Source: Herbaspirillum autotrophicum (lineage in GTDB: Bacteria > Pseudomonadota > Gammaproteobacteria > Burkholderiales > Burkholderiaceae_D). Taken from it: a DNA stretch of 64,000 bases. Positions 1 through 64,000 of the stretch are shown here, one piece after another. Positions within the stretch are counted from its first letter, which is position 1, and each line of letters begins with the position of its first letter. Under the pieces are notes generated by a model. It worked only from the letters and a program-made list of their open reading frames with translations, did not search any database and had not been told where the DNA came from. The stretch spans positions 1-64,000 of the forward strand of contig NZ_LFLS01000012.1 of assembly GCF_001189915.1 (NCBI RefSeq). Direction: 5' to 3'. The position numbers and the translations under genes are program-made.

Positions 1-156
1 GACCGTGGCTTTCGGAATCGTGCCAACCAACTTGCCGTTGTAGGGATTGCGGACTTCGATCACGCGTTCATTACCGACCAGCTTGCCGGCAATGCGCATT
101 TTTTGATGCAAGGGTTCACCATCGTTGAGTTTGTTCAATTCTGTTAACAGCGACAT
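1..156 (-). CDS. phnY: Aldehyde dehydrogenase N-terminus, probably phosphonoacetaldehyde dehydrogenase (partial)
   Basis: Only the first 52 codons lie in the window; the gene runs off the left edge. The peptide begins MSLLTELNKLNDGEP and contains VRNPYNGKLVGTIPKA, the typical opening beta-strands of NAD(P)-dependent aldehyde dehydrogenases. The start is preceded by a good ribosome binding site (caggaga, 4 nt upstream). The catalytic Cys and Glu lie outside the window, so substrate cannot be read directly. Because it heads a cluster with PhnDCE, PhnX and two phosphonoacetaldehyde-reductase-like enzymes, phosphonoacetaldehyde dehydrogenase (oxidation to phosphonoacetate) is the best guess. Family assignment is fairly safe; the specific substrate is inferred from neighbours. 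Confidence 0.6.
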   Translation of the reverse strand, partial: MSLLTELNKLNDGEPLHQKMRIAGKLVGNERVIEVRNPYNGKLVGTIPKATV

Positions 157-283
157 ATCATCTCCTGATTCATTGCTTGTGCATTGCGCTTGCGGGACAG
201 CGTCCGCCACAACACCTGAAATTGCGCTACCGGCGCCGGCTTCAACGCCCGATAGTCAATGCCCTGTCGTCAACGCTTTATAG

Positions 284-1582
284 TCAACGTTTTATAAACA
301 GCGCCACCACGGCACTGATGGCACAGCTCACGGCGACAATCGGAAATACCAGTGCCGTGTTGCCCGAGCTGTCCAGCAGATGCCCGATCAACGGCTCACC
401 GAGACCGGCAAACAGGTAGGAAGAAAAGTTCATGATGCCGGTGGCGGTGCCGGCACGGCGGGCGCCGACCAGATCCGGACACAAGGCCCAGAACGACGAG
501 GCGGGTCCGTACACGAAGAAGCCGCACAGGAACAAGGCCAGCACGCCGATCATCGAATGCCCGGGAATCGTGAACATCCACAGACTGGTCAATGCACCCA
601 GGACCATATAAAGCATGATCGCCTTATAGCGCTTCGAGCCGAACAGCTTGTCTGAAATCCAGCCATTGCTCAGGGCGCCGATCGCCATCCCCACCGGCAA
701 GGCGATGCTGATCCATTTGGGATTGATAAATGCGTCCGGCGTCTTGGCCCAGTTGGATCCGAAAAAGTGCACCGGGACCCACACGATCAAGCCATAGCGG
801 GCGGCATTTTGAAAGCCAAGAGACAGCGCCGCAATGATCAGCCGCCAGTTGCTCAGCACCGCCTTATAGCGGGTCCACGAAGATTCATGCTGATCATCCA
901 GCGCCGCATTGGCTTTGTCACCGGCATTGGCAACACCGGTATCCAACGGCTGGAAACCCATGTCTTCCGGCCGTTCACGCGCCACCAGATAAAAGAACAC
1001 ACCGCCGGCCAGCATCAGCAGCACCGGAATCCGGAATATCCAGCGCCAGTCGAGATGCAGAACATCCAGCACCACAATCGACGTCACATACGACAGCACC
1101 GAGGCGCAGCCGGCCGCGAACACATAAAAGCCATAGACTTTGCCGCGCTCGCCGATACCCCACCAGTTTGACAACAGACGACTGCCCGGCGCCCATCCCA
1201 GCGCCTGAAAGTAACCATTGACGGCCCACGGAAAGATCAGGCTGACAAAGCCGCTTGAAAAACTGACGACCCAATTGGCGAAACAGGACAGGATCGCGCC
1301 CAGGCTCATGATGCGGCGGCCGCCGTATTTGTCGGCCAGGTTGCCGTTGATGGCCTGGCCGATGGCATAGGCCCACAACATCGCGCTCGATACCCAGCCC
1401 AGGGTTTCCTTGGAAAAGCCGAATTCTTTCTGGATCCCGGGAATGGCAAAGCCAAAGGTCTGGCGACCGGTGTAAAAGAACAGATAACAAAGCATCGCTG
1501 CCAGCAGCATGCGCCATTGTGCCCGGCGAAAGCTGGTACCACTTGCGACGAACGTGCTTGACGACGTATGTACATAACTCAT
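284..1582 (-). CDS. MFS transporter, organophosphate:phosphate antiporter (GlpT/UhpT-like) family
   Basis: A 432-residue inner-membrane protein with about 12 hydrophobic segments. The first segment carries YLFFYTGRQTFGFAIP, close to the arginine-bearing helix 1 of GlpT/UhpT/PgtP proteins, where Arg contacts phosphate. The loop 2-3 motif GNLADKYGGRR is the usual MFS signature. Known family members exchange organophosphates for inorganic phosphate, so uptake of a phosphonate or of an intermediate such as phosphonoacetate is plausible here; that substrate is inference. The start has a strong site (aaaaaggagacatgca). It lies downstream of the alcohol dehydrogenase on the same strand, separated by 260 nt, and upstream of the aldehyde dehydrogenase. 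Confidence 0.75.
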   Translation of the reverse strand: MSYVHTSSSTFVASGTSFRRAQWRMLLAAMLCYLFFYTGRQTFGFAIPGIQKEFGFSKETLGWVSSAMLWAYAIGQAINGNLADKYGGRRIMSLGAILSCFANWVVSFSSGFVSLIFPWAVNGYFQALGWAPGSRLLSNWWGIGERGKVYGFYVFAAGCASVLSYVTSIVVLDVLHLDWRWIFRIPVLLMLAGGVFFYLVARERPEDMGFQPLDTGVANAGDKANAALDDQHESSWTRYKAVLSNWRLIIAALSLGFQNAARYGLIVWVPVHFFGSNWAKTPDAFINPKWISIALPVGMAIGALSNGWISDKLFGSKRYKAIMLYMVLGALTSLWMFTIPGHSMIGVLALFLCGFFVYGPASSFWALCPDLVGARRAGTATGIMNFSSYLFAGLGEPLIGHLLDSSGNTALVFPIVAVSCAISAVVALFIKR

Positions 1583-1842
1583 TGCATGTCTCCTTTTTAG
1601 AGGATAACCGAGTTGCGAGTCCTCGGAAACCTCTCTCCTGCCTGGTTGTAATGGTTGGAAAAGGTAATTTTTTATTTGATTTTTATTGACGTGCCGCTTC
1701 CGGTCCTCCTTCCGGAAATCTGAAAATCATCTGGTTCAGGATATGTTCCTGATCTGCGGCCAGCGCCCCTGCGTCTCAAACATGGTGGCACCCGCCGCTG
1801 TCGGTCATGGACGTGGTTCAGCGATAACGGTGTGGTGGCAGG

Positions 1843-2946
1843 TCAAGGCAACGCGGCGATGGTTTTGGTGCCGATAAAATTTTTGCCGCGCGCCCCCAGC
1901 ATCGCGCTCTGCACCATCTCCAGCGCTTCCGGCGCGGAGACGCCGTAGTCGGAAAATTCGGTACCGACGTCAAGCTGATGCAGGAAATTGCGCAGGCGCT
2001 CAACTGCCGTTTTGCGGTCGGCGTTGAAAACCTTTTGCAGCGCAGCATCACGATCCGGGGTTTCACCCCATGCCATGTCCAGCACCAGCGGCAACGTGAA
2101 CGAACAGGCAATGCCGTGCGGCAGTCCGTAGCGCAAGGTCATCTCGTAAGAAATGGAATGGGCCAGTGCCGTTTTGGTATTGGAAAAAGCCAGCCCGGCT
2201 TTCATTGCCGCCAGCGCCATGGTGGCGCGCAAGGTCTTGTTGCCGAGGTCCCTGACCAGCAGCGGCAGGCAAGCCATGATGTCGTGGATGGCGGAAATGG
2301 CGAAGGCATCGGAAACCGGATTGGCGTTGATATTCCAGATCGATTCCAGCGCGTGCGACAACGCGTCCAGTCCGGTCGAAATGGTAATTTTTGCGGGCAA
2401 CGACAGCATCAGGTCGGGATCGACAATCGCTGCCTCGGGCCAAGTGCAATCCAGATGCAATGAATATTTTTTTTGTTTCGCTGCATCCCAGATCGTGGCC
2501 CACGGCGTGACTTCGCTGCCGGTGCCGGCGGTGGTCGGTATCGCAATCAGTTTCTTGAAGCGGTTGGGACTGAATGGTTTGCCATCTGCCAGCAGTTGCA
2601 ACAACTCGCCGAACTGGCCGCTCCTGGTGCCGACGATCAGTGCCTTGGCCGTATCGATCGCACTGCCACCGCCCAGGGCCACCACCGTGTCGCAGGCGTC
2701 TTCCTGCTGCCAGAACCGGTTGTACATTTTCGCTAGCTGCGCGACATCCGGATTCGGGTGTACATCCTCGATGACGTAAGCCAGCCGATCGCCCAGCAAC
2801 TGCTCCATTTTCTCAATCAAACCCAGTGCGCGGGCTTCAGGAAAAGCCACCACGACCACCTTGGCGCCATGGGTGATGCGAGGCAGTTCTGCCAGGCTGC
2901 CGGGACCGAAATGCGTTGCGACAGGATTGAAAAATCGCTGTGTCAT
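1843..2946 (-). CDS. Iron-containing alcohol dehydrogenase, phosphonoacetaldehyde reductase-like (copy 1)
   Basis: A 367-residue group III alcohol dehydrogenase. It shows the dinucleotide-binding ALGGGSAIDTAKAL motif, the PTTAGTGSEVTPWATIWD segment and the metal-binding histidines in the regions GLDALSHALE and YGLPHGIACS. It resembles PhpC-type phosphonoacetaldehyde reductases, which interconvert phosphonoacetaldehyde and 2-hydroxyethylphosphonate; that reaction is known for the family and inferred here. A paralogue of almost identical length lies at 7757-8845. The start has a strong ribosome binding site (aaaaggagacacgc). It is divergent from the LysR gene at 3228, and a LysR-type dyad lies 88 nt upstream of its start. 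In a catabolic cluster it may run in the oxidative direction. Confidence 0.7.
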   Translation of the reverse strand: MTQRFFNPVATHFGPGSLAELPRITHGAKVVVVAFPEARALGLIEKMEQLLGDRLAYVIEDVHPNPDVAQLAKMYNRFWQQEDACDTVVALGGGSAIDTAKALIVGTRSGQFGELLQLLADGKPFSPNRFKKLIAIPTTAGTGSEVTPWATIWDAAKQKKYSLHLDCTWPEAAIVDPDLMLSLPAKITISTGLDALSHALESIWNINANPVSDAFAISAIHDIMACLPLLVRDLGNKTLRATMALAAMKAGLAFSNTKTALAHSISYEMTLRYGLPHGIACSFTLPLVLDMAWGETPDRDAALQKVFNADRKTAVERLRNFLHQLDVGTEFSDYGVSAPEALEMVQSAMLGARGKNFIGTKTIAALP

Positions 2947-3034
2947 GCGTGTCTCCTTTTATGGTTTTCAATTTTGTTTGGAGCGATTGTCAGCGCCTCG
3001 GCCCTGGAGTACAAATCGATTATTATGCTGTTTC

Positions 3035-3051
3035 TATCGGCTCAACCGATA
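3035..3051. promoter_or_regulatory. LysR-type operator candidate, phosphonate locus (site 1)
   Basis: Inverted repeat TATCGG-CTCAA-CCGATA. Read on the minus strand the 19-mer TTATCGGTTGAGCCGATAG agrees at 13 of 19 positions with the site at 5032-5050, and the outer TTATCG and CGATA blocks are identical. It sits between the divergent alcohol dehydrogenase (2946) and LysR (3228) genes, the usual place for a LysR-regulated operator. Confidence 0.6.
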
Positions 3052-3227
3052 ACGGCGAGGACCGCATTTATTGTCATTGCCGGCAAGACTTCGGTGCGGT
3101 AATGTGCGGATGCAGAGGTAAATCCGGTGGCAGTCGTGAGACCGTGATGTGCAAAAAAAGAATGACAAATCATGCACCGCTGACGACCTGATCAGCGTTG
3201 GAGACAACCCGCTCTGGAAGGAGCTTT

Positions 3228-4112
3228 ATGTACCAGTACCACAAGTGGATCCGGTCATTTCACGCGGTCGCCAAAACCCGCAGCTTTACCGCTGCGGCGG
3301 CGTATCTGCAAATCGGCCAGCCCACCGTCAGCGAACAGGTCAAGGCACTGGAAGACCGCTTTGCCGTGGAGTTGCTATACCGCAGCGGACGCCATGTCGA
3401 ACTGACTGATGCCGGACGACGCTTGTATGACATCACGGAAGGAATTTTCGGTCAGGAAGACGAGGCGGTGCAGTTGCTGCAAAGCCTGCATTCACAAAAA
3501 ACCGGCTTGTTGCGGATCGGTGCAGTGTCGCCGCCAGTGGTGATGAATCTGACGTATGACTTGATGCGCAAACATCCGGGTATCGAGTTTGCGATCTCGA
3601 TCAATTCAGAAAAGGAAACCCTGGCCCGGCTCTACGACTTCACCATCGACATCGCGATTCTGGCCTTCATCGATCCGGACAAGCGCTTGCATGTCATTCC
3701 CTACCGCACCTATCCGATTGTCGCCGTGGTCAGGGATGACCATGCGTGGGCCAACAAAGCGTCGATGCCGCTCAAGCAGATTCAACACGAAGCCATCATC
3801 ATGCGCGAATCCGGTTCCAAGACCCGCGAATTGCTTGAAAACGCGTGCAACAAGCAAGGCATCAAGCTCAAGTATGTGATGGAACTCAACAGCCGTGAAG
3901 CCATCATGCATGCGATTGCCGAAGGACTCGGAATCGGTTTCGTCGCCGAGATCGAATACACCGCGATCCCCGGCACCAAAGCGATTCGGCTCAGAGAGGC
4001 GGCGGTCACGATTGACTATTACATGTGCGCACTGGCCGTACGAAAAAACCGCCCGCTCATCAAAAGCGTGCTGGACGCCGGCACCGAACCCAAGAGCAGC
4101 CGCAAGAAATAG
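3228..4112 (+). CDS. LysR-family transcriptional regulator
   Basis: 294 residues: an N-terminal winged helix-turn-helix (residues about 5-62, AKTRSFTAAAAYLQIGQPTVSEQVKALE) and a periplasmic-binding-protein-like effector domain. I chose the ATG at 3228 because GGAAGGAG stands 6 nt upstream; a TTG start 30 nt earlier has no such site. It is transcribed away from the alcohol dehydrogenase and ends 24 nt from the convergent second LysR gene. The effector is probably a phosphonate metabolite; this follows from position only. It is related to the second LysR (both carry a MxE-SREA segment near residues 225-235), so the two regulators may have arisen by duplication. Confidence 0.85.
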   Translation: MYQYHKWIRSFHAVAKTRSFTAAAAYLQIGQPTVSEQVKALEDRFAVELLYRSGRHVELTDAGRRLYDITEGIFGQEDEAVQLLQSLHSQKTGLLRIGAVSPPVVMNLTYDLMRKHPGIEFAISINSEKETLARLYDFTIDIAILAFIDPDKRLHVIPYRTYPIVAVVRDDHAWANKASMPLKQIQHEAIIMRESGSKTRELLENACNKQGIKLKYVMELNSREAIMHAIAEGLGIGFVAEIEYTAIPGTKAIRLREAAVTIDYYMCALAVRKNRPLIKSVLDAGTEPKSSRKK

Positions 4113-4136
4113 CGACGTCCGTCGCCGATCCTCATT

Positions 4137-5000
4137 TCATGGCCGGCGTTTGGCCACTTCCATGAACGATGCCACCAGCCGGCTGTCACGCCGTTCAGCC
4201 AGACAATAAACGAACGTACGCGTGCTGGCCGGGTCACCCTCGATACGCACCATGCGAATGCGCGGATCGGGAATGAACTCCGCCTCCGAAACCGTCCCCA
4301 AACCCAGCCCGCGCGCGACCGCTTCGCGCAGTGCTTCGCGACTCCCGATTTCCATCACGATCTGTGGTTTGACGCCGGCCTGCTGCAATACTTTTTCCAG
4401 CGCCAGCCGGGTGGTTGAGCCTTGCTCGCGCATCAGCATCGGCTGCCCGGCCAACTCTTCGAGCCGCACTGATGCACGGCTGGCAAACGGATGGCCGACG
4501 TGCGCGAACAACACCAGCGCGTGGTCTGCATAGGGTGCGCTGACGAAGCGCGCATCATCAGTGAAGTTGGCCAGCACTGCCACATCGGTCACGTAATTTT
4601 CGAGGTCGGCCAGGGACTGTGCCGAATTGCCCAGCTTGATGGACAACTCGACCTTGGGATAACGCGCGCGATACGCATCCACCATTTCAATCACATGGAA
4701 CGGCCCCACTGCCCCTACCCGCAGATGCCCGACATGCAGCACGCCGGAATTGACCAGCAGATTGAGTGCATCGAGTTCCAGCTCGGCGATGTTTTGCACA
4801 ATCGGCAACAGTTGCTGCGCCGTCTCGCTGAGCTCCAGCCGGCGCCCGCGACGATGGAACAGTTCGACGTTGTGTTCGCGTTCGAGCGCCTGCACCTGCG
4901 TGGTCAGCGTTGGCTGGGTCACTCCCAGGGCGCGCGCGGCGGCGCTGAAACCGCGATGGCGGGCAACGGCCAGAAAGGCGCGCAGTTGCGAAGATGTCAT
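4137..5000 (-). CDS. LysR-family transcriptional regulator, divergent from phnDCE
   Basis: 287 residues with an N-terminal LysR helix-turn-helix (HRGFSAAARALGVTQPTLTTQVQALE, about residues 15-40) and a C-terminal effector domain containing IGSREALREAVARGLGLGTVSE. It is divergent from phnD across a 177-nt gap that carries a perfect LysR-like dyad at 5032-5050, 32 nt upstream of this start. That arrangement is typical of a regulator that controls both itself and the adjacent transport operon. A role as activator of the phosphonate importer in response to phosphonate or 2-aminoethylphosphonate is inferred. Confidence 0.85.
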   Translation of the reverse strand: MTSSQLRAFLAVARHRGFSAAARALGVTQPTLTTQVQALEREHNVELFHRRGRRLELSETAQQLLPIVQNIAELELDALNLLVNSGVLHVGHLRVGAVGPFHVIEMVDAYRARYPKVELSIKLGNSAQSLADLENYVTDVAVLANFTDDARFVSAPYADHALVLFAHVGHPFASRASVRLEELAGQPMLMREQGSTTRLALEKVLQQAGVKPQIVMEIGSREALREAVARGLGLGTVSEAEFIPDPRIRMVRIEGDPASTRTFVYCLAERRDSRLVASFMEVAKRRP

Positions 5001-5031
5001 CTATAGCCCCAACCTATGGATCAGTGAGAAT

Positions 5032-5050
5032 TTATCGATTATATCGATAA
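5032..5050. promoter_or_regulatory. LysR-type operator candidate, phosphonate locus (site 2)
   Basis: Perfect inverted repeat TTATCGAT-TAT-ATCGATAA between the divergent LysR and phnD genes. It closely resembles the dyad at 3035-3051 upstream of the other LysR gene, which suggests that one or both regulators bind both gaps. Confidence 0.65.
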
Positions 5051-5177
5051 TGCTGCCGTCACAAAGCATCTTTAATCTTGCGCTGGTCAGGACTCCATCC
5101 CGCCTCTGCTCACTGTTGTTCGACGCCGGCCTGCCCTGAAAACCTTACAAGCACACGACACTCATCAAGGATAAATC

Positions 5178-6047
5178 ATGCAACGACGTTCTCTTTTGAC
5201 CCTTTGTCTCGGCGCCCTGGCCGCGACCATTTTCAGCCAGGCAGCACTAGCGGCAGGCCCGGCACTGACGGTCGGCCTGATTCCGGCGGAAGACGCGCAA
5301 GCCATGCTGGAAAACAGCAAAAAAGTGATCGACAGCCTGCAAGAACAACTCGGCATGCCGGTCAAGCCATTCATTGCCACCGACTACAACGGCATCATCG
5401 AGGCGCTGCGCGCCAAGAAGCTGGACGTGGCTTATCTCGGCCCGTTCTCTTATGTGCTGGCCAGTTCCATCGCCAATGTCGAAGCCTTCTCGGTAGCAGA
5501 AACCAAGAAGACCGGCAAGAGCGCCTACAAGAGCCTGATCATTGCGCGCAAGGACAGCGGCATTGACAACCTGCAGCAGCTCAAGGGCCACACCATGGCG
5601 TTCGTCGATCCGTCCTCGGCCTCGGGTCATCTGTTCCCGAACGCCGGCCTGCAAAAGAACGGCATCGACCCCGCCAAGTATTTTTCACGCGTGATTTTCT
5701 CCGGTTCGCATGACGCCAGCATCCTCGCCGTCGCCAACAAGAAAGTGGACGCCGCCGCCGTCGCCGACCGCATCCTGGCATCGGCCATTGCCAAGGGCGT
5801 GGTCAAGCAATCCGATTTCAATATCGTCTGGACTTCGCCGGATATTCCTGAGTCGCCGATGGTATGGCGCAAGGACTTGAGCCCGGAGCTGAAGCAAAAG
5901 ATCGCCACCGCGTTTGCCAATATCAAGAATGTGGAATGGGGCGATCAGGGCGTGCTCAACGGTTTCGTACCGACCACCGACGCCGCCTACAACGTGGTGC
6001 GCGAAACCGCCAAGGTACTCAATCTCGACCTGAAGGCCATGAAATGA
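5178..6047 (+). CDS. phnD: Phosphonate ABC transporter, periplasmic substrate-binding protein
   Basis: 289 residues with a clear signal peptide (LLTLCLGALAATIFSQAALA, cleavage after ALA near residue 25). The mature part matches PhnD: VGLIPAEDAQ at its start, DVAYLGPFSYVLAS, and FVDPSSASGHLFP, which forms part of the phosphonate-binding cleft in this family. The start is preceded by AAGGATAA. It is the first gene of phnD-phnC-phnE-alcohol dehydrogenase-phnX; the stop overlaps the start of phnC (ATGA). The family delivers phosphonates, often 2-aminoethylphosphonate, to the membrane complex. Confidence 0.92.
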   Translation: MQRRSLLTLCLGALAATIFSQAALAAGPALTVGLIPAEDAQAMLENSKKVIDSLQEQLGMPVKPFIATDYNGIIEALRAKKLDVAYLGPFSYVLASSIANVEAFSVAETKKTGKSAYKSLIIARKDSGIDNLQQLKGHTMAFVDPSSASGHLFPNAGLQKNGIDPAKYFSRVIFSGSHDASILAVANKKVDAAAVADRILASAIAKGVVKQSDFNIVWTSPDIPESPMVWRKDLSPELKQKIATAFANIKNVEWGDQGVLNGFVPTTDAAYNVVRETAKVLNLDLKAMK

Positions 6048-6865
6048 TCACCGTCCGTTCGCTCACCAAGCACTATGGCAGCAATGCCGTATTGCGCGGC
6101 ATCGATCTGGATGTCGCCGCCGGGGAATTTCTGGTGATACTCGGCCCGTCCGGCGCCGGCAAGTCAACCTTGCTGCGTTGCATGAACGGTCTGGTCACGC
6201 CGAGCTCCGGCGAACTGGTGGCGGCCGGATTCGACGCCACCGACAGCCGCAGCGTACGCAAGCTGCGGCAGCAGGTGGCCATGATTTTCCAGCATCACAA
6301 TGTGGTGCCGCGTTTGTCGGTATTGAAAAATGTCTTGACCGGCCGCCTCGGCCAGGTCTCGACGCTGAGCTCGATCCTGCAATTGTTCAGCCGCCACGAT
6401 CTGGCGCTGGCAATGGATTGCCTGCGCCGGGTCGGTCTCGACCACAAGGCTGGCGAGCGCACCGATGCCCTGTCCGGTGGCCAGCGTCAGCGCGTCGGTA
6501 TCGCCCGCGCACTGGCGCAACGGCCGCAAATCATTCTGGCCGATGAACCGGTGGCCAGCCTCGATCCCAAGACCTCGCGGCTGGTGTTGCAATATCTGCG
6601 CGCCGCCTGTCGCGAACTCGGTATTACCGTGGTGTGCAACTTGCATCAAGTCGATTACGCGCGCGAGTTCGGCGACCGCATCGTCGGTCTGTCGGGCGGC
6701 AAGCTGGTGTTTGATGGCCGTGGCGACCAATTGCGCGAATCGCACCTGAACCTGATCTACAGCGGCCCCGAGCAAGCGCAGGAACACTGTGCCGCAACCA
6801 GCCGGCAATCACCGCCAGAGCTGGTCCCCATCCCCGATCTTGCCGCGCAAGGAGCACTGTCATGA
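6044..6865 (+). CDS. phnC: Phosphonate ABC transporter, ATP-binding protein
   Basis: 273 residues, cytoplasmic ATPase of the phosphonate importer. Walker A is GPSGAGKST (about residues 33-41), the signature is LSGGQRQRVGIARAL and Walker B is IILADEPVASLDP. The stretch KNVLTGRLG between them is characteristic of PhnC. The true start is the ATG that overlaps the phnD stop by 4 nt; a longer reading frame upstream is only read-through of phnD in another frame. Its stop overlaps the phnE start by 4 nt, so translation of D, C and E is probably coupled. Confidence 0.93.
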   Translation: MITVRSLTKHYGSNAVLRGIDLDVAAGEFLVILGPSGAGKSTLLRCMNGLVTPSSGELVAAGFDATDSRSVRKLRQQVAMIFQHHNVVPRLSVLKNVLTGRLGQVSTLSSILQLFSRHDLALAMDCLRRVGLDHKAGERTDALSGGQRQRVGIARALAQRPQIILADEPVASLDPKTSRLVLQYLRAACRELGITVVCNLHQVDYAREFGDRIVGLSGGKLVFDGRGDQLRESHLNLIYSGPEQAQEHCAATSRQSPPELVPIPDLAAQGALS

Positions 6866-7713
6866 CTACCCCGCTGCAATCCGCCACCGCCGGCGGCAGT
6901 TATCACGACTATGTATGGACCGGTCCGCGTCCGCTGACATTGCGCTCCTGGCTGCTGTGTCTGGCGGCGCTGGTGCTGGCGGCCGTGATCCTGACCTGGA
7001 GCGCGCAAGGCACGCAACTGAGCTGGGGCGAACTGGCCAACGGCCTGCCGCAGATCGGCGATTTCCTCAGCCGCTCATTCCCGCCCAACTGGAACATCAT
7101 CGGCAATCTGATCGCACCGGCCATCGAAACCATTCAGATCGCGCTATGGGGCACGCTGCTCGGCGTCATCGTCGCGATACCGGTATCTTTCCTGGCGGCG
7201 CGCAACCTGAACCGCAATCGCTTCGTCTATCAGACCGTGCGCCAATTCCTCAACGTCACGCGCAGCATCAATGAATTGATTCTGGCGCTGGTTTTTGTGT
7301 CGGCGGTCGGTCTTGGCCCGTTCCCCGGCGTCCTGGCATTGGCGCTGCATGGGGTCGGCATGGTTGGCAAATTCTTTGCCGAAAGCATTGAAGAAATCGA
7401 CGACGGCCCGCTGGAAGCACTGCGCGCCACCGGCGCCCGGCCATTGCAAGTGATTGTGTTCGGGGTCTTGCCGCAAGTGATCACGGCCTGGATCGCCACC
7501 GTGCTGTATCGCTTCGAAGTCAACCTGCGGCAAGCCACGGTATTGGGCATGGTCGGCGCCGGCGGTCTCGGTTTCGAACTGGTCAACAGCCTCAAGCTGT
7601 TCAAGTATCAGGACACTGCCACCTGCATCGTGGTGGTGACGCTGATGGTGGTGGTGGCCGACACCATTTCCAGTCGCCTGCGCCAGAAGATTCAGGACGG
7701 TCGCGTGCATTAA
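6862..7713 (+). CDS. phnE: Phosphonate ABC transporter, permease
   Basis: 283 residues with about six membrane segments. The family EAA-loop region EALRATGARPLQVIVFGVLPQVITAW is present, followed by YRFEVNLRQATVLGMVGAGGLGFEL, typical of PhnE. Overlaps the phnC stop (ATGA). Forms the inner-membrane channel with PhnC and PhnD. A 43-nt gap separates it from the downstream alcohol dehydrogenase, which is likely in the same transcript. Confidence 0.93.
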   Translation: MTTPLQSATAGGSYHDYVWTGPRPLTLRSWLLCLAALVLAAVILTWSAQGTQLSWGELANGLPQIGDFLSRSFPPNWNIIGNLIAPAIETIQIALWGTLLGVIVAIPVSFLAARNLNRNRFVYQTVRQFLNVTRSINELILALVFVSAVGLGPFPGVLALALHGVGMVGKFFAESIEEIDDGPLEALRATGARPLQVIVFGVLPQVITAWIATVLYRFEVNLRQATVLGMVGAGGLGFELVNSLKLFKYQDTATCIVVVTLMVVVADTISSRLRQKIQDGRVH

Positions 7714-7756
7714 CAGCAGCCATCCATTCCAACCCTCATTGAAGACTCAAGACCCC

Positions 7757-8845
7757 ATGTGGAATTATCACAACCCGGTGGCGGTGCATGCCGGCGCCGG
7801 CAGCCTGTCCCAATTGCCGGCGTTGCTCAACGGCCGGCGCGCACTGCTGATCACCTTTCCCGAAGCCGCTGCGCTGGGCCTGGAACAACGCATCGCCGGC
7901 TTGCCCGGCATGCGTCTGGCGGGCATTGAAAACGCGGTGCAGCCCAACCCTGACGTCAGCTGGCTGGGGACAATGTACGAACGGATATGGGCGCGTCATG
8001 CCGATGTCGAATGCATCGTCGCCATCGGCGGCGGCAGTGTCATCGATTGCGCCAAGGCCATGCTGACCGCCACACCTTCCGGTCGCTTCGATCAACTGCT
8101 GGCGCACTTGCGTGATGGCACACCACTGAGCGGTGCCAATGCCAAAGCATTGATTGCGGTGCCCACTACCGCCGGCACCGGCAGTGAAGTCACGCCGTGG
8201 GCCACGATCTGGGACGCCGCCGATGGCCGCAAATATTCGTTGCATCGGCCCTGGACCTGGCCGCAGGCTGCCATCATCGATCCCGAACTGATGCTGAGCC
8301 TGCCGCCCGGCGCCACGCTGGCCAGCGGCCTCGATGCCCTGTCGCATGCGCTGGAAGCGATCTGGAACGTCAATCGCAATCCGGTCTCGGCCAGTCTCGC
8401 GGCGGCGGCGGCACGCGAGATCGTCGTCACCTTGCCGGCGCTGATGCGTCATCCCGGCCACCTGCCACTGCGCGAACGCATGGCCGTCGCGGCGCTGCAA
8501 GCCGGGCTGGCGTTTTCCAACACCAAGACCGCGCTGGCGCATTCGCTGTCTTACGACATCACCTTGCAGCACGGCGTGGTGCACGGCATCGCCTGTTCCT
8601 TCTCGCTGCCGCACGTGATGCGCCTGGCCTTCGGCAAAGACCCGCAAGTCGATGCGCTGCTGCAGCAGATTTTTGACAGCACCGATGCTGCTGCCGCCAT
8701 CACCAGCCTGTCCGCCTTTCTCAGCGATCTCGGCATCAGCACCAACCCTGCCGATTACGGCGTATCGGAACATTGGGACACTCTCGTGCAACGCGCCTTG
8801 CAAGGACCGCGTGGCCGCAATTTCATTTCTGCCGCTGCCAACTGA
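7757..8845 (+). CDS. Iron-containing alcohol dehydrogenase, phosphonoacetaldehyde reductase-like (copy 2)
   Basis: 362 residues, paralogous along its whole length to the enzyme at 1843-2946: both contain the dinucleotide-binding AIGGGS-ID-AKA motif, PTTAGTGSEVTPWATIWDAA, GLDALSHALEAIWN(V/I)N and AFSNTKTALAHS(L/I)SY. The metal-binding histidines of the family are kept (LSHALE, HGVVHGIACS). I start it at the ATG at 7757; a TTG 18 nt upstream is possible but neither has a strong ribosome binding site. It lies between phnE and phnX, so its substrate is most likely phosphonoacetaldehyde or 2-hydroxyethylphosphonate. Why the locus keeps two copies is unclear; see findings. Confidence 0.72.
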   Translation: MWNYHNPVAVHAGAGSLSQLPALLNGRRALLITFPEAAALGLEQRIAGLPGMRLAGIENAVQPNPDVSWLGTMYERIWARHADVECIVAIGGGSVIDCAKAMLTATPSGRFDQLLAHLRDGTPLSGANAKALIAVPTTAGTGSEVTPWATIWDAADGRKYSLHRPWTWPQAAIIDPELMLSLPPGATLASGLDALSHALEAIWNVNRNPVSASLAAAAAREIVVTLPALMRHPGHLPLRERMAVAALQAGLAFSNTKTALAHSLSYDITLQHGVVHGIACSFSLPHVMRLAFGKDPQVDALLQQIFDSTDAAAAITSLSAFLSDLGISTNPADYGVSEHWDTLVQRALQGPRGRNFISAAAN

Positions 8846-8868
8846 CATTTTTTAGCAAAGGATCCTCC

Positions 8869-9696
8869 ATGTCTTCTTCATCCCCATGCGCCATCGCCCT
8901 CGAAGCAGTGATCTTTGACTGGGCCGGCACGCTGGTCGATTTCGGTTCGCTGGCCCCCACCCAGATTTTCGTCGATGCCTTCAAGAGCTTTGATATCCAC
9001 ATCACGCTGGAACAGGCGCGCGGTCCGATGGGCCTGTCCAAATGGCAACATATTCAAGCCTTGCTGGCGGAACCGGCGATTGCCCGGCAATGGCAGCAAT
9101 GCAACGGCCATGCCCCGACCGACAAGGACATCGATGCCATCTACAGCCGTTTCATGCCGATGCAGATTGCCAAGGTAGGCGAGTACTCGCAAGGTATCGC
9201 CGGGGTTGCCGCCACGCTGTGCTGGTTGCGCAGCAAGGGCCTGAAGATCGGCTCCTGCTCCGGTTATCCGCGTCAGGTCCTGGATGTGCTGTTGCCGCTG
9301 GCAGCCGCCGAAGGCATCGCACCCGACCATGTGATTGCCGGCGATGAACTGGCCGCCGGCGGCCGGCCCGGTCCCTACATGGCACTGGCCAATGTGCTGG
9401 CCCTGAAGATTGGCGATGTCGCCGCTTGCATCAAAGTCGACGACACCGTGCCCGGCATTGAAGAAGGTATTCGCGCCGGCATGTGGAGCGTCGGTATCTC
9501 GCTGTCCGGCAACGAAGTCGGTGTCACGCCGGAACAGTTGGCGCAGTTGACCAGCGAGCAGATCGCCGGCTTGCGCAGCCGGGCCGAAGCGCGCTTGCGC
9601 GAGGCCGGCGCCCATTACGTGATCGATTCGGTAGCCGACTTGCCGGCCGTGCTGGCCTTGATTGAAACGCGGCTGCAAGCCGGCCAGCGGCCGTAG
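8869..9696 (+). CDS. phnX: Phosphonoacetaldehyde hydrolase (phosphonatase)
   Basis: 275 residues, HAD superfamily. The nucleophile motif FDWAGTLVDFGS places the catalytic Asp at residue 17, and MGLSKWQHI carries the Schiff-base lysine at about residue 58, both diagnostic of PhnX. Known reaction: phosphonoacetaldehyde + water gives acetaldehyde + phosphate by C-P bond cleavage. The later motifs IKVDDTVPGIEEG and GMWSVGIS fit the metal-binding and cap regions. The start follows GCAAAGGATCCTCC. No 2-aminoethylphosphonate transaminase (PhnW) gene is visible; it may lie left of the window. A GC-rich hairpin follows the stop. Confidence 0.92.
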   Translation: MSSSSPCAIALEAVIFDWAGTLVDFGSLAPTQIFVDAFKSFDIHITLEQARGPMGLSKWQHIQALLAEPAIARQWQQCNGHAPTDKDIDAIYSRFMPMQIAKVGEYSQGIAGVAATLCWLRSKGLKIGSCSGYPRQVLDVLLPLAAAEGIAPDHVIAGDELAAGGRPGPYMALANVLALKIGDVAACIKVDDTVPGIEEGIRAGMWSVGISLSGNEVGVTPEQLAQLTSEQIAGLRSRAEARLREAGAHYVIDSVADLPAVLALIETRLQAGQRP

Positions 9697-9706
9697 CGTC
9701 CGGCCT

Positions 9707-9732
9707 GTTGCCGGCCGGCACTGGCCGGCAAC
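9707..9732 (+). terminator. Hairpin downstream of phnX
   Basis: Perfect 10-bp arms GTTGCCGGCC / GGCCGGCAAC with a 6-nt loop, starting 11 nt after the phnX stop. There is no run of T after it, so it is either a factor-dependent end or an mRNA-stabilising hairpin of the phn operon. Confidence 0.45.
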
Positions 9733-9803
9733 GGACAAAAATCTGCGACAAGTGCTAATGCGTGCATAATGGGGTTCCCCCCCCACCAGCATTGCCCGTC
9801 AAC

Positions 9804-11021
9804 ATGCATCACGCCGTCCCTGTCAGCACACCGAATGAATCCGCCCGGCATCCCCTCGCCCGGGATATCGAAATGATTCAATCGATTGCGGCTATTCCAA
9901 CCATCATGCGCGTGATTGCCGACACCACCGGATTACGCTGGGTCGGCGTGGCGCGGGTCACGCCGGAGCAATGGACCCTGTGCACCGTCAATGACCAGTT
10001 GAATTTCGGCCTCAAGCCCGGCGACGAACTGGAGATTGCCAGCACCTTCTGCGATCAGGTCCGGCGCAACAATACCGGCATGGTGATCGACAACGTAAAA
10101 ACCGACGCCGTTTACTGCACCCACGCCATTCCCCGCGATTACGGATTTGAAAGCTATTTTTCACTGCCGGTGTATCGCAAGGATGGCTCGTTCTTTGGCA
10201 CTCTGTGCGGGCTCGACCCGGTCCCTGCCGACCTGCGGGCACCGAAGACACTCGATACGCTGAAGCTCTTCGCGGAATTGATTTCAACCCACATCGAGAC
10301 CGAAGAACGACTCAAGGAAACTGAAAATGATCTGAAATTTGAACGTGAAAATTCCAGGCTGCGGGAGCGCTTTATCGCCATCCTCGGCCACGATGTCCGC
10401 ACCCCGCTGTCGGCCATGCTGCTGGGAGCCGACCTCATCGGCAAACTGACCAGCGATGAAAAAATCGCGGCGGTGTCCATGAAGATAAAACGCAGCGGCT
10501 TGCGCATTCGTGGCCTGATCGACGACGTCACCGACTTCACCCGGGCCAATGCCAGCAGCGCATTGCCACTTTGCCTGAAGCCGGTCGACAATCTGGCATC
10601 CGATCTGGAGCATGTGATTGGCGAACTGGCGGCGGCTTATCCGGAACGTTCACTGCAAAGAAATTTTACGCTGACCGGGGCGCTGCGCTGCGACCCCAAG
10701 CGCATCAGCCAATTGCTTTCCAACCTGATCGTGAATGCCATCGTGCATGGTTTCGCGCATACCGACATCCTGGTGACGGCCAGCAATCAAGGCTCGCGAC
10801 TGCGCATCGCGGTCGCCAACCGCGGCAAGCCGGTTGCCGATGAAACCAGGCAACGCATGTTCATGCCGTTTTCGCGCGGCGCAGGAACAGAACAAACAGA
10901 TGGCCTCGGTCTCGGACTTTATATCGCGTCCGAGATCGCCAAGTCGCATGCCGGCAGTCTGCGTCTCGAGAGCACCGGTGAATATACCGAATTCATTTTC
11001 GAGGCTGACTGCACAACGTAA
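9804..11021 (+). CDS. GAF-domain sensor histidine kinase (orphan)
   Basis: About 405 residues, soluble. An N-terminal GAF domain (residues about 20-165, with VARVTPEQWTLCTVND and YFSLPVYRKDGSFFGTLCGLDP) is followed by a short coiled coil, the HisKA H-box FIAILGHDVRTPLSAML with the phosphoacceptor His near residue 196, and a HATPase domain with LLSNLIVNAIVHG (N box) and DGLGLGLYIASEI (G box). No membrane segment is evident. Start is uncertain: a GTG 42 nt earlier is in frame and neither has a clear ribosome binding site. No response regulator adjoins, so the partner is unknown. The GAF domain suggests sensing a small cytoplasmic molecule or light. Confidence 0.8.
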   Translation: MHHAVPVSTPNESARHPLARDIEMIQSIAAIPTIMRVIADTTGLRWVGVARVTPEQWTLCTVNDQLNFGLKPGDELEIASTFCDQVRRNNTGMVIDNVKTDAVYCTHAIPRDYGFESYFSLPVYRKDGSFFGTLCGLDPVPADLRAPKTLDTLKLFAELISTHIETEERLKETENDLKFERENSRLRERFIAILGHDVRTPLSAMLLGADLIGKLTSDEKIAAVSMKIKRSGLRIRGLIDDVTDFTRANASSALPLCLKPVDNLASDLEHVIGELAAAYPERSLQRNFTLTGALRCDPKRISQLLSNLIVNAIVHGFAHTDILVTASNQGSRLRIAVANRGKPVADETRQRMFMPFSRGAGTEQTDGLGLGLYIASEIAKSHAGSLRLESTGEYTEFIFEADCTT

Positions 11022-11461
11022 CGCGACTGCACTTCCGGGTTCTTGCCAATCATCCCGGCCAGCCTCTGCCCCCTCCTCAGTACCCTCGTCTGCCTTACCT
11101 GCCGCACACTGCCAGTCATTCAGTTTGATACTTCAAACTGAGATGGCCGGCCAACCTCCCCCCTGTTCTGGCTTGCATCCGGCCACCACTCCTGCAAACC
11201 GGCATCCGTCATTTTCGCAACGGATGTCCATCGTTCCGTTGCAAGTTTAAAAACACGCTGCATTCGCAGCCCCACATTTCGCTCAGATTTGCTCAGTTCC
11301 GGCCGGCAACGTTTCTATATGCTCGCCCCAGTTTCCATGCTGCCAGGCGCAAGCGCCGGCATGGAAAAACAACGTACCGATGGGGTGCCCGAATGCACCG
11401 GACACCGGGGCGGGCGGCGACTCACAACGCCATTTCACAATCCAACAAGCATTCCAAAAAT
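11022..11461. other. Intergenic region with dyads ahead of the autotransporter
   Basis: 440 nt without a convincing gene. It contains a perfect 9-bp inverted repeat at 11120-11141 and two mutually exclusive hairpins at 11203-11242. It presumably holds the end of the kinase transcript and the promoter and leader of the autotransporter; I cannot place the promoter. Confidence 0.5.
11120..11141. repeat. Perfect inverted repeat
   Basis: TCAGTTTGA-TACT-TCAAACTGA: 9-bp arms, 4-nt spacer, about 100 nt after the kinase stop. No T-run follows on either strand, so an operator is as likely as a transcript end. Confidence 0.5.
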
Positions 11462-14356
11462 ATGACAATCGTATTCAATACGCGCAAAAAACAGCTTGCC
11501 ATCCTGATCTCCACAGCCTGCCTGAGCATGAGCAGCGCCTTTGCCAGCAGCTGCGGCGGCGTGACCGGAGGCAATGTCACCATCGTCAACAACAGCACCA
11601 TCGATACTTGTGCACTGGCTGCCGGCGAAAGTATCGTCATCATGCCAACCGGCACGCTTGCCCGCGACGACGAATACGGCGGCAGCATCGGCGTGCTGGT
11701 CAGCAACGGTATCAGCGCCGGCGTGATCAACAATCAGGGTGTCATCGAGCGGCAAAGCAGCGGCATCCAGCTGGACAATGGCACATCGGTCACCGGCATC
11801 ACCAATGCCAGTAACGCCATGATCACCACGGACGAGACCGGCATTCTGATCCAGGGTGCAACCATCAATGGCCAGCTCAGCAACGCCGGCACCATTAACG
11901 CCCGGACCGGCGGGATTCAGATTCTGAACGGAGTCATCAGTCAAGGCATAAGCAATACAGGCAGTATCAGTAACAATGAGAACGACGGCATCGGCATCAG
12001 CAACAGTTCAACCATCACCGGCGGCATCAGGAACGGCATCAATGGCACTATTCAAAGTGGCCGGGCAGGCATTATGGTCAGCGACTCCACCGTCAACGGC
12101 GGCATCAGCAATGCCGGCACCATCGACGGCGGTGAAGGCGGCGCCGTCCACATCGGCTATGGCGGCATCATCAATGGCAATATCACCAACACCGGTATCT
12201 TGCGCAATTTGAATGGGGACGCTGCCTTGCGGCTCACCGGTGGCACCGTCAACGGCAAGGTGCTCAACAGCGGCACGATTTCCGGCGGCGAATTCAATCC
12301 CGGCATTTTCGTTGACGATAGCAGCAAGATTACCGGCGAGATTGTGAATGATGTCAGCGGTAGCATTCTGTCAGGCAATATCGGCATTACCGTACTGAGG
12401 TCGGATATCGGCGGCATCACCAATGCCGGCCTCATCGATGGCGCTGAAGGTGGCCCCGGTGGCATGGGCATTGTGGTCGCGCTCTCCACCGTCCAGGGCA
12501 ACATTACCAACAGCGGCACCATCAACGCCGCCAACGGCTACGCCATTCTCATTCAGAACAGTACGCTGAACGGCAAGATCATCAACTCCGGCACCCTGTC
12601 CGGCCTGAAAGCAATTGACATCATCAAGGATCAGGTTCCGTTCTCCCTCAACGCGCCGATCACCATTGACAACAGCGGCACACTGGACGGCGCAGTAACG
12701 CTGGCAGACAGCATTCTGAATCTCAACGGCAATACTGCCCGGGTAACCGGCGCGGTTCAGGGTGTGGGTTCCGTGGTCAATGTCAACGGCAACTTCAGCG
12801 CGCAAAACACGTTCGACGTCGGTACCTTCAATGTCACCAGGGGTGGCACCTTCAATGCCGCCTATGCCATCAGAGCCGCTGACGGCCTGAACAACAACGG
12901 CACGCTGGCAGTCAAGGCCAACACGCCATTCACTGTCGATGGCAACTACGTGCAAGCGGCCGATGCCAGCTTCCGCACCGAAGTGCTGTCGGCCACCAAT
13001 TACGGCCAGATGACAGTGAACGGCACTGCTGTTCTGGCCGCCGGCACCGGCATTGACGTGCGCGTGTCGTCGCTGGCGACACTGGCACCCAACACGGTAT
13101 TGGCTGGCATCATCAAGGCCACTGCACTGCAAGCCTCGACCTTCAAGGTCACTGATGACAGCGCCCTGTTCAACTTCGCCGGCGTAGTCAATGGCAATAA
13201 TGTCGATCTGCTGGTATCGCAAGCCTCGACGGTCTATGGCAGCACTGTCGACAATCGCAACTTCGTCGGTGCCGGTGCCGCGCGTGAACTCGACAAGCTG
13301 ATCGCCGGCAGTAACGGCAACGGCGACATGGGTACGGTTGTCACTGCCCTTGGCCGTCTGTCAAACAGCAAACAAGTGTCCGACGCCGTCAAGCAAACCC
13401 TGCCGCTGATGACCGGCGCCACTGCGTCCGCCGCTGCGGCAGCCATCAACCAGACTGGTCGCATCGTGCAGGCGCGTCAAGACAGCAATCTTGGTTTGTC
13501 GACCGGTGAAGATGTCATCAGCGACAAACAGATCTGGGCCAAGCCGTTCGGTTCCTGGGCCAAACAGGGTGATCGCAACGGCGTGTCAGGTTTTGATGCG
13601 CGCACCGGTGGCCTGGTGGTCGGTGCCGATGGCGTGCTGACCGAGCATGACCGTCTCGGTGCGGCATTTGCGTATGCCCACACCAACGTCAGCGGCAACG
13701 ACAGCAGCACCGCGCAATCGGCCAAGATCGACAGTTATCAGGCCATGCTGTATGGCAGCCACAGCATCGATGAGCGCACCGAGCTGAGCTGGCAAGGCGA
13801 TCTCGGTCTCAATCGCACCGACGGCGAACGCGGCATCAACTTCGGCGGCCTCAACCGCCGTGCCACCAGCAACTACAACGGCTGGAGCGCACACGTCGGC
13901 ACCGGCGTGGCACGCGTGTTCAGTCTGAATGATGCGATCAGCGTGGCGCCGTCGCTGCGCCTCGATTACACCTCGCTGACTACCCGTGGCTACACCGAAA
14001 CCGGTGCCGGCGCATTGAATCTGCAAGTCGATTCGCAACGCACCGAAGAATTGATCGTGGCGGCGGAAAGCAAGCTGTCGTATGCCGTTGCTGCCGATAC
14101 CACCATCGTCGCCAATCTCGGCGTCGGCTACAACCTACTGGCGAAAAGCGCGCAAATCACCTCGACCTTTGTCGGCGGCGGCAGCGCATTCTCGACCGAA
14201 GGTCTGGAACCGTCGCCATGGACGCTGCGTGGCGGCGCCGGCCTGATTCTGCATCGTCAGGGCGGCACCGAAGTCACGGCCCGTTACGATGCCGAAGCCA
14301 ACCGCAGCGGCTTCAGCAATCAGACCGTATCGCTGAAAGTACGGCAGTCGTTCTGA
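11462..14356 (+). CDS. Autotransporter (type Va) with NAGTI-repeat passenger
   Basis: 964 residues from the ATG at 11462, which gives a normal signal peptide (basic NTRKKQ, hydrophobic LAILISTACLSMSSAFA). The passenger (about 30-430) is built of degenerate repeats of the type GGI(S/T)NAGTI(D/N)G, as in beta-helical adhesins. The C-terminal part (about 690-964, from IWAKPFGSW through LEPSPWTLRGGAGLILHRQGG) is a classical autotransporter beta-barrel ending in SLKVRQSF with the terminal Phe recognised by the Bam complex. It should be exported by Sec, inserted in the outer membrane and display or release the passenger. The target is unknown. A strong terminator follows. Confidence 0.88.
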   Translation: MTIVFNTRKKQLAILISTACLSMSSAFASSCGGVTGGNVTIVNNSTIDTCALAAGESIVIMPTGTLARDDEYGGSIGVLVSNGISAGVINNQGVIERQSSGIQLDNGTSVTGITNASNAMITTDETGILIQGATINGQLSNAGTINARTGGIQILNGVISQGISNTGSISNNENDGIGISNSSTITGGIRNGINGTIQSGRAGIMVSDSTVNGGISNAGTIDGGEGGAVHIGYGGIINGNITNTGILRNLNGDAALRLTGGTVNGKVLNSGTISGGEFNPGIFVDDSSKITGEIVNDVSGSILSGNIGITVLRSDIGGITNAGLIDGAEGGPGGMGIVVALSTVQGNITNSGTINAANGYAILIQNSTLNGKIINSGTLSGLKAIDIIKDQVPFSLNAPITIDNSGTLDGAVTLADSILNLNGNTARVTGAVQGVGSVVNVNGNFSAQNTFDVGTFNVTRGGTFNAAYAIRAADGLNNNGTLAVKANTPFTVDGNYVQAADASFRTEVLSATNYGQMTVNGTAVLAAGTGIDVRVSSLATLAPNTVLAGIIKATALQASTFKVTDDSALFNFAGVVNGNNVDLLVSQASTVYGSTVDNRNFVGAGAARELDKLIAGSNGNGDMGTVVTALGRLSNSKQVSDAVKQTLPLMTGATASAAAAAINQTGRIVQARQDSNLGLSTGEDVISDKQIWAKPFGSWAKQGDRNGVSGFDARTGGLVVGADGVLTEHDRLGAAFAYAHTNVSGNDSSTAQSAKIDSYQAMLYGSHSIDERTELSWQGDLGLNRTDGERGINFGGLNRRATSNYNGWSAHVGTGVARVFSLNDAISVAPSLRLDYTSLTTRGYTETGAGALNLQVDSQRTEELIVAAESKLSYAVAADTTIVANLGVGYNLLAKSAQITSTFVGGGSAFSTEGLEPSPWTLRGGAGLILHRQGGTEVTARYDAEANRSGFSNQTVSLKVRQSF

Positions 14357-14386
14357 GCCTATCCGGTATCGTCAATCCTTACCCTT

Positions 14387-14411
14387 GCGGCCGCCTCAGC
14401 GGCCGCTTTTT
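14387..14411 (+). terminator. Rho-independent terminator of the autotransporter gene
   Basis: Stem GCGGCCGC-CTCA-GCGGCCGC followed directly by TTTTT, 31 nt after the stop codon. Confidence 0.88.
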
Positions 14412-14470
14412 ATCGAGTCAGCCATGTCGTCCATCGTCTTGTCCGCGTCATCCGTTTGCCGGAGCCCATC

Positions 14471-15685
14471 ATGAGCCGCATCGTCTTCGCCTGGGAGCTC
14501 GGCGACAATTTCGGTCATCTGTACCGCATGCTGCCCATCGCCGAAGCATTGCTGGCGCGCGGCCATCAAGTCAGCTTCATCGTCAACCATCTGACAGCAG
14601 CACAAGCCATACTGGCGCCGAGGGGAATTCCGTTCCTGCCGGCGCCGGCGTTGCGTGCACCGCATGAGTTGAACCGCGACATCGCCAGCTATGCCGACAT
14701 CCTGGCCCGCACCGGATTCACGCAAGCCACTGCGCTGCACGGCATGATGACGGCATGGCGCCATTTGCACGGCTTGTTGCAGACCGACGTCGTGGTGCTG
14801 GAACACGCACCGGCCGCGCTCATCGCGGCCCGCATGCTGGGCTTGAAAACGGTGCATATCGGCACCGGCTTCACGATTCCACCGGCGGTCGCACCGATGC
14901 CCTGCTTCCGGCCCTGGCGTCCCGATCTGGCCGCAGCGCTGGCGACCACGGAATGCAAGGTGCTGGCCACCATCAATACCGTGCTGGCGACGCACGGCCA
15001 TGCCGCAGCCGCCAGCTTGAGTGAGGCCTTGCAAACCGACCGCACCATCCTGCTGACATTACCGGAACTCGATCATTACCCCGCCGCCAATCGCAGTCAT
15101 GCGGTTCTGGCCAGCCCGCTGCAACACCATGCCGAGGGTCAGACGGTACATTGGCAGCAGGCGCGGTTACCACGCATTTTCATGTACCTGCGTCAGCACC
15201 CTTGGCTGCCCGAAGTGCTTGATCTGCTGGCCGCCACCAATGTCGAGGTCATCGCCATGATTCCCGACATTCCCGAATCGTTGTTGCAGCGTCATGCGGG
15301 ATCCAGGCGCCTGCGCATTTATCGCCAGCCGCTCAACCTGCAGGCGCTGTTGCCTGCATGCGAGCTGGCCATTACCCATGGCGGCCATGGCACCACGGCT
15401 GATTGTCTGCAACATGGCGTGCCGATGCTGTTGCTGCCCGTCCATATCGAACAGTTGCTGATCACCGCGCGCGTCGCCGCTGCCGGCGCCGGTCAGGGTA
15501 TCCTGCCGGATGCGGTCGAAAATGCATTCGGACAAGTACTGCAAACGCAGTTGACCGACGCCTCGTTCACGCTGGCGGCGCATCAGATCGCCTCCCGCCA
15601 TGCCAAGGCAAATCCGGCGCAAACGCTGGCGACGCTGATCGAGATCATAGAGTCACTGGCAATCGCTGCCGCCACTTCGGATTGA
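14471..15685 (+). CDS. GT1-family glycosyltransferase (UDP-glycosyltransferase/MGT-like)
   Basis: 404 residues. The N-terminus (RIVFAWELGDNFGHLYRMLPIAEALLARGHQVSFI) is the acceptor-binding Rossmann domain with the conserved GH dyad of GT1 enzymes. The C-terminal donor-binding signature is LAITHGGHGTTADCLQHGVPMLLLPVHIEQ, a variant of the plant/bacterial HCGxxS/T-E-hG-PhhhhP-xxDQ motif in which the acidic residue after the Ser/Thr is replaced. Start at 14471 follows CCGGAG. Cytoplasmic or membrane-associated; acceptor unknown (lipid, sterol or secondary metabolite). It stands alone between the autotransporter and the LacI regulator. Confidence 0.72.
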   Translation: MSRIVFAWELGDNFGHLYRMLPIAEALLARGHQVSFIVNHLTAAQAILAPRGIPFLPAPALRAPHELNRDIASYADILARTGFTQATALHGMMTAWRHLHGLLQTDVVVLEHAPAALIAARMLGLKTVHIGTGFTIPPAVAPMPCFRPWRPDLAAALATTECKVLATINTVLATHGHAAAASLSEALQTDRTILLTLPELDHYPAANRSHAVLASPLQHHAEGQTVHWQQARLPRIFMYLRQHPWLPEVLDLLAATNVEVIAMIPDIPESLLQRHAGSRRLRIYRQPLNLQALLPACELAITHGGHGTTADCLQHGVPMLLLPVHIEQLLITARVAAAGAGQGILPDAVENAFGQVLQTQLTDASFTLAAHQIASRHAKANPAQTLATLIEIIESLAIAAATSD

Positions 15686-15853
15686 GCTTTTGACACTGCA
15701 ATGCCAGCCCGGGGTTGGCGATGCATTTGCCATCCTGACATCAATCTGCAGGGCTTATTGTTGTCTTCCCGACAAACGCCATTGCAAGTCAGATAATTAA
15801 TGTCAGAATAGCAGCCATCAGACAGTTCACCGTGGACAGGCGCAGCATTCAAC

Positions 15854-16888
15854 ATGCACAAGAAAATTTCAGCGGGCGACGCAGCCGGAGCATCGCGGGC
15901 AGTGACCAAAGAAGATGTGGCGCGCGCTGCCGGCGTCTCGCACATCACCGTCTCGCGGGTGATCAATTCACCGGACAAGGTGGCGCCGGCCACCCGCGAG
16001 AAGGTGCAAGAGTACATTGCGCGCATGGGGTATATCCCCAATCTGCTGGCCGGTGGCCTGGCATCGCGGCGCACACGGATCATCGCCGCGGTGGTGCCGA
16101 CCATCGGCCATTCGATCTTTGCCGAAACCGTGCGCGGCATGTCCGATTACCTGATGGCGCACGACTATCAGTTGCTGCTGGGCCAGAGTGACTATTCGGA
16201 ACAGATCGAAACCGAACTGGTAGAAGCCTTCATCGGCCGCCGCGTTGACGGCGTAGTGCTGACCGGTGTGCAGCATACGGCCGCGACCCGCCAACGACTC
16301 AAGGCGGCCGGTATTCCGGTAGTGGAAACCTGGGATCTGACGCCGGACCCGATTGACATGCTGGCCGGCTTTTCCAATGTCGATGCCGGCGCGGCCATGG
16401 GTGAATATTTATATGAACAAGGCTACCGCCGCATCGCCTTTGTCGGCGGCGAAGATCCGCGTGGCGTGGCGCGCATGGCGGGACTGAGCGCGGCACTGCG
16501 GCGGCACCGGTTGCGGGCACCGGTCCGCATCACGGTAGCGCCCGGTTCATTCCTGCAAGGCGGACGCGAAGCGATGGTGCAACTGGCCACGCAACATGCC
16601 GATGTCGATGCCGCATTTTTCAGTAACGATGTCATCGCTGCCGGTGCCGTGCTGGAATGCAACCGGCGTCAAATCCGGATTCCAGAGGACATCGCGATTG
16701 CCGGTTTTGCCAATCTCGACATCGCCTCGGAAATCAACCCGCCGCTGACCACGGTCCATGTCAGCAGCCATCGCATCGGTGAAACCGCGGCACAAATGAT
16801 GCTGGCCCGGCTCGGTGGCGATGCCGCTGCACCGGCACCAACGGTCAGCGATCTCGGCTTCTCCATCGTCCGCCGCCAGAGCGCCTGA
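15854..16888 (+). CDS. LacI-family transcriptional regulator
   Basis: 344 residues: LacI helix-turn-helix at about residues 17-65 (VTKEDVARAAGVSHITVSRVINSPDKVAPATREKV) with the hinge GGLASRRTRIIAAVVPTI, then a sugar-binding-like effector domain ending in GETAAQMMLARLGG. It is convergent with the MHS transporter of the neighbouring catabolic operon. The perfect CG-centred palindrome at 20407-20422 upstream of that operon is a natural LacI-family operator, so this protein is probably its repressor. It is close to the GntR/gluconate-type subgroup; ligand unknown. Confidence 0.88.
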   Translation: MHKKISAGDAAGASRAVTKEDVARAAGVSHITVSRVINSPDKVAPATREKVQEYIARMGYIPNLLAGGLASRRTRIIAAVVPTIGHSIFAETVRGMSDYLMAHDYQLLLGQSDYSEQIETELVEAFIGRRVDGVVLTGVQHTAATRQRLKAAGIPVVETWDLTPDPIDMLAGFSNVDAGAAMGEYLYEQGYRRIAFVGGEDPRGVARMAGLSAALRRHRLRAPVRITVAPGSFLQGGREAMVQLATQHADVDAAFFSNDVIAAGAVLECNRRQIRIPEDIAIAGFANLDIASEINPPLTTVHVSSHRIGETAAQMMLARLGGDAAAPAPTVSDLGFSIVRRQSA

Positions 16889-16933
16889 CCCTCAGCAGCC
16901 CTGACCGCGGACGAACCTCACTCAAGTGCAACC

Positions 16934-18322
16934 TCAGGCATCCTCGGCATAGATGACGCCGCGCGTTTCCGGCGCCATCAGCAAGGCGATCAACGCCACC
17001 CCGCCCATGAAGACCAGATAACCGATGATCGGGTAATAGCTGCCACCGTAGTAGGCCAGCAAACCGGTGGCAATCACCGGCGCCATGCCGCCCGTGATGA
17101 CTGACGACAATTCGCGTGCCATGCAAATGCCACTCATGCGGGCGCTCGGTGGAAACAGTTCGGCAAAGAACGCGGCCTGCACCGAAAACATCGGATACAG
17201 CCCGAACACGATCATCATGACGAAGCCGGCGATGATCATCGGTGTTTCGCGGGTTTCCAGCATCAGGAAGAACGGCCAGGAACCCAGAATCATGACCAGA
17301 ATGCCGAGGATGTATACCGGCTTGCGGCCGATACGGTCCGACAGCATGCCCCAGAACGGATTGAGCACCGCACCGAGGCCGGCACCGATCAGCACCGCCA
17401 GCAGACCGATACTGGCATCGACCTTCAATTGCACCGTCAGGTAAGACAGCGCCCACACCTGAAAAATATAGCCGGCCGTGTTTTCAGAAAACCGGGCACC
17501 GATGGCGATGAACAAATGGCGCCGGTGATTTTTCCACACGGCCTTGATCGGCGACTTCAATACTGCTTTCTTGCTCTTGATCTTTTCGAACGCCGGCGAT
17601 TCTTGCACATACAGCCGGATATACATCCCCACTGCCAAGCCGATGCTGCTGAGAATGAATGGGATGCGCCAGCCGTAGCTCATGAAATCGGCCTCCGGCA
17701 TTTGCCGCACCAGCGTGAATATGCCGGCCGACAGCACCACGCCGAGCGCCACGCCGACGCCGGGCCAGCTGGCGTAGTAACCGCGTTTGGATACCGGCGC
17801 ATACTCGGCCGACATGGTGACCGCACCGCCAAATTCGGCGCCGGCGGCAAAACCCTGTATCAGGCGCAACAGCGTCAGCAAGATCGGCGCCGCAATACCG
17901 ATGCTGGCATAGGTCGGCAAGAAGCCGATCAGCGTCGTGCTCAAGCCCATCATCAGCAAGGTCACTACCAACACATTCTTGCGGCCGATGCGATCACCGA
18001 TATGGCCAAACACAAAGCCGCCGAGCGGCCGCACCACAAAACCCAGGGCATAGGAACCGAAGGCGGCCAAGGTGCCCATCATCGGATCGAGCTTGGTAAA
18101 AAACAGCACGTTGAATACGATCGCCGCAGCAGTACCATAGAGAAAAAAGTCATACCATTCGAGCGCGGTACCGATCACCGACGAGCGCAACGCAATGTTG
18201 CGCTGGCGTTGCATGCTGGCGGCTTCACCGGCCGTACGACTGGCGTCCCGCTCAGTCTGGAGGTGTTCTGAAACGGACCCGATGGCGCGGTTGGCACCCG
18301 GGTTGCTGGCGATTGTATTCAT
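16934..18322 (-). CDS. MHS-family MFS transporter (metabolite:H+ symporter)
   Basis: 462 residues with 12 predicted membrane segments. The MHS signatures are clear: GTALEWYDFFLYGTAAAIVFN in helix 1 and GHIGDRIGRKNVLV in the loop 2-3, plus RLIQGFAAGAEFGGAV. Family members import carboxylates, betaines and similar small acids with protons. The start has a strong site (AACAGGAGACAGACAG). It is the last gene of a minus-strand set with the PhyH dioxygenase and the TIM-barrel isomerase, 203 nt downstream of the latter, and probably imports their substrate. Confidence 0.85.
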   Translation of the reverse strand: MNTIASNPGANRAIGSVSEHLQTERDASRTAGEAASMQRQRNIALRSSVIGTALEWYDFFLYGTAAAIVFNVLFFTKLDPMMGTLAAFGSYALGFVVRPLGGFVFGHIGDRIGRKNVLVVTLLMMGLSTTLIGFLPTYASIGIAAPILLTLLRLIQGFAAGAEFGGAVTMSAEYAPVSKRGYYASWPGVGVALGVVLSAGIFTLVRQMPEADFMSYGWRIPFILSSIGLAVGMYIRLYVQESPAFEKIKSKKAVLKSPIKAVWKNHRRHLFIAIGARFSENTAGYIFQVWALSYLTVQLKVDASIGLLAVLIGAGLGAVLNPFWGMLSDRIGRKPVYILGILVMILGSWPFFLMLETRETPMIIAGFVMMIVFGLYPMFSVQAAFFAELFPPSARMSGICMARELSSVITGGMAPVIATGLLAYYGGSYYPIIGYLVFMGGVALIALLMAPETRGVIYAEDA

Positions 18323-18525
18323 CTGTCTGTCTCCTGTTGGATGTCGGCACCAGTGTCGTCCCCTCCCGCGTTGCTGCTATTGCGAGCGGGAAATGCGTGT
18401 CGTGTTATCTCGATCTGCGCGCGCCACGATGCCGTTGGAAAATACGGGAACCGATACTCCTCCTTGATGTTGCTGTGGTTTTTTACTGCGATTTCTTGCC
18501 GTCATTTGCTACCGCGTGAACACTG

Positions 18526-19392
18526 CTATGCCGCTGCTGCGATTTGTTGCACTGTTTTATCCGGTTGGCACCGGGCCCACAAGGCGCGCACGCCATCCTT
18601 CATGACGCCAGCCTCTTGCCAGCGATCCGACAGTTCATGACCGTCAGCGCCGGTCATCGCATATTCGGGTGGTCCGAGTTCGCACAGAAAGGTCAGCACC
18701 GCATCATCGGGCGCGCGCCGGTGCCAGCTCCGGAATCCGTACTCCCACCATTGCATGAACAATTCCACCCACTTGCGATGTTGAGGAAATGCCAGCGGCA
18801 GTTGTATCTGCTCGCGACTGGCAACGCGGCCATGAAAGCCCCAGGCGTTGTCGATAATGCGATGCATCAGCGCGTGATTCTCCTCGGATACCGGCCAGGC
18901 GAATTCCCGGCCTACTACGTAATGCGACAAGTCGGCCGTCAGTTTCAGATCCGGGAATTGATCCAGCAGATGCAGGGTGAAATACAGATCGGTGGTCATG
19001 CGGTCGCGATGCGTTTCGATATGCAGCGCAATACCGGCATCATCCGCCAGCCGTTGCCAGCCTTCAATATAGGGAATGCATTCGGCCAGCGTATAAGGCC
19101 GCACATCGGCTTGCAGGTTGATGTGATCGGCGCCGAATTCCTGCACATGCTCGATGATGGGCTTGAGTTCATCGACGCTGCGCGGATAGCACTGGGCTTG
19201 CCAGCTCATGCCATGCGCACGCAGGAAACCGGTGACTTCGCGCACGTAATCACGGTCAAAGAAACGCACACCGGCACCATCGAAACCGGCATCACGGATC
19301 AGCTTCAGTTTTTCGTCCAGCGTCCATTCCACACCGTCCGGGCGACGGCGTTCCATGGCCCATAACGATTGATAGACGAGTAAGGTGTGCAT
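18526..19392 (-). CDS. Sugar phosphate isomerase/epimerase family protein (AP endonuclease 2-like TIM barrel)
   Basis: 288 residues from the ATG at 19392, which leaves 16 nt after the dioxygenase stop; an upstream in-frame ATG would overlap that gene. The fold is that of xylose isomerase-like TIM barrels: DAGFDGAGVRFF, INLQADVRPY, GIALHIETHRDR with the metal-binding Glu, LKLTADLSHYVVG with Asp and His, and GFHGRVASREQIQLP. Metal ligands therefore look complete. Members isomerise or epimerise sugars and inositol derivatives, and the exact reaction cannot be told. Forms an operon with PhyH and probably the MHS transporter. Confidence 0.75.
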   Translation of the reverse strand: MHTLLVYQSLWAMERRRPDGVEWTLDEKLKLIRDAGFDGAGVRFFDRDYVREVTGFLRAHGMSWQAQCYPRSVDELKPIIEHVQEFGADHINLQADVRPYTLAECIPYIEGWQRLADDAGIALHIETHRDRMTTDLYFTLHLLDQFPDLKLTADLSHYVVGREFAWPVSEENHALMHRIIDNAWGFHGRVASREQIQLPLAFPQHRKWVELFMQWWEYGFRSWHRRAPDDAVLTFLCELGPPEYAMTGADGHELSDRWQEAGVMKDGVRALWARCQPDKTVQQIAAAA

Positions 19393-19408
19393 GGTATCGG
19401 TACCCCGC

Positions 19409-20302
19409 TCAAGTGGAGGCGGCCTGCGCGGCGTCGTCGTCGGCAATGTCGAAGAAACGGCTGCCGCGCGACGACTGATTCTCGTAGATCGAGCCTTGAT
19501 TCAACGCCGGCGGCAGCGGCATGCGCACCGGCACGTCGCGCATGCGCGGCACAATGGTCGGTTCGCCGCTCAGCAAGCGTGCATTGAATTCATCGAAATC
19601 GCTCACGCCCATCAACGGGAATGCATCTGCGGCGCATACTTCATAGAGCAGGAAGTTGCGCGACATGGTGGAGCGATTTTGCGCCGAGCCATGGATCGCG
19701 CGTACATGATGAAAGGAGACTGCGCCGGCCTTGCCGGTTACCGGCACTGCCCGCTCAAGATCGAGCCCGGGCGTGGCCGGATCAATGGCGCCGCAGAAGC
19801 GCCCGGCGGCATGATGATCGTACGTCGGCCCGGTATGGGAACCGGGCACTACCAGCATGGCACCATTTTCCAGTGAAGTATCGTCCAGCATCACGCCCAC
19901 CGCCAGGATATCGTCATTGGTATGCGGATAGAACGCCCAGTCCTGATGCCATTCGACCGGCGAACCAAAGCGCGGCGACTTCAGGTTCAGTTTCGAATTC
20001 TGCAACCGCAGCCCCGGCCCGAGCAGACCACGCAACACCGCCAGCATCGGCTCGGACCGGATGAATTCTTCAAATACCGGATGGTGCTTATGCGGCTGCT
20101 TGATGCGACGCAGGCGCGGATCGGCAGCACTGTGACCGTTTTCCAGATCAAACACCTGAGTATGCGCATCGACCGCACGCGACTGCTCTACCCACTGCGC
20201 CAGCGCATCTTTCATTCTTTGCAGCGTAAAGACGTTCAATAAATCGGGTACCACCAGCAACCCGTCGGTGCGATATTGTTCGATCTGTGCGTGCGTAAGC
20301 AT
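19409..20302 (-). CDS. Phytanoyl-CoA dioxygenase (PhyH) family Fe(II)/2-oxoglutarate oxygenase
   Basis: 297 residues. The iron ligands are visible: WHQDWAFYPH (H119, D121) and the distal His in HHVRAIHGS (H204), with Arg210 in SAQNRS placed to bind 2-oxoglutarate. Family enzymes hydroxylate or demethylate small molecules using O2 and 2-oxoglutarate. First gene of the minus-strand operon; start supported by CCAGGAGAGTTGTC. A LacI-type palindrome lies about 105 nt upstream. Substrate unknown; with the isomerase and MHS importer it probably opens the catabolism of an imported polyol or acid. Confidence 0.83.
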   Translation of the reverse strand: MLTHAQIEQYRTDGLLVVPDLLNVFTLQRMKDALAQWVEQSRAVDAHTQVFDLENGHSAADPRLRRIKQPHKHHPVFEEFIRSEPMLAVLRGLLGPGLRLQNSKLNLKSPRFGSPVEWHQDWAFYPHTNDDILAVGVMLDDTSLENGAMLVVPGSHTGPTYDHHAAGRFCGAIDPATPGLDLERAVPVTGKAGAVSFHHVRAIHGSAQNRSTMSRNFLLYEVCAADAFPLMGVSDFDEFNARLLSGEPTIVPRMRDVPVRMPLPPALNQGSIYENQSSRGSRFFDIADDDAAQAAST

Positions 20303-20406
20303 GACAACTCTCCTGGATGTTCGATGATGGTTCTATGACTGTTCGACGGCTCTTTCACGATTGCTCACGCAGGATTTTCAGCATTTTTCAGCCCTGCCGA
20401 AAACAC

Positions 20407-20422
20407 ATGTTCGCGCGAACAT
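20407..20422. promoter_or_regulatory. LacI-type operator candidate
   Basis: Perfect 16-bp palindrome ATGTTCGCGCGAACAT with a central CG, the hallmark of LacI-family sites, about 105 nt upstream of the PhyH start. The natural binder is the LacI protein encoded at 15854-16888. Confidence 0.7.
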
Positions 20423-20505
20423 TGATGTGCATCTTATGTCCCGAAAAAACCGATGTCAACCCGAAAATCGATCAGCAGTCACATTATTGATGATGCGCAG
20501 CAGCA

Positions 20506-20533
20506 CAAAAAACCAGCAAGAGACTGGTTTTTT
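20506..20533 (-). terminator. Terminator for the hybrid kinase transcript (bidirectional shape)
   Basis: Stem AAAAAACCAG / CTGGTTTTTT with a 7-nt loop, about 120 nt past the kinase stop on the minus strand. The T-run is present on both strands. Confidence 0.7.
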
Positions 20534-20653
20534 CATTCTGAACAGGTGGGAATACGCAGTCGAAAAACTGCAGCAGCGTGATGCCTGACACTGTTCTGTC
20601 CGGACCGGGAATGCACGTCGGCCCCTGCTGCCGAAAAGGCTGTGGATTGTCGC

Positions 20654-22423
20654 TCAGTGCAAGTCGCGCAACACCGCCTGCAACATCTCCGGCGCCAGCG
20701 GCTTATGCAAGATGCCCAGCTGCGCGCCGGTGATGCTGTTGATGCTATCGACCGAGGTGTCGCCGGTAATCACCACTGCCGGAATGTCGTAGCCGCATGC
20801 CTGACGTACGGCGCGCACCACATCGACGCCGCTGACATTTTCCGCCAGCCGGAAATCACTGAGGATCAGGTCGAACGGCGGCACGCCGGTGGCATTCGGC
20901 AGGTTCTGCAAGGCATGCAGGGCTTGTTCCAGCGAGGCCACCGCCACTACCCGATGTCCCCATGACGACAACAGCAAGCGCATGCTGTCGAGGACGTCGG
21001 CGTCATCATCGATCACCAATATCGCCTTCGTGGCACCGTTGGCATTTTGCTCCGGCATGGTTTGCGCGGTCATGATCTGCGTGCGGGGTGCCAGCGGCAC
21101 CCAGACCGAAAACACCGAGCCGCGCGCCGATACGGATTGCACGCCGATGCGGACATTCAACAAATCCGCAGTGCGCTTGACGATTGCCAGCCCCAGCCCC
21201 AGGCCATGCTCGCGTCGCCGGGCCGCATTGCCAATCTGATAGAACTCGCCAAAAATCAGTTGCGACTGTTCTGCCGCAATGCCGATTCCGGTATCGGCCA
21301 CTTGTATTTCGATGAAGTCACCGCGCCGGCGCGCACCGACCAACACTTTGCCGCGCTCGGTATAGCGCAATGCATTGGAAACGAAATTGGCCAGGATGCT
21401 GTGCAACAGGGCGCGGTCGGTCTGGATCAACACCGAGGTCGGGCGGACGATAAAGCGCAGTTTTTGTTCGGCAGCGACGCCGGAAAATTGCTGGTCAATG
21501 GTTTCCAGCAACTCCTGCACATCGAACACTTCGCGCCTGACCTTGACCGCCCCCGCGTCCAGCTTGGAAATATCCAACAACACATCCAGCAATTGCACCA
21601 GGCCTTTGAGCGCCACTTGCAGCTTGCCGGCAATCGCCCCCACCTCCTGCGTGCTGACAGCCGTGGCATTGCACATCGCGCGCAAGGTGGCGATATACAA
21701 ACCCAGTGCATGGGTCGGCTGACGCAAGTCATGACTGGCAGCCGCCAGGAATTGCGACTTGGAACGACTGGCCGATTCGGCCCGCTCCTTTTCTTGCTGT
21801 AATTGTTCTATCAAGCCGGTGTTTTCAAACCGCAGCGCGACCGCTTCGCGCACGGTGCGATGGAAATTGCGGCTGTAGGCCAGATTGACGCCCAGCAAAA
21901 ACAGCGACAACACACCCAGCACCGAGAACAAGGGACCACCATGGAAAAATGAACGCAAGGCGAACGGCAATACGGTCGGCAGCGCAAAGGCGTAGTACGC
22001 CGGCGGGAACGAGGATTGCGACGCCACCGAGCCGCCGGTCATGCCGGCCAGCAGAATGCAGATGAACACGGTGACGACGGCGTTGTCCGGTGCAAAAAAC
22101 AAAATCCCGGTCGCGCCCCACAGGCATCCGGACAGTCCCGAGAACAAGGCATAGGTCCATGCACGCCGGCGTGCTGCGCCGGATGGTTGTTCCATTCGCA
22201 AGTCACGCCGGACGATCCCGATGCGGATCAGGGTCAACAGGAAAATCGTTGCCGCCCACGACAACAGCGCCGGATGCGCCACCTGATTCCACAACAGATA
22301 TACCGACAGCGCGGCGACCGCGATATTGCCAAAAAAGATGGGCGTCGCCTGCCGGTACAGCACATTGATCAGTTCGCCAAAGATGCGTGTCGCCACGGTG
22401 GATGCCGTCGGGTGTTGAGTCAT
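20654..22423 (-). CDS. Hybrid sensor histidine kinase/response regulator
   Basis: 589 residues from the ATG at 22423. Six or so membrane segments fill residues 25-185, then a coiled coil, the H-box FLAAASHDLRQPTHALGLY (H231), HATPase motifs (NFVSNALRYT, DTGIGI, HGLGLGLAIVKR) and a C-terminal receiver domain with IDDDADV and phosphoacceptor D523 in LSDFRL. The HDLRQPxHALGL type H-box marks the family often paired with LuxR-type regulators. A longer in-frame start at 22507 is possible but overlaps the promoter region of the divergent response regulator. Divergent from that regulator, its likely partner. Confidence 0.87.
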   Translation of the reverse strand: MTQHPTASTVATRIFGELINVLYRQATPIFFGNIAVAALSVYLLWNQVAHPALLSWAATIFLLTLIRIGIVRRDLRMEQPSGAARRRAWTYALFSGLSGCLWGATGILFFAPDNAVVTVFICILLAGMTGGSVASQSSFPPAYYAFALPTVLPFALRSFFHGGPLFSVLGVLSLFLLGVNLAYSRNFHRTVREAVALRFENTGLIEQLQQEKERAESASRSKSQFLAAASHDLRQPTHALGLYIATLRAMCNATAVSTQEVGAIAGKLQVALKGLVQLLDVLLDISKLDAGAVKVRREVFDVQELLETIDQQFSGVAAEQKLRFIVRPTSVLIQTDRALLHSILANFVSNALRYTERGKVLVGARRRGDFIEIQVADTGIGIAAEQSQLIFGEFYQIGNAARRREHGLGLGLAIVKRTADLLNVRIGVQSVSARGSVFSVWVPLAPRTQIMTAQTMPEQNANGATKAILVIDDDADVLDSMRLLLSSWGHRVVAVASLEQALHALQNLPNATGVPPFDLILSDFRLAENVSGVDVVRAVRQACGYDIPAVVITGDTSVDSINSITGAQLGILHKPLAPEMLQAVLRDLH

Positions 22424-22535
22424 GCAGATTCCGTTCAAAAACAGCAAAAATTGGATCGTCGCTGCCGTGCAGTGTAATATCTCGCCATCCTTTAATGTCA
22501 ATTCCACCCGCTATTCATTTCCTCTGCCCGGCGCC

Positions 22536-23147
22536 ATGACGAACATCGTAATTGCAGAAGATCACCCCCTGATCCGGGAAGGATTGCGATCCCTGCTGGC
22601 GCAGGCCAGCGATTTCAATGTCGTGGCCGATACCGGCAACGGCGCGCTGGTGGAACAATTGCTGCAACAGACCGCGACCGACCTGCTGCTGCTCGACCTC
22701 GACTTGCCCGGCTGCCACGGCATCGCGCTGACGGCGCGCATCAAGCAACAACATCCTCACATCAAGATCCTGATCCTGACCGGCTCCACCGATCACAACA
22801 GTGTGCGCCAAGCCTTCGCGGCCGGCGCCGATGGCTATCTGCTCAAACTGGAAGACAGCAGCGAATTGCTGGAAGCCATCCCGACCGTGCTGAACAACCG
22901 GCGCTACGTCAGCAAACTGCTGGGGCCGCTCGACCATTTCGAGGAGCATGACGAACAAGCGATGACGCCGCGCGAACAACAAATCCTGAAACTGATCGCG
23001 GCCGGCAAATCATCCCAGGAAATCGCTGATGCACTGGCGCTGAGCGTGTTTACCGTGCGCAAGCACAAGCAGAACCTGATGGCAAAACTGTCACTGCACA
23101 ATGCGGTGGAACTGGTGCGCTACGCCATGCATCAGGGCCTGGCCTGA
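22536..23147 (+). CDS. NarL/LuxR-family response regulator
   Basis: 203 residues: receiver domain with acidic pair E8/D9, phosphoacceptor D54 (LLLDLDLPG) and Lys in GYLLKLE, then a LuxR helix-turn-helix (MTPREQQILKLIAAGKSSQEIADALALSVFTVRKHKQNLMAKL). It is transcribed away from the hybrid kinase with 112 nt between the starts, so the two form a likely two-component pair. Target genes unknown; the Slam locus ends 13 nt beyond its stop on the opposite strand but need not be linked. Confidence 0.88.
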   Translation: MTNIVIAEDHPLIREGLRSLLAQASDFNVVADTGNGALVEQLLQQTATDLLLLDLDLPGCHGIALTARIKQQHPHIKILILTGSTDHNSVRQAFAAGADGYLLKLEDSSELLEAIPTVLNNRRYVSKLLGPLDHFEEHDEQAMTPREQQILKLIAAGKSSQEIADALALSVFTVRKHKQNLMAKLSLHNAVELVRYAMHQGLA

Positions 23148-23160
23148 TGCGCCGGGCCGA

Positions 23161-24543
23161 TCAGAACTGCGTCTGCACGCCAAGGCTGAATATCTTGCGC
23201 GCATAACTGCTATAGCCGATATTCGACGGGTTATCGATCTGCGTATATTGCGCCCGCAGCACCATGTTGCGGCCGGCCCACCGGCTGATATCCCACAGGC
23301 TGGTCAGGCTCGCAATCTTCTGGGTATCCTCGCGCGCCGGAAATAAAATGCTGCCCTGATCATAGCGTACGCTGGCATAGCTATAGTTGCCGACCACGGT
23401 CCATTGCGGATTGATGCGCCAGGCCGCAAACACGCTGGGCCCATGGGTGCGCCGCGAATAGACCGCAGAGTCGGCCGACTCGCGCTGCACATTGTAGTCA
23501 GCCCCGATTTGCCAGGCCGGCGGCAATTGCGCCACCAGACCGACACTACCCAGCACGCCGTCGGCATTCCGATAATGATCCAGATGCACGGTCCGATTGA
23601 AATAGCCGGCCGAGCCGGTCAGCGCCAGGCCCTGACGCAGATCGCGCGAGAACCGGGTAACCACCCCCGGCGTGGTTTCATTCATCTGATTGGCCTGGCG
23701 CGAGAAATTGACATTCGGTTGAATGCTCGCGCTCCAGTCCGGCGCCCGGTAGATGAAAGCGGCCGACAACGACATCGCCTCATTGTTGAAATCCGACGTA
23801 TCCAGATAACCGTTCCCGAGCAACACCCCCTGAAACAATACCGACCAACGCGCATTCAATGGCACCACATAACTGCCGGTGACGCTGCCGGTCGCCCCGA
23901 GTGAAGACTTGGGCATCGCTCCCGGATCGAGAATGAAGTTGCCCGGCAAGCCGCCCACCATCGCCGGCACGATATTCGATACCGGCCCGCCGTTGATATT
24001 GCTGTCATGCACGACGCCGGCAAACACTTCAATCGACCACGGCTTGCCAGCGGCCGGCGCAAACGCCACCGGATCACCGCGCCCCAGTTGTTCGATCAGA
24101 TTGTTCATCTGGGTTGATACCGGCCCGGCCGGCAACAATGGCAGGGTTTCCTTGTAGAGCTGCGTCGCCTCATCGCGACGGTCGAGGGCCACCAGAATTG
24201 CCGCCAGTTCCACGCGCGGATTGGGCGCCTGCGGCGTCAGTGCAATCACCCGGCGGTAATGGCTGATGGCGGCATCGACGTGCTGCAGGGAAGCATGGCA
24301 GCGCGCCAGCACATACAGCCGCTCGGCATCGACACTGTCTGCCGGCGTCTCGGCCAGCAAGGCGCACGCCACTTCGGGATGCCCGCGCTCTTGCATCACG
24401 CGCGCCATCACGACCTCGTCGCGACTGCGCATTGCCGCTGCATCGGCGGTACCGGGTGCGGCGGCCGGCGTGGCTGCATGCATCAAGGGCGACGACAACA
24501 GGCACGGCACGGCTACGCCGATAGCGCGAAATAGCTGGTTCAT
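23161..24543 (-). CDS. Slam-like outer-membrane translocator (TPR + DUF560 barrel)
   Basis: 460 residues. A signal peptide (VAVPCLLSSPLMHA) is followed by TPR-like helices (residues about 35-150, VMARVMQERGHPEVACALL, YVLARCHASLQHVDAAISHYRRVIAL) and a beta-rich C-terminal half starting at WSIEVFAGVVHDSNINGGP. The ending NPSNIGYSSYARKIFSLGVQTQF, with SNI-x-Y-x-R and terminal Phe, fits the 14-strand DUF560 barrel of surface lipoprotein assembly modulators. Known Slams move TbpB-like proteins across the outer membrane. The gene directly upstream (55 nt away) encodes a protein with a TbpB-like C-terminal barrel, as expected for a Slam-substrate pair. Not lipidated, judging by the signal peptide. 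Confidence 0.75.
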   Translation of the reverse strand: MNQLFRAIGVAVPCLLSSPLMHAATPAAAPGTADAAAMRSRDEVVMARVMQERGHPEVACALLAETPADSVDAERLYVLARCHASLQHVDAAISHYRRVIALTPQAPNPRVELAAILVALDRRDEATQLYKETLPLLPAGPVSTQMNNLIEQLGRGDPVAFAPAAGKPWSIEVFAGVVHDSNINGGPVSNIVPAMVGGLPGNFILDPGAMPKSSLGATGSVTGSYVVPLNARWSVLFQGVLLGNGYLDTSDFNNEAMSLSAAFIYRAPDWSASIQPNVNFSRQANQMNETTPGVVTRFSRDLRQGLALTGSAGYFNRTVHLDHYRNADGVLGSVGLVAQLPPAWQIGADYNVQRESADSAVYSRRTHGPSVFAAWRINPQWTVVGNYSYASVRYDQGSILFPAREDTQKIASLTSLWDISRWAGRNMVLRAQYTQIDNPSNIGYSSYARKIFSLGVQTQF

Positions 24544-24598
24544 ACGTTCACAGAAAGAAGATGGATGAGATCAACGGCAACCGGCAATCAGGACGATT

Positions 24599-26491
24599 TC
24601 AGCGATTGGCCGCAAACGTGCCGCCGCCGCTGACGCTGCTGGTCGACATATCCCAGCTGCCCTTGATCGCATTGGCCGCCGGGCCGTAAAACTGTCCGTT
24701 GCGGATGTAACCGGTCATCGCCTGATTGTTGTAAGTGCCGTTCATGCCGCCGCCGACATAGCCCCCCGATTGCACCAGACTCAGCGTTGCACTGCCCTTG
24801 TTGTTATCGAACTGGACGCTGCCGGGAATCGGCGCATGGCTGCCGATGGTCGCGAAGTTGACCTGCATCGACAGATTGCCGCCCACGACCGAACTGTCAC
24901 TGAGGGTGCCGCTCAGGCGTCCGCTGAATGTGGCGTTCAGATTGGTCGGCCAGTTGGCGCGGGCCGTCACGTTATTGAGATTGTTGCTGGCCTGCGATGC
25001 CGCATTGGACAGCGCAATATCGTTGGCACTGCTGGCAGAAGCCGCCGCCGCCGCCGCTGCGGCAGCCAGCACCGAGGCGCCGACTGCCGCCAGGCTGCCG
25101 GTTGACAGGCCAGCCACGCCGGCGGTCGTCGCTGCGCCGGCCGCAGCGGAGGAAGCGGCATTCGGTATCGGAGCAGCGACTGACGCTGCCAGCGTGGTTG
25201 CCTGAAGCGCCGGCACATTACCGCCTGAAGCAGGACTGGTCGGACTGGAAAAGATGCCGGCATCGACCAGCTTTTGATATTTTTCTTCAGCGCCCGCCGC
25301 CAGTGGTTTGGCCAGTGATGGCGCGGAGGGTTTCGCCGCGTCCGGATTGGTGGCGGTGCCTTCCAGCATCGCCGCCATGCGCGCCTTCAGCGCCTCCAGT
25401 TCAGCCTGCGTCGCCGATTGCCCGCCGGAGGAACGCTGCTGCTGTACCTGCATCAGCGCCGTTTCGATATCCATCGAATGGATCTGCACCGGTCCCACGC
25501 CTGGCACCACCGCCGGCGCCGGCTGCCGGACTTGCTGCTGCATCTGTTGTTGCAGTTGTTGCAACTGCTCCAGCGACGGCGGCGGCCGCAATGCCGGATC
25601 CGGCCGCGGCGACAAAGGTGCGATCATCGGCACGCTCAGTGGTTTGAGCTGCGGCCCCGACTCGGACTGCGGCACCAGCTTGAGCGGATCCCAGGTCTGG
25701 CCCGGCGCTTGTGTTTGCTTTTGTGTTTGCTTGCCGGTTTCGAGTTGCTGCAACAAGGTTTGCCGGGTCACTTCCGGTGTCTGCTGCGCCGGACTCGGTT
25801 TCCGGGTCAACTGTTCGATCTGCAACAGCTTGGTTTTCTCGCTCTCCCCGGACGGCTTTTGCATGAGCGGCGACGGTTCCGGTTTCGGCCCTTGCTCCTT
25901 CGCCTGGATGAGCTGCTCGATCTGCTGTTGTTTGGTTTTTCCGGTCTGTTCTGTCATCTGCGGCAAAATCACCGGTTTCACCGGCGCAACTTGTTGCTGC
26001 AGTTGCTGCTGCCCGGACGTCGGATATTGTGCGGGCGCCGGCGTCGGGTGCATGAGCGGCGATGACTCCTGCGCCTGGATGAGTTGTTCGATCTGCGGCT
26101 GTTTGGTTTTTCCGGTCTGTTCTGTCATCTGCGGCAAAATCACCGGTTTCACCGGCGCAACTTGTTGCTGCAGTTGTTGCTGCCCGGGCGTCGGATATTG
26201 TGCGGGCGCCGGCGTCGGGTGCATGAGCGGCGATGACTCCTGCGCCTGGATGAGTTGCTCGATCTGCGGCTGTTTGGTTTTTCCGGTCTGCTCCGTCATC
26301 TGCGGCAAAATCAACGGCTTCACCGGCGCAACTTGTTGCTGCAGTTGCTGCTGCTCGGGCGTCGGATATTGTGCGTGCGCCGGCGTCGGATGCCAGGTCA
26401 GCAACCCCAGCAAGACCGACGACGCACAACATGCGCGCGTGCGGTGTTGCCGCCAGGCGGATGACGAATACCGGTAGTGAATTGTGCGCAT
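24599..26491 (-). CDS. Probable Slam substrate: repeat-rich secreted protein with TbpB-like C-terminal barrel
   Basis: 630 residues. Signal peptide with cleavage after PAHA (residue 40); two Cys lie before the hydrophobic core, so there is no lipobox. Then three 57-residue repeats (34-204) of the form YPTPxQQQLQQQVAPVKP, a long Pro/Gln-rich region, an Ala-rich stretch (about 430-495) and a C-terminal beta domain from about 510. That domain ends GQFYGPAANAIKGSWDMSTSSVSGGGTFAANR, similar to the GxFxGPxAxExGGxF closing strands of TbpB/HphA barrels. Start supported by GGGGAGA. Ligand unknown; the non-lipidated type may be released rather than surface-anchored. The repeat region gives spurious long frames on the other strand. 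Confidence 0.68.
   Translation of the reverse strand: MRTIHYRYSSSAWRQHRTRACCASSVLLGLLTWHPTPAHAQYPTPEQQQLQQQVAPVKPLILPQMTEQTGKTKQPQIEQLIQAQESSPLMHPTPAPAQYPTPGQQQLQQQVAPVKPVILPQMTEQTGKTKQPQIEQLIQAQESSPLMHPTPAPAQYPTSGQQQLQQQVAPVKPVILPQMTEQTGKTKQQQIEQLIQAKEQGPKPEPSPLMQKPSGESEKTKLLQIEQLTRKPSPAQQTPEVTRQTLLQQLETGKQTQKQTQAPGQTWDPLKLVPQSESGPQLKPLSVPMIAPLSPRPDPALRPPPSLEQLQQLQQQMQQQVRQPAPAVVPGVGPVQIHSMDIETALMQVQQQRSSGGQSATQAELEALKARMAAMLEGTATNPDAAKPSAPSLAKPLAAGAEEKYQKLVDAGIFSSPTSPASGGNVPALQATTLAASVAAPIPNAASSAAAGAATTAGVAGLSTGSLAAVGASVLAAAAAAAAASASSANDIALSNAASQASNNLNNVTARANWPTNLNATFSGRLSGTLSDSSVVGGNLSMQVNFATIGSHAPIPGSVQFDNNKGSATLSLVQSGGYVGGGMNGTYNNQAMTGYIRNGQFYGPAANAIKGSWDMSTSSVSGGGTFAANR
25880..26392 (-). 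repeat. Three tandem 171-bp repeats inside the Slam substrate gene
   Basis: Period 57 codons; copies begin at residues 34, 91 and 148. Copies 1 and 2 are nearly identical in DNA, copy 3 diverges at its 3' end. In frame, so copy-number change would lengthen or shorten the stalk without breaking the gene. Confidence 0.85.
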
Positions 26492-27083
26492 GAGCTTCTC
26501 CCCTTATGCTCGCCGCATATGGCTGCGGCTGATGGCGGCGAGATTAGCAATCGCATCGGAGGAAGTAAATACTGCAAATGCAGTAGTCAAACTTGCATCC
26601 ACGGTTGGATGGCAATCGTGGCGATGATTGCCGCTGACACCGCACCGGATGTGGCCCGCCATGCTGCGAATGCGTATCCGGACCGCGCCTATCCGATTCA
26701 ACGCGAAGATTCCAGGCAGCACGTGGCCGAACTGCAAGTGTATGGCGGCAACACCGCGGTCATCATTGCGACCTGCCATCACAAGCTGCGCAGTTTGTTG
26801 CACGGAAGAATTCTGGCCCGCCTGCTGGTCGCCGCCGCCCTGCAGCTGTCCGTCATTTGCCTTGTGCCGGCGCGGCGCATGCAAGAGGATGAACGCGCCA
26901 CCACCTGATCGGCATAGTTGCAACATTGACTATGGCTGCCTGGCGACCTACTCTACAAGCAACCGGTGTACGGATTGTCCGCATGCGCATGAGGGCAAGC
27001 CACTGATCGCGATACCGACCAGCAGATCATGCGCCGCAACTCAGCAGCAGCGATTGCCATCCGAACCTTTCCGGGAGATCAGC
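26492..27083. other. 592-nt region with at most one small gene
   Basis: Carries the upstream region of the Slam substrate gene on the minus strand and the leader of the coiled-coil gene on the plus strand. The only candidate gene is the weak 99-codon frame at 26609-26908. Confidence 0.4.
26609..26908 (+). CDS. Hypothetical small protein, weak support
   Basis: 99 codons from an ATG with only a poor ribosome binding site. The product would have one hydrophobic segment near the C-terminus (ILARLLVAAALQLSVICLVP) followed by a basic tail. I recognise no family. The frame may be chance in GC-rich DNA. Confidence 0.25.
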   Translation: MAIVAMIAADTAPDVARHAANAYPDRAYPIQREDSRQHVAELQVYGGNTAVIIATCHHKLRSLLHGRILARLLVAAALQLSVICLVPARRMQEDERATT

Positions 27084-27491
27084 ATGATCATATTGCCCCT
27101 TGCCTTCAGCGTCAGCATGGTATTGCTGGCCGGCTATAACGGCCCGGACCAGAATCAGTTGCAGCAGCAACAAAGCGCCTCCTCCGCCAATGAGAAAGCC
27201 GGGCGCATGGCTGCCGCCGACCGCGATGCCTATCTGAAAACCGCACGCCGCGATCTGGATCAGCTCAGTGAACAGATTGAAGCCCTCAAACTCAAGGCCA
27301 ACAAATCCGGTACGGCAATGAGAGCCAGTCTGGAAAAGAAAATTCACGGCTTCGAGGACGACCACAAGAATCTCGAAGAAAGCTGGCAACAGGCAAAAGA
27401 TGCCGGTGAAAGCAGTTGGCAAGAATTCAAACTCTCGTTCACGGCCAGCATGGAAAAACTGAAGAAGGCCGTCCATAACGCCACCCGATAA
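27084..27491 (+). CDS. Small coiled-coil protein, Sll1863-stress-protein-like
   Basis: 135 residues, start supported by CCGGGAGATCAGC. A short hydrophobic N-terminus (ILPLAFSVSMVLLAGY) precedes a highly charged helical region (about 45-130) of the type LKTARRDLDQLSEQIEALKLKANK... and ends ASMEKLKKAVHNATR, the pattern of Sll1863-family stress proteins, many of which are lipoproteins. Here the residue where a lipobox Cys is expected (LLAG-C) is Tyr18, encoded TAT. Either the protein is membrane-anchored by the uncleaved segment or lipidation was lost by a single G-to-A change. Longer frames upstream are not supported. Confidence 0.65.
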   Translation: MIILPLAFSVSMVLLAGYNGPDQNQLQQQQSASSANEKAGRMAAADRDAYLKTARRDLDQLSEQIEALKLKANKSGTAMRASLEKKIHGFEDDHKNLEESWQQAKDAGESSWQEFKLSFTASMEKLKKAVHNATR

Positions 27492-27671
27492 AAACGCCGG
27501 CATCCGGGATCACGGCAGCCAGCGCTCGCGGCTGCCCGCGCCCCCGCCGCGCCATCCCTTCCCCACGCCATTGCAGCATGCGCCGGCCCGGCAGGTCTTG
27601 CCGGCCGTCAGGCCATCACCAGCCCATAAGCCAAACCAATATGCAGAATTAGAAATGATAATTTTTCTTAT

Positions 27672-27684
27672 GCCTGCGGCAGGC
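27672..27684. promoter_or_regulatory. Dyad upstream of MHS-amidohydrolase operon
   Basis: GCCTGC-G-GCAGGC, flanked by near-symmetric TTAT and TATAA, 47 nt upstream of the MHS transporter start. A possible operator for the LysR regulator at 30151 or another protein. Confidence 0.35.
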
Positions 27685-27730
27685 GTATAAATCCGAGATC
27701 AATTTCGAATTGACTCTGGAGACAAAAATA

Positions 27731-29065
27731 ATGACATCAATCGCTGCTACCAACGCCACCCCATCCAAGGCCTCGCGCCACCAACCGGTACGCGCATCAG
27801 CGGCCGCCTTCGTCGGCACCATGATCGAATGGTATGACTTTTATATTTACGGCATGGCCGCCGCGCTGGTGTTCGGCAAACTGTTCTTTCCCACCAGTAC
27901 CGGTTTCTATGGCACGCTGGCTTCGTTCGGCACCTTTGCCGTCGGCTTCTTCGCGCGGCCGCTGGGCGGCGCGGTGTTCGGCTACATCGGCGACCGCATC
28001 GGCCGCAAGAAATCCCTGGTGATTACCCTGCTGATGATGGGCACCGTGACGGTATTGATCGGCTTGCTGCCGACCTATTCCAGCATCGGCGTCTGGGCCC
28101 CCATCGCGCTGGTAGCGCTGCGCTTCATTCAAGGCATCGCGGTCGGCGGCGAATGGGGTGGCGCGGTACTGATGGCCAGCGAACACTCGCCGGATCAAAG
28201 CAAACGCACCTTCCTGGCCTCGTTTGCACAACTCGGCAGCCCGGCCGGCCTGATTCTGGCGACGCTGATGTTCAAGCTGGTCACCTCGTTTGATGATGCC
28301 GCTTTCCTCGACTGGGCCTGGCGCGTGCCATTCCTGTTCAGCGCACTGCTGCTGGCGATCGGTTTCATCATTCGTCTGAGCGTCAAGGAATCGCCGGATT
28401 TCCTCGACGAACAAGCGCGCCGCGAAAAAGCCGCCAAAGAGACCAAGGCCGCAGTCGAAACCCTGCCGCTCAAGGAAGTCTTGAAAGGCGCGCCCGGTCT
28501 GTTGCTGCTAGCCATCGGCGCCAACGTGCTGGGAATTGCCGGCTTCTATTTCACCAATACCTTCATGCTGGTCTACACCACGCAATACCTGCATCTGCAA
28601 CGCGGCCTCGTGCTCAATTGCCTGCTGGTGGTATCGGTCATGCAATTCTTCATCACGCCGCTGGCAGCATTGATTGCCAGCAAGATCGGCAACCGTCGCT
28701 TCCTGGTGCTGACCTCGGCCTTGTCGGTCCTGACCCCGTACGCCATGTTCACCCTGGTCGATACCGGTTCGCTGTTCAATCTCACCATCGGCATCGGCCT
28801 CGCCGTGCTGTGCCTGGGCGCTTACTACGCGGTAATCGCCGGCTACGTCAGCGACTGCTTCCCGACCCGTATCCGATACACCGGCATTTCGATGGCCTAT
28901 CAGGTATCGGGCGCAATCTTCGGCGGCCTGACACCGATGCTCGGCACCATCCTGGCGGAAAAATTCCAGGGCCACTGGTGGCCGCTGGCATTGCTGTTCA
29001 GCGCCATTTCCCTGCTGTCGATGTTGTGCGTATTCAAACTTGCCGCGCAACGTCGCGCGGCCTGA
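27731..29065 (+). CDS. MHS-family MFS transporter
   Basis: 444 residues with 12 membrane segments. Signatures: FVGTMIEWYDFYIYGMAAALVFGKLFF, GYIGDRIGRKKSLV and RFIQGIAVGGEWGGAVLMA. I start it at the ATG at 27731, preceded by CTGGAGAC; an in-frame TTG lies 21 nt upstream. First gene of an apparent operon with an acetylpolyamine amidohydrolase (13 nt apart) and a LysR gene. The importer may therefore take up an acylated amine or amide that the hydrolase processes; substrate is inferred from context. Confidence 0.87.
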   Translation: MTSIAATNATPSKASRHQPVRASAAAFVGTMIEWYDFYIYGMAAALVFGKLFFPTSTGFYGTLASFGTFAVGFFARPLGGAVFGYIGDRIGRKKSLVITLLMMGTVTVLIGLLPTYSSIGVWAPIALVALRFIQGIAVGGEWGGAVLMASEHSPDQSKRTFLASFAQLGSPAGLILATLMFKLVTSFDDAAFLDWAWRVPFLFSALLLAIGFIIRLSVKESPDFLDEQARREKAAKETKAAVETLPLKEVLKGAPGLLLLAIGANVLGIAGFYFTNTFMLVYTTQYLHLQRGLVLNCLLVVSVMQFFITPLAALIASKIGNRRFLVLTSALSVLTPYAMFTLVDTGSLFNLTIGIGLAVLCLGAYYAVIAGYVSDCFPTRIRYTGISMAYQVSGAIFGGLTPMLGTILAEKFQGHWWPLALLFSAISLLSMLCVFKLAAQRRAA

Positions 29066-29078
29066 AAAGAGATCGTCA

Positions 29079-30098
29079 ATGAAAGCATTTTTCCATCCTG
29101 ATCAAAAACTGCACCATCCCAAAAGTTACTATTCGCGCGGCAAAATGCGGGTGCCGCAGGAAGTGCCGTCGCGCCTGGATGAACTGGTGCTGGCGGCACG
29201 TGAACTCGGTTTTGACGTGCAGCAACCGGCCGATGCCGGCGCCGCCGCGATCAGCGCCGTGCACGCGCTGCCGTATCTGAGTTTCCTGCAAGAAGCACAC
29301 CGCGAATGGATGAACTTGCCGGATGACTGGGGCAACGAAGTGGTGTCCAATATCTTCGTGCGCGAACCGAATCCCTTGCGCGGGGTACTGGCCAAAGCCG
29401 GCCGCTACCTCGCCGATGGCAGTTGCCCGGTGGGGCCGGATACCTGGCAAGCCGCTTACTGGTCGGCGCAATGCGCGATCGCCGGCGCCCACGCCTTGCA
29501 GCGCGGCGAACGTCTGGCCTACGCCATGTGCCGCCCGCCCGGTCATCATGCCCGCCACGACGCCGCCGGCGGCTTTTGTTATCTCAACAATGCCGCCATC
29601 GCCGCCGAGATGCTGAGCAAGCAACATCAGCGCGTGCTGGTGCTGGATACCGATATGCACCACGGCCAGGGGATTCAGGAAATCTTTTACGAACGCAATG
29701 ATGTGATGTACGTCTCGATTCATGGCGATCCGGAAAATTTCTATCCGGTGGTGGCCGGTTTCGAAGATGAACGCGGCAGCAAGGACGGCTACGGTTACAA
29801 CCTCAATCTGCCGATGCCGCATGGCTCGCCGGAAGCGGTATTTTTCGACAAACTGACACAAGCTTGCCGCGCGATTGAATTGTTCCAGCCCGATGTACTG
29901 GTGCTGAGCCTCGGCTTCGACATCTTTGAAAAAGACCCGCAAGCGGTGGTCGGCGTCACCTCGGACGGTTTTGAGCGGCTCGGAAAAGTACTGGGGGCAT
30001 TCCGCTTGCCGACCCTGATCGTGCAAGAAGGCGGTTACTATATCGAAGGCTTGCGCGACAACGCCAGCCGCTTCTTTGCCGGGTTGGCCAACCCCTGA
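29079..30098 (+). CDS. Acetylpolyamine amidohydrolase / class II histone deacetylase-like
   Basis: 339 residues, the usual length for acetylpolyamine amidohydrolases. Catalytic features of the arginase/deacetylase fold are all present: RPPGHHA (H156, H157), the zinc ligands D192 and H194 in DTDMHHGQG, D281 in LGFDIFEKDP and the transition-state Tyr in EGGYY (about residue 320). Known reaction: hydrolysis of N-acetylated polyamines or similar amides to the free amine and acetate. A dimer-making insertion (residues about 75-100, with WGNEVVSNIFVREPNPL) fits polyamine-type enzymes rather than histone-type. Located between the MHS transporter and a LysR regulator. Confidence 0.85.
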   Translation: MKAFFHPDQKLHHPKSYYSRGKMRVPQEVPSRLDELVLAARELGFDVQQPADAGAAAISAVHALPYLSFLQEAHREWMNLPDDWGNEVVSNIFVREPNPLRGVLAKAGRYLADGSCPVGPDTWQAAYWSAQCAIAGAHALQRGERLAYAMCRPPGHHARHDAAGGFCYLNNAAIAAEMLSKQHQRVLVLDTDMHHGQGIQEIFYERNDVMYVSIHGDPENFYPVVAGFEDERGSKDGYGYNLNLPMPHGSPEAVFFDKLTQACRAIELFQPDVLVLSLGFDIFEKDPQAVVGVTSDGFERLGKVLGAFRLPTLIVQEGGYYIEGLRDNASRFFAGLANP

Positions 30099-30150
30099 CA
30101 GACTGGCGGCGCTGACGGAGCAAGCTCACTACTAAAAAAAGCCGACTCGC

Positions 30151-31131
30151 ATGCACCCTTCTGACCCGCCCGCTGAGCAACGCCCCAAACGCCCGGTGGT
30201 TTCCGCCGAACGCATGGACTGGAATCTGTTGCGCACCTTCATGTTTGTGGTGCAGGAACGTGGTGTCGGCCGCGCCGCCACGGCGCTCAGCCTGAGCCAG
30301 CCAGCCGTCAGCCAGGCCTTGCGCCGGCTTGAAGAAACCGTCGGCGGCGTCTTGCTGCACCGGCGCAACGGTGAATTCCGGCTGACCACGCTGGGTGAAG
30401 AAACCTACACCGTGGCGCGCGAGATGTACGGCATGGTGACCCGCATCGAAGGTGCCGCCGGTCACGGCAAAGATGATGTGGCCGGGGTGTTGCGGCTGTT
30501 CCTGATGAGCCGGGTGCAAAGCGCTGCCTATGACGACTTCCTCGCGCAGTTTCACCGGCGCTATCCCAAGATCGAGTTCCGGGTCGACGTCATGCAAAGC
30601 GCGGCCATCCTCGACGGCCTCGCCAAGGGCGTGACCGCGCTCGGCATCTGCCTGTGCCGCAAGCCGGTGGAAAAGCTGGAACGCCGCCTGTTTCTGCGCC
30701 ATCGTTACGTGATCGTCTGCGGCCGCCACCATCCTTTGTTTGCCCAGCGCATCGTCAGCATCGATGACATCCTCAGCCAGAATTTCGTCTGTTTCGCCAG
30801 CGACCAGCTCGGCGATACGCTGTCGCCGCTGACGGTATTCCGCGACCAGCAAGGCTTCACCGGCCATATCGCCGGCACCTCCTCCTATGTGGAAGAAATC
30901 CGGCGCATGGTAGTGGCCGGCGTCGGCCTCGGATTTTTGCCGGAACACCTGATCCGGCAAGATGTCGCCAGCGGCGAACTGAGCGTGTTGCAAGCCAGCG
31001 AACCGGTCGCCGAAATCGATGTGTTTTTGACCTGGCATAAACAACGCAAGCTATCGGTTGCCGAACAGGCGTTCCTCACCATGTTCGAACGCTTCCTGCA
31101 ACGCGTGCCGCTGGAAGTGCGCACCGCATAG
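30151..31131 (+). CDS. LysR-family transcriptional regulator
   Basis: 326 residues as drawn; a second start at Met22 (30214) directly before the helix-turn-helix (MDWNLLRTFMFVVQERGVGRAATALSLSQPAVSQALRRLEE) is equally possible, since neither has a good ribosome binding site. The effector domain contains EEIRRMVVAGVGLGFLPEHL. It follows the amidohydrolase gene by 52 nt on the same strand and probably regulates the transporter-hydrolase pair. Confidence 0.85.
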   Translation: MHPSDPPAEQRPKRPVVSAERMDWNLLRTFMFVVQERGVGRAATALSLSQPAVSQALRRLEETVGGVLLHRRNGEFRLTTLGEETYTVAREMYGMVTRIEGAAGHGKDDVAGVLRLFLMSRVQSAAYDDFLAQFHRRYPKIEFRVDVMQSAAILDGLAKGVTALGICLCRKPVEKLERRLFLRHRYVIVCGRHHPLFAQRIVSIDDILSQNFVCFASDQLGDTLSPLTVFRDQQGFTGHIAGTSSYVEEIRRMVVAGVGLGFLPEHLIRQDVASGELSVLQASEPVAEIDVFLTWHKQRKLSVAEQAFLTMFERFLQRVPLEVRTA

Positions 31132-31182
31132 CCCTCAACAATATTGATTTGCAGAAACATTTGACGCCGGGCATGATACGAT

Positions 31183-31211
31183 CTGCACACCGGTCATGCG
31201 CCGGTGCGCAG
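31183..31211 (+). repeat. Imperfect hairpin between LysR and EAL genes
   Basis: CTGCACACCGG - 7 nt - CCGGTGCGCAG, one mismatch. No T-run follows; it may end the LysR transcript or sit in the EAL leader. Confidence 0.4.
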
Positions 31212-31270
31212 CACAATCATGCAAACGTCAACAGCGTGACGGAATCAGTAAAAATATCTGAGGGGAATGC

Positions 31271-32839
31271 TTGAATCGCACCGGAGTTATTGTCGTCGCG
31301 ACATTGCTGTCGCTGGTTGCCGCCATCAGTTCGCTGGGCGGCATGTCTTATCTGTCATGGACGCGCGCGCAGGCCGTCGAAGAAAAACGGCTGCAAAGTT
31401 TCGCGCAACAGGCGCTGCAACGGGCGCAGATTCCATTTCATGATGCCAGCGTGGTACTGCACCGCCTGCACAACACGCACGCCGCCCCCTGCTCCAACGC
31501 GCACATTTTGCAAATGCGCAAAATCACCATCAATACCCGTAGCATCGAAGACGTCGGTTATTTTGAAAAAGGCGTGCTGAAATGCACTTCCTGGCAAAAG
31601 AGCCGCAACACCATCATCCAGACCATTCCCGATTTCATCACTGCCGACGGCATTCAGGTCAGCCAGTCGATGCTGCCGGAGATCAGCGGCAAACCGATGG
31701 TGGGCATGTTTTACGCCGGACATAAAGTATTGATCGACCCGGCCCGCTTCACCGACATCGTCCTCGAACCCGAGATTCAGATTGCCATCACCACCAGCGA
31801 TGGCCACGCGTTAAGCACCCTGCATCAACCCGACATGCAACTGGTCGGTACCCTGCTCAAGGGCACCCAGGCCAAGACCGGCATCGACTCGTTCTCGGTC
31901 GTGGTGCGCGACGGCGAACTGGCAGCCGTCGTGCTGGAACCGTATGGCAAGATCCGCGACCGCTTGTGGCAAGAACAGTTGATCTGGGTTCCGTTCGGTC
32001 TGCTGCTGGCGCTGCTGTTCATCGGCGCCGTGATCTGGATTTCGCGCCGGCGCCTGTCGCCGCTCGGCGAATTGCGTTTTGCGATTGAGCGGCGCGAATT
32101 CATCGTCCACTACCAGCCCATCATCGAACTCAAGAGCGGCATGTGCACCGGCGCCGAAGCGCTGGTCAGATGGCGTCGTCCCGATGGCAGCATCGTGCGC
32201 CCCGACCTGTTCATTCCGCTGGCCGAAGAAAGCGGCCTGATTCTGCCGATCACCGATCAGGTCATCGAGCTCGTGATTGAAGACTTGGGGACATGGCTGA
32301 CGCAACACCCGGACTTGCATATCGCCATCAACCTCAGCGCGCAAGATATCAAAACCGGCCGCGTGCTCGATGTGTTGCAGGCCAAGCTGGAAAACACCGG
32401 CATCACCAACCGGCAAATCTGGCTGGAAGCCACCGAACGCGGTTTCATGGATATGCAAGCCGCCCGCGCCACGATAGACAAAGCCCGCGCGCAGGGCTTC
32501 TGGGTCGCCATCGACGACTTCGGCACCGGCTACTCCAGCCTGTCCTATTTGCAAAAACTGCCGCTCGACGCCTTGAAAATCGACAAGTCATTCATCGATA
32601 CCATCGGCACCGATTCCGTCAGCAGCAACGTCACGCCGCACATCATCGACATGGCGAAAACCCTGCAACTGAACATCGTCGCAGAAGGCATTGAAACGCA
32701 GGAACAGGCCGATTATCTGCTGGCACGGGAGGTTGAATACGGGCAAGGCTGGCTGTATTCAAAAGCCTTGCCGGCAGCCGATTTCATGCAGTTCTGTCAG
32801 ACCCGGGCCGGCGCTGCGGCGACCGCGACGCCCGGATGA
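31271..32839 (+). CDS. CSS-motif EAL-domain c-di-GMP phosphodiesterase
   Basis: 522 residues from a TTG start with GAGGGG 5 nt upstream; the first in-frame ATG would remove the first membrane helix. Two membrane segments (residues about 5-28 and 238-256) flank a periplasmic domain with conserved Cys in APCSN and LKCTS, the redox-sensitive CSS module. The EAL domain keeps EALVRW, the metal-binding Asn (INLSAQD), Glu (EATERG), [16 protein letters not shown] and VAEGIET, so it should hydrolyse c-di-GMP to pGpG. CSS-EAL proteins are controlled by Dsb-type disulfide chemistry in the periplasm. The 3' end overlaps the convergent sigma-54 activator gene by 43 bp. Confidence 0.88.
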
Positions 32840-34020
32840 TCGGCCGCCAGGTGCCAGTCTTCGTGCGCCACATTTTCTCCGCAATCGCCGTGACCATGCG
32901 CGGCATGGCGCTTGAGCAAGGTTCTCAAGACGTTGCGCGATATGCCCAGGATTTTCGCGGTCTGCGTCTGATTGTTGCGGGCAATCGATAATGCCGCGCC
33001 GACCACCGCCGCCTCGATCTTGCCAAACGCATCTTCCTCGCCATCGTCGAGCATGGTTTCCAGAAGACGCGTCAATTTCTCTTGCAAGGATTCCGTTTCC
33101 AGCGGGCTGACCATCGCTGGCTGATCGGCCACAGCCAGATCGGCCGCCGGCGAGGTGATGCCGGCATGGGCCGGGACATTATTCTCGGCGCCTGCGGCAA
33201 AACCGCGGACCCGAATCGGCCGGTGCCCGATACGCAGATCGGCAGCGCGCATTTCACCATTGCCCGTCACGATCACGGCGTAATGAATGGTGTTTTCCAA
33301 CTCACGGATATTGCCGGGCCAGTCATAGCCGAGCAACACCTCTTCCGCATCCTTGCTGATCGTGATGCCATCAATATTGAGTTTTTCAGAATAATGCTTA
33401 ACGAAATGCCGCGCCAGCGGCAAGATGTCGCCGGGCCGGCCACACAGCGGCGGCAATTCGAGCGTGGCGATACCCAACCGGTAATACAGGTCGGCCCGAA
33501 AGTGCCCGACCTGCACTGCTGTGTACAAATCGATATTGGTAGCGGCAATCAGGCGCACATCCAGCGGCGTGGCGCGGCGTGATCCGATCTTGACGATCTG
33601 CCGCTCCTGAATCACGCGCAGCAACTTGACCTGCATGTTCAGTGGCAAATCACCGATTTCATCGAGAAACAGGGTGCCACCATTGGCGGCCTCGAACCAC
33701 CCTTGCCGCGCATGCGTGGCACCGGTGAACGCGCCGGCTTCGTGTCCGAACAACTCGGCGTCAATCAGATTTTCACTGAAGGCGCCGCAATTGACCGCAA
33801 TGAAAGGACCACGCCGCCCGCTGTGCGTATGTATATAGCGCGCCAGCAATTCCTTGCCGGTACCGGTTTCACCGATGATCAATGCCGTCGCGTCAGTCGG
33901 CGCAATCTGATCTGCCAAGGCCAGCAAGGCTTCGGAACGCGGGTCGTGAAAAACCAGGGCTTTCGCTCTGATCGAGAGGGGCGCAACACCCGAGGTCGGC
34001 AACGTAAGAAGAACGCTCAC
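32797..34020 (-). CDS. Sigma-54-dependent transcriptional activator without sensor domain (SfnR-like)
   Basis: 407 residues from a GTG start. The AAA+ domain begins almost at once: Walker A GETGTGKE (50-57), the sigma-54-contacting GAFTGA (96-101), Walker [10 protein letters not shown] (114-122) and the arginine-finger region [10 protein letters not shown] Fis-type helix-turn-helix ends the protein ([23 protein letters not shown]). No receiver, GAF or PAS domain precedes the AAA+ part, as in SfnR, the sulfone-utilisation activator of pseudomonads. Nearby operons carry -24/-12 promoters with a common upstream element, so this is the obvious candidate for their activator. How its activity is controlled is not visible; possibly by its own level. 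Confidence 0.88.
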
Positions 34021-34048
34021 AATAGTCAGTACCTGAAAAATGATGGCC

Positions 34049-34072
34049 CACCCCGCCGCGGCCGGAGGGGTG
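34049..34072 (-). promoter_or_regulatory. Hairpin/dyad ahead of the sigma-54 activator gene
   Basis: CACCCC-g-CCG / CGG-a-GGGGTG with a 4-nt loop, 29 nt upstream of the GTG start, in otherwise AT-rich DNA. It could be an operator (for example for a sulfur regulator) or an mRNA leader structure. Confidence 0.4.
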
Positions 34073-34257
34073 AAATAAATAAAGATGAAAAGCTTCTAAC
34101 GCAACGATGCGGCAAAACCTATAATCACGAATCGGACAAGACAAGTTGCGATAGAGCATATATTTACGATTGGTTACAACAATAGCGCAAACAAGTTTTC
34201 TACTTAACGAATAAAACAGCATATTCTTATACTAAAGAGTCAGAATAAATCCCCATC

Positions 34258-34950
34258 ATGACAAAAACAGACAACGAGATTGAATTCGAAGAAGCAAGCA
34301 GCACGCTGGCCGCGGATGGCGAAGACGGCTTTGCGGAACGACTGAAAAAGCTGATTGCGCTCAACGGCACTGTCAATGCGCTGGCAAAAAAAGCCGGCAT
34401 TTCCCATAGCGGTCTGCTGCGTTATCTGTCCGGTGGCGATCCCTCGCGCAAGGTACTGGTGGCACTGGCCGAGGCGGCCAATGTCGATCTGGTATGGCTG
34501 GCGACCGGACGCGGTCAAATGACCGGCGCCATGCCCAAGCAAAGCCTGACCATGTTGCCGCTCTATGACGTATCCGAATTTCCCGGCAACACGGTGATCG
34601 CCCAACAAGACAAGACGCAATTGACCGAACTCGCCTTCTGCCGCTTCTGGCTCAACCGCAACGGGCTGGACTCCGGCTGCCTGAAAGCGATGATGGTCCG
34701 CGGCGACAGCATGGCGCCCTGCATCGTCAACGGCGACACCATCCTGATCGATGAAACGCGGCAACACATCATCGATGGCAAGATTTACCTCATTCGCGAC
34801 CACGGCAATCTGCTGCTCAAGCGCGTGCAATGGGAACTGCATGGTCGTTTGCGTCTGCTCAGCGACAATCATCAGTATCGCGAATTTGATGTCGCCGCCA
34901 GCGAAGTGGAGATTGTCGGGCAAGTAGTCTGGGGTGCCCGCCTGATGTAA
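34258..34950 (+). CDS. HTH/S24 LexA-like regulator (CI-type repressor fold)
   Basis: 230 residues: an N-terminal Cro/CI helix-turn-helix (residues about 25-85, GTVNALAKKAGISHSGLLRYLSGG) and a C-terminal S24 domain with the Ser of MVRGDSMAPCI (S151) and the Lys of LLLKRV (K188). No Ala-Gly cleavage site is obvious between them, so self-cleavage is uncertain. It is divergent from the sigma-54 activator across an AT-rich 237-nt gap. There are no phage genes nearby, so it is more likely a chromosomal regulator of this island than a prophage repressor. Confidence 0.8.
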   Translation: MTKTDNEIEFEEASSTLAADGEDGFAERLKKLIALNGTVNALAKKAGISHSGLLRYLSGGDPSRKVLVALAEAANVDLVWLATGRGQMTGAMPKQSLTMLPLYDVSEFPGNTVIAQQDKTQLTELAFCRFWLNRNGLDSGCLKAMMVRGDSMAPCIVNGDTILIDETRQHIIDGKIYLIRDHGNLLLKRVQWELHGRLRLLSDNHQYREFDVAASEVEIVGQVVWGARLM

Positions 34951-35017
34951 CGCGCATGCACTGATCCGCGCAGGATGACCGGCCTCCCCGCCGCCATCCG
35001 CGCGCGCCACCGGCCCA

Positions 35018-35104
35018 TCCCGTTTTTTCCCTTCCCGTTTTTTCCCTTCCCGTTTTTTCCTCCTGTTTTTTCCTCCTGTTTTTTCTTCCTGTTTTTTCTT
35101 CCGG
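35018..35104. repeat. Tandem pyrimidine repeats with phased T6 tracts
   Basis: GTTTTTT recurs at 35022, 35037, 35052, 35065, 35078 and 35091, spacing 15, 15, 13, 13, 13. Units are CCCGTTTTTTCCCTT, then CCTGTTTTTTCCT. It lies 110-195 bp upstream of the -24/-12 promoter. Confidence 0.85.
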
Positions 35105-35142
35105 CTGTTTGATTTAAGACAGCAAGCCAACAACGCGCTTCC

Positions 35143-35161
35143 CGATTCCTTCCGCGAATCG
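35143..35161. promoter_or_regulatory. Inverted repeat upstream of exbB promoter
   Basis: CGATTC-CTTCCGC-GAATCG, about 60 bp upstream of the -24 element; a second possible activator site. Confidence 0.4.
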
Positions 35162-35173
35162 CTTCTTTTCAAC
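35160..35173 (+). promoter_or_regulatory. Putative activator element of exbB promoter (half conserved)
   Basis: CGCTTCTTTTCAAC. The promoter-proximal half TTTTCAAC is identical, in the same orientation, to the element ahead of the second TonB receptor. Its centre is exactly 49 bp from the -24 GG, the same as for the other two sites. Confidence 0.5.
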
Positions 35174-35212
35174 CAACTCTCCCGTATTTCCCTTCATTTC
35201 AGCCGTTTTTTT

Positions 35213-35229
35213 CTGGCACACATCCTGCA
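35213..35229 (+). promoter_or_regulatory. Sigma-54 promoter of the exbB-exbD-receptor operon
   Basis: CTGGCACACATCCTGCA: GG and GC are 12 bp apart as required, and only two consensus positions differ (A for G after TGGCAC, C for the first T of TTGC). Expected start near 35240. Confidence 0.8.
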
Positions 35230-35303
35230 CTGACAGAGGCGCTGCCTGTTGTACAGCGCGCATTCACGGCGGGCATTTTTCTCTACAAGTAAAAGGTAAT
35301 GAA

Positions 35304-36047
35304 ATGAATCAACTGTTCTCATCTGCAATCGGCGTAGAGGCAACGCTCTATCTGCTGTTGCTGTTTTCAGTGGCGACCTGGGCGCTACTATTGATCAAGG
35401 GCGTCCAGCATGCCCGCGTCAGCCGCAGCAATGCGCGTTATGCGCGCCAGTTCTGGCAAGCGCGGGATCTGCAAAGCGCTGCCGCCATCGCCTCCGCCGC
35501 GCCGTTCGCACGGGTAGCCAAGGCCGGTCTGATCGGACTCGGTCATGCCGATCAGCGCGGCTACGATCTGGAACACAGCGGTGATCGTCAGGACTTGCTG
35601 GAGCGCCATCTGCGTCAGCAAATACATAAAGAGCGCCGCGCGCTGGAAAGTGGTCTGGCAGTACTCGCCAGTATCGGCAGCACGGCGCCGTTCATCGGTT
35701 TGTTCGGCACCGTCTGGGGCATCATGCACGCGCTCAAGGCCATCAGCGCCAGCGGCTCTGCCAGTCTCGATGTGGTGGCCGGTCCGATTGGAGAGGCCTT
35801 GATCGCCACCGCCATCGGCATTGCAGTCGCGGTACCGGCGGTGCTGGCGTTCAACTTCTTCCAGCGCCGCAATCGCGCCGTCGGCGCCGATCTCGATGAT
35901 TTTGCGACGGACTTCATCACGCTGTCCCAAGCCACCGCTTTCCGCCACCCCGGCAGCGCTGCAACGCCAGCGACCTCGGCCAATGACAACCCGGCGGCCA
36001 AGCCGGCGGCGACAGACATCCATATCAGAAAGGCAGTGTTGAGCTGA
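35304..36047 (+). CDS. exbB: ExbB-type proton channel subunit of the TonB system
   Basis: 247 residues, MotA/TolQ/ExbB family. Three membrane segments: residues about 12-32 (LYLLLLFSVATWALLLIKG), about 125-150 (GLAVLASIGSTAPFIGLFGTVWGIM) and about 170-195 (GEALIATAIGIAVAVPAVLAFN), with the hallmark GLFGTVWGIMHAL and the TAIGIAVAVPA loop. With ExbD it uses the proton gradient to energise TonB. Good site AAAAGGTAATGAA. Overlaps exbD by 1 nt. First gene behind a sigma-54 promoter. Its first 12 codons recur in a short frame after tonB at 55030-55149. Confidence 0.92.
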   Translation: MNQLFSSAIGVEATLYLLLLFSVATWALLLIKGVQHARVSRSNARYARQFWQARDLQSAAAIASAAPFARVAKAGLIGLGHADQRGYDLEHSGDRQDLLERHLRQQIHKERRALESGLAVLASIGSTAPFIGLFGTVWGIMHALKAISASGSASLDVVAGPIGEALIATAIGIAVAVPAVLAFNFFQRRNRAVGADLDDFATDFITLSQATAFRHPGSAATPATSANDNPAAKPAATDIHIRKAVLS

Positions 36048-36451
36048 TGGCCTTTTCTACGCAAAGCGACGATGGCGTGGTCAGCGATATCAACATCACA
36101 CCGCTGGTGGATGTGATGCTGGTGCTGCTGGTGGTGTTCATCGTGACAGCGCCGCTACTGACCAATGCGATCCATGTGAATCTGCCGAAAACCACCGCTA
36201 CATCTGCGCCGACGCAACAGAAGGCGGTGCAGGTAGCGATTGACGAGCAAGGCCGGATCCGGGTGAATGAGCGACTGGTGACGGAAGACGTTCTGGAAGC
36301 GGAACTGAAGGCCTTGCAGGCCAACAATCCGGAACTGGCACTGCATCTGCAAGCCGACACCAAGGTCTCGTACGGCACGGTGGCATCCGTGATGGCCTCC
36401 ATCGAACACGCTGGCATCTCCAAGCTCTCGGTACTCACCATCGCCAAATGA
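36047..36451 (+). CDS. exbD: ExbD-type subunit of the TonB system
   Basis: 134 residues with one N-terminal membrane helix (ITPLVDVMLVLLVVFIVTAPLL) carrying the essential Asp (about residue 19) of the ExbD/TolR family, then a periplasmic domain (VQVAIDEQGRIRVNER, ALHLQADTKVSYGTVASVMASIEHAGISKLSVLT). Translationally coupled to exbB. Works with ExbB and the TonB protein encoded 19 kb away at 55202. Confidence 0.93.
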   Translation: MAFSTQSDDGVVSDINITPLVDVMLVLLVVFIVTAPLLTNAIHVNLPKTTATSAPTQQKAVQVAIDEQGRIRVNERLVTEDVLEAELKALQANNPELALHLQADTKVSYGTVASVMASIEHAGISKLSVLTIAK

Positions 36452-36501
36452 AGGTTGGCGAACTTATCTCTTTTTTTCATCTCAACAGAAACATACTTTT
36501 C

Positions 36502-38958
36502 ATGACGACAAGAAAATTCAAAGTGCGCACCATCGTCGCACTGCTGGGGGTCGCTTTTTCACCGGCATTGCTGGCGCAAACACAAAGCCAGACGGCCAAG
36601 AGCACGGCGCAGGGCGATATACAACAACTCGATAACGTAGTGGTGCTCGGCACCCGCCGCGCCGACCAGACGGTGCTCAAAAGCGCAACACCGGTGGAAG
36701 TCATCAGCTCCCGGCAACTGGAAGAAAGCGGCGCCAAGAATGTGGCCGCGGCACTGGCCAAGCTGGTGCCTTCGATCAATTTCGACCCGTTCAGCAACTC
36801 CAACAATTCCGGCGCACGTCCGATTCAATTCCGCAGCCTGGGGCCTGATGAAGTCTTGATTCTGGTGAACGGCAAGCGGCGTCACGCCTCGGCCATGCTG
36901 CATGGCAAAGCCAGCTACGGCCGCGGCTCGCAATTCGTCGACGTCAACAACATTCCGGTCAGCGCGATTTCCCGCATTGAAGTATTGCGCGACGGTGCCT
37001 CTGCGCAATACGGCTCGGACGCGATTGCCGGCGTCATCAACATTGTGCTGCGCGAAGCCGACAGCGGCGGTGAACTGAATGTACGGGTCGGCGAATTTAC
37101 CTCCGACAATCGCGGCGGCCTCGAAAAAACCTACAGCGGCTGGAAAGGCATTCAATTGGGCGAAGACGGCTTCCTGACCATCAGCGCCGAATGGAAAGAC
37201 CAGAACCGCACCCGCAATCCCTATAGCGACAGCCGGCAACAATACTTCAACGGCGATCCGCGCGAAGCTACCGCGAATCGCCATGTCGGCAGCGGCGGCA
37301 GCGCCGATATCGACTCCAAATCGTTTGCACTGAATGGCGAAGTCGGAATCAACCGGGATGTCCGGCTGTACAGCTTCCTGACCTATGCCGACCGCTACAG
37401 CCAGGCCGCCGGCGTATGGCGCCGGCCGCAAGAAGACACCAACGTCCGCGCCATCTTTCCTGACGGTTATGCGCCGGAACTGGGTACCACGTCCAAGGAT
37501 TTTGCTGCCGCCCTCGGCGTGCGTTTCGGTGATGTCGATCTGGACGGTGCCTTCGACCTGAGCGTCAATTTCGGCCAGAACGACATTGACCAGACGGTGA
37601 CCAATTCAGTCAATGCCAGCTATGGCAAAGCCAGCCCGACGCAATTCTATCTGGGCAAACTGATCAATACGCAAACCAATGTGAATGCCGATTACACCAA
37701 AAGCATTCCGAGTACATTTGCCGTCAAGCCATTAACCTTTGGCGCCGGCGCCACGGCCCGTACCGAGAGTTATGAAATCCGTCGCGGTGACCCGGCCGGC
37801 TATTCTTACGGCGGTGTCGCCATTCTGGATGGCCCCAATGCCGGCAAACCGGCAGCACCGGGGGTGCAAGGCTTCACTGCATATCAGCCGCAAGATGAAG
37901 GTACGCTCAAGCGCAATGTCTATGGCGGCTATCTGAGTCTGGAAGGTCAATTGACCGACAAATTCCAGGCCGGTATTGCTGGTCGCGCCGAGCACTATTC
38001 CGACTTCGGCTGGACCGCCACCGGCAAGCTGTCGGCGCGCTACGACTTCACCCCGGCGGTAGCGATTCGCGGCACCGCCAGCAACGGCTTCCGCGCGCCG
38101 TCAGTGGGCCAGATGGGATTCTCCAACACCACCGTGACCTGGGTCGGCGGCACCCAATACGATACCCGCATCTTCCCGGTCAATCACGCGGCAGCGCAGG
38201 CGCTCGGTGCCAAACCGCTGGATCCGGAAAAATCGACCAACTACACCATCGGCACCGTGATTCGTCCGACCAGCCGCTCCTCGGTGACGCTGGACCTGTT
38301 CCAGATCGACATCAAGGATCGCATCACCCTGACCGATAACCTGACCGGCACCTATGTCAGAAACGTATTGACCAGGGCCGGTTATCCCACGGTACAAGGG
38401 GCCAGCTTCCTGTTCAACGGTCTCGATACGCAAACCCGCGGCGTCGATATCGTCGGCAAGCAACAACTCGACCTCGCCGGCGGCCTGCTCGATCTGAGCG
38501 CGGCCTTCAATATCAGCCGCACCAAAGTCAAGAATATCAAGGCCAATCCGGCCATTCTGCAAAATACCGGCATCACGCTGATCGGCCGTCAAACCGTCGG
38601 CATCATCGAAAAGAGTTCGCCGGCCACCAAACTGGTTCTGAACGCCCGCTACGAAATCGGCTCCTGGTCGTTCAACGGCACCGCGACCCGTTACGGTGGC
38701 TTTGAAACGGTCAGCACCGTGGCCTCCGCCGACGACAGCTTCGGCCCGCAGTGGGTGGCCGATCTGAGTGGCACGTACAAGGTCACGAAGAATTTCAGCA
38801 TCACCTTCGGCGCCAACAATCTGTTTGATTCCTACCCCACCTACAGCGCCTTGCAACTGGCGCAAACCGGTGGCAGCAGCGGTCCGTACTTGAATGCCGG
38901 GGCCCCGGCAGGATCCCTCGGACGCTTTGTTTACGCGGCTGCCAACTATACGTTCTGA
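36502..38958 (+). CDS. TonB-dependent outer-membrane receptor (copy 1)
   Basis: 818 residues from the ATG at 36502, which gives a normal signal peptide (KFKVRTIVALLGVAFSPALLAQ); an earlier ATG overlapping exbD would add 18 residues. TonB box-like LDNVVVLGTRR, plug domain (VEVISSRQLEESGAKNVAAALAKLVPS, QFRSLGPDEVLILVNGKRRH, IEVLRDGASAQYGSDAIAGVINIVL) and a 22-strand barrel ending YAAANYTF. The C-terminal NNLFDSYPTY signature is present. Clear paralogue of the receptor at 60644-63097 (same plug order, SGWKG-DGFLTI, NDPRE/GDPRE). Substrate is inferred to be an organosulfur compound too large for porins. Confidence 0.92.
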   Translation: MTTRKFKVRTIVALLGVAFSPALLAQTQSQTAKSTAQGDIQQLDNVVVLGTRRADQTVLKSATPVEVISSRQLEESGAKNVAAALAKLVPSINFDPFSNSNNSGARPIQFRSLGPDEVLILVNGKRRHASAMLHGKASYGRGSQFVDVNNIPVSAISRIEVLRDGASAQYGSDAIAGVINIVLREADSGGELNVRVGEFTSDNRGGLEKTYSGWKGIQLGEDGFLTISAEWKDQNRTRNPYSDSRQQYFNGDPREATANRHVGSGGSADIDSKSFALNGEVGINRDVRLYSFLTYADRYSQAAGVWRRPQEDTNVRAIFPDGYAPELGTTSKDFAAALGVRFGDVDLDGAFDLSVNFGQNDIDQTVTNSVNASYGKASPTQFYLGKLINTQTNVNADYTKSIPSTFAVKPLTFGAGATARTESYEIRRGDPAGYSYGGVAILDGPNAGKPAAPGVQGFTAYQPQDEGTLKRNVYGGYLSLEGQLTDKFQAGIAGRAEHYSDFGWTATGKLSARYDFTPAVAIRGTASNGFRAPSVGQMGFSNTTVTWVGGTQYDTRIFPVNHAAAQALGAKPLDPEKSTNYTIGTVIRPTSRSSVTLDLFQIDIKDRITLTDNLTGTYVRNVLTRAGYPTVQGASFLFNGLDTQTRGVDIVGKQQLDLAGGLLDLSAAFNISRTKVKNIKANPAILQNTGITLIGRQTVGIIEKSSPATKLVLNARYEIGSWSFNGTATRYGGFETVSTVASADDSFGPQWVADLSGTYKVTKNFSITFGANNLFDSYPTYSALQLAQTGGSSGPYLNAGAPAGSLGRFVYAAANYTF

Positions 38959-38993
38959 GTTGAAGCACACCAACACTTCGCTGTAACAACACA

Positions 38994-39023
38994 CCCGCCG
39001 AAATAATAAACACGGCGGGCTTT
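38994..39023 (+). terminator. Hairpin between receptor and aldolase genes
   Basis: CCCGCCG - 12 nt - CGGCGGG followed by CTTT. Weak T-run, so probably partial termination within the operon. Confidence 0.5.
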
Positions 39024-39042
39024 CATGACCAAGGAGAAACCC

Positions 39043-39726
39043 ATGAGCAACATTGCCACCACTGAAGAAGTCAAAATCGACATCCTGCAATTCGTGCAAA
39101 AATTCGAGCAAGACTTTGCCGAGGCACATCAACTGCTGCGCGACAGCAAGACCTTGTCGGTGACTGAGGCCGGCAACCTGAGCCTGCGCGTGCCGGGCGA
39201 AGACAAGATTGTGATTGCCGCCTTCAACGGTCCGAAGAACGGCGTTGCTGCCGTGGTCGATTTTGAGCTCAACAGCCATGGCGGCACCTTGACTGCCAGC
39301 CTGAAAGAAGTCGCCGCATTGCACATCGCGATTTTGCGCGAACGTCCTGCGATCAATGCCGTGGTGCACACCCACTCGCCCTACCTGACCGCATGGTCCA
39401 TCGCCGGCCGCTCGCTGCCGGTACGATATGCCACGCTGCTGGGCAATGGCACCGACGATGTGCCGCTGGCCGCATGGGGCGCACGCTACGCGACGGAACC
39501 GGTAGTCGAGGTGCTGCAAAAGCACCCCAACGCCTATGCCACGCTGCTGGCAAACCATGGACCGTTTGTCTGGGGCGACACCGTAATCGGGGTAGCACGC
39601 CAGCTGGTGTTCCTGGAAGAAGCGTCGTATTTCACCTTCCTCGCAGAACAACTGGGCGGCGCCAGGGAATTGCCGGCCGGTGCCTACGAAGCAGTACAAC
39701 TGGGCAAACAAAAGTATTACGCCTGA
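39043..39726 (+). CDS. Class II aldolase/adducin family protein
   Basis: 227 residues; start chosen for AAGGAG 7 nt upstream. It keeps SLRVPGEDKIVI, the zinc-binding HxH in VVHTHSPYLTAW and the later His in LANHGPFVWG, the pattern of fuculose-phosphate aldolase-like enzymes. Such proteins cleave phosphorylated or free hydroxy-ketones, or act as decarboxylases/epimerases. Position between a TonB receptor and a binding protein in a sulfur-related island suggests cleavage of a sulfonated or thio-sugar skeleton, but that is speculation. A weak hairpin precedes it. Confidence 0.72.
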   Translation: MSNIATTEEVKIDILQFVQKFEQDFAEAHQLLRDSKTLSVTEAGNLSLRVPGEDKIVIAAFNGPKNGVAAVVDFELNSHGGTLTASLKEVAALHIAILRERPAINAVVHTHSPYLTAWSIAGRSLPVRYATLLGNGTDDVPLAAWGARYATEPVVEVLQKHPNAYATLLANHGPFVWGDTVIGVARQLVFLEEASYFTFLAEQLGGARELPAGAYEAVQLGKQKYYA

Positions 39727-39830
39727 TGTATTTCCTCTATCAGATCTGATTCGTTGATTCACCGAGCGCAGGACCCGCATGCCATCAAGGCATGCGGGTC
39801 TTGTATCGTTTTTACCTGTTGCAAAAATCC

Positions 39831-40931
39831 ATGATGAATTCCTTGTTGCGCCTGCTTTCCCTGACACTTTTTCTGCTGCTGAATGCATGCTCCCCCACAT
39901 CCGACAACACGCCGCCGGCCGCGTCCGGCACCAGCGACCTGAGCGAAAATGCTGCGGACCGGGCCGCCCTCGACCACCTGTATCAGTCGGCACGCCAGGC
40001 CGGCGAGATTGAAGCTGTCGCCTATATCGGCTCGGTACCGGAAGAGTTGCAGCCCTTGATGGATGCCTTTGGCCGCCGCTTTCCCGGTATCCGGCTCAAT
40101 CTGCAACGGATGATGGGCGACAAGCTGCATATCCGCATCGATGCCGAATTCCACAGCGGCCGCCGCGCCGCCGATCTGGTATTCGGCGGCCTGACCGACC
40201 TCAGCACGCTGACTGCCAGCCAGCGCCTGGAAAGCTATACCCCGGACACGCTGGGGGCGTTGGACAAGCAATATTATGGCCCCGGCAATTACTTCCATGC
40301 GCCGTTCAAAAAGGGATTTGCAGTCGCGTACAACCCGACCCTGATCAAGAAGAGCGAATTGCCGGCCAGCGTTGCCGAGCTGGTCGATCCCAAATGGAAG
40401 GATCGTTTCGGCTTTCCTTCGCTGGCCCGATTCGGCCCCGGCGATCTGGTGCTGGCACTATCGCAACAGCATGGCGAACTGAGCGCAGCGCAATTGCGCG
40501 CGATCAGCAACAATGGCTTGCATGGGCCGCCGACGTCGGAACTGATCCCGGCAGTGGCGCAAGGACGGCTGCTGTTTACGGTCTGGTCAGGTGCCGCTGC
40601 CATCGTCGGCCAGCAAGTGCAAGGCGCCAATCTTGACATCGCCTTCCTGCCCAAGCTCGGCGTCCACCTGAATACCGGCGTGGCGTTGCTCAAAGGCGCA
40701 CCCCATCCACACGCCGCCAAACTGGCCAAATCCTGGCTGTTCACACCGCAGGCGCAGAAAATCCTGGCGGACCTGAATTTCTACGGCACCATGCCGGACG
40801 CACCGTTGCCGCAAGGATTTCCGCCGTTGTCCGCGTATCTGAACGGCAATCAGCCGGAAGATGCGCGCCTGATCAAGCTGCTGGAAGATTTTGACGCTTA
40901 CAAAATCGCCACCAGCGGCGCCCGACGCTAG
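39831..40931 (+). CDS. Fe/thiamine-type ABC substrate-binding lipoprotein (copy 1)
   Basis: 366 residues. Lipobox LLLNAC gives lipidation at Cys20. The mature part is an extracellular-binding family 1 protein: EAVAYIGSVPEELQPLMDAFGRRFPGIRLNLQRMMGDKL, ADLVFGGL, GFAVAYNPTLIKKSELP, PHAAKLAKSWLFTPQAQKIL. It is a close paralogue of the binding protein at 50897-52027, with shared RxMGDKL and FTPQAQ-ILADLNFYG-MP. No permease or ATPase follows, so it likely feeds the transporter at 52037-54963. Last gene of the exbB operon. Confidence 0.8.
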   Translation: MMNSLLRLLSLTLFLLLNACSPTSDNTPPAASGTSDLSENAADRAALDHLYQSARQAGEIEAVAYIGSVPEELQPLMDAFGRRFPGIRLNLQRMMGDKLHIRIDAEFHSGRRAADLVFGGLTDLSTLTASQRLESYTPDTLGALDKQYYGPGNYFHAPFKKGFAVAYNPTLIKKSELPASVAELVDPKWKDRFGFPSLARFGPGDLVLALSQQHGELSAAQLRAISNNGLHGPPTSELIPAVAQGRLLFTVWSGAAAIVGQQVQGANLDIAFLPKLGVHLNTGVALLKGAPHPHAAKLAKSWLFTPQAQKILADLNFYGTMPDAPLPQGFPPLSAYLNGNQPEDARLIKLLEDFDAYKIATSGARR

Positions 40932-40968
40932 TCGCCCGGTTTGTTGGTTTAAGCTGCCGGCGTACTGG

Positions 40969-41006
40969 CATGACCATGACAGCGGCACACCGCCGTCATG
41001 GTCATG
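40969..41006. terminator. Long convergent hairpin between operons
   Basis: Arms CATGACCATGAC / GTCATGGTCATG plus GCGG / CCGC, one mismatch, 4-nt loop. It overlaps the stop codon of the ABC exporter on the minus strand and lies 38 nt after the binding-protein stop. No T-run. Confidence 0.6.
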
Positions 41007-42807
41007 ATGATACTTCTTCCGCAAATCCTCCCGCCTGCATGCTCCACAAGCGGGCATACATGCCCTCCCTTTGCAGCAGATCGGCGTGGCTGCCGTCCTC
41101 AACAATTTCGCCGTCGCTGAACACCAGAATGCGGTCCATGTGCGCAATCGTCGACAAGCGGTGGGCAACCACGATCACCGTCTTCTGATGCATCACGTCC
41201 TGCAGCGTATCCTGGATGGTTTGCTCGGTGATCGAATCCAGACTGGAAGTGGCCTCGTCCAGAATCAGGATCGGCGCATCCTTCAACAGCACACGCGCAA
41301 TCGCAATGCGCTGGCGCTGACCGCCCGACAGCTTGACGCCACGCTCGCCGACCATGGAACCATACGCTTCCGGCATGGCGGCAATGAAATCATGGGCATG
41401 CGCCTTGCGCGCGGCGGCTTCGACTTCTTCATCCGAAGCATCGATCTTGCCGTAACGGATATTCTCCAGCAGCGAGCGGTGAAACAAGGTCGGATCCTGC
41501 GGTATCAGGCCCAACTGCGAATGCAAGGCATCTTGCGTCAGATCGGAAATATCGATGCCATCGATACAGATTTTCCCGCCCTGCGGTTCAATCGTGCGCA
41601 ACAGCAATTTGACGAACGTCGATTTTCCCGAACCCGAGGTACCAACCAGGCCAACATGCTGGCCAGGCGGAATGGTGACATTGAGACCATGAAACAATTG
41701 CTTGCCGTTGCCATAAGAGAAGTCCAGATTGTGGAATTCAATCGCTCCGTTGCCGATCTGTTCCACGCGGGCATGACTTTCGTCGATCAGTTCGTGCGGT
41801 TGCACGATGGTGTGCACGCCGTTGGCGACATTGCCGACGTATTCGAAAAACTCCAGAAAGCGCCGGCTCAGGTTGCGCGCTTCATTGATGATCAGCAACG
41901 ACAGGCTGACCGCCATCACGAAATCGGCGACCCCGATCTGGCCTTGCTCCCACAGCATCAGCGCATACAGCAGGGTACCCACCTTCAACACCGCCGCCGC
42001 GCTGAACTGAAACCAGCGCACGCATTCAGCGTAATTGAGCGAACGGCGGATGGCGGCCATTTCACGCCGCAGATAATGTTCCAGATAGCTGCGCTCGAAT
42101 CCCAGTCTGGCGAACAGGCGCACGCTCTCGAAATTGGCGATGGCATCGACGATCTTGCCGGTAGTTTCACTACGCGCACTGGCTGCATTCAGCGCATGCG
42201 GCTGACAGCGGGTAGCCAGCCAATAAGAGGCGCTGACAAAGAACACCGCCCAGCAGGCGACGAAGCCGCCCAACAGCACATTGACCCGCATCAGCAGGGC
42301 CACCGACACTGAAAACACGATGGTCATCGGCAGGAATTCGGTGATGATGGCCCACATCACCTGCGACACGCCCATTGCCATTTCGCTGATGCGGTGCGCC
42401 AGCGCGCCGGCAAAGTTATTGCTGAGATAACGATGTGAATGATGTTGCAGATAGTGATACACCAGCCGCGTCACATTCTGGCGCTGGCGCGGCCCGACCC
42501 GGATCTGGATCGCCCCCGCCATGCGGCCGAACAAGACCTCGCCGCAACTGAAGGCGATGAATAGCAGCAATGGAAAGTGCAACGCGGTGCGCCAGTCAAC
42601 GCCGCTCTGCAATACCGTCACGCCCTTGATGATCAGGCTGACGGCGTAGGGAATCAAAATGCCGCAGGCGGCGTTCAATGATTCCAGCAACATCATGCCC
42701 AGATACCACCATTTGAAATTGGCAAAAAAGTGAGCGATGAAACGAAAGGCGCTTGCCGGCAACAGCGGTGAACCGGGTGCGCGTTTGAATACGTGGAATT
42801 GGGACAT
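41002..42807 (-). CDS. ABC exporter, membrane domain fused to ATPase (MsbA/lipid or drug type)
   Basis: 601 residues: six membrane helices (residues about 20-330) and an ATPase with Walker A GTSGSGKST, signature LSGGQRQRIAIARVLL and Walker B ILILDEATSSLDS. It overlaps no gene but lies only 22 nt after the molybdoenzyme stop, so it ends the rhodanese-TauD-desulfinase-molybdoenzyme operon. An exporter in a scavenging operon is odd; it could expel a toxic desulfurised product or sulfite-derived waste, which is inference. No HlyD partner is present. Confidence 0.87.
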   Translation of the reverse strand: MSQFHVFKRAPGSPLLPASAFRFIAHFFANFKWWYLGMMLLESLNAACGILIPYAVSLIIKGVTVLQSGVDWRTALHFPLLLFIAFSCGEVLFGRMAGAIQIRVGPRQRQNVTRLVYHYLQHHSHRYLSNNFAGALAHRISEMAMGVSQVMWAIITEFLPMTIVFSVSVALLMRVNVLLGGFVACWAVFFVSASYWLATRCQPHALNAASARSETTGKIVDAIANFESVRLFARLGFERSYLEHYLRREMAAIRRSLNYAECVRWFQFSAAAVLKVGTLLYALMLWEQGQIGVADFVMAVSLSLLIINEARNLSRRFLEFFEYVGNVANGVHTIVQPHELIDESHARVEQIGNGAIEFHNLDFSYGNGKQLFHGLNVTIPPGQHVGLVGTSGSGKSTFVKLLLRTIEPQGGKICIDGIDISDLTQDALHSQLGLIPQDPTLFHRSLLENIRYGKIDASDEEVEAAARKAHAHDFIAAMPEAYGSMVGERGVKLSGGQRQRIAIARVLLKDAPILILDEATSSLDSITEQTIQDTLQDVMHQKTVIVVAHRLSTIAHMDRILVFSDGEIVEDGSHADLLQREGMYARLWSMQAGGFAEEVSS

Positions 42808-42829
42808 TTTCTATTTCTCAAATCTATCA

Positions 42830-45145
42830 TCAGCACGCCACTGCGCGTGCCACAAAGTCGGGCAGATCGAAAGCGCTCACGGCCGGCAACGGGCCTTCCC
42901 AGCGTACGATGTCAACCAGACAGGATTGGGCGGCACAGCCCTGTGCCAGCGCCGAGGTCGGGCGGTCGCTGGTGAGCATATTGGGATTGCCATGCTTGTC
43001 GAGCGTCGGCTCGCCGTCATACCAGGGATCGAGCCAGGCACCGGTCGACAGCCGCACCACACCCGGCGCCATTGCCGCATTCAACTGCGCAATCGCAATA
43101 CAGGCACCGCGCCGATTGAACACCCGCACCGCATCACCGTCGCCGATTGCGCGGCGGCCAGCGTCGTCGGGGTGCAGATGCAGCGGCTCGCGCCCGTGCC
43201 GTTTGGCGGCGCGGCTCCAGCGCGAATGATCGAGCTGGCTATGCAACTTGTTGGCTGGCTGATCTGAAATCAGATGCAAAGGATAGTCCTGCGCCAGACT
43301 GGCGCCCTGCCATTCTTCCGGCGGCAACCAGGCCGGATGCGGCGGACAGTCGGCCAGCCCGAAGCCGGCAATCACCTGCGAGTACAGTTCAATCCGGCCG
43401 CTCGGCGTCGGCAGCGGGTATTGCTGCGGGTCGCGCCGAAAATCGGCCAGCATGACAATCCCTTTATCCTCGTAATCAAAATCCACCACGCCCTGCGCAC
43501 GAAACTGATCGAAATCCGGCAATGCGATCGCGGCGCTGGCCGCATTCGCCTGTGCCTGCTGATACAGATGGCGCAGCCATTGCTCGCTGCTCCTGCCTTC
43601 AGTAAAGGCCGCTTCATGCCCCATATACCCGGCCAGACGGGCAAAGATGGCATGGTCATCAAGCGCATCGGCATACGCCGGCAGTACCTGGCGCATCGCC
43701 ACCAGATGGCGTTCGCGGGCAGCAAAGGCAATATCATCCCGCTCCAGCGTGGTGGTGACCGGCAACACCACATCCGCCATGCGCGCCTGCGGATTCCAGA
43801 ACTGCTCATGCACGATGACGCTCTGCGGCCGTTGCCAGGCGCGGCGCAAGCGATTCAGGTCTTGCTGATGATGAAACGGATTGCCGCCGCACCAGTACAC
43901 CAGCCTGATATGCGGATAGCGATAGTGACCGCCGTTATAGCGAAACTCTTTGCCCGGATGCAGCAGCATGTCGGTCAAGCGCGCTACCGGAATGAAATCA
44001 CTGACCGCATTCTTGCCTTGCGCCAGCGTCGGCCCGGCAAAGCGGATATCGGCATTGCCGATGGCATTCATGGCACCGTAGCCGAGCCCGAAGCCACCGC
44101 CCGGCAAGCCGATCTGGCCCAACAAGGCGGCCAGCGCAATCAGGGCCCAGAACGGTTGTTCGCCATGCCGGGCGCGCTGCAACGACCACGAAATATTGAC
44201 CATGGTGCGTGACGTCGCCATGCGGCGCGCCAGCGTCACCGTGCGCGCTGCTTCGATCTGGCAGATCGGCGCCGCCCAACAGGCATCTTTGACAATGCCA
44301 TCGTCCAGACCAAACAGATAGCGGCGGAATTCGTCAAAACCGCTGCAATGCGAAGCAACAAAACCGGCGGCGTGCCACTGATTGGCAATCAACGTATGAC
44401 ACAAGGCCAGCATCAGTGCCGTATCGGTATTGGGCCGCACGGCAAACCAGTCGACCTCAGCACCGGTTTCCAGGTCATCCCGGGTCGGACTGATGTTGAC
44501 GAACGCCACGCCGCGCTCGCGCATGTGCGTAAGGGCCGCAGCCGTCCGATGGCGGCCGGCGCTGCCATTGGTGATCTGCGAATTTTTCAGCGGCACGCCG
44601 CCGAAGCTGACGAACAGTTCGGTATGCGCGGCCAACACATCCCAGGTCGTGTGATGTGCGGTCAGCCAGGGCATCGATGCAATCACATGCGGCAGCAATA
44701 CCGTGGCTGCCGCATTGCTATAGGAGTCGACACTGCGCACATAACCGCCGATACCGTTCAGGAAACGGTGCAACTGACTCTGTGCATGGTGAAACCGGCC
44801 GGCGCTGGACCAGCCGGCAGAACCGCCAAAAATGGCTTGATTGCCATGGGTCCCGATCACGCGGCCGAGTTCATCACCGACCAGCGCTATCGCTTCTTCC
44901 CATGTAACTTCGACAAACGGTTCCCGGCCACGCAAGTGGGGATTGCTGCCCGGCCCCTGTTGCAGCCAGCTTTGACGCACAGCAGGACGGCCGATGCGCA
45001 ACGGGTGCTGGCTGGCTTCAAGCATGTGCAAGCCAATCGCAGAAGGCGCGGCATCCTGCTGCCATCCCTTCAACACCGGCTGCACACCATCATGCTCTAC
45101 CTCGTAAATTCCCCAATGACTTGCGGTATACGATTTACGCATCAT
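42830..45145 (-). CDS. Cytoplasmic molybdopterin oxidoreductase, BisC/DMSO-reductase family
   Basis: 771 residues. Members of this family use bis-MGD molybdenum to reduce S- or N-oxides. The segment GGSAGWSSAGRFHHAQSQLHRFLN and the following VDSYSNAA (Ser about 143 as likely Mo ligand) fit the DMSO/TMAO/biotin sulfoxide reductase group, as do WGGNPFHHQQDLN (as YWCGGNPFHH), VIVHEQFWNPQARMADVVLPVTTTLERDD and the C-terminal HLISDQPANKLHSQLDH. There is no Tat signal and no N-terminal iron-sulfur cysteine set, so it resembles cytoplasmic BisC, which reduces biotin and methionine sulfoxides. Overlaps the desulfinase-like gene (ATGA). Reducing a sulfoxide inside an organosulfur operon is the likely role. 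Confidence 0.82.
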   Translation of the reverse strand: MMRKSYTASHWGIYEVEHDGVQPVLKGWQQDAAPSAIGLHMLEASQHPLRIGRPAVRQSWLQQGPGSNPHLRGREPFVEVTWEEAIALVGDELGRVIGTHGNQAIFGGSAGWSSAGRFHHAQSQLHRFLNGIGGYVRSVDSYSNAAATVLLPHVIASMPWLTAHHTTWDVLAAHTELFVSFGGVPLKNSQITNGSAGRHRTAAALTHMRERGVAFVNISPTRDDLETGAEVDWFAVRPNTDTALMLALCHTLIANQWHAAGFVASHCSGFDEFRRYLFGLDDGIVKDACWAAPICQIEAARTVTLARRMATSRTMVNISWSLQRARHGEQPFWALIALAALLGQIGLPGGGFGLGYGAMNAIGNADIRFAGPTLAQGKNAVSDFIPVARLTDMLLHPGKEFRYNGGHYRYPHIRLVYWCGGNPFHHQQDLNRLRRAWQRPQSVIVHEQFWNPQARMADVVLPVTTTLERDDIAFAARERHLVAMRQVLPAYADALDDHAIFARLAGYMGHEAAFTEGRSSEQWLRHLYQQAQANAASAAIALPDFDQFRAQGVVDFDYEDKGIVMLADFRRDPQQYPLPTPSGRIELYSQVIAGFGLADCPPHPAWLPPEEWQGASLAQDYPLHLISDQPANKLHSQLDHSRWSRAAKRHGREPLHLHPDDAGRRAIGDGDAVRVFNRRGACIAIAQLNAAMAPGVVRLSTGAWLDPWYDGEPTLDKHGNPNMLTSDRPTSALAQGCAAQSCLVDIVRWEGPLPAVSAFDLPDFVARAVAC

Positions 45146-46227
45146 TCCTTCAGCGATTGCAGGGCCTCGTTCAGATAACTGTCATCCGCCCACTGCTGCA
45201 CATTGAAATCGTTGGTGACATAGCCACGCTCGCGCAGGAAATTCTTCTTGATCTCGATTCCTTTCAGATTCTTCGCTGACAGTGCCGGCACAAAATCATG
45301 CTGGGCAATCGCCCGCGCCGCTACTTTGGCATTCGGCAAGAACGTCACGCGCGGGAAAATCTCGGCAGCGGCCTGGCGATTGGCATTGATCCAGCGACCG
45401 GCGCGGATCGATGCACGCAAAAAGGCAATCACCACTTCCGGATGGGCTTCGGCAAAATCGGTATTGACTGCATTGGTGTACGGGCCGTTGGCAATCTGCA
45501 AGGTCCAGTCGGCATGCGCGGACAAATCTTCAATCACCTTGAACTGCCCGGTTTCAACCAGTGCCAGAGAGCGCCCCAGCGAACTGTAGATGGCGTCGAC
45601 GCTGCCGCTGCGCAAGGCCGCTACTTCCGGGTCTTCATGCTGCTTGCCGATGGCCTTGATCTGGCTCCACAACTCGTGCGGACGGACGGCAGGTTTCAGT
45701 TGCGGGGCGTCGCCCGGCTGCAACAGATCGACAATCTCCACCTCTTGCTCGGACAGCCCCGCCAGTTTCAGCGACAGATGGATACCATAGTCCGAGGCCG
45801 CACGCGAAAAGTCGATGCGTTCGGTATTCGGTGTTTTCGACAGACCGATGCGGCGCCCGCGCAGGTCGGCTACACGATAGATGCCGGAATCGGCACGCAC
45901 CAGGATTTGCCCGCCCGATTGCGTATTGGTCAAACCGACCAGCTTGGTATCGGTCAGATCGGCCTTGGCCCAAATCGTAGGAATCGCTCCGCCGTCACGG
46001 AACAGCGGATTGAGCGAATGCCGGTAATGCGGCAACCAGCCGGCATTGTCGGCCAGCGAGCGCAGATAAGTCGGCTTGGCGCCGACACGCTTGAACTCTT
46101 CATCCAGCCAACCGAATTCGGTCGCGATATTGGATGCCACCAACACCGGGCAAATGGTGTAATACGCTTCGGTCAGGCTGGCTGGAGTGGTGGCGTATGG
46201 TGTTTGTTTTTCAGTAGTCAGGCTCAT
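45142..46227 (-). CDS. DszB-like desulfinase (ABC binding-protein fold, cytoplasmic)
   Basis: 361 residues. Automatic annotation would call it an ABC sulfonate-binding protein, but there is no signal peptide (MSLTTEKQTPYATTPASL). It aligns by eye with DszB, 2-(2-hydroxyphenyl)benzenesulfinate desulfinase. YYTICPVLVAS matches the catalytic-Cys segment YSNCPVPNAL, giving C26 for DszB C27. PHYRHSLNPLFRDGGAIP matches HFTYDQPAYTRFGGEIP, giving H67 and R77 for DszB H60 and R70 with the same 10-residue spacing. DLRGRRIGLS and the C-terminal QQWADDSYLNEALQSL also match. DszB releases sulfite from an aryl sulfinate. Good site AGAGGA; coupled to the molybdoenzyme. Substrate here is unknown. Confidence 0.75.
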   Translation of the reverse strand: MSLTTEKQTPYATTPASLTEAYYTICPVLVASNIATEFGWLDEEFKRVGAKPTYLRSLADNAGWLPHYRHSLNPLFRDGGAIPTIWAKADLTDTKLVGLTNTQSGGQILVRADSGIYRVADLRGRRIGLSKTPNTERIDFSRAASDYGIHLSLKLAGLSEQEVEIVDLLQPGDAPQLKPAVRPHELWSQIKAIGKQHEDPEVAALRSGSVDAIYSSLGRSLALVETGQFKVIEDLSAHADWTLQIANGPYTNAVNTDFAEAHPEVVIAFLRASIRAGRWINANRQAAAEIFPRVTFLPNAKVAARAIAQHDFVPALSAKNLKGIEIKKNFLRERGYVTNDFNVQQWADDSYLNEALQSLKE

Positions 46228-46299
46228 GTCTTATCCTCTGGAAAAGGTGAAACAACGGTAATTATTGAGATCTCAGCAAGCAAATCGGCGGCAAGTGCG

Positions 46300-47283
46300 T
46301 CAGGCCGCGACGGCGGCGTGGTCCGTCTGCTGGTAAGGGATAACGGCTTCGCCGCGGATCACCAGCCGGCGCAGCAAACGACGGTCGGTACTGGCAAAGG
46401 CTTCACGTCGATGCAACAGGCTGCGGTTATCCCAGATCAGGATGTCGCCGGCCTGCCATTGCTGTACCCACTGGAATTTTTCCTGCGTCACATGGGCCCA
46501 CAGTTCATCCAGCAACGCCTCTGATTGCATAACAGCCAGGCCGCTCAGCCAGGCGTAGGGACGACGCCCCAGATACAGCGCCGGATGTCCGGTTTCCGGA
46601 TGCCGGATCAGCAGCGGATGCAGGTGACCGGGCGAGATGCTGACGTCTTGCACGGCTTGCGCACCGGGCCGCAGATAGCCGGCAGCATCGATGATCTTGT
46701 CGTGTTTCAGCGCCAGCGCCGCCAACTGTTCCAGTTTGGACGCCGGCAATTCGGCGGTGGCCCTGACGGCGCTGGCGAAGAAAGTACGACCGCCAGTCGG
46801 CGGCACCTCGATCGCATACAAGATAGTGGCGCTGGGCGGTGCCTCGAATGAGGACATGTCGCTGTGCCACACCAGCTCGCCGTCACCGAGACCGCCGAGC
46901 GCCAGACCCTGTTCGATGACATTGGAGACATAGGTGAATTGCGGATACAGCGCGGCGCGCGGCGCCTGCGTCACTTCGCCGGGACGTCCGATGCCGGGCA
47001 AATCGGCACGCGTCACCGGACTCGGCAACGGATTCGAAATCTGGAATTCGCCGAACCAGCGGCCAAACGTGATTTGCTCATCCTCGTTCAGTTGCTGGCC
47101 ACGGATACGAATCACTTCATACTTCAGCCACGCCTGGCGCAACTCCTGAGCCGTCGCAGCATCCAGCAAGCGCACATCGGGAATGCGGATATCGGCGCCA
47201 ATCAATCCCGCTGACGGGATGACTTCGATGCGTTGGAATTGCGCATCGTGAGGGGCAGGTGCAGATTGCAATTGATCGCTCAT
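46300..47283 (-). CDS. TauD/TfdA-family Fe(II)/2-oxoglutarate dioxygenase
   Basis: 327 residues from the ATG at 47283. Iron ligands VWHSDMSSF (H140, D142) and the distal His of DNRSLLHRREAF (H291); Arg in RRLLRRLVIRG (about 305) binds 2-oxoglutarate. TauD-family enzymes hydroxylate the carbon next to sulfur in sulfonates or alkyl sulfates, releasing sulfite or sulfate and an aldehyde; others act on unrelated acids such as 2,4-D. Lies 20 nt after the rhodanese gene and 72 nt before the desulfinase, in one operon. Given this setting, oxidative C-S or C-O-S cleavage is likely. Confidence 0.85.
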   Translation of the reverse strand: MSDQLQSAPAPHDAQFQRIEVIPSAGLIGADIRIPDVRLLDAATAQELRQAWLKYEVIRIRGQQLNEDEQITFGRWFGEFQISNPLPSPVTRADLPGIGRPGEVTQAPRAALYPQFTYVSNVIEQGLALGGLGDGELVWHSDMSSFEAPPSATILYAIEVPPTGGRTFFASAVRATAELPASKLEQLAALALKHDKIIDAAGYLRPGAQAVQDVSISPGHLHPLLIRHPETGHPALYLGRRPYAWLSGLAVMQSEALLDELWAHVTQEKFQWVQQWQAGDILIWDNRSLLHRREAFASTDRRLLRRLVIRGEAVIPYQQTDHAAVAA

Positions 47284-47303
47284 GTGATTTCCTTGTCCCC
47301 GGT

Positions 47304-48185
47304 TCAACGCGCGATAGGAGCACCGACCAGACTGCCCCACTCCGTCCACGAACCGTCATAGACGCGCACATGAGAAAATCCCAGCAGCTCGGTCAAGACA
47401 AAAAAGGCCAGCGTCGAACGGTGACTCAAACGGCAATACACCACCGTTTCCTGTGTCGGATCGAGCCGCGCCGCGGCTGCTTTGGCTTGCAGTTCGGCCA
47501 GCGGACGCAGACGGCCGTCCTGATCCAGCAGATCGGCAAACGCAAATAACGTCGCCCCCGGAATATGACCGCCGCGCTCGGCGCCGTTATTGGCACCACC
47601 TTCCGGACTGACGCGTTTGCCGTCGTATTCTTCCGTGGTACGAATATCGAGAATGCGCAGCGTGCTGTCGTTGAGACGCTGCCTGATTTCATCGCGCCCG
47701 ATCCGTATCCGTTGTTCATTGCCGGCATCTTCCGGATGCGGATCACCGTGCAGCGGCGCAGCGATCACCGTCTGCAACGCAGCCAGTTCGACTACCGGAA
47801 AATCGTCAGCCCGCCACGCGCGCAAGCCGCCGTTGAGCACGCTGACGCGTTGCAGGCCGGCGCGCAGGAAGGCCCAGCGCGCATAGAAGCCAAACTGGGT
47901 CGGCTCGCCGTAAAACACCAGGTGGCTGTCAACATCAATCCCGGCCGCCGCCAGCCTGAGACGCAATACTTCGGCACTGGCAAACTGGCGCTGATAGTCG
48001 TCCCACAACAATTCTTTCCAGTGAAATGCATGCGCGCCGCCGATCTTGAATGCCGGTTGTTCTGCTTCCGGATGTTTGTGCTGGATGGCGATGATGCTGA
48101 TTTCCTTGCTGTCCTGATGGCGCGATAACCACGCGCTGTCAATCAGGGGCTGGATGCCAATGGCGTTGCTGGCGATGTCGTTCAT
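47304..48185 (-). CDS. Two-domain rhodanese / sulfurtransferase
   Basis: 293 residues, two tandem rhodanese domains. The active-site loop is C251-RLSHR-S in VVYCRLSHRST; the N-terminal domain (residues 10-130, with DSHLVFYGE and GGLRAWRADDFP) has lost its Cys, as usual. Start at 48185 with AAAGAGC upstream. Known reaction: transfer of sulfane sulfur from thiosulfate or mercaptopyruvate to an acceptor. First gene of the operon behind the -24/-12 promoter at 48273-48289. It may detoxify or recycle sulfur released by the downstream enzymes. Confidence 0.87.
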   Translation of the reverse strand: MNDIASNAIGIQPLIDSAWLSRHQDSKEISIIAIQHKHPEAEQPAFKIGGAHAFHWKELLWDDYQRQFASAEVLRLRLAAAGIDVDSHLVFYGEPTQFGFYARWAFLRAGLQRVSVLNGGLRAWRADDFPVVELAALQTVIAAPLHGDPHPEDAGNEQRIRIGRDEIRQRLNDSTLRILDIRTTEEYDGKRVSPEGGANNGAERGGHIPGATLFAFADLLDQDGRLRPLAELQAKAAAARLDPTQETVVYCRLSHRSTLAFFVLTELLGFSHVRVYDGSWTEWGSLVGAPIAR

Positions 48186-48272
48186 ATGCTCTTTCTGTAA
48201 GTTGATCTGATTTGCGAGGTACGGCATACCAGCTGTTGCGCCTGTGATTGCCGATGTCATTGCGGACTACTT

Positions 48273-48289
48273 AGCAAATACCGAACCAG
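48273..48289 (-). promoter_or_regulatory. Sigma-54 promoter of the rhodanese operon
   Basis: On the minus strand CTGGTTCGGTATTTGCT: GG and GC 12 bp apart, TTGCT fully consensus, CA of TGGCAC replaced by TT. About 85 nt upstream of the rhodanese start. No activator element sits at the 49-bp position used by the other three promoters. Confidence 0.62.
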
Positions 48290-48304
48290 CTTTGAACTGA
48301 CATG

Positions 48305-48334
48305 AAAAAAGACGCCGCCATTGCTGACGGCGCC
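48305..48334 (-). terminator. Rho-independent terminator after the 2-hydroxyacid dehydrogenase
   Basis: On the minus strand an 8/10-paired GC-rich stem with a 4-nt loop followed by TTTTTT. It separates the tonB-importer-monooxygenase operon from the rhodanese operon. Confidence 0.78.
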
Positions 48335-48489
48335 TTGCCGGCACTGGCGTTGCGTGCTTCTGCTGTGATCCACGCCAAGCCGTTGCGAGAATTTTATTCT
48401 GCTGCAAGCTGCTGCAAACAGAACAGCCGCTGACCAGAAAAGCGGCGGTATCGCAAGCCGCCGGTGAAAACGCAGCAACCCCTGCCAGA

Positions 48490-49485
48490 TCAGCCCAGCG
48501 CTACCGGTGCCGGCGTCAACACGCCGTTACCGGCAAAGAAGGATTCCAGATTAGCGGACAACAACGCCAGTACCGCCGCCTGCGTTTCCGGCGATTGCGC
48601 CGCAACGTGCGGCGTCAGGATCAGATTCGGCAAGGCGCGCAGCGCGGGATCGACATGCGGCTCGCCTTCGATCACGTCCAGCGCGGCACCGGCGATGGTA
48701 TTGCTGCGCAAGGCAGCAGCCAATGCCGTGGTATCCACCACGCTGCCGCGCGCGACATTGACCAGAATGCCGTCCGGCCCCAATGCCTGCAATACCCCGG
48801 CATTGACCAGATGCCGCGTGGCGCTGCCGCCGGGGCACGAGACGACGAGAAAATCAACCGCGTGCGCCAACGCCGTGACGTCGCTGACAAAGTGATAAGC
48901 ACTGTCGGCCTGCGGCCGCCGGCCATGATAAAAAATTTCCGCATCGAAGCCCTGCAGACGCCGGGCGATGTCCTTGCCGATATGACCGAGGCCGATGATG
49001 CCGACTTTTTTCCCGGTCAATTGCGCCAGTTGCTGCGGCCGGGCGATGCCACTGGCAGCGTCGATGCCGGCACGCACCACGCCGCGCGCTGCGGCCAGCA
49101 ACAAGGCCAGCGCATGATCGGCGACGCAAGCAGCATTGGTGCCCGGCCCGTAGCTGACTTCGATGCCGCGCTCGCGTGCGGCCGCCACATCCACCTGCTC
49201 GTAGCCGGCACCGGTCACGGCAATCAGTTCCAGCGCCGGAAAGTCGTCTGCGCTGAACGGATTCAAGCCGCGCCCGCCGACCGTGACGACGGCGCGTATC
49301 GCTTGCCGGACTGCCGCCGGCAACCGCTCCAACTGCTCGCCCGGCAACAGATAATGAATCTGGTAGCGCGTGGCCAGCGCCCGCGCAAAGCTGTCCTGAT
49401 AGCGCATCAGCACAGCAATGTCCGGCAGCTGCGACGTGGCCGCCGCTGTCGCCGGGGCTTGCGGTTCAATGATGGTAGTCGTCAT
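48490..49485 (-). CDS. D-isomer specific 2-hydroxyacid dehydrogenase
   Basis: 331 residues from the ATG at 49485 (GGGGAA upstream); a GTG 18 nt earlier overlaps the monooxygenase stop. NAD(P)-binding VGIIGLGHIGKDIARRLQGF, substrate-binding VARGSVVDTTAL with the catalytic Arg, Glu in DVIEGEPHVDP and His in LTPHVAAQ are complete. The family reduces 2-oxoacids (glyoxylate, hydroxypyruvate) or oxidises the hydroxyacids. In this operon it probably deals with the carbon skeleton left after desulfurisation. Last gene before the terminator. Confidence 0.86.
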   Translation of the reverse strand: MTTTIIEPQAPATAAATSQLPDIAVLMRYQDSFARALATRYQIHYLLPGEQLERLPAAVRQAIRAVVTVGGRGLNPFSADDFPALELIAVTGAGYEQVDVAAARERGIEVSYGPGTNAACVADHALALLLAAARGVVRAGIDAASGIARPQQLAQLTGKKVGIIGLGHIGKDIARRLQGFDAEIFYHGRRPQADSAYHFVSDVTALAHAVDFLVVSCPGGSATRHLVNAGVLQALGPDGILVNVARGSVVDTTALAAALRSNTIAGAALDVIEGEPHVDPALRALPNLILTPHVAAQSPETQAAVLALLSANLESFFAGNGVLTPAPVALG

Positions 49486-49499
49486 GTGCTGTTCCCCGC

Positions 49500-50849
49500 T
49501 CACGCTGCCTGCTGCACATCAAGCTGCGCGGCGCGGTCCGGCGGCCGTGGCAAACCGAGATTCTCGCGCAGCGTCTGGCCTTCGTAGCCGGTACGGAACA
49601 GGCCACGCTGCTGCAGGATCGGCACCACCAGATTGACAAAATCATCGAGGCCGTCCGACATGTACGGCGGCATGATGTTGAAACCATCGGCGGCGTAATT
49701 GACGAACAGATACTCCAGTTCGTCGGCAATTTTCTCCGGCGTGCCGACGATGCTGAAAAATCCGCGCGAGGTTGCCACCCGCTGCGCCAGTTGACGAATA
49801 TTCAGATTGTCGCGTTTGGCCATTTCCACCAACAATTTTTGCCGGCTCTTGCCGCCATTGGTTTCCGGAATTTCCGGCAAGGGTCCATCGACCGGATACA
49901 ACGACAAGTCGAAATCGATGCGGGTAGACAAGGCTTGCACCGCTTCATGCACCGGCACTTCATTCTGCAGTTGCGCCAGCAGTTGCTCGGCCTCCTCCTG
50001 CGTTCTGCCGATGATCGGCGACACGCCCGGCATGATCTTGACATGGTCCGGATTGCGGCCATGGCGCGCAACGCGCTGCTTGATATCCTGATAAAAATCG
50101 CGCGCTTCTTCAAAGGTCGGATAGGCAACGAACACCACATCGGCACTTTGCGCGGCGACGTCCCGCCCGCTGTCGGAGGCGCCGGCCTGTACCACCACCG
50201 GATGACCTTGCGGCGGCCGCGGCACGTTCAATGGCCCCTGTACCGAAAAATGCTTGCCGGTGTGATTGAGCGGATGCACTTTCTTGAAATCAAGGCACAC
50301 CCGGCCCTGCGCATCGAGATAGGTCGGATCATCTTCCCAGGTGTCCCACAAGCCGGTCACTACCTTGAAGAATTCCAGTGCGCGTTCATAACGGATGACG
50401 TGGTCCGGATGCGCACCCCGGCCGAAATTGAGTGATGCCGCTTCGACCCACGAAGTCACCAGATTCCAGCCGGCACGGCCGCCGCTCAGATGATCGAGCG
50501 AGGCAAAACGGCGCGCAATATGATATGGCTCGTCATAGGTAGTGGTGGCCGTGGCGATCAGTCCGATATGACTGGTAGCGGTAGACAATGCCGACAGCAG
50601 CGTCACCGGATCGAAGTAACCGCTGTAAGGACGTTCCTGGGTATTGGCGCCCTTGTAGCCCATCATCGCCGGTGTATCCGCCAGGAACACGGTATCAAAC
50701 AGCGCGCGCTCGGCGGTCTGCACCCAGTTGATGTATTTGCTGAAATCCATCGCCGTGCTCGGGTCCGCCTTGGGATGGCGCCAGCCACCGACGTGATGTC
50801 CGTGCGCGAACAGAAACAAGCCGAGTTTGAGTTTTTCATTCCTTGCCAT
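49500..50849 (-). CDS. LLM-class flavin-dependent monooxygenase, DszA/SnaA/NtaA family
   Basis: 449 residues, the family's usual length. Typical features: LGLFLFAHGHHVGGWRHP at the N-terminus, AERALFDTVFLADTPAM, TYDEPYHIARRFASLDHLSGGRAGWNLVTS, and HPVVVQAGASDSGRDVAAQSADVVF. Relatives are the FMNH2-dependent DBT-sulfone monooxygenase DszA, SnaA, NtaA and sulfone monooxygenases such as SfnG. Such enzymes need reduced flavin from a partner reductase, none of which is seen in the window. Follows the binding protein of the Fe-type importer. Together with the DszB-like protein in the neighbouring operon it suggests a 4S-like C-S cleavage route. Confidence 0.87.
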   Translation of the reverse strand: MARNEKLKLGLFLFAHGHHVGGWRHPKADPSTAMDFSKYINWVQTAERALFDTVFLADTPAMMGYKGANTQERPYSGYFDPVTLLSALSTATSHIGLIATATTTYDEPYHIARRFASLDHLSGGRAGWNLVTSWVEAASLNFGRGAHPDHVIRYERALEFFKVVTGLWDTWEDDPTYLDAQGRVCLDFKKVHPLNHTGKHFSVQGPLNVPRPPQGHPVVVQAGASDSGRDVAAQSADVVFVAYPTFEEARDFYQDIKQRVARHGRNPDHVKIMPGVSPIIGRTQEEAEQLLAQLQNEVPVHEAVQALSTRIDFDLSLYPVDGPLPEIPETNGGKSRQKLLVEMAKRDNLNIRQLAQRVATSRGFFSIVGTPEKIADELEYLFVNYAADGFNIMPPYMSDGLDDFVNLVVPILQQRGLFRTGYEGQTLRENLGLPRPPDRAAQLDVQQAA

Positions 50850-50896
50850 GATATTTTTTCCAAATGTTGAATAGTGAAATGCGAAATCTGCGGTAA

Positions 50897-52027
50897 TCAG
50901 GATTTTTTGAGTATCTCTGCCAGCTCATTGCGGCGGAATTGTTGCAACTGATCCAGCGCCTTCTGGTCTTCCACGAAATCCTTGTTCAGGTATTGATCGC
51001 GCGGCGGCAGATCCCTGGCCTTGGGTGCACCCGGCATCACGCCGTAGAAATTCAGGTCAGCCAGAATCTGTTGCGCTTGCGGCGTGAACATCCATGCCGT
51101 CACCAGTTTGGCAGCGTGCGGATGCGGCGGATCGCGCAAAATGCCGATGCCGGTATCGACCAGAATGTCCAGCCCCGGCGAGAACGACAGCGCCACATTC
51201 GCGCCTTGGGCTTGTTGCGGCAATACCGCCGCGGCATTGATCCAGACGGTAAAAATCAGGCGTCCCTGCGCCACCCATGGCACCAGTTCCGACGACGGCG
51301 GCACCGGCGCACCGGCACCGCCGATAAAGTCTTTCAACTCTGCCGCTGTCAGTTCACCGCTGCGGTACAGACGCATCAATGCCGCATCGCCGGCCAGCGT
51401 GGCACCAAAATTGATATGGCCGTAACGGCCTTTCCAGCGCGGATCGAGCACTTGTTTGATACTGCGCGGCACCTCTTCTTTGGCGATCAATGACGGGTTG
51501 TACGCAATCGCAAAACCTTTCTGGTAGACGATATGGTAATAACCGTTGGCATCGCGATAGCGCGCCTCCAATGTCGTCGCGGTCGGCGGCTGGAAGGTCT
51601 CCCAGCGGTCCTGCGGCATGCTCGACAGTGTCTGCGCGATGCTGCCGCCAATCACGATATCGCCGGCTCGCTTGCCGCTGCGAAATTCGCCATCCAGCCG
51701 CGCCCGCAGTTTGTCGCCCATCAGGCGCTGAAAGTTGGCGCGTACACCGGGAAAGGCACGGGCGAAGGCATCTGCCAACGGCTGCACTTCCTCGGCAACC
51801 GACGAGATGTAAATCACCGCTTCCGTTTCGCCGGATTGCAGCGTCTGCTGGTATAGCTGACGCAACGCTGCCTTGTCTTCCGGGGTGCCGGTCAGACGCT
51901 GCTCGATACCGTCAACTGCACCGCCCGTCGCTGCCGATGGTGATGATGGTCCGGCGTCGCAACCGGCCAGCAACATGCACATGCCGGCCAGCAAGCCGGG
52001 GAGAATTTTTCTGCTGGTATTGTTCAT
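50897..52027 (-). CDS. Fe/thiamine-type ABC substrate-binding lipoprotein (copy 2)
   Basis: 376 residues, lipobox LLAGC (Cys23). Family 1 extracellular binding protein: TEAVIYISSVAEEVQPLADAFARAFPGVRANFQRLMGDKLRARLDGEF, GFAIAYNPSLIAKEEVPRS, HAAKLVTAWMFTPQAQQILADLNFYGVMP. Paralogue of 39831-40931. It follows its ATPase by 9 nt and so belongs with the permease and ATPase upstream. Relatives bind Fe3+, thiamine or phosphonates; the absence of clear iron-binding Tyr pairs and the operon content favour an organic, sulfur-containing ligand, but this is inference. Confidence 0.84.
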   Translation of the reverse strand: MNNTSRKILPGLLAGMCMLLAGCDAGPSSPSAATGGAVDGIEQRLTGTPEDKAALRQLYQQTLQSGETEAVIYISSVAEEVQPLADAFARAFPGVRANFQRLMGDKLRARLDGEFRSGKRAGDIVIGGSIAQTLSSMPQDRWETFQPPTATTLEARYRDANGYYHIVYQKGFAIAYNPSLIAKEEVPRSIKQVLDPRWKGRYGHINFGATLAGDAALMRLYRSGELTAAELKDFIGGAGAPVPPSSELVPWVAQGRLIFTVWINAAAVLPQQAQGANVALSFSPGLDILVDTGIGILRDPPHPHAAKLVTAWMFTPQAQQILADLNFYGVMPGAPKARDLPPRDQYLNKDFVEDQKALDQLQQFRRNELAEILKKS

Positions 52028-52036
52028 GACGTCGGC

Positions 52037-53149
52037 TCACTCTTTCTCTGGCAACAACACGATGTCGCGTGCCGGGATCGCGGCATATACGGTGCTGCCG
52101 ATCAGGCTGCGGTCGTGATCGGTACCTCGCCCCCAATCCTCCAGCGTCATGATGGCGTTCACCAGAGTATTGTCGATGGCGATGCTGCATTGATAGCGAT
52201 CACCGAGATAGGTCACCTGTTGCAGCCTGGCTTCCACCACCGTCACCTGCGGCGCTGCTTGCGGCGCCGGTTGCACGCGGATACTGGAACTGCGGATCGC
52301 CACCTCCGCCCGTTGCCCGGCTTCGATATGCAGCTCCGCGCCGGCCTGCAGCCGTTGCCGCCAGCCGTCTGGCAGTACCGACAAAGTATTGCCGTCGGTC
52401 GCCAGTACCCGGGCCGGCAAGATATTGTCGAAACCGACAAACTCGGCCACAAAGCGCGTCGCCGGCGACAGAAAGATATTGTCCGGTGAACCGATCTGCT
52501 CCACCTTGCCATGCTGCATCACGGCTACCCGGTCCGCCAGCGCCAGCGCCTCGGATTGGTCATGCGTAACATACACGGCGGTATGCCCTTTTTCCAGATG
52601 AATGCGCCGCAGGTCGTAGCGCAGCCGATGGCGCAGTTGGGCGTCGAGATTGGATAGCGGCTCATCGAACAACAGCAATTGCGGTTGCGCCACAATGGCG
52701 CGCGCCAATGCCACCCGCTGTTGCTGGCCGCCGGACAAGGCTGACGCATAGCGGTCGCCGTAACCGGTAAGGCCGACCAGCGCCAGCGCTTCTTCCACTT
52801 CCTGCGGACGTTGCTTGCGGCCGCGCATCTTGAGCGGATAGCCGACGTTGCCGTACACACTCATGTGCGGCCACAAGGCATAACTCTGGAATACCATGCC
52901 GATATCGCGCTTGTTGGGCGGCACAAACACGCGCTGCTCCGGATGCACCACGATGTCATTGCCGATGGTGATGCGTCCGGCGTCCGGCTCTTCGAGGCCG
53001 GCAATGCAGCGCAAGGTCGTCGTCTTGCCGCAACCGCTCGGTCCCAGCAGGACGAAGAATTCACCATCATTGATATGCAGATCCAGCGCATCAATCGCCA
53101 ATGCGCCGCCAAAAGTCTTGCTGATCCCCTGCAGCGATACCTCGCTCAT
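52037..53149 (-). CDS. Fe/spermidine/thiamine-type ABC importer, ATP-binding protein
   Basis: 370 residues from the ATG that overlaps the permease stop. Walker A GPSGCGKTT, signature LSGGQQQRVALARAI, Walker B LLLFDEPLSNLDAQLR, then a C-terminal TOBE-type regulatory domain (residues about 240-370) as in PotA/FbpC. Cytoplasmic partner of the two-domain permease and the lipoprotein at 50897. Confidence 0.92.
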   Translation of the reverse strand: MSEVSLQGISKTFGGALAIDALDLHINDGEFFVLLGPSGCGKTTTLRCIAGLEEPDAGRITIGNDIVVHPEQRVFVPPNKRDIGMVFQSYALWPHMSVYGNVGYPLKMRGRKQRPQEVEEALALVGLTGYGDRYASALSGGQQQRVALARAIVAQPQLLLFDEPLSNLDAQLRHRLRYDLRRIHLEKGHTAVYVTHDQSEALALADRVAVMQHGKVEQIGSPDNIFLSPATRFVAEFVGFDNILPARVLATDGNTLSVLPDGWRQRLQAGAELHIEAGQRAEVAIRSSSIRVQPAPQAAPQVTVVEARLQQVTYLGDRYQCSIAIDNTLVNAIMTLEDWGRGTDHDRSLIGSTVYAAIPARDIVLLPEKE

Positions 53150-54963
53150 ACTGCCCATCCTCTCAAGAAACGCTCTATATCCACATGCTCCACATGCCCG
53201 GTACGCGCGATGGCCACCGTCGGCAATGGCGGCGTCACCTGCACCGCGACTTTCGGTGCCTGCCGCCATTTGCGCACGGCCCAGGCCAGCAACACGCCAA
53301 GGGTACCGATAGCGCCCATCGTCAGCATCAGAATCACCAGCAAGGCCGAGGCTTCCGAAAACCGGCCCAGCGAATTCAGGTTGTAAACTTCGGCGGCAAT
53401 TGTGCTCAGCCCGGGCGCGCCCAGCAGCAGCGGCACATCCAGATTGCCGACGATAACCACGCCAGCGATATACCAGCCGGCAAAGAAACTGGGCGCGATC
53501 AGCCGGCCAACGATGTCGAACAGCGTGCGGCCGGCGGAGGCGCCGGCAATGCGCGCCGCCTCCAGCAGTTCCGGTGCGATCTGGGCGCTGGCAGCATGGG
53601 CCTGCTGCATCGCCAACGGCATGACCACCACCACCATCGCCACCACCATCAGCCAGATGGTGCCGTAGAGTTCGCGCAGGCCGGGCACGCTGACATAAGC
53701 CCAGACCACCGCCAGCGCTGTCACCAGACCGGGCAATGCGAGCGGGATCAGGGTCGCAAAGCGCAACACGGCCGCTGTGGTACGACTGACGAAGCGGCTC
53801 ACCTGCGCCACCGCCAGCGCAATGGCCATGGCGCTGCCGCCGACCACCACCGCCAGCGTTACGGTGGTAACAATGGCTTCGATCACCGCCGGCCGTTTGA
53901 GCGCGCGCAGATAATTGAGCAGCGTGAAATTGGTATACACCCCGGGATAAGGCTGCAACGACGAAAAGAACAGCGAGATGATGGGTAATACTTCGGCGAT
54001 CAGCAGATAGGAACCGATCAGCGCGCCGATCACGTAACGCAGCCAGCCGCGGATCTTGAAGCGCCGTGTGGCGGATGCCTTGCCGCTGACCGTGGTGTAA
54101 TTGCGCCGTCCCAACAACCGCACTTGAATCAGATACAGCAGCACCACCACAATCACCAGCGCCACCGACAAGAAGCTGGCGCGCGAATAATCGGGCGGCG
54201 AATAACTGGTCAGAAATTCAAATATCTGGGTCGAGATGACTTCGATCTTGGCCGGCGACCCGATGATCAGCGGCAGTTCGAAGGCATGCAGCCCGGACAC
54301 GATGCCCAGCAGCACGACACCGGTCAGCGCCGGCGCCAGGATCGGCAGGTCGATGCGAAAGAAGGTGGCCAGCGGACTGGCACCGGAAATCAGCGAGGCA
54401 TCTTCATGCATGCCATTCAAGGCGCGGAACGGACCGATCAGAAACAGATAGGAAATCGCCGTCTTCCTGAAGATCATGACGCCGATCAAGCCCTCCCATG
54501 ACTCGATATTGATCGGTGCCGCCGTCGTGGAAAACACCACCTGGATCAATTTGTTCAGCAAACCTGAATACTGGTTGGCCAGCAAGCCGTAACCGACCGC
54601 ATAGAACAAGGTCGGGGTGGCAAACATCAGCACCATCATCGGTGTGATCCAACGCCGCAGCGGGGCATCGGTGCGTTCTGAAATGAAGGCGAAGGCGGCG
54701 GCGATGATGGTGGCGGCAAAGGTAGCCGTCAGCGCCAGCACAAAGGAATTGCCGATGGCGGTGAAAATTCCCGGGCTGTTGAAGGTGGTAAAGACCGCCT
54801 GCGTGGTCCAGCTGCCGGGATTACCCGGTGAAGAAGTGCGGAATGCCCCCACTACCAGCATCACCAGCGGCCAGACGAACAATACCGCCAGCAACACAAA
54901 CAGCGGCGACAACGCGAGCAGGTGATTGCGCGTGCGCCCCCAACGTACGACATGGATAGACAT
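53146..54963 (-). CDS. Fe/thiamine-type ABC importer, fused two-domain permease (FbpB/ThiP-like)
   Basis: 605 residues with about 12 membrane segments, two permease domains in one chain. Both coupling loops are visible: EDASLISGASPLATFFRIDLPILAPALTG in the first half and EAARIAGASAGRTLFDIVGRLIAPSFFAG in the second. This is the architecture of FbpB/ThiP/AfuB. Translationally coupled to the ATPase. It follows the small frame at 55030-55149 by 66 nt. Confidence 0.91.
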   Translation of the reverse strand: MSIHVVRWGRTRNHLLALSPLFVLLAVLFVWPLVMLVVGAFRTSSPGNPGSWTTQAVFTTFNSPGIFTAIGNSFVLALTATFAATIIAAAFAFISERTDAPLRRWITPMMVLMFATPTLFYAVGYGLLANQYSGLLNKLIQVVFSTTAAPINIESWEGLIGVMIFRKTAISYLFLIGPFRALNGMHEDASLISGASPLATFFRIDLPILAPALTGVVLLGIVSGLHAFELPLIIGSPAKIEVISTQIFEFLTSYSPPDYSRASFLSVALVIVVVLLYLIQVRLLGRRNYTTVSGKASATRRFKIRGWLRYVIGALIGSYLLIAEVLPIISLFFSSLQPYPGVYTNFTLLNYLRALKRPAVIEAIVTTVTLAVVVGGSAMAIALAVAQVSRFVSRTTAAVLRFATLIPLALPGLVTALAVVWAYVSVPGLRELYGTIWLMVVAMVVVVMPLAMQQAHAASAQIAPELLEAARIAGASAGRTLFDIVGRLIAPSFFAGWYIAGVVIVGNLDVPLLLGAPGLSTIAAEVYNLNSLGRFSEASALLVILMLTMGAIGTLGVLLAWAVRKWRQAPKVAVQVTPPLPTVAIARTGHVEHVDIERFLRGWAV

Positions 54964-55029
54964 AATGAACCAGAAACAATTGAATGAAATGAAGTTGCAG
55001 CATCGGCGCCGCGCGCCATCCGCCGGCGC

Positions 55030-55149
55030 TCAGCGGCCGCTGGCAAGCTCCGGAAGCCGGATCCTGCCGGCATACCCGCCATCGTTGATCCGCAACGGCA
55101 GCGCGCGCGGCGGGGCGACGCCGGTTGCGGATGTGAACAGTTGAGTCAT
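55030..55149 (-). CDS. 39-codon frame whose start copies that of exbB; exbB remnant or small peptide
   Basis: Begins MTQLFTSATGVAPPRALPLR and ends ELASGR. Its first 12 codons (MTQLFTSATGVA) nearly match ExbB (MNQLFSSAIGVE), and the DNA match extends upstream through the ribosome binding site AAAAGGTAA. After that the similarity stops. It lies just after tonB, where exbB normally stands. Most likely the stub of a former tonB-exbB-exbD operon; a translated small peptide coupled to the permease is the alternative. Confidence 0.55.
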   Translation of the reverse strand: MTQLFTSATGVAPPRALPLRINDGGYAGRIRLPELASGR

Positions 55150-55201
55150 TACTTTACCTTTTAAAAATCATGTCAGAGAGATAGCGGTGACTGCTGCCGG
55201 C

Positions 55202-56014
55202 TCACTCGTCCAGCTTGAATTCGATTGGTACCGTCACCCAGCCGTCAATCGCCACATTGCCGCGCCTGGCTGGCGCAAATACCCAGTTGTTCACGGTAGC
55301 GACGGCGGCATCATCCAGCGCCTTGCGGCCGCTGCTGCGTTCCACCCCGACCTGATCGGGACGGCCGCTGGCCAGCACATGCACCCGCAACAACACTTCG
55401 CCGGACCAGCCGCGTCGCACTGCCAGTTCCGGATATTTGGGCGCGGGATTGCTGAGATAACCGGCACGCCCCATCGGTGGCGTGACGGGGGCTTCGCTGA
55501 CGGGTGTACGAGATGGCGCAGGCGATGGCGCCGCGGCGGGCGCAGCAGCCGCTGCCGGTGCAGCCTCTTGCGGCGCGGCCGGTGCCGGCGTCGCCGCCGC
55601 AGCGGTCGGCGCCGGCGCAGCGCGCGGCTGCGGTTGTGGCTTCGGCGGCGCGGGTTTCTGTACTTGCGGCGGTGCCGGTGCCGCTGGTGGCGCCGGTGCC
55701 GGCCGGCTCAACTCGACCGTCATTTGCGGAATCTTGGGTGGCTGCACCAGCTCGTCCACCGCTGCCTGCGGCAGCAAACCGCCCTTGAGCAGCAGTGCGT
55801 GGATCAGCAACGACAGCAAACCCAACAGCAGAAAATCGAGCGTGCGGCGCGGCACGTTGAGTTGTGCCTTGTCAGCCTTGGCGGTCGCTGCGGCAGGCAA
55901 GATGACGGCACCAATGCGTTCAATCACCGTCAAGTGAGGCGAGCGGTCAGCTCTGGTCGCAGGCCGGCGCGCAAAAATCTCATCTGAAAAAACGGGGGCG
56001 TGAACTGAGGTCAT
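55202..56014 (-). CDS. tonB: TonB energy-transducing protein
   Basis: 270 residues. One membrane anchor (LDFLLLGLLSLLIHALLLK), a long Pro/Ala-rich spacer (PAPAPPAAPAPPQVQKPAPPKP...) spanning the periplasm and a TonB C-terminal domain (NPAPKYPELAVRRGWSGEVLLRVHVLASG, ALDDAAVATVNNWVFAPARRGN). Start at 56014 is preferred to 56059 because the -24/-12 promoter at 56054-56069 would put transcription start near 56043, inside the longer version. It joins the ExbBD proteins encoded at 35304 and powers the two receptors. Confidence 0.9.
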   Translation of the reverse strand: MTSVHAPVFSDEIFARRPATRADRSPHLTVIERIGAVILPAAATAKADKAQLNVPRRTLDFLLLGLLSLLIHALLLKGGLLPQAAVDELVQPPKIPQMTVELSRPAPAPPAAPAPPQVQKPAPPKPQPQPRAAPAPTAAAATPAPAAPQEAAPAAAAAPAAAPSPAPSRTPVSEAPVTPPMGRAGYLSNPAPKYPELAVRRGWSGEVLLRVHVLASGRPDQVGVERSSGRKALDDAAVATVNNWVFAPARRGNVAIDGWVTVPIEFKLDE

Positions 56015-56053
56015 GACAAACCATGTACGTAGGCAAGTGAAGCTCAAAACTAC

Positions 56054-56069
56054 GCACAATTCATGCCAG
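56054..56069 (-). promoter_or_regulatory. Sigma-54 promoter of the tonB operon
   Basis: Minus strand CTGGCATGAATTGTGC: GG and GC 12 bp apart; two mismatches to CTGGCACGNNNNTTGC. Located 40 nt upstream of the chosen tonB start. Confidence 0.75.
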
Positions 56070-56083
56070 ACATACCCCGGGAA

Positions 56084-56104
56084 TTTCAGCGCTTTACGCT
56101 GAAA
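56084..56104. promoter_or_regulatory. Dyad between tonB promoter and activator element
   Basis: Arms TTTCAGCG / CGCTGAAA with a 5-nt centre, perfect. Could be a second regulator site or form part of the transcript end of the upstream operon. Confidence 0.5.
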
Positions 56105-56132
56105 AACTGGTGAAAATTCACCCGTTTTTCAG
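56099..56132. promoter_or_regulatory. 34-bp nested dyad containing the activator element of tonB
   Basis: The core GGTGAAAATTCACC (56109-56122) is a perfect palindrome. It is framed by CTGAAAAAC and GTTTTTCAG, with only one mismatched pair in 34 bp. The core recurs with one change at 63250-63263 and both are centred 49 bp from the -24 GG. The T5 after the inner stem means it may also end the cystathionine lyase transcript. Confidence 0.68.
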
Positions 56133-56203
56133 ATTGCCGCGAGGTAAGTGTTGATTGGCAGCTGCAATTTCAACAGCATGGCAGCGCCCCTGACCGGCCC
56201 GCT

Positions 56204-57433
56204 TCAGGCAATCTTCTTTTGCGCATGGGCAAATGCGCCCAGCGCATAATCGAGATCGGCAATCAGGTCGGACACCGTTTCCAATCCCACGTGCAGACGG
56301 ATGATCTGGCGTGCCGGATCAAGCGGTTGAAAGGTCCGGGTGGCATGCGGCAGCTTGACCAGACTTTCGAAGCCGCCCCAGCTGGCGCCCATGGAAAACA
56401 GTTGCAGATGATCCAGGAACACATTGAGCACCGGTTTTGGCACGGCTGGCAGTTCGAATGAAAATAATCCGGATGAGCCGCTGAAGTCGCGCTGCCATGT
56501 GGCGTGACCCGGATGATGGGCGAAGGCCGGATGCCGCACCCCCAGCACGCCGGGATGGCGCAACAGCCATTCGGCCACTTCAATTGCCGAACTTTCGTGA
56601 CGGTCCAGCCGCACGCCCAGCGTACGCAGCCCGCGCAACGCCAGGTAGGCATCATCCGGGCCGGCAATGTAGCCCAGGCCACGCACGGTGGAGCGCACGT
56701 CGGGATAAATTTCCTTGCGTGCCACGATCAGGCCCAGCATGGCATCCGAATGGCCCACCAGATATTTGGTCGCCGCGTGCAGGGAAATATCCACGCCATG
56801 TTCGAAGGGCTTGAAAAAGTACGGCGTGGCCCAGGTATTGTCAAACAACACCAGCGCGCCATGCGCATGGGCAATCTCGGCAATGCGCGGCACATCCTGC
56901 ACCTCGAACGTATCCGAACCCGGCGCTTCCAGATACAGCGCCCGTGTGTTGCGCTGAATGCGGACCGCAATGCCGTCGGTATCCAGCGGGTCAAAAAAGC
57001 TGGTCTCGATGCCATAACGCGACAACACATTAGTGAAGACATTGCGCGCGCTCGGGTAGACATTGTCGGTCACCAGAATATGCTCGCCCGCCTTCGCCAC
57101 GCTCAGTACCGCACCGACGATGGCGGCCAGCCCGGATGGCATGATCAGTCCGCGAAAACCGCCTTCCAGTTCAGCCACCGCATCTTCGAAGGCGATCGTG
57201 GTGGGATTGCCGCCACGCCCATACATCGTGCCGCGATACGCCGGATCCTGCGCCAGCAGCCGCTCCTGTTCCTGCGTCGCGGTGTCCGGCCAGACATAGG
57301 TCGAAGCGCGGTAAATCGGTGTGTTGACGGTGCGGCCATGCGCGGCCGGATCGCGGCCCAGATGGCCGAGGCGGGTCTCGACACCGTATGCAGCCGGGTT
57401 GCCGGCAGCGACTTCTGTTACAGAGGCAGTCAT
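56204..57433 (-). CDS. metC: Cystathionine beta-lyase, PLP-dependent
   Basis: 409 residues, Cys/Met metabolism PLP family. The PLP-binding Lys is K223 in SLHAATKYLVGHSDAMLG, with the cofactor Asp in LVLFDNTWATP and YGRGGNPTT near the N-terminus. SGLFSFEL and LFSMGASWGGFESL fit cystathionine beta-lyases rather than gamma-synthases. Known reaction: cystathionine to homocysteine, pyruvate and ammonia, often with activity on other S-substituted cysteines. It ends an operon of receptor-binding protein-permeases-ATPase (TAATG overlap with the ATPase), so it probably cleaves the imported thioether. Gene symbol is by family, not proven. Confidence 0.83.
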   Translation of the reverse strand: MTASVTEVAAGNPAAYGVETRLGHLGRDPAAHGRTVNTPIYRASTYVWPDTATQEQERLLAQDPAYRGTMYGRGGNPTTIAFEDAVAELEGGFRGLIMPSGLAAIVGAVLSVAKAGEHILVTDNVYPSARNVFTNVLSRYGIETSFFDPLDTDGIAVRIQRNTRALYLEAPGSDTFEVQDVPRIAEIAHAHGALVLFDNTWATPYFFKPFEHGVDISLHAATKYLVGHSDAMLGLIVARKEIYPDVRSTVRGLGYIAGPDDAYLALRGLRTLGVRLDRHESSAIEVAEWLLRHPGVLGVRHPAFAHHPGHATWQRDFSGSSGLFSFELPAVPKPVLNVFLDHLQLFSMGASWGGFESLVKLPHATRTFQPLDPARQIIRLHVGLETVSDLIADLDYALGAFAHAQKKIA

Positions 57434-58185
57434 TACAAAATCCTTTCGAGAAATGTACGGGTTCGGGCGTCATCAGGCGCCGTGAATATTTTGTCGGGCG
57501 CGCCCGACTCGACGATGCGGCCGCCATCAGTAAAGTGCACCACGCTGGCAATCTCGCGCGCAAACCGCATTTCATGCGTGACGATCAGACACGTCACGCC
57601 GCTGGCTGCCACATCCTTGATGGTGCTCAATACTTCCTTGACGGTTTCCGGATCGAGCGCGGCCGTGACCTCATCAAACATCATCACGTCCGGTTGCATC
57701 GCCAGGCTGCGGGCAATCGCCACCCGTTGCTGCTGGCCGCCGGACAACTCCCCCGGATATGCCTTTTCCTTGCCGGCCAGCCGCACCTTGTCGAGGAAAA
57801 ACCGGGCCCGTTCCTCAACCTGGCTGCGCGCTTCCTTGAGTACTTCGAGCGGCGCCAGCGTGATGTTGTCGAGCACCGTCAGATGCGGAAACAGGTTGTA
57901 GCTCTGGAAGATCATGCCCACCTGCCGCCGCAGACGCAGCAGATCCGGCCCCGGATCGGTGACCCGGATACCACACACATCGATGGTGCCGCTGTCGACC
58001 GTTGCCAGGCCATTGATGGTCCGCAGCAGTGTCGACTTGCCCGAACCGGATGGTCCGATCAGGCAAGCGATCTCGGAACGTTTGACGTCCAGTGAAATGC
58101 CGTCCAGCACAATGTTGTCGCCATACGCCTTGACCAGATTGCGGATGACGATCTGACTGCCATTCGGCGTCTGATGGTGATTCAT
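57433..58185 (-). CDS. Polar amino-acid ABC importer, ATP-binding protein
   Basis: 250 residues. Walker A GPSGSGKST, signature LSGGQQQRVAIARSL, Walker B VMMFDEVTAALDPE with the DEVT-ALDPE form typical of GlnQ/HisP-type amino-acid transporters. Start overlaps the permease stop (ATGA). Cytoplasmic partner of the two permeases and the binding protein upstream. Confidence 0.92.
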   Translation of the reverse strand: MNHHQTPNGSQIVIRNLVKAYGDNIVLDGISLDVKRSEIACLIGPSGSGKSTLLRTINGLATVDSGTIDVCGIRVTDPGPDLLRLRRQVGMIFQSYNLFPHLTVLDNITLAPLEVLKEARSQVEERARFFLDKVRLAGKEKAYPGELSGGQQQRVAIARSLAMQPDVMMFDEVTAALDPETVKEVLSTIKDVAASGVTCLIVTHEMRFAREIASVVHFTDGGRIVESGAPDKIFTAPDDARTRTFLERIL

Positions 58186-58994
58186 TGCTTCACACTCCAT
58201 TTTTTTTCAAGACGCCGCGACAGCAGAGAAATCGGATAGATGTACAGAAAGAACAGCACAAAGGTATAGGCATGCGCCGGCAGCAACAGGTCCGGACGCG
58301 TTTCGCCGGCCAGGCGCAATGCCGTCGTCGTCATCACCTCCTCCACGCCGAGCAGATTGGCCAGCGAGGTCGACAGCGTGACGATGCAATACAGGCTGAC
58401 CCACGGCGGCACCATGCTGCGCAGCGCCTGCGGCAGGATCACCCGACGCAGGATCTGGCGCCGGTCGAGGCCGAGGGCGCTGGCGGCTTCCCATTGCTGC
58501 AGCGGAATCGAGCGGATGCCGCCGCGCACGATCTCCGACATGTAACCGGCCGCCGGTACCGCAATGCCGATGGACGCCTTGAGCCAGTCAGACAAAAAGA
58601 AATAGCGACCAAAGACACGAATTTCATACGGCACCAGATACATGACGTAAAACACTGCAATCAGCCACGGTGAATTGCGCAACAACAAGGTGATGCCGCG
58701 TGCCGTTGTGGCACGCCGGCGCTGCGGCGAACATTGCAGTACGCCAAGCACGCTGCCACCGGCAGTGGCCAGGATGATGGCGGCCCAGCCCATCACGATA
58801 TTGAGCGAAAAACTCTGCAACAGACCTGGCGTCCACGTGATCAGAATATCGATCACCTCGGTATACGCAAGATAGGTCCAGCCGATGACGGCTGCCGCGA
58901 CGCTCCATGCCAGCGCCCGCCAAAGATGACGCCAACGGCCAGCGCCGGCAGCGGCCCGGACTGCGACCGGAAGCGATGAAAAATGGCTGTTCAT
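58182..58994 (-). CDS. Polar amino-acid ABC importer, permease 2
   Basis: 270 residues, HisM/GlnP family. TLLLRNSPWLIAVFYVMYLVP near the middle and the coupling loop QQWEAASALGLDRRQILRRVILPQALRSMVPP are diagnostic. About five or six membrane helices; the N-terminal 35 residues are an extra hydrophilic tail. Start at 58994 overlaps the first permease (ATGA). Confidence 0.9.
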   Translation of the reverse strand: MNSHFSSLPVAVRAAAGAGRWRHLWRALAWSVAAAVIGWTYLAYTEVIDILITWTPGLLQSFSLNIVMGWAAIILATAGGSVLGVLQCSPQRRRATTARGITLLLRNSPWLIAVFYVMYLVPYEIRVFGRYFFLSDWLKASIGIAVPAAGYMSEIVRGGIRSIPLQQWEAASALGLDRRQILRRVILPQALRSMVPPWVSLYCIVTLSTSLANLLGVEEVMTTTALRLAGETRPDLLLPAHAYTFVLFFLYIYPISLLSRRLEKKWSVKQ

Positions 58995-59746
58995 GGCGAC
59001 TGCAATCCCGGCAAACGCAAACCTTGTTCGATCCGCTTCATGATCCACGAGACGGCGCCAATCATGAGCAGATACGTCACCAGCAATACCTGGATCATGA
59101 CCGGCACATTGAAGTTGTCAGACCAGATGCGGTTGCAGGCATAGGTCAGTTCCGGCACCGCAATGGCAAATGCCACCGAGGTGGCCTTGATGGTTTGCGC
59201 AATGCTGTTGCCGAGCGCCGGCAAACTGTTGCGCAAGGCCAGCGGCCAGATCACCCGGCGAAATATTTGCAAGCGGTTGAGTCCGAGCGCCTGTGCCGCT
59301 TCGATGGTGGACGCCGGCACCGAATCAATGCTGCCGCGCAGGGCCTCGATCTGAAACGCCCCCGCATGCAAACCCAGCACAATCACGGCCCATTCGAAGT
59401 TGCCGACCATCCGCACCGGATCGCCCTCGCCGTTGACGATCATCGGCAGCAGCGAGCCGATGCCGAAGAAAAAGAAGTACATCTGCGCCAGCAACGGCGT
59501 GTTGCGAAACAGTTCGACATAACCACTCACCGCCCGCCGGCCGAGCGCGAACTCGGAACCCTTGAGCGCGGCGCCAGCGACCCCGATCAGCAGCGACACG
59601 ATAATGCTCAACAGCGCCAGCACCAGCGTCAACACCAGACCGAACAGAAAGCGCTTGCCGTCAGCCGGGTCCCACAGGATGGTCAGGTTCAGACCATGCT
59701 CGATCATCCAGGTTTGGATCTCGGCACCTGCCAGTGACATGCTCAT
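58991..59746 (-). CDS. Polar amino-acid ABC importer, permease 1
   Basis: 251 residues, same family. ELFRNTPLLAQMYFFFFGIGSLLP and the coupling loop STIEAAQALGLNRLQIFRRVIWPLALRNSLPAL are present. Start at 59746 overlaps the binding-protein stop (ATGA), so the upstream in-frame extension is not used. Confidence 0.9.
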   Translation of the reverse strand: MSMSLAGAEIQTWMIEHGLNLTILWDPADGKRFLFGLVLTLVLALLSIIVSLLIGVAGAALKGSEFALGRRAVSGYVELFRNTPLLAQMYFFFFGIGSLLPMIVNGEGDPVRMVGNFEWAVIVLGLHAGAFQIEALRGSIDSVPASTIEAAQALGLNRLQIFRRVIWPLALRNSLPALGNSIAQTIKATSVAFAIAVPELTYACNRIWSDNFNVPVMIQVLLVTYLLMIGAVSWIMKRIEQGLRLPGLQSP

Positions 59747-60594
59747 CGCGCGCCGACCTTCACCGCATAACGGGCCGCCATCTGTTTGGCCCACGGGTTG
59801 GATGGCAAGCGATATTTCTGTTCCAGCGCGATGATGAAACGATCCCGATGCCATTGTTCAATGATGCCGGCCAGCACGCGCTTGAGTTCAGGCTCGCCCT
59901 GCTTCAGCGCCACGCCCCATGGCAGCCGTTCCTCGCCGATCAGCTTGACCTCGAAGTTGCCCCAGTGCTTGCTGTCTTCCTTGACCAGCGAATAACCGGT
60001 GTCGTCACCGAGCGAACCGATGCAACGCCCGTCCGTGACCGCCTTCTGCACTTCGGCCAAGCCCGAGAACGCCGCGAACTTCAAGCCGCGTTCTTCATAC
60101 AGCCGCACCCAGACCGACGACGCCGGCGCGCACAAGGTTTTGCCGCGCAAATCTTCCCAGCTCTCGATGCGCGTGCTCTTCGGTGCAAACACGGCCGGTG
60201 CGGCGCTGTAGAAGCCCGGTTCGACAAAGTCTATCTCGCGCCGCCGGGCCGGCGTATCCAGCAGTGAGCTGACCAGAAAATCGCAACGGCCCTGCTTGAC
60301 CAACGTCAGGCGATTGACCGGCGTGATGCGCACCAGATTCAGTTGCAACTGCTTGCCGGACAGTGCATTGAAGCGCTGATGCAAATCGGCAATCAGCTCC
60401 CAGGTCAGCCCCGCCGGCTTGCCCGACTTGTCCAGAAAGGCAAAGCCGGGAGATTCCAGCCCGCCATAACATACCGACAACTGACCGCGATCACGAATCT
60501 TGTCGAGCGCGGTATCGCGTGCCTGCGCAGACAATGTCACGCCGCACGCCACGACCAGCGTGAGCAGATGCCACCAGATCAACGTGGGTTTCAT
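59743..60594 (-). CDS. Polar amino-acid ABC importer, periplasmic binding protein (GltI-like)
   Basis: 283 residues from the ATG at 60594 (CAGGAT upstream). Signal peptide WWHLLTLVVACGVTLSAQA, then ALDKIRDRGQLSVCYGGLESPGFAFLDKSGKPAGLTWELIADL and VSSLLDTPARRREIDFVEPGFYSAAPAVF, typical of family 3 binding proteins. Relatives bind glutamate, aspartate or cystine. Next to cystathionine lyase and a TonB receptor, a sulfur-containing amino acid or conjugate is likely. Confidence 0.86.
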   Translation of the reverse strand: MKPTLIWWHLLTLVVACGVTLSAQARDTALDKIRDRGQLSVCYGGLESPGFAFLDKSGKPAGLTWELIADLHQRFNALSGKQLQLNLVRITPVNRLTLVKQGRCDFLVSSLLDTPARRREIDFVEPGFYSAAPAVFAPKSTRIESWEDLRGKTLCAPASSVWVRLYEERGLKFAAFSGLAEVQKAVTDGRCIGSLGDDTGYSLVKEDSKHWGNFEVKLIGEERLPWGVALKQGEPELKRVLAGIIEQWHRDRFIIALEQKYRLPSNPWAKQMAARYAVKVGAR

Positions 60595-60643
60595 ATCCTG
60601 AGTCTCCTGCAAAATAAGATCATCAACGATGGCCATCAAGCCA

Positions 60644-63097
60644 TCAGAACCCGGATGCCAGACGCAAGTAGTAATACGTGCCGTAAGCCCCTACCGGTGC
60701 CTGACTGGTCGGATAAACATAACGTCCGCCGGAAGCGCGCAGTTCGGGCCGGGTCTGATCCGGATAGGAATCGAACAGATTGTTCACGCCGAACGTCAGG
60801 CTGGTTTGCTTGGTGAATTTGTATGCCAGCGTCAGATCGGTCACCCACTGCGCGCCAAACACCTGATCGCGGGACGCATCGTTGCCGGCATCGATGACGG
60901 TAAATTCGCCGTAACGCGATTGCGTAATGCCGGCGATCCAGTTGCCGATCGTATAGCGCCCGGTCAGGCGCAGCACGGAGCGCGGCGAGTACGATTCGAT
61001 ATTGCCGCGCGCCACCCGGCCGATCAGTTCCAGACCGCTGCCTGCCAGTTGCCCCGAGCTGTCCTTGACGCTGGTGATCTTGGTTACACCGTAGTTGTAG
61101 CCGATACCGAGTTCAAGATTGCCGTACTGTTTCAACGACAGGCGCTGTTTGCCGACCACGTCCACACCGCGGGTTTTGGTATCCATCGCATTCACGAAAA
61201 ACGAGGCGCCGCTGACGCCGGGAAAGCCGGCGTTGTTCAGCACCTGTTCCACCAGCGGGCCGCTCAAGGTTTCGGACAGTGTGATGCGATCCTTGATCGT
61301 GATCTGGTAGGCATCAATCGTCAGCGAGGTATTGCTGGCCGGTTGCAGCACCAGTCCGACCGAGTAATTGGTGGATTTTTCCGGCTTCAGTGACGTCGCG
61401 CCCAAGGCTCGTGCGGCCGGATTGTCGACCGGGAAATTGCGCACATCGAACGGATTGCCATTGCGGAAGGTGGTCTGGGTTGACGACAAACCGATCTGGC
61501 CCAAGGTCGGTGCCCGATAGCCGGTGCTGGCAGTAGAGCGCACACCGATGGCCGGCGTGAAATCATAGCGCGCCGACAGCTTACCGTTCCAGGTGGTGCC
61601 GAAATCGGAATAGTTTTCGACGCGGGCGGTGGTGCCCCATTGGAATTTCTTGGTCAGCTGATTTTCCAGCCCGACATACAAACCATACACATTGCGTTGG
61701 TAAGTCCCGGTATCGGCCGGCCGATAGCCGGGAAAGCCCTGCGCCCCGGCGGGCGCCCGTGTACCGGCACTGGGGCCATCCAGAATCGGCACCGAACCGG
61801 CAATCCAGGATGCCGTATCGCCCGCTTCGATTTCGAATTTTTCCTTGCGGTAGGCGGCTCCCGCCGATACCACCAGCGGCTCGGCAGAAAAGCCGACCGC
61901 CAGATTCTTGACGTAGTCCAATGTCAGATTGGCCTGCGAGTTGGTCATGCCGCCGGCATAAAAACTGCGCGGACTGGCAGCGCCAAGACTGGCATTGATC
62001 GAGAACGGGACATCGTAATCAATCTTGTTTTGGCCGTAATTGACGCCGAGGTCGAAGCGACCAATGCTGTCATTGCCATAGCGCAGGCCGGCATTGATCG
62101 CGGCATCCTGCGAGGTAGTATCGAGTAACGGTAAAAAGCCATCGGGGAACACCGAACGCACCGTGCCATTGTCATTCGGCCGCCGGAACAAGCCTTGCGA
62201 GTGGCCGACGCGATAACCGAGATTGCCGAACACATAGGCGCGCAGATCGGTGGCGATGCCCCATTCGGCATTCAACACCCCGTTGTACTCTTCCAGCGCC
62301 GGCGAGCCGACGCGCCAGGTACGCTGTGCCGACGCCGTCTTTTCGCGCGGATCATTGGCGAAGTAAAACGGTCTGGTATCCGCGCCCTCGCGTATCGTGG
62401 TCGGATTGGTTTTGAGCGCTTCCGCTGCAATCGTCAGAAAGCCGTCGCCGGGCAAGGCAAACCCCTTCCATCCGCTGAGACTTCTGCTGAAGCCATCACC
62501 CTCGCCATACACGCCTGCCTGCGTGACGATGCCGCCGCCGGTATCATCGCTGCGCAACACGATATTGATAACGCCGGCAATCGCGTCCGAACCATATTGC
62601 GCAGCGGCGCCATCGCGCAATACCTCCACCCGTTCAATCGCCGCCAGCGGAATCTTGGCCAGGTCGAATGCCTGCGCCCCTTTGCCCAGCCCGCCCTTGT
62701 TATTGACGAAGGCTGACAGATGCGCACGCTTGCCATTGATCAGCACCAGCGTCTGCGACGGCGACAACCCGCGCAAGGCCGCGGGCCGCACGGTAGCCAC
62801 GCCGTCCGAGCCGGCGGTCACATTGTATTGAAACGAAGGCGCCAGTTCCTGCAAGGCCTGATTCAGATTCGACGCGCCGGTTTCCTGCAACTGCCTGCTG
62901 GAAAAAATATCGATCGGCGCCTGGCTGCTCAGTTCCGTCACATTCTCGCGCCGCGTTCCAAGCACCACGACATTTTCCAGCCGGGTACTTTCAGATGCTT
63001 CACTGGAACCGGCAGCAACCTGCTGGGCCTGCACCGGAGACAAGAACGCCGACAGCAATGGAGCGACGAGCAATTTTCGCGACGAGAGAAGTGACAT
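60644..63097 (-). CDS. TonB-dependent outer-membrane receptor (copy 2)
   Basis: 817 residues from the ATG at 63097, giving a signal peptide (LSSRKLLVAPLLSAFLSPVQAQ); 41 codons upstream are leader. TonB box-like LENVVVLGTRR, plug (IDIFSSRQLQETGASNLNQALQELAPS, LRGLSPSQTLVLINGKRAHLSAF, VEVLRDGAAAQYGSDAIAGVINIVL), barrel with NNLFDSYPDQTRPE and C-terminal YYYLRLASGF. Same length and layout as the receptor at 36502-38958, so the two arose by duplication and now serve two transporter sets. First gene of its operon, 49 nt before the binding protein. Confidence 0.92.
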   Translation of the reverse strand: MSLLSSRKLLVAPLLSAFLSPVQAQQVAAGSSEASESTRLENVVVLGTRRENVTELSSQAPIDIFSSRQLQETGASNLNQALQELAPSFQYNVTAGSDGVATVRPAALRGLSPSQTLVLINGKRAHLSAFVNNKGGLGKGAQAFDLAKIPLAAIERVEVLRDGAAAQYGSDAIAGVINIVLRSDDTGGGIVTQAGVYGEGDGFSRSLSGWKGFALPGDGFLTIAAEALKTNPTTIREGADTRPFYFANDPREKTASAQRTWRVGSPALEEYNGVLNAEWGIATDLRAYVFGNLGYRVGHSQGLFRRPNDNGTVRSVFPDGFLPLLDTTSQDAAINAGLRYGNDSIGRFDLGVNYGQNKIDYDVPFSINASLGAASPRSFYAGGMTNSQANLTLDYVKNLAVGFSAEPLVVSAGAAYRKEKFEIEAGDTASWIAGSVPILDGPSAGTRAPAGAQGFPGYRPADTGTYQRNVYGLYVGLENQLTKKFQWGTTARVENYSDFGTTWNGKLSARYDFTPAIGVRSTASTGYRAPTLGQIGLSSTQTTFRNGNPFDVRNFPVDNPAARALGATSLKPEKSTNYSVGLVLQPASNTSLTIDAYQITIKDRITLSETLSGPLVEQVLNNAGFPGVSGASFFVNAMDTKTRGVDVVGKQRLSLKQYGNLELGIGYNYGVTKITSVKDSSGQLAGSGLELIGRVARGNIESYSPRSVLRLTGRYTIGNWIAGITQSRYGEFTVIDAGNDASRDQVFGAQWVTDLTLAYKFTKQTSLTFGVNNLFDSYPDQTRPELRASGGRYVYPTSQAPVGAYGTYYYLRLASGF

Positions 63098-63194
63098 TGA
63101 ATAGCCTGTGAGTGGGTTATCTGGTCCTCTGCCCGGCCGTGTCGAACAATGCACGGCTTGCCGGCAGAAATAAAAATGATGACCAGCCCTATCA

Positions 63195-63210
63195 GCACAA
63201 TGTGTGCCAT
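63195..63210 (-). promoter_or_regulatory. Sigma-54 promoter of the second receptor operon
   Basis: Minus strand ATGGCACACATTGTGC: full TGGCAC, GG to GC 12 bp. Expected start near 63184. Confidence 0.78.
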
Positions 63211-63249
63211 GCTTTTTCAATGCTTTTTTGATCGATCACTACGAAATTT

Positions 63250-63263
63250 GTTGAAAATTCACC
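63250..63263 (-). promoter_or_regulatory. Activator element of the second receptor operon
   Basis: Plus strand GTTGAAAATTCACC, one change from the perfect palindrome ahead of tonB; centre 49 bp from the -24 GG. Confidence 0.65.
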
Positions 63264-63490
63264 GACGCCCAAATCCGGGCCGGGCTTTTTCGTTTTGATC
63301 GGAACAGGTGATCACCAACGCCGGCGTAGCACCGGCTTAACCATTACTGGCGAGAGGTATGCGGATGCCGGGAGCATTCTGAGCGGGACGTTGCCAGCGC
63401 GTGGGCCGCCCCGCTCAAAAACCGACATCTCCGGTGGCAATGCCGAATGTTGGATATGATGGCTGCTCTTAACCACGAAAGGGAAACAGC

Positions 63491-64000
63491 ATGACCGCCT
63501 CCATCTACGACATCCCGGTAAAAAAAATCGACGGCACCGAATCCAGTCTCGCCGGCTATCGCGGCAAAGTGCTGCTGGTCGTCAACGTCGCTTCCAAATG
63601 CGGCCTGACGCCGCAATATGAATCGCTGGAAAAACTGTATCAGGGCAAACACGCTCAGGGTCTGGAAGTATTGGGTTTTCCGGCCAACAATTTCAAAGGC
63701 CAGGAGCCTGGCAGCGATGCCGAGATCAGCCAATTCTGCTCACTGACCTACGATGTGCATTTCCCGCTGTTTTCCAAAATCTCGGTGCTGGGTGCCGACC
63801 GCCATCCGCTGTATGCGGAACTGACTGCCGCGCAACCGGCAGCCATCGGCGACGGTCCGTTCCGCGAGCGCCTGAAAGGCTATGGCGTCAATCCGGAAAA
63901 CACCACCGACGTCCTGTGGAATTTCGAGAAATTCCTGCTCAATCGCAAAGGCGATGTGGTCGCCCGCTTTGCGCCCGATGTCGCAGCTGACGATCCGCGC
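63491..64000 (+). CDS. Glutathione peroxidase, BtuE-like (3' end outside window)
   Basis: 170 codons, continuing past the right edge. The peroxidatic Cys lies in VVNVASKCGLTPQYESLE (about residue 37), as in E. coli BtuE, and VLWNFEKFLLN carries the catalytic Trp/Asn. The usual FPCNQF is FPANNF here, so the resolving-Cys-like residue and the Gln are changed. Cytoplasmic thiol peroxidase reducing H2O2 or lipid peroxides. Start follows GAAAGGGAAACAGC. Divergent from the sulfur island and probably not part of it. Confidence 0.87.
   Translation, partial: MTASIYDIPVKKIDGTESSLAGYRGKVLLVVNVASKCGLTPQYESLEKLYQGKHAQGLEVLGFPANNFKGQEPGSDAEISQFCSLTYDVHFPLFSKISVLGADRHPLYAELTAAQPAAIGDGPFRERLKGYGVNPENTTDVLWNFEKFLLNRKGDVVARFAPDVAADDPR

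Follow-up and report, generated by a model that had tools for sequence, protein, structure and literature searches.

The sulfur gene island of this Herbaspirillum autotrophicum contig would, on balance and judged from its sequence, form one organosulfur regulon in which four sigma-54 promoters are served by a local SfnR-type activator and a recurrent 14-mer (GGTGAATTTTCAMC) is a drifted copy of the activator's palindrome; we consider this somewhat probable. All four -24/-12 promoters named in the earlier note were recovered with GG and GC exactly 12 bp apart (4/4 sites; Table 1). The loose -24/-12 pattern alone gave 139 matches in the window (the whole stretch of 64,000 nt that was analysed) against a shuffle mean of 113.7, a slight enrichment that was reached by 2 of 100 shuffles. 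The description of the operons as unlinked was overstated, as all four lie within 28 kb. Three of the promoters carry the 14-mer at a fixed distance of 49 bp, and their targets are exbB-exbD-receptor 1, tonB and a second receptor. The common denominator of these three is TonB uptake, for which the island is complete by domains (TonB, PF03544; ExbB, PF01618; ExbD, PF02472; receptor plug and barrel, PF07715 and PF00593). The genes of the fourth operon were assigned from PF02668, PF09084 and PF00664, together with a TIGR00509 match below its curated cut-off.

Table 1. Genes, promoters and upstream sites of the island (positions are those of the window; site offsets are relative to the promoter)
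Feature	Position	Strand	Sequence, domains and remarks
Sensorless sigma-54 activator (enhancer-binding protein), SfnR type	32797..34020	-	PF00158, residues 24-187
Possible weak exbB distal site (-109)	35105..35122	+	CTGTTTGATTTAAGACAG; second-best upstream position, low score; may be chance
exbB copy of the 14-mer	35160..35173	+	CGCTTCTTTTCAAC; half-site TTTTCAAC plus one base; 9/14 letters
-24/-12 promoter of exbB-exbD-receptor 1	35214-35228	+	TGGCACACATCCTGC
exbB	35304..36047	+	PF01618
exbD	36047..36451	+	PF02472
TonB-dependent receptor 1	36448..38958	+	PF00593, PF07715
Rest of fourth operon (TauD-like, NMT1, BisC-family, ABC exporter)	down to 41002	-	
Rhodanese-like gene, heads fourth operon	47304..48185	-	PF00581; inferred ATG start at 48185
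-24/-12 promoter of fourth operon	48274-48288	-	TGGTTCGGTATTTGC; weakest -24 half of the four
Family-type site, fourth promoter (-138)	48409..48426	-	CTGTTCTGTTTGCAGCAG; 28-site model 11.4
Site, fourth promoter (-190)	48461..48478	-	TTGCTGCGTTTTCACCGG; 28-site model 8.8
tonB	55202..56014	-	PF03544; start is ATG at 56014
-24/-12 promoter of tonB	56054-56068	-	TGGCATGAATTGTGC
tonB proximal site (-56), enclosing the 14-mer	56107..56124	-	CGGGTGAATTTTCACCAG; family (28-site) model 2.6
tonB distal site (-108)	56159..56176	-	CTGTTGAAATTGCAGCTG; 28-site model 11.2
Rest of receptor 2 operon (ABC importer, Cys/Met PLP enzyme)	down to 56204	-	PF00497, PF00528, PF00005, PF01053
TonB-dependent receptor 2, heads operon	60644..63097	-	PF00593; start at 63097
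-24/-12 promoter of receptor 2	63195-63209	-	TGGCACACATTGTGC
Receptor 2 proximal site (-56), enclosing the 14-mer	63248..63265	-	TCGGTGAATTTTCAACAA

A single sigma-54 regulon under a sensorless activator, as first proposed, is still the best reading, with one GAFTGA protein in the whole window and relatives of that protein beside sulfur genes in named records. No Pfam domain precedes its residue 24, and an AAA lid (residues 195-263) and HTH_8 (334-370) follow the central domain; we call it SfnR-type for its AAA+ sigma-54 domain with GAFTGA, its Fis-type HTH and its lack of an N-terminal sensor. For this protein, the best 25 of 31 matches included no curated SfnR model at or above its cut-off. 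It shares 53.0% identity, over 90% of the query, with the activator beside msuE-ssuD in a P. aeruginosa plasmid record, where an acyl-CoA dehydrogenase gene and an N6 palindrome (see below) are also present. The activator was found in 6/6 other genomes holding the closest ExbB relatives vs 32/398 genomes overall (1.7e-7, ignoring kinship). ExbB relatives in named plasmids are accompanied by SfnG or sulfonate-type genes; near the ExbB copy of one P. aeruginosa plasmid locus, L163, there is a Yej-type importer and no annotated sulfur gene.

Ahead of exbB, tonB and receptor 2, the centre of the 14-mer lies 49.0 bp from the centre of the -24 GG in 3/3 cases, and the TTTTCAMC half is kept throughout, so that each promoter holds the exact half-element/promoter pair. 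Agreement with GGTGAATTTTCAMC is complete (14/14) at tonB and receptor 2 and 9/14 at exbB, which is why a 3-mismatch scan missed the exbB copy. That such spacing is hard to explain by chance was borne out by the genome: TTTTCAMC-N40-TGGC-N8-TGC occurs exactly three times in 6,009,835 bases, always in the island, with no exact copy outside it. One mismatch added 10 genome matches, all elsewhere; the reversed-pattern control of the scan gave 1. Across 31 spacings (N27-N57), the genome held eight exact matches (control: 1), three of them at N40, all in the island, and the remaining five, outside it, scattered over N32, N41, N48, N50 and N50. Without mismatch, GGTGAATTTTCAMC is found twice in the genome, both times in the island; its one-mismatch copies all (8/8) lie inside stop-to-stop frames of >150 codons. 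At tonB, the element is also overlapped by the tonB reading frame if that is extended upstream.

The 14-mer dialect was not seen ahead of a promoter in the other genomes examined. Within the family, 23/294 genomes (own included) contain the exact half-element/promoter pair, in 29 matches, 26 of them outside our genome. We did not retain family-wide conservation of the pair, as most outside matches resemble coding DNA by eye; the reversed pattern gave one match but, given coding bias, is a poor control that understates the true chance rate. For receptor 1, two candidates were scored in each of 399 genomes of the order and matches were listed to E 1e-120; apart from receptor 2 (49%), the best value among the matches listed was 41%. 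None of 33 congeners had a relative at 1e-150, and a named collection yielded six loci at 30-44%. These relatives were too distant for footprinting of the 14-mer.

For the activator family, 35 loci around relatives were covered, from which 40 AT-rich sigma-54-like sites were kept. A palindrome, YTGYTG-N6-CARCAR, lies upstream in 12/23 loci of related sensorless activators. Specifically, 18/40 sites, in these 12/23 loci, have TTGCTG-N6-CAGCAA at 10/12 letters within 250 bp, vs 0.32 in shuffles, and site matches across the relatives' loci numbered 29 vs 0.25. The palindrome precedes P. aeruginosa msuE (CTGTTGCCCGGGCAACAG, 100 bp before its -24/-12 site) and B. pyrrocinia msuE-sfnG (CTGCTGATCAGGCAGCAG). 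It is missing from 11/23 loci, including L152 and L163, which have strong sigma-54-like sites before tonB, and the locus around the closest activator (L067) showed no sigma-54-like site scoring >=12.5 outside long frames. A proximal site at -56, as at tonB and receptor 2, recurs in L069 and in L072, L073 and L075, the latter three from one genus; in Variovorax (L210) it is at -57. A scan of 399 genomes for palindrome plus promoter gave matches in 105, mostly in CTG/CAG-rich DNA by eye, and its use was limited to a single genus, in which sites have the -56 placement. In our own genome, the same combination matched 10 times vs 4 in the control, with no matches at N60-N90.

Models of the family sites were then applied to the window. 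With 28 sites (hand-picked from 55 listed, own genome left out, three reverse-complement pairs included), the offset that best suited all three TonB promoters was -56 (P 0.0019), and the sum of their best scores gave P 0.0015; with 40 sites, the values were 0.0052 and 0.0022. The 12 sites that come from named genomes gave weak support (common offset P 0.20, sum P 0.037), and this model lost the tonB pair described below while an unrelated 52-bp pair appeared at 21460. The receptor 2 proximal site was the top upstream position in the 28-site model (5.2) and third-best with the 12 named sites. Nine positions of the window scored >=11 in the 28-site model, two of which are the tonB -108 and fourth-promoter -138 sites. 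Overall, tonB and the fourth promoter have good upstream palindromes, receptor 2 has a weak one and exbB a poor one.

Sites 52 bp apart occur at tonB (-56/-108) and, set 82 bp further upstream, at the fourth promoter (-138/-190); both pairs that the 28-site model finds in the window at this spacing are thus at island promoters. The spacing was picked out after the fact, and two pairs at one spacing is an ordinary number (mean ~1, up to 5). Because of the 82-bp shift, comparing tonB and the fourth promoter at equal offsets revealed no similarity. In the window, GCTGTTN4TTGCAGC is exact at these two promoters only, which carries no evidential weight since the pattern was derived from the same two sites. 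The left half of the 14-mer deviates from the family palindrome, and the -190 site is a hybrid, joining a family left half to a right half as in the 14-mer (TTTTCACC).

On the most likely reading, the 14-mer is a proximal site for the local SfnR-type activator that has drifted; this rests on the family palindrome model favouring its position and on the stronger sites upstream, and a tie to the activator's palindrome is given by the -190 hybrid and the common -56 position. Both of these count against a two-regulator scheme, in which the activator would sit on the -108, -138 and -190 sites and another protein, such as the HTH/S24-peptidase regulator (34258-34950), on the GGTGAATTTTCAMC palindrome, from whose fixed place it would tune the TonB genes. 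We regard such a division as unlikely, though it has points in its favour: the tonB 14-mer is itself palindromic (GGTGAA/TTCACC arms), its fixed place is as expected of a repressor or co-activator, the fourth promoter is without an element at the 49-bp offset, and the named-site model gives the 14-mer no support as an activator site. The S24 gene moreover sits between the activator and exbB and, like receptor 1, occurs in 1/34 genomes of the genus, our own. Against it, the matches listed for the relatives' loci (1e-15 or 1e-12) included no S24 relative, and no 14-mer copy at <=3 mismatches lies in the S24 gene's intergenic region.

Coincidence at exbB and the fourth promoter, with only tonB and receptor 2 co-regulated, perhaps through promoter duplication, seems to us improbable. 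The exbB copy, with its 9/14 letters, does lie in T-rich DNA beside a pyrimidine repeat, and TTTTCAMC is expected somewhere in the 150 bp upstream of exbB with a probability of 0.10; at the exact offset, however, p is ~0.0009 under local first-order base composition. Plain duplication is not evident either, since a 150-bp comparison of tonB and receptor 2 showed no wider similarity outside the element, and chance would also have to account for tonB and the fourth promoter each having one of the window's nine best family-model positions. The fixed 49 bp stands as real at three promoters; it does not define the regulon, whose shared unit is the upstream palindrome, often paired, and it looks like one placement of that palindrome. 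The fourth promoter, claimed as a member, lacks the 49-bp element and has two good upstream sites instead.

In the single-activator regulon, RNA polymerase with sigma-54 would sit at the four -24/-12 promoters and be opened by the SfnR-type activator, whose dimers would bind the upstream palindrome. The 14-mer would be a drifted proximal copy; at tonB a better-fitting one lies 52 bp farther upstream, and the fourth operon has the equally spaced, more distant pair. Since a sensor domain is lacking, the signal is probably the amount of the activator. Its presumed targets comprise a private TonB-ExbB-ExbD motor along with two receptors, importers and sulfur enzymes, and switching them on would both energise and supply the uptake of organosulfur compounds. 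Promoters, elements, spacings and genes are read directly from the sequence, as is the palindrome in about half of the related loci; binding, the sense of regulation, the signal and the substrate we infer.

SfnR and SfnR2 of Pseudomonas are sigma-54 activators with the targets sfnFG and msuEDC. The island resembles them in a sensorless activator adjoining organosulfur genes, and differs in a presumed regulon that includes ExbB, ExbD, TonB and two receptors, and in a GGTGAATTTTCAMC dialect of the site, placed at 49 bp from the -24 element. Its four protein kinds have the domain content of known TonB-ExbB-ExbD motors with TonB-dependent receptors, whereas its tonB stands apart from exbB-exbD and a sigma-54 activator adjoins. 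A TonB receptor and a TauD-family enzyme also serve organic sulfur in the SftP/AtsK sulfate-ester uptake of Pseudomonas putida S-313, whose regulator is LysR-type; the island shares both gene types, but pairs an enhancer-binding protein with sigma-54 promoters. Discussion of TonB transport has mostly centred on iron, vitamin B12 and sugars, and among the open-licence papers covered we noticed none in which a TonB system for organosulfur compounds is under sigma-54 control. Tentatively, and with somewhat less confidence than in the regulon itself, we suggest that SfnR-type sulfur-starvation activators often control a private TonB-ExbB-ExbD motor and its receptors, here through a new dialect at an unusually short, fixed 49 bp. 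The palindrome is a handle for locating such systems in genomes, and paired sites of which one has drifted are a natural test of how much change in its site an activator tolerates. If true, a TonB motor set aside for the regulon of an organosulfur activator would suggest sulfur compounds whose size or dilution makes porins inadequate, organic sulfur could be taken in when sulfate is short, and uptake energy itself would be a sigma-54 output.

The four sigma-54 promoters that the earlier note had placed in the island were all borne out at their positions, with the GG and GC 12 bp apart in each. The fixed spacing was equally well reproduced: at the exbB, tonB and receptor 2 promoters, the centre of the 14-mer lies 49.0 bp from the centre of the -24 GG. 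Two copies of the 14-mer match in 14 of 14 letters and the exbB copy in 9 of 14, with its promoter-proximal half (TTTTCAAC) unbroken. Scanning the genome (6,009,835 bases, 99 contigs, with the window at C4:1-64000) for half-element and promoter at the fixed offset (TTTTCAMC-N40-TGGC-N8-TGC) returned three exact matches, all in the island; one mismatch added ten matches, all elsewhere in the genome. When the gap was varied from 27 to 57 bases, eight exact matches were obtained, namely the three at N40 and five outside the island at other gaps. The full GGTGAATTTTCAMC occurs only at tonB and receptor 2, and its eight one-mismatch copies all lie inside stop-to-stop frames of >150 codons. Taken alone, the loose -24/-12 pattern is only slightly more frequent in the window than in shuffled sequence. 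A strong sigma-54-like site, TTGGCACCCGGGTTGCT, is also present at 18291-18307 (+), shortly past a TGA, with the same score as the exbB promoter (16.7).

The three promoters with the 49-bp spacing precede the motor genes and both receptors (see table), and the tonB and receptor 2 starts place their promoters at ordinary distances. Two further sequence features were observed nearby: a pyrimidine-rich tandem repeat of ∼6 copies (35014-35098, consensus CCCTTCCCGTTTTTT) directly upstream of the exbB promoter region, and a palindrome, GGTGATCACC (63307-63316), which precedes the receptor 2 element by ∼55 bp and has half-sites resembling those of the 14-mer with a shorter spacer. In agreement with the earlier description, the activator lacks a sensor domain (no Pfam domain ahead of residue 24) and is the sole sigma-54 activator in view, being the only GAFTGA protein within the window.

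Features of the island; operon members past the first gene are inferred from strand and spacing
Feature	Position	Strand	Remark
Sensorless SfnR-type sigma-54 activator	32797-34020	-	
HTH + S24-peptidase regulator	34258-34950	+	between activator and exbB
exbB promoter	35214-35228	+	
exbB-exbD-receptor 1-class II aldolase-binding protein	35304-40931	+	
Rhodanese-like, TauD-like, NMT1, BisC-family oxidoreductase, ABC exporter	48185-41002	-	BisC-family score under curated cut-off of its model
Fourth promoter	48274-48288	-	ahead of rhodanese-like gene
exbB leader and start remnant	55163-55092	-	72 bases, directly behind tonB
tonB	55202-56014	-	start at 56014
ABC importer, NtaA/DmoA-family monooxygenase, hydroxyacid dehydrogenase	after tonB	-	monooxygenase score over cut-off
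tonB promoter	56054-56068	-	
Receptor 2, ABC importer, Cys/Met PLP enzyme	63097-56204	-	start at 63097
Receptor 2 promoter	63195-63209	-	

Sigma-54-like sites were scored in 35 loci of 8.1–24.6 kb that surround activator, ExbB or receptor relatives; L155 was dropped (it overlaps L074), and L077 and L159 are stretches of the same genome as the window. We kept 40 sites (score ≥14, locally AT-rich DNA). A palindrome, TTGCTG-N6-CAGCAA (≥10 of 12 letters), was found within 250 bp of 18 of them, compared with 0.32 in letter shuffles, and in 12 of 23 loci, the other 11 having none. Counted by site there were 29 against 0.25 in shuffles, some sites being doubled between divergent promoters and three loci (L072, L073, L075) belonging to one genus. 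The next-best gaps, 9 and 3 (13 and 10 sites), may reflect these CTG repeats read in another register. Outside the window, tonB or exbB is preceded within 0.9 kb by an intergenic sigma-54-like site in six cases (L077, L152, L153, L156, L157, L163); a family site lies no more than 175 bp from four of these, the exceptions being L152 and L163. Family sites are frequently paired, ∼31 bp apart, and the proximal one starts at -56 relative to the promoter in L069, L072, L073 and L075, and at -57 in L210 of Variovorax. Two named sulfur clusters also carry the element ahead of the expected promoter, P. aeruginosa msuE (CTGTTGCCCGGGCAACAG, 100 bp ahead of TTGGTACGGCCCTTGCT) and B. pyrrocinia msuE-sfnG (CTGCTGATCAGGCAGCAG, 187 bp ahead of TTGGCACGCTCCTTGCG), giving a combined family element of YTGYTG-N6-CARCAR.

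For a weight matrix, 28 of the 55 listed sites were picked by hand, with those of the own genome excluded and three reverse-complement pairs among the chosen. The best positions by this matrix were -108 (11.2) and -56 (2.6) at tonB, -56 (5.2) at receptor 2, -55 (1.9) at exbB, and -138 (11.4) and -190 (8.8) at the fourth operon; scores ≥11 occur at nine window positions, including tonB -108 and fourth-operon -138. The sum of best scores is attained by four randomly placed regions with P = 0.0015, and the offset that best suits all three TonB promoters at once was -56 (P = 0.0019). A 40-site matrix including the named sites gave P = 0.0022 and 0.0052, respectively, and a 12-site matrix restricted to named-record loci gave 0.037 and 0.20. 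Among the 132 positions of ≥2 bits, two pairs are 52 bp apart, tonB -108/-56 and fourth-promoter -190/-138. Pairs per spacing in the window average ∼1 with a maximum of 5, so that two at one spacing are not many; the spacing was spotted after the fact, and its weight rests on both pairs being at island promoters. Both pairs recur with the 40-site matrix; with the 12-site matrix the tonB pair is gone and an unrelated one appears at 21460.

The best single link between the 14-mer and the family palindrome is the predicted -190 site, TTGCTGCGTTTTCACCGG, which joins the family left half to the 14-mer right half. From this hybrid and the matrix results, the 14-mer is probably a drifted form of the activator's own site, and the fourth promoter probably belongs to the regulon through a site pair shifted 82 bp upstream. 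The 14-mer could possibly be owned by another protein, for example the S24-type regulator encoded next to the activator, which was found in one of 34 genomes of the genus (1e-30). Since the 14-mer dialect was not seen ahead of a promoter in any other genome examined, conservation is no test of its owner.

At E ≤1e-80, relatives of the activator occur in at least 33 of 399 genomes searched in the order, its own included, a lower bound because four candidates were scored per genome. The second activator of the genome lies on contig C56 directly behind tonB-exbB-exbD (L077, 4000-15000), a second motor cluster with its own sensorless activator; its sigma-54-like sites (6825 +, 6539 -, 10261 +, 12257 +) each have an upstream TTGCTG-N6-CAGCAA-type site (≥10/12). 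ExbB relatives (≥59%, E <1e-73; at least one per genome above 200 residues) were found in G554, G406, G317, G592, G363 and G359, all among the 32 other activator genomes (hypergeometric P = 1.7e-7, with the cut picked after the list was known and the six genomes representing three families). The distance between activator and ExbB is ∼5 to 30 kb in five of these genomes and ∼150 kb in G317. G434 (4.8e-73), just outside the cut, is absent from the activator list but has a 38% relative separated from its ExbB by a few kb. The motor also accompanies a receptor and sfnG on a Methylocalor plasmid, and a receptor, a luciferase-like monooxygenase and an aliphatic-sulfonate binding protein on an Azotobacter plasmid, and in neither stretch shown is an activator annotated. 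On a replicon of Burkholderia arboris, a 45% activator is encoded ∼7 kb from tonB-exbB-exbD. In the P. aeruginosa plasmid cluster L163, the motor adjoins a Yej-type importer and no annotated sulfur gene, and hence is not always tied to sulfur.

In relatives, tonB-exbB-exbD are contiguous. The exbB remnant behind tonB aligns gap-free to 35290-35361 (none of 300 shuffles was as good), and an ancestral operon was therefore probably split in the island, an event that could explain why only a half-site stands at the exbB promoter.

SfnR provides the model for activator build-up under sulfate shortage. By analogy, the activator would most likely accumulate when sulfate is short, bind the upstream sites and open sigma-54 polymerase at the four promoters. 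Judging from family membership for all steps beyond the DNA sites, TonB, ExbB and ExbD would then energise both receptors, the ABC importers would carry the compounds inward, and the monooxygenase, TauD-like dioxygenase, BisC-family oxidoreductase, PLP enzyme and rhodanese-like protein would release or handle the sulfur.
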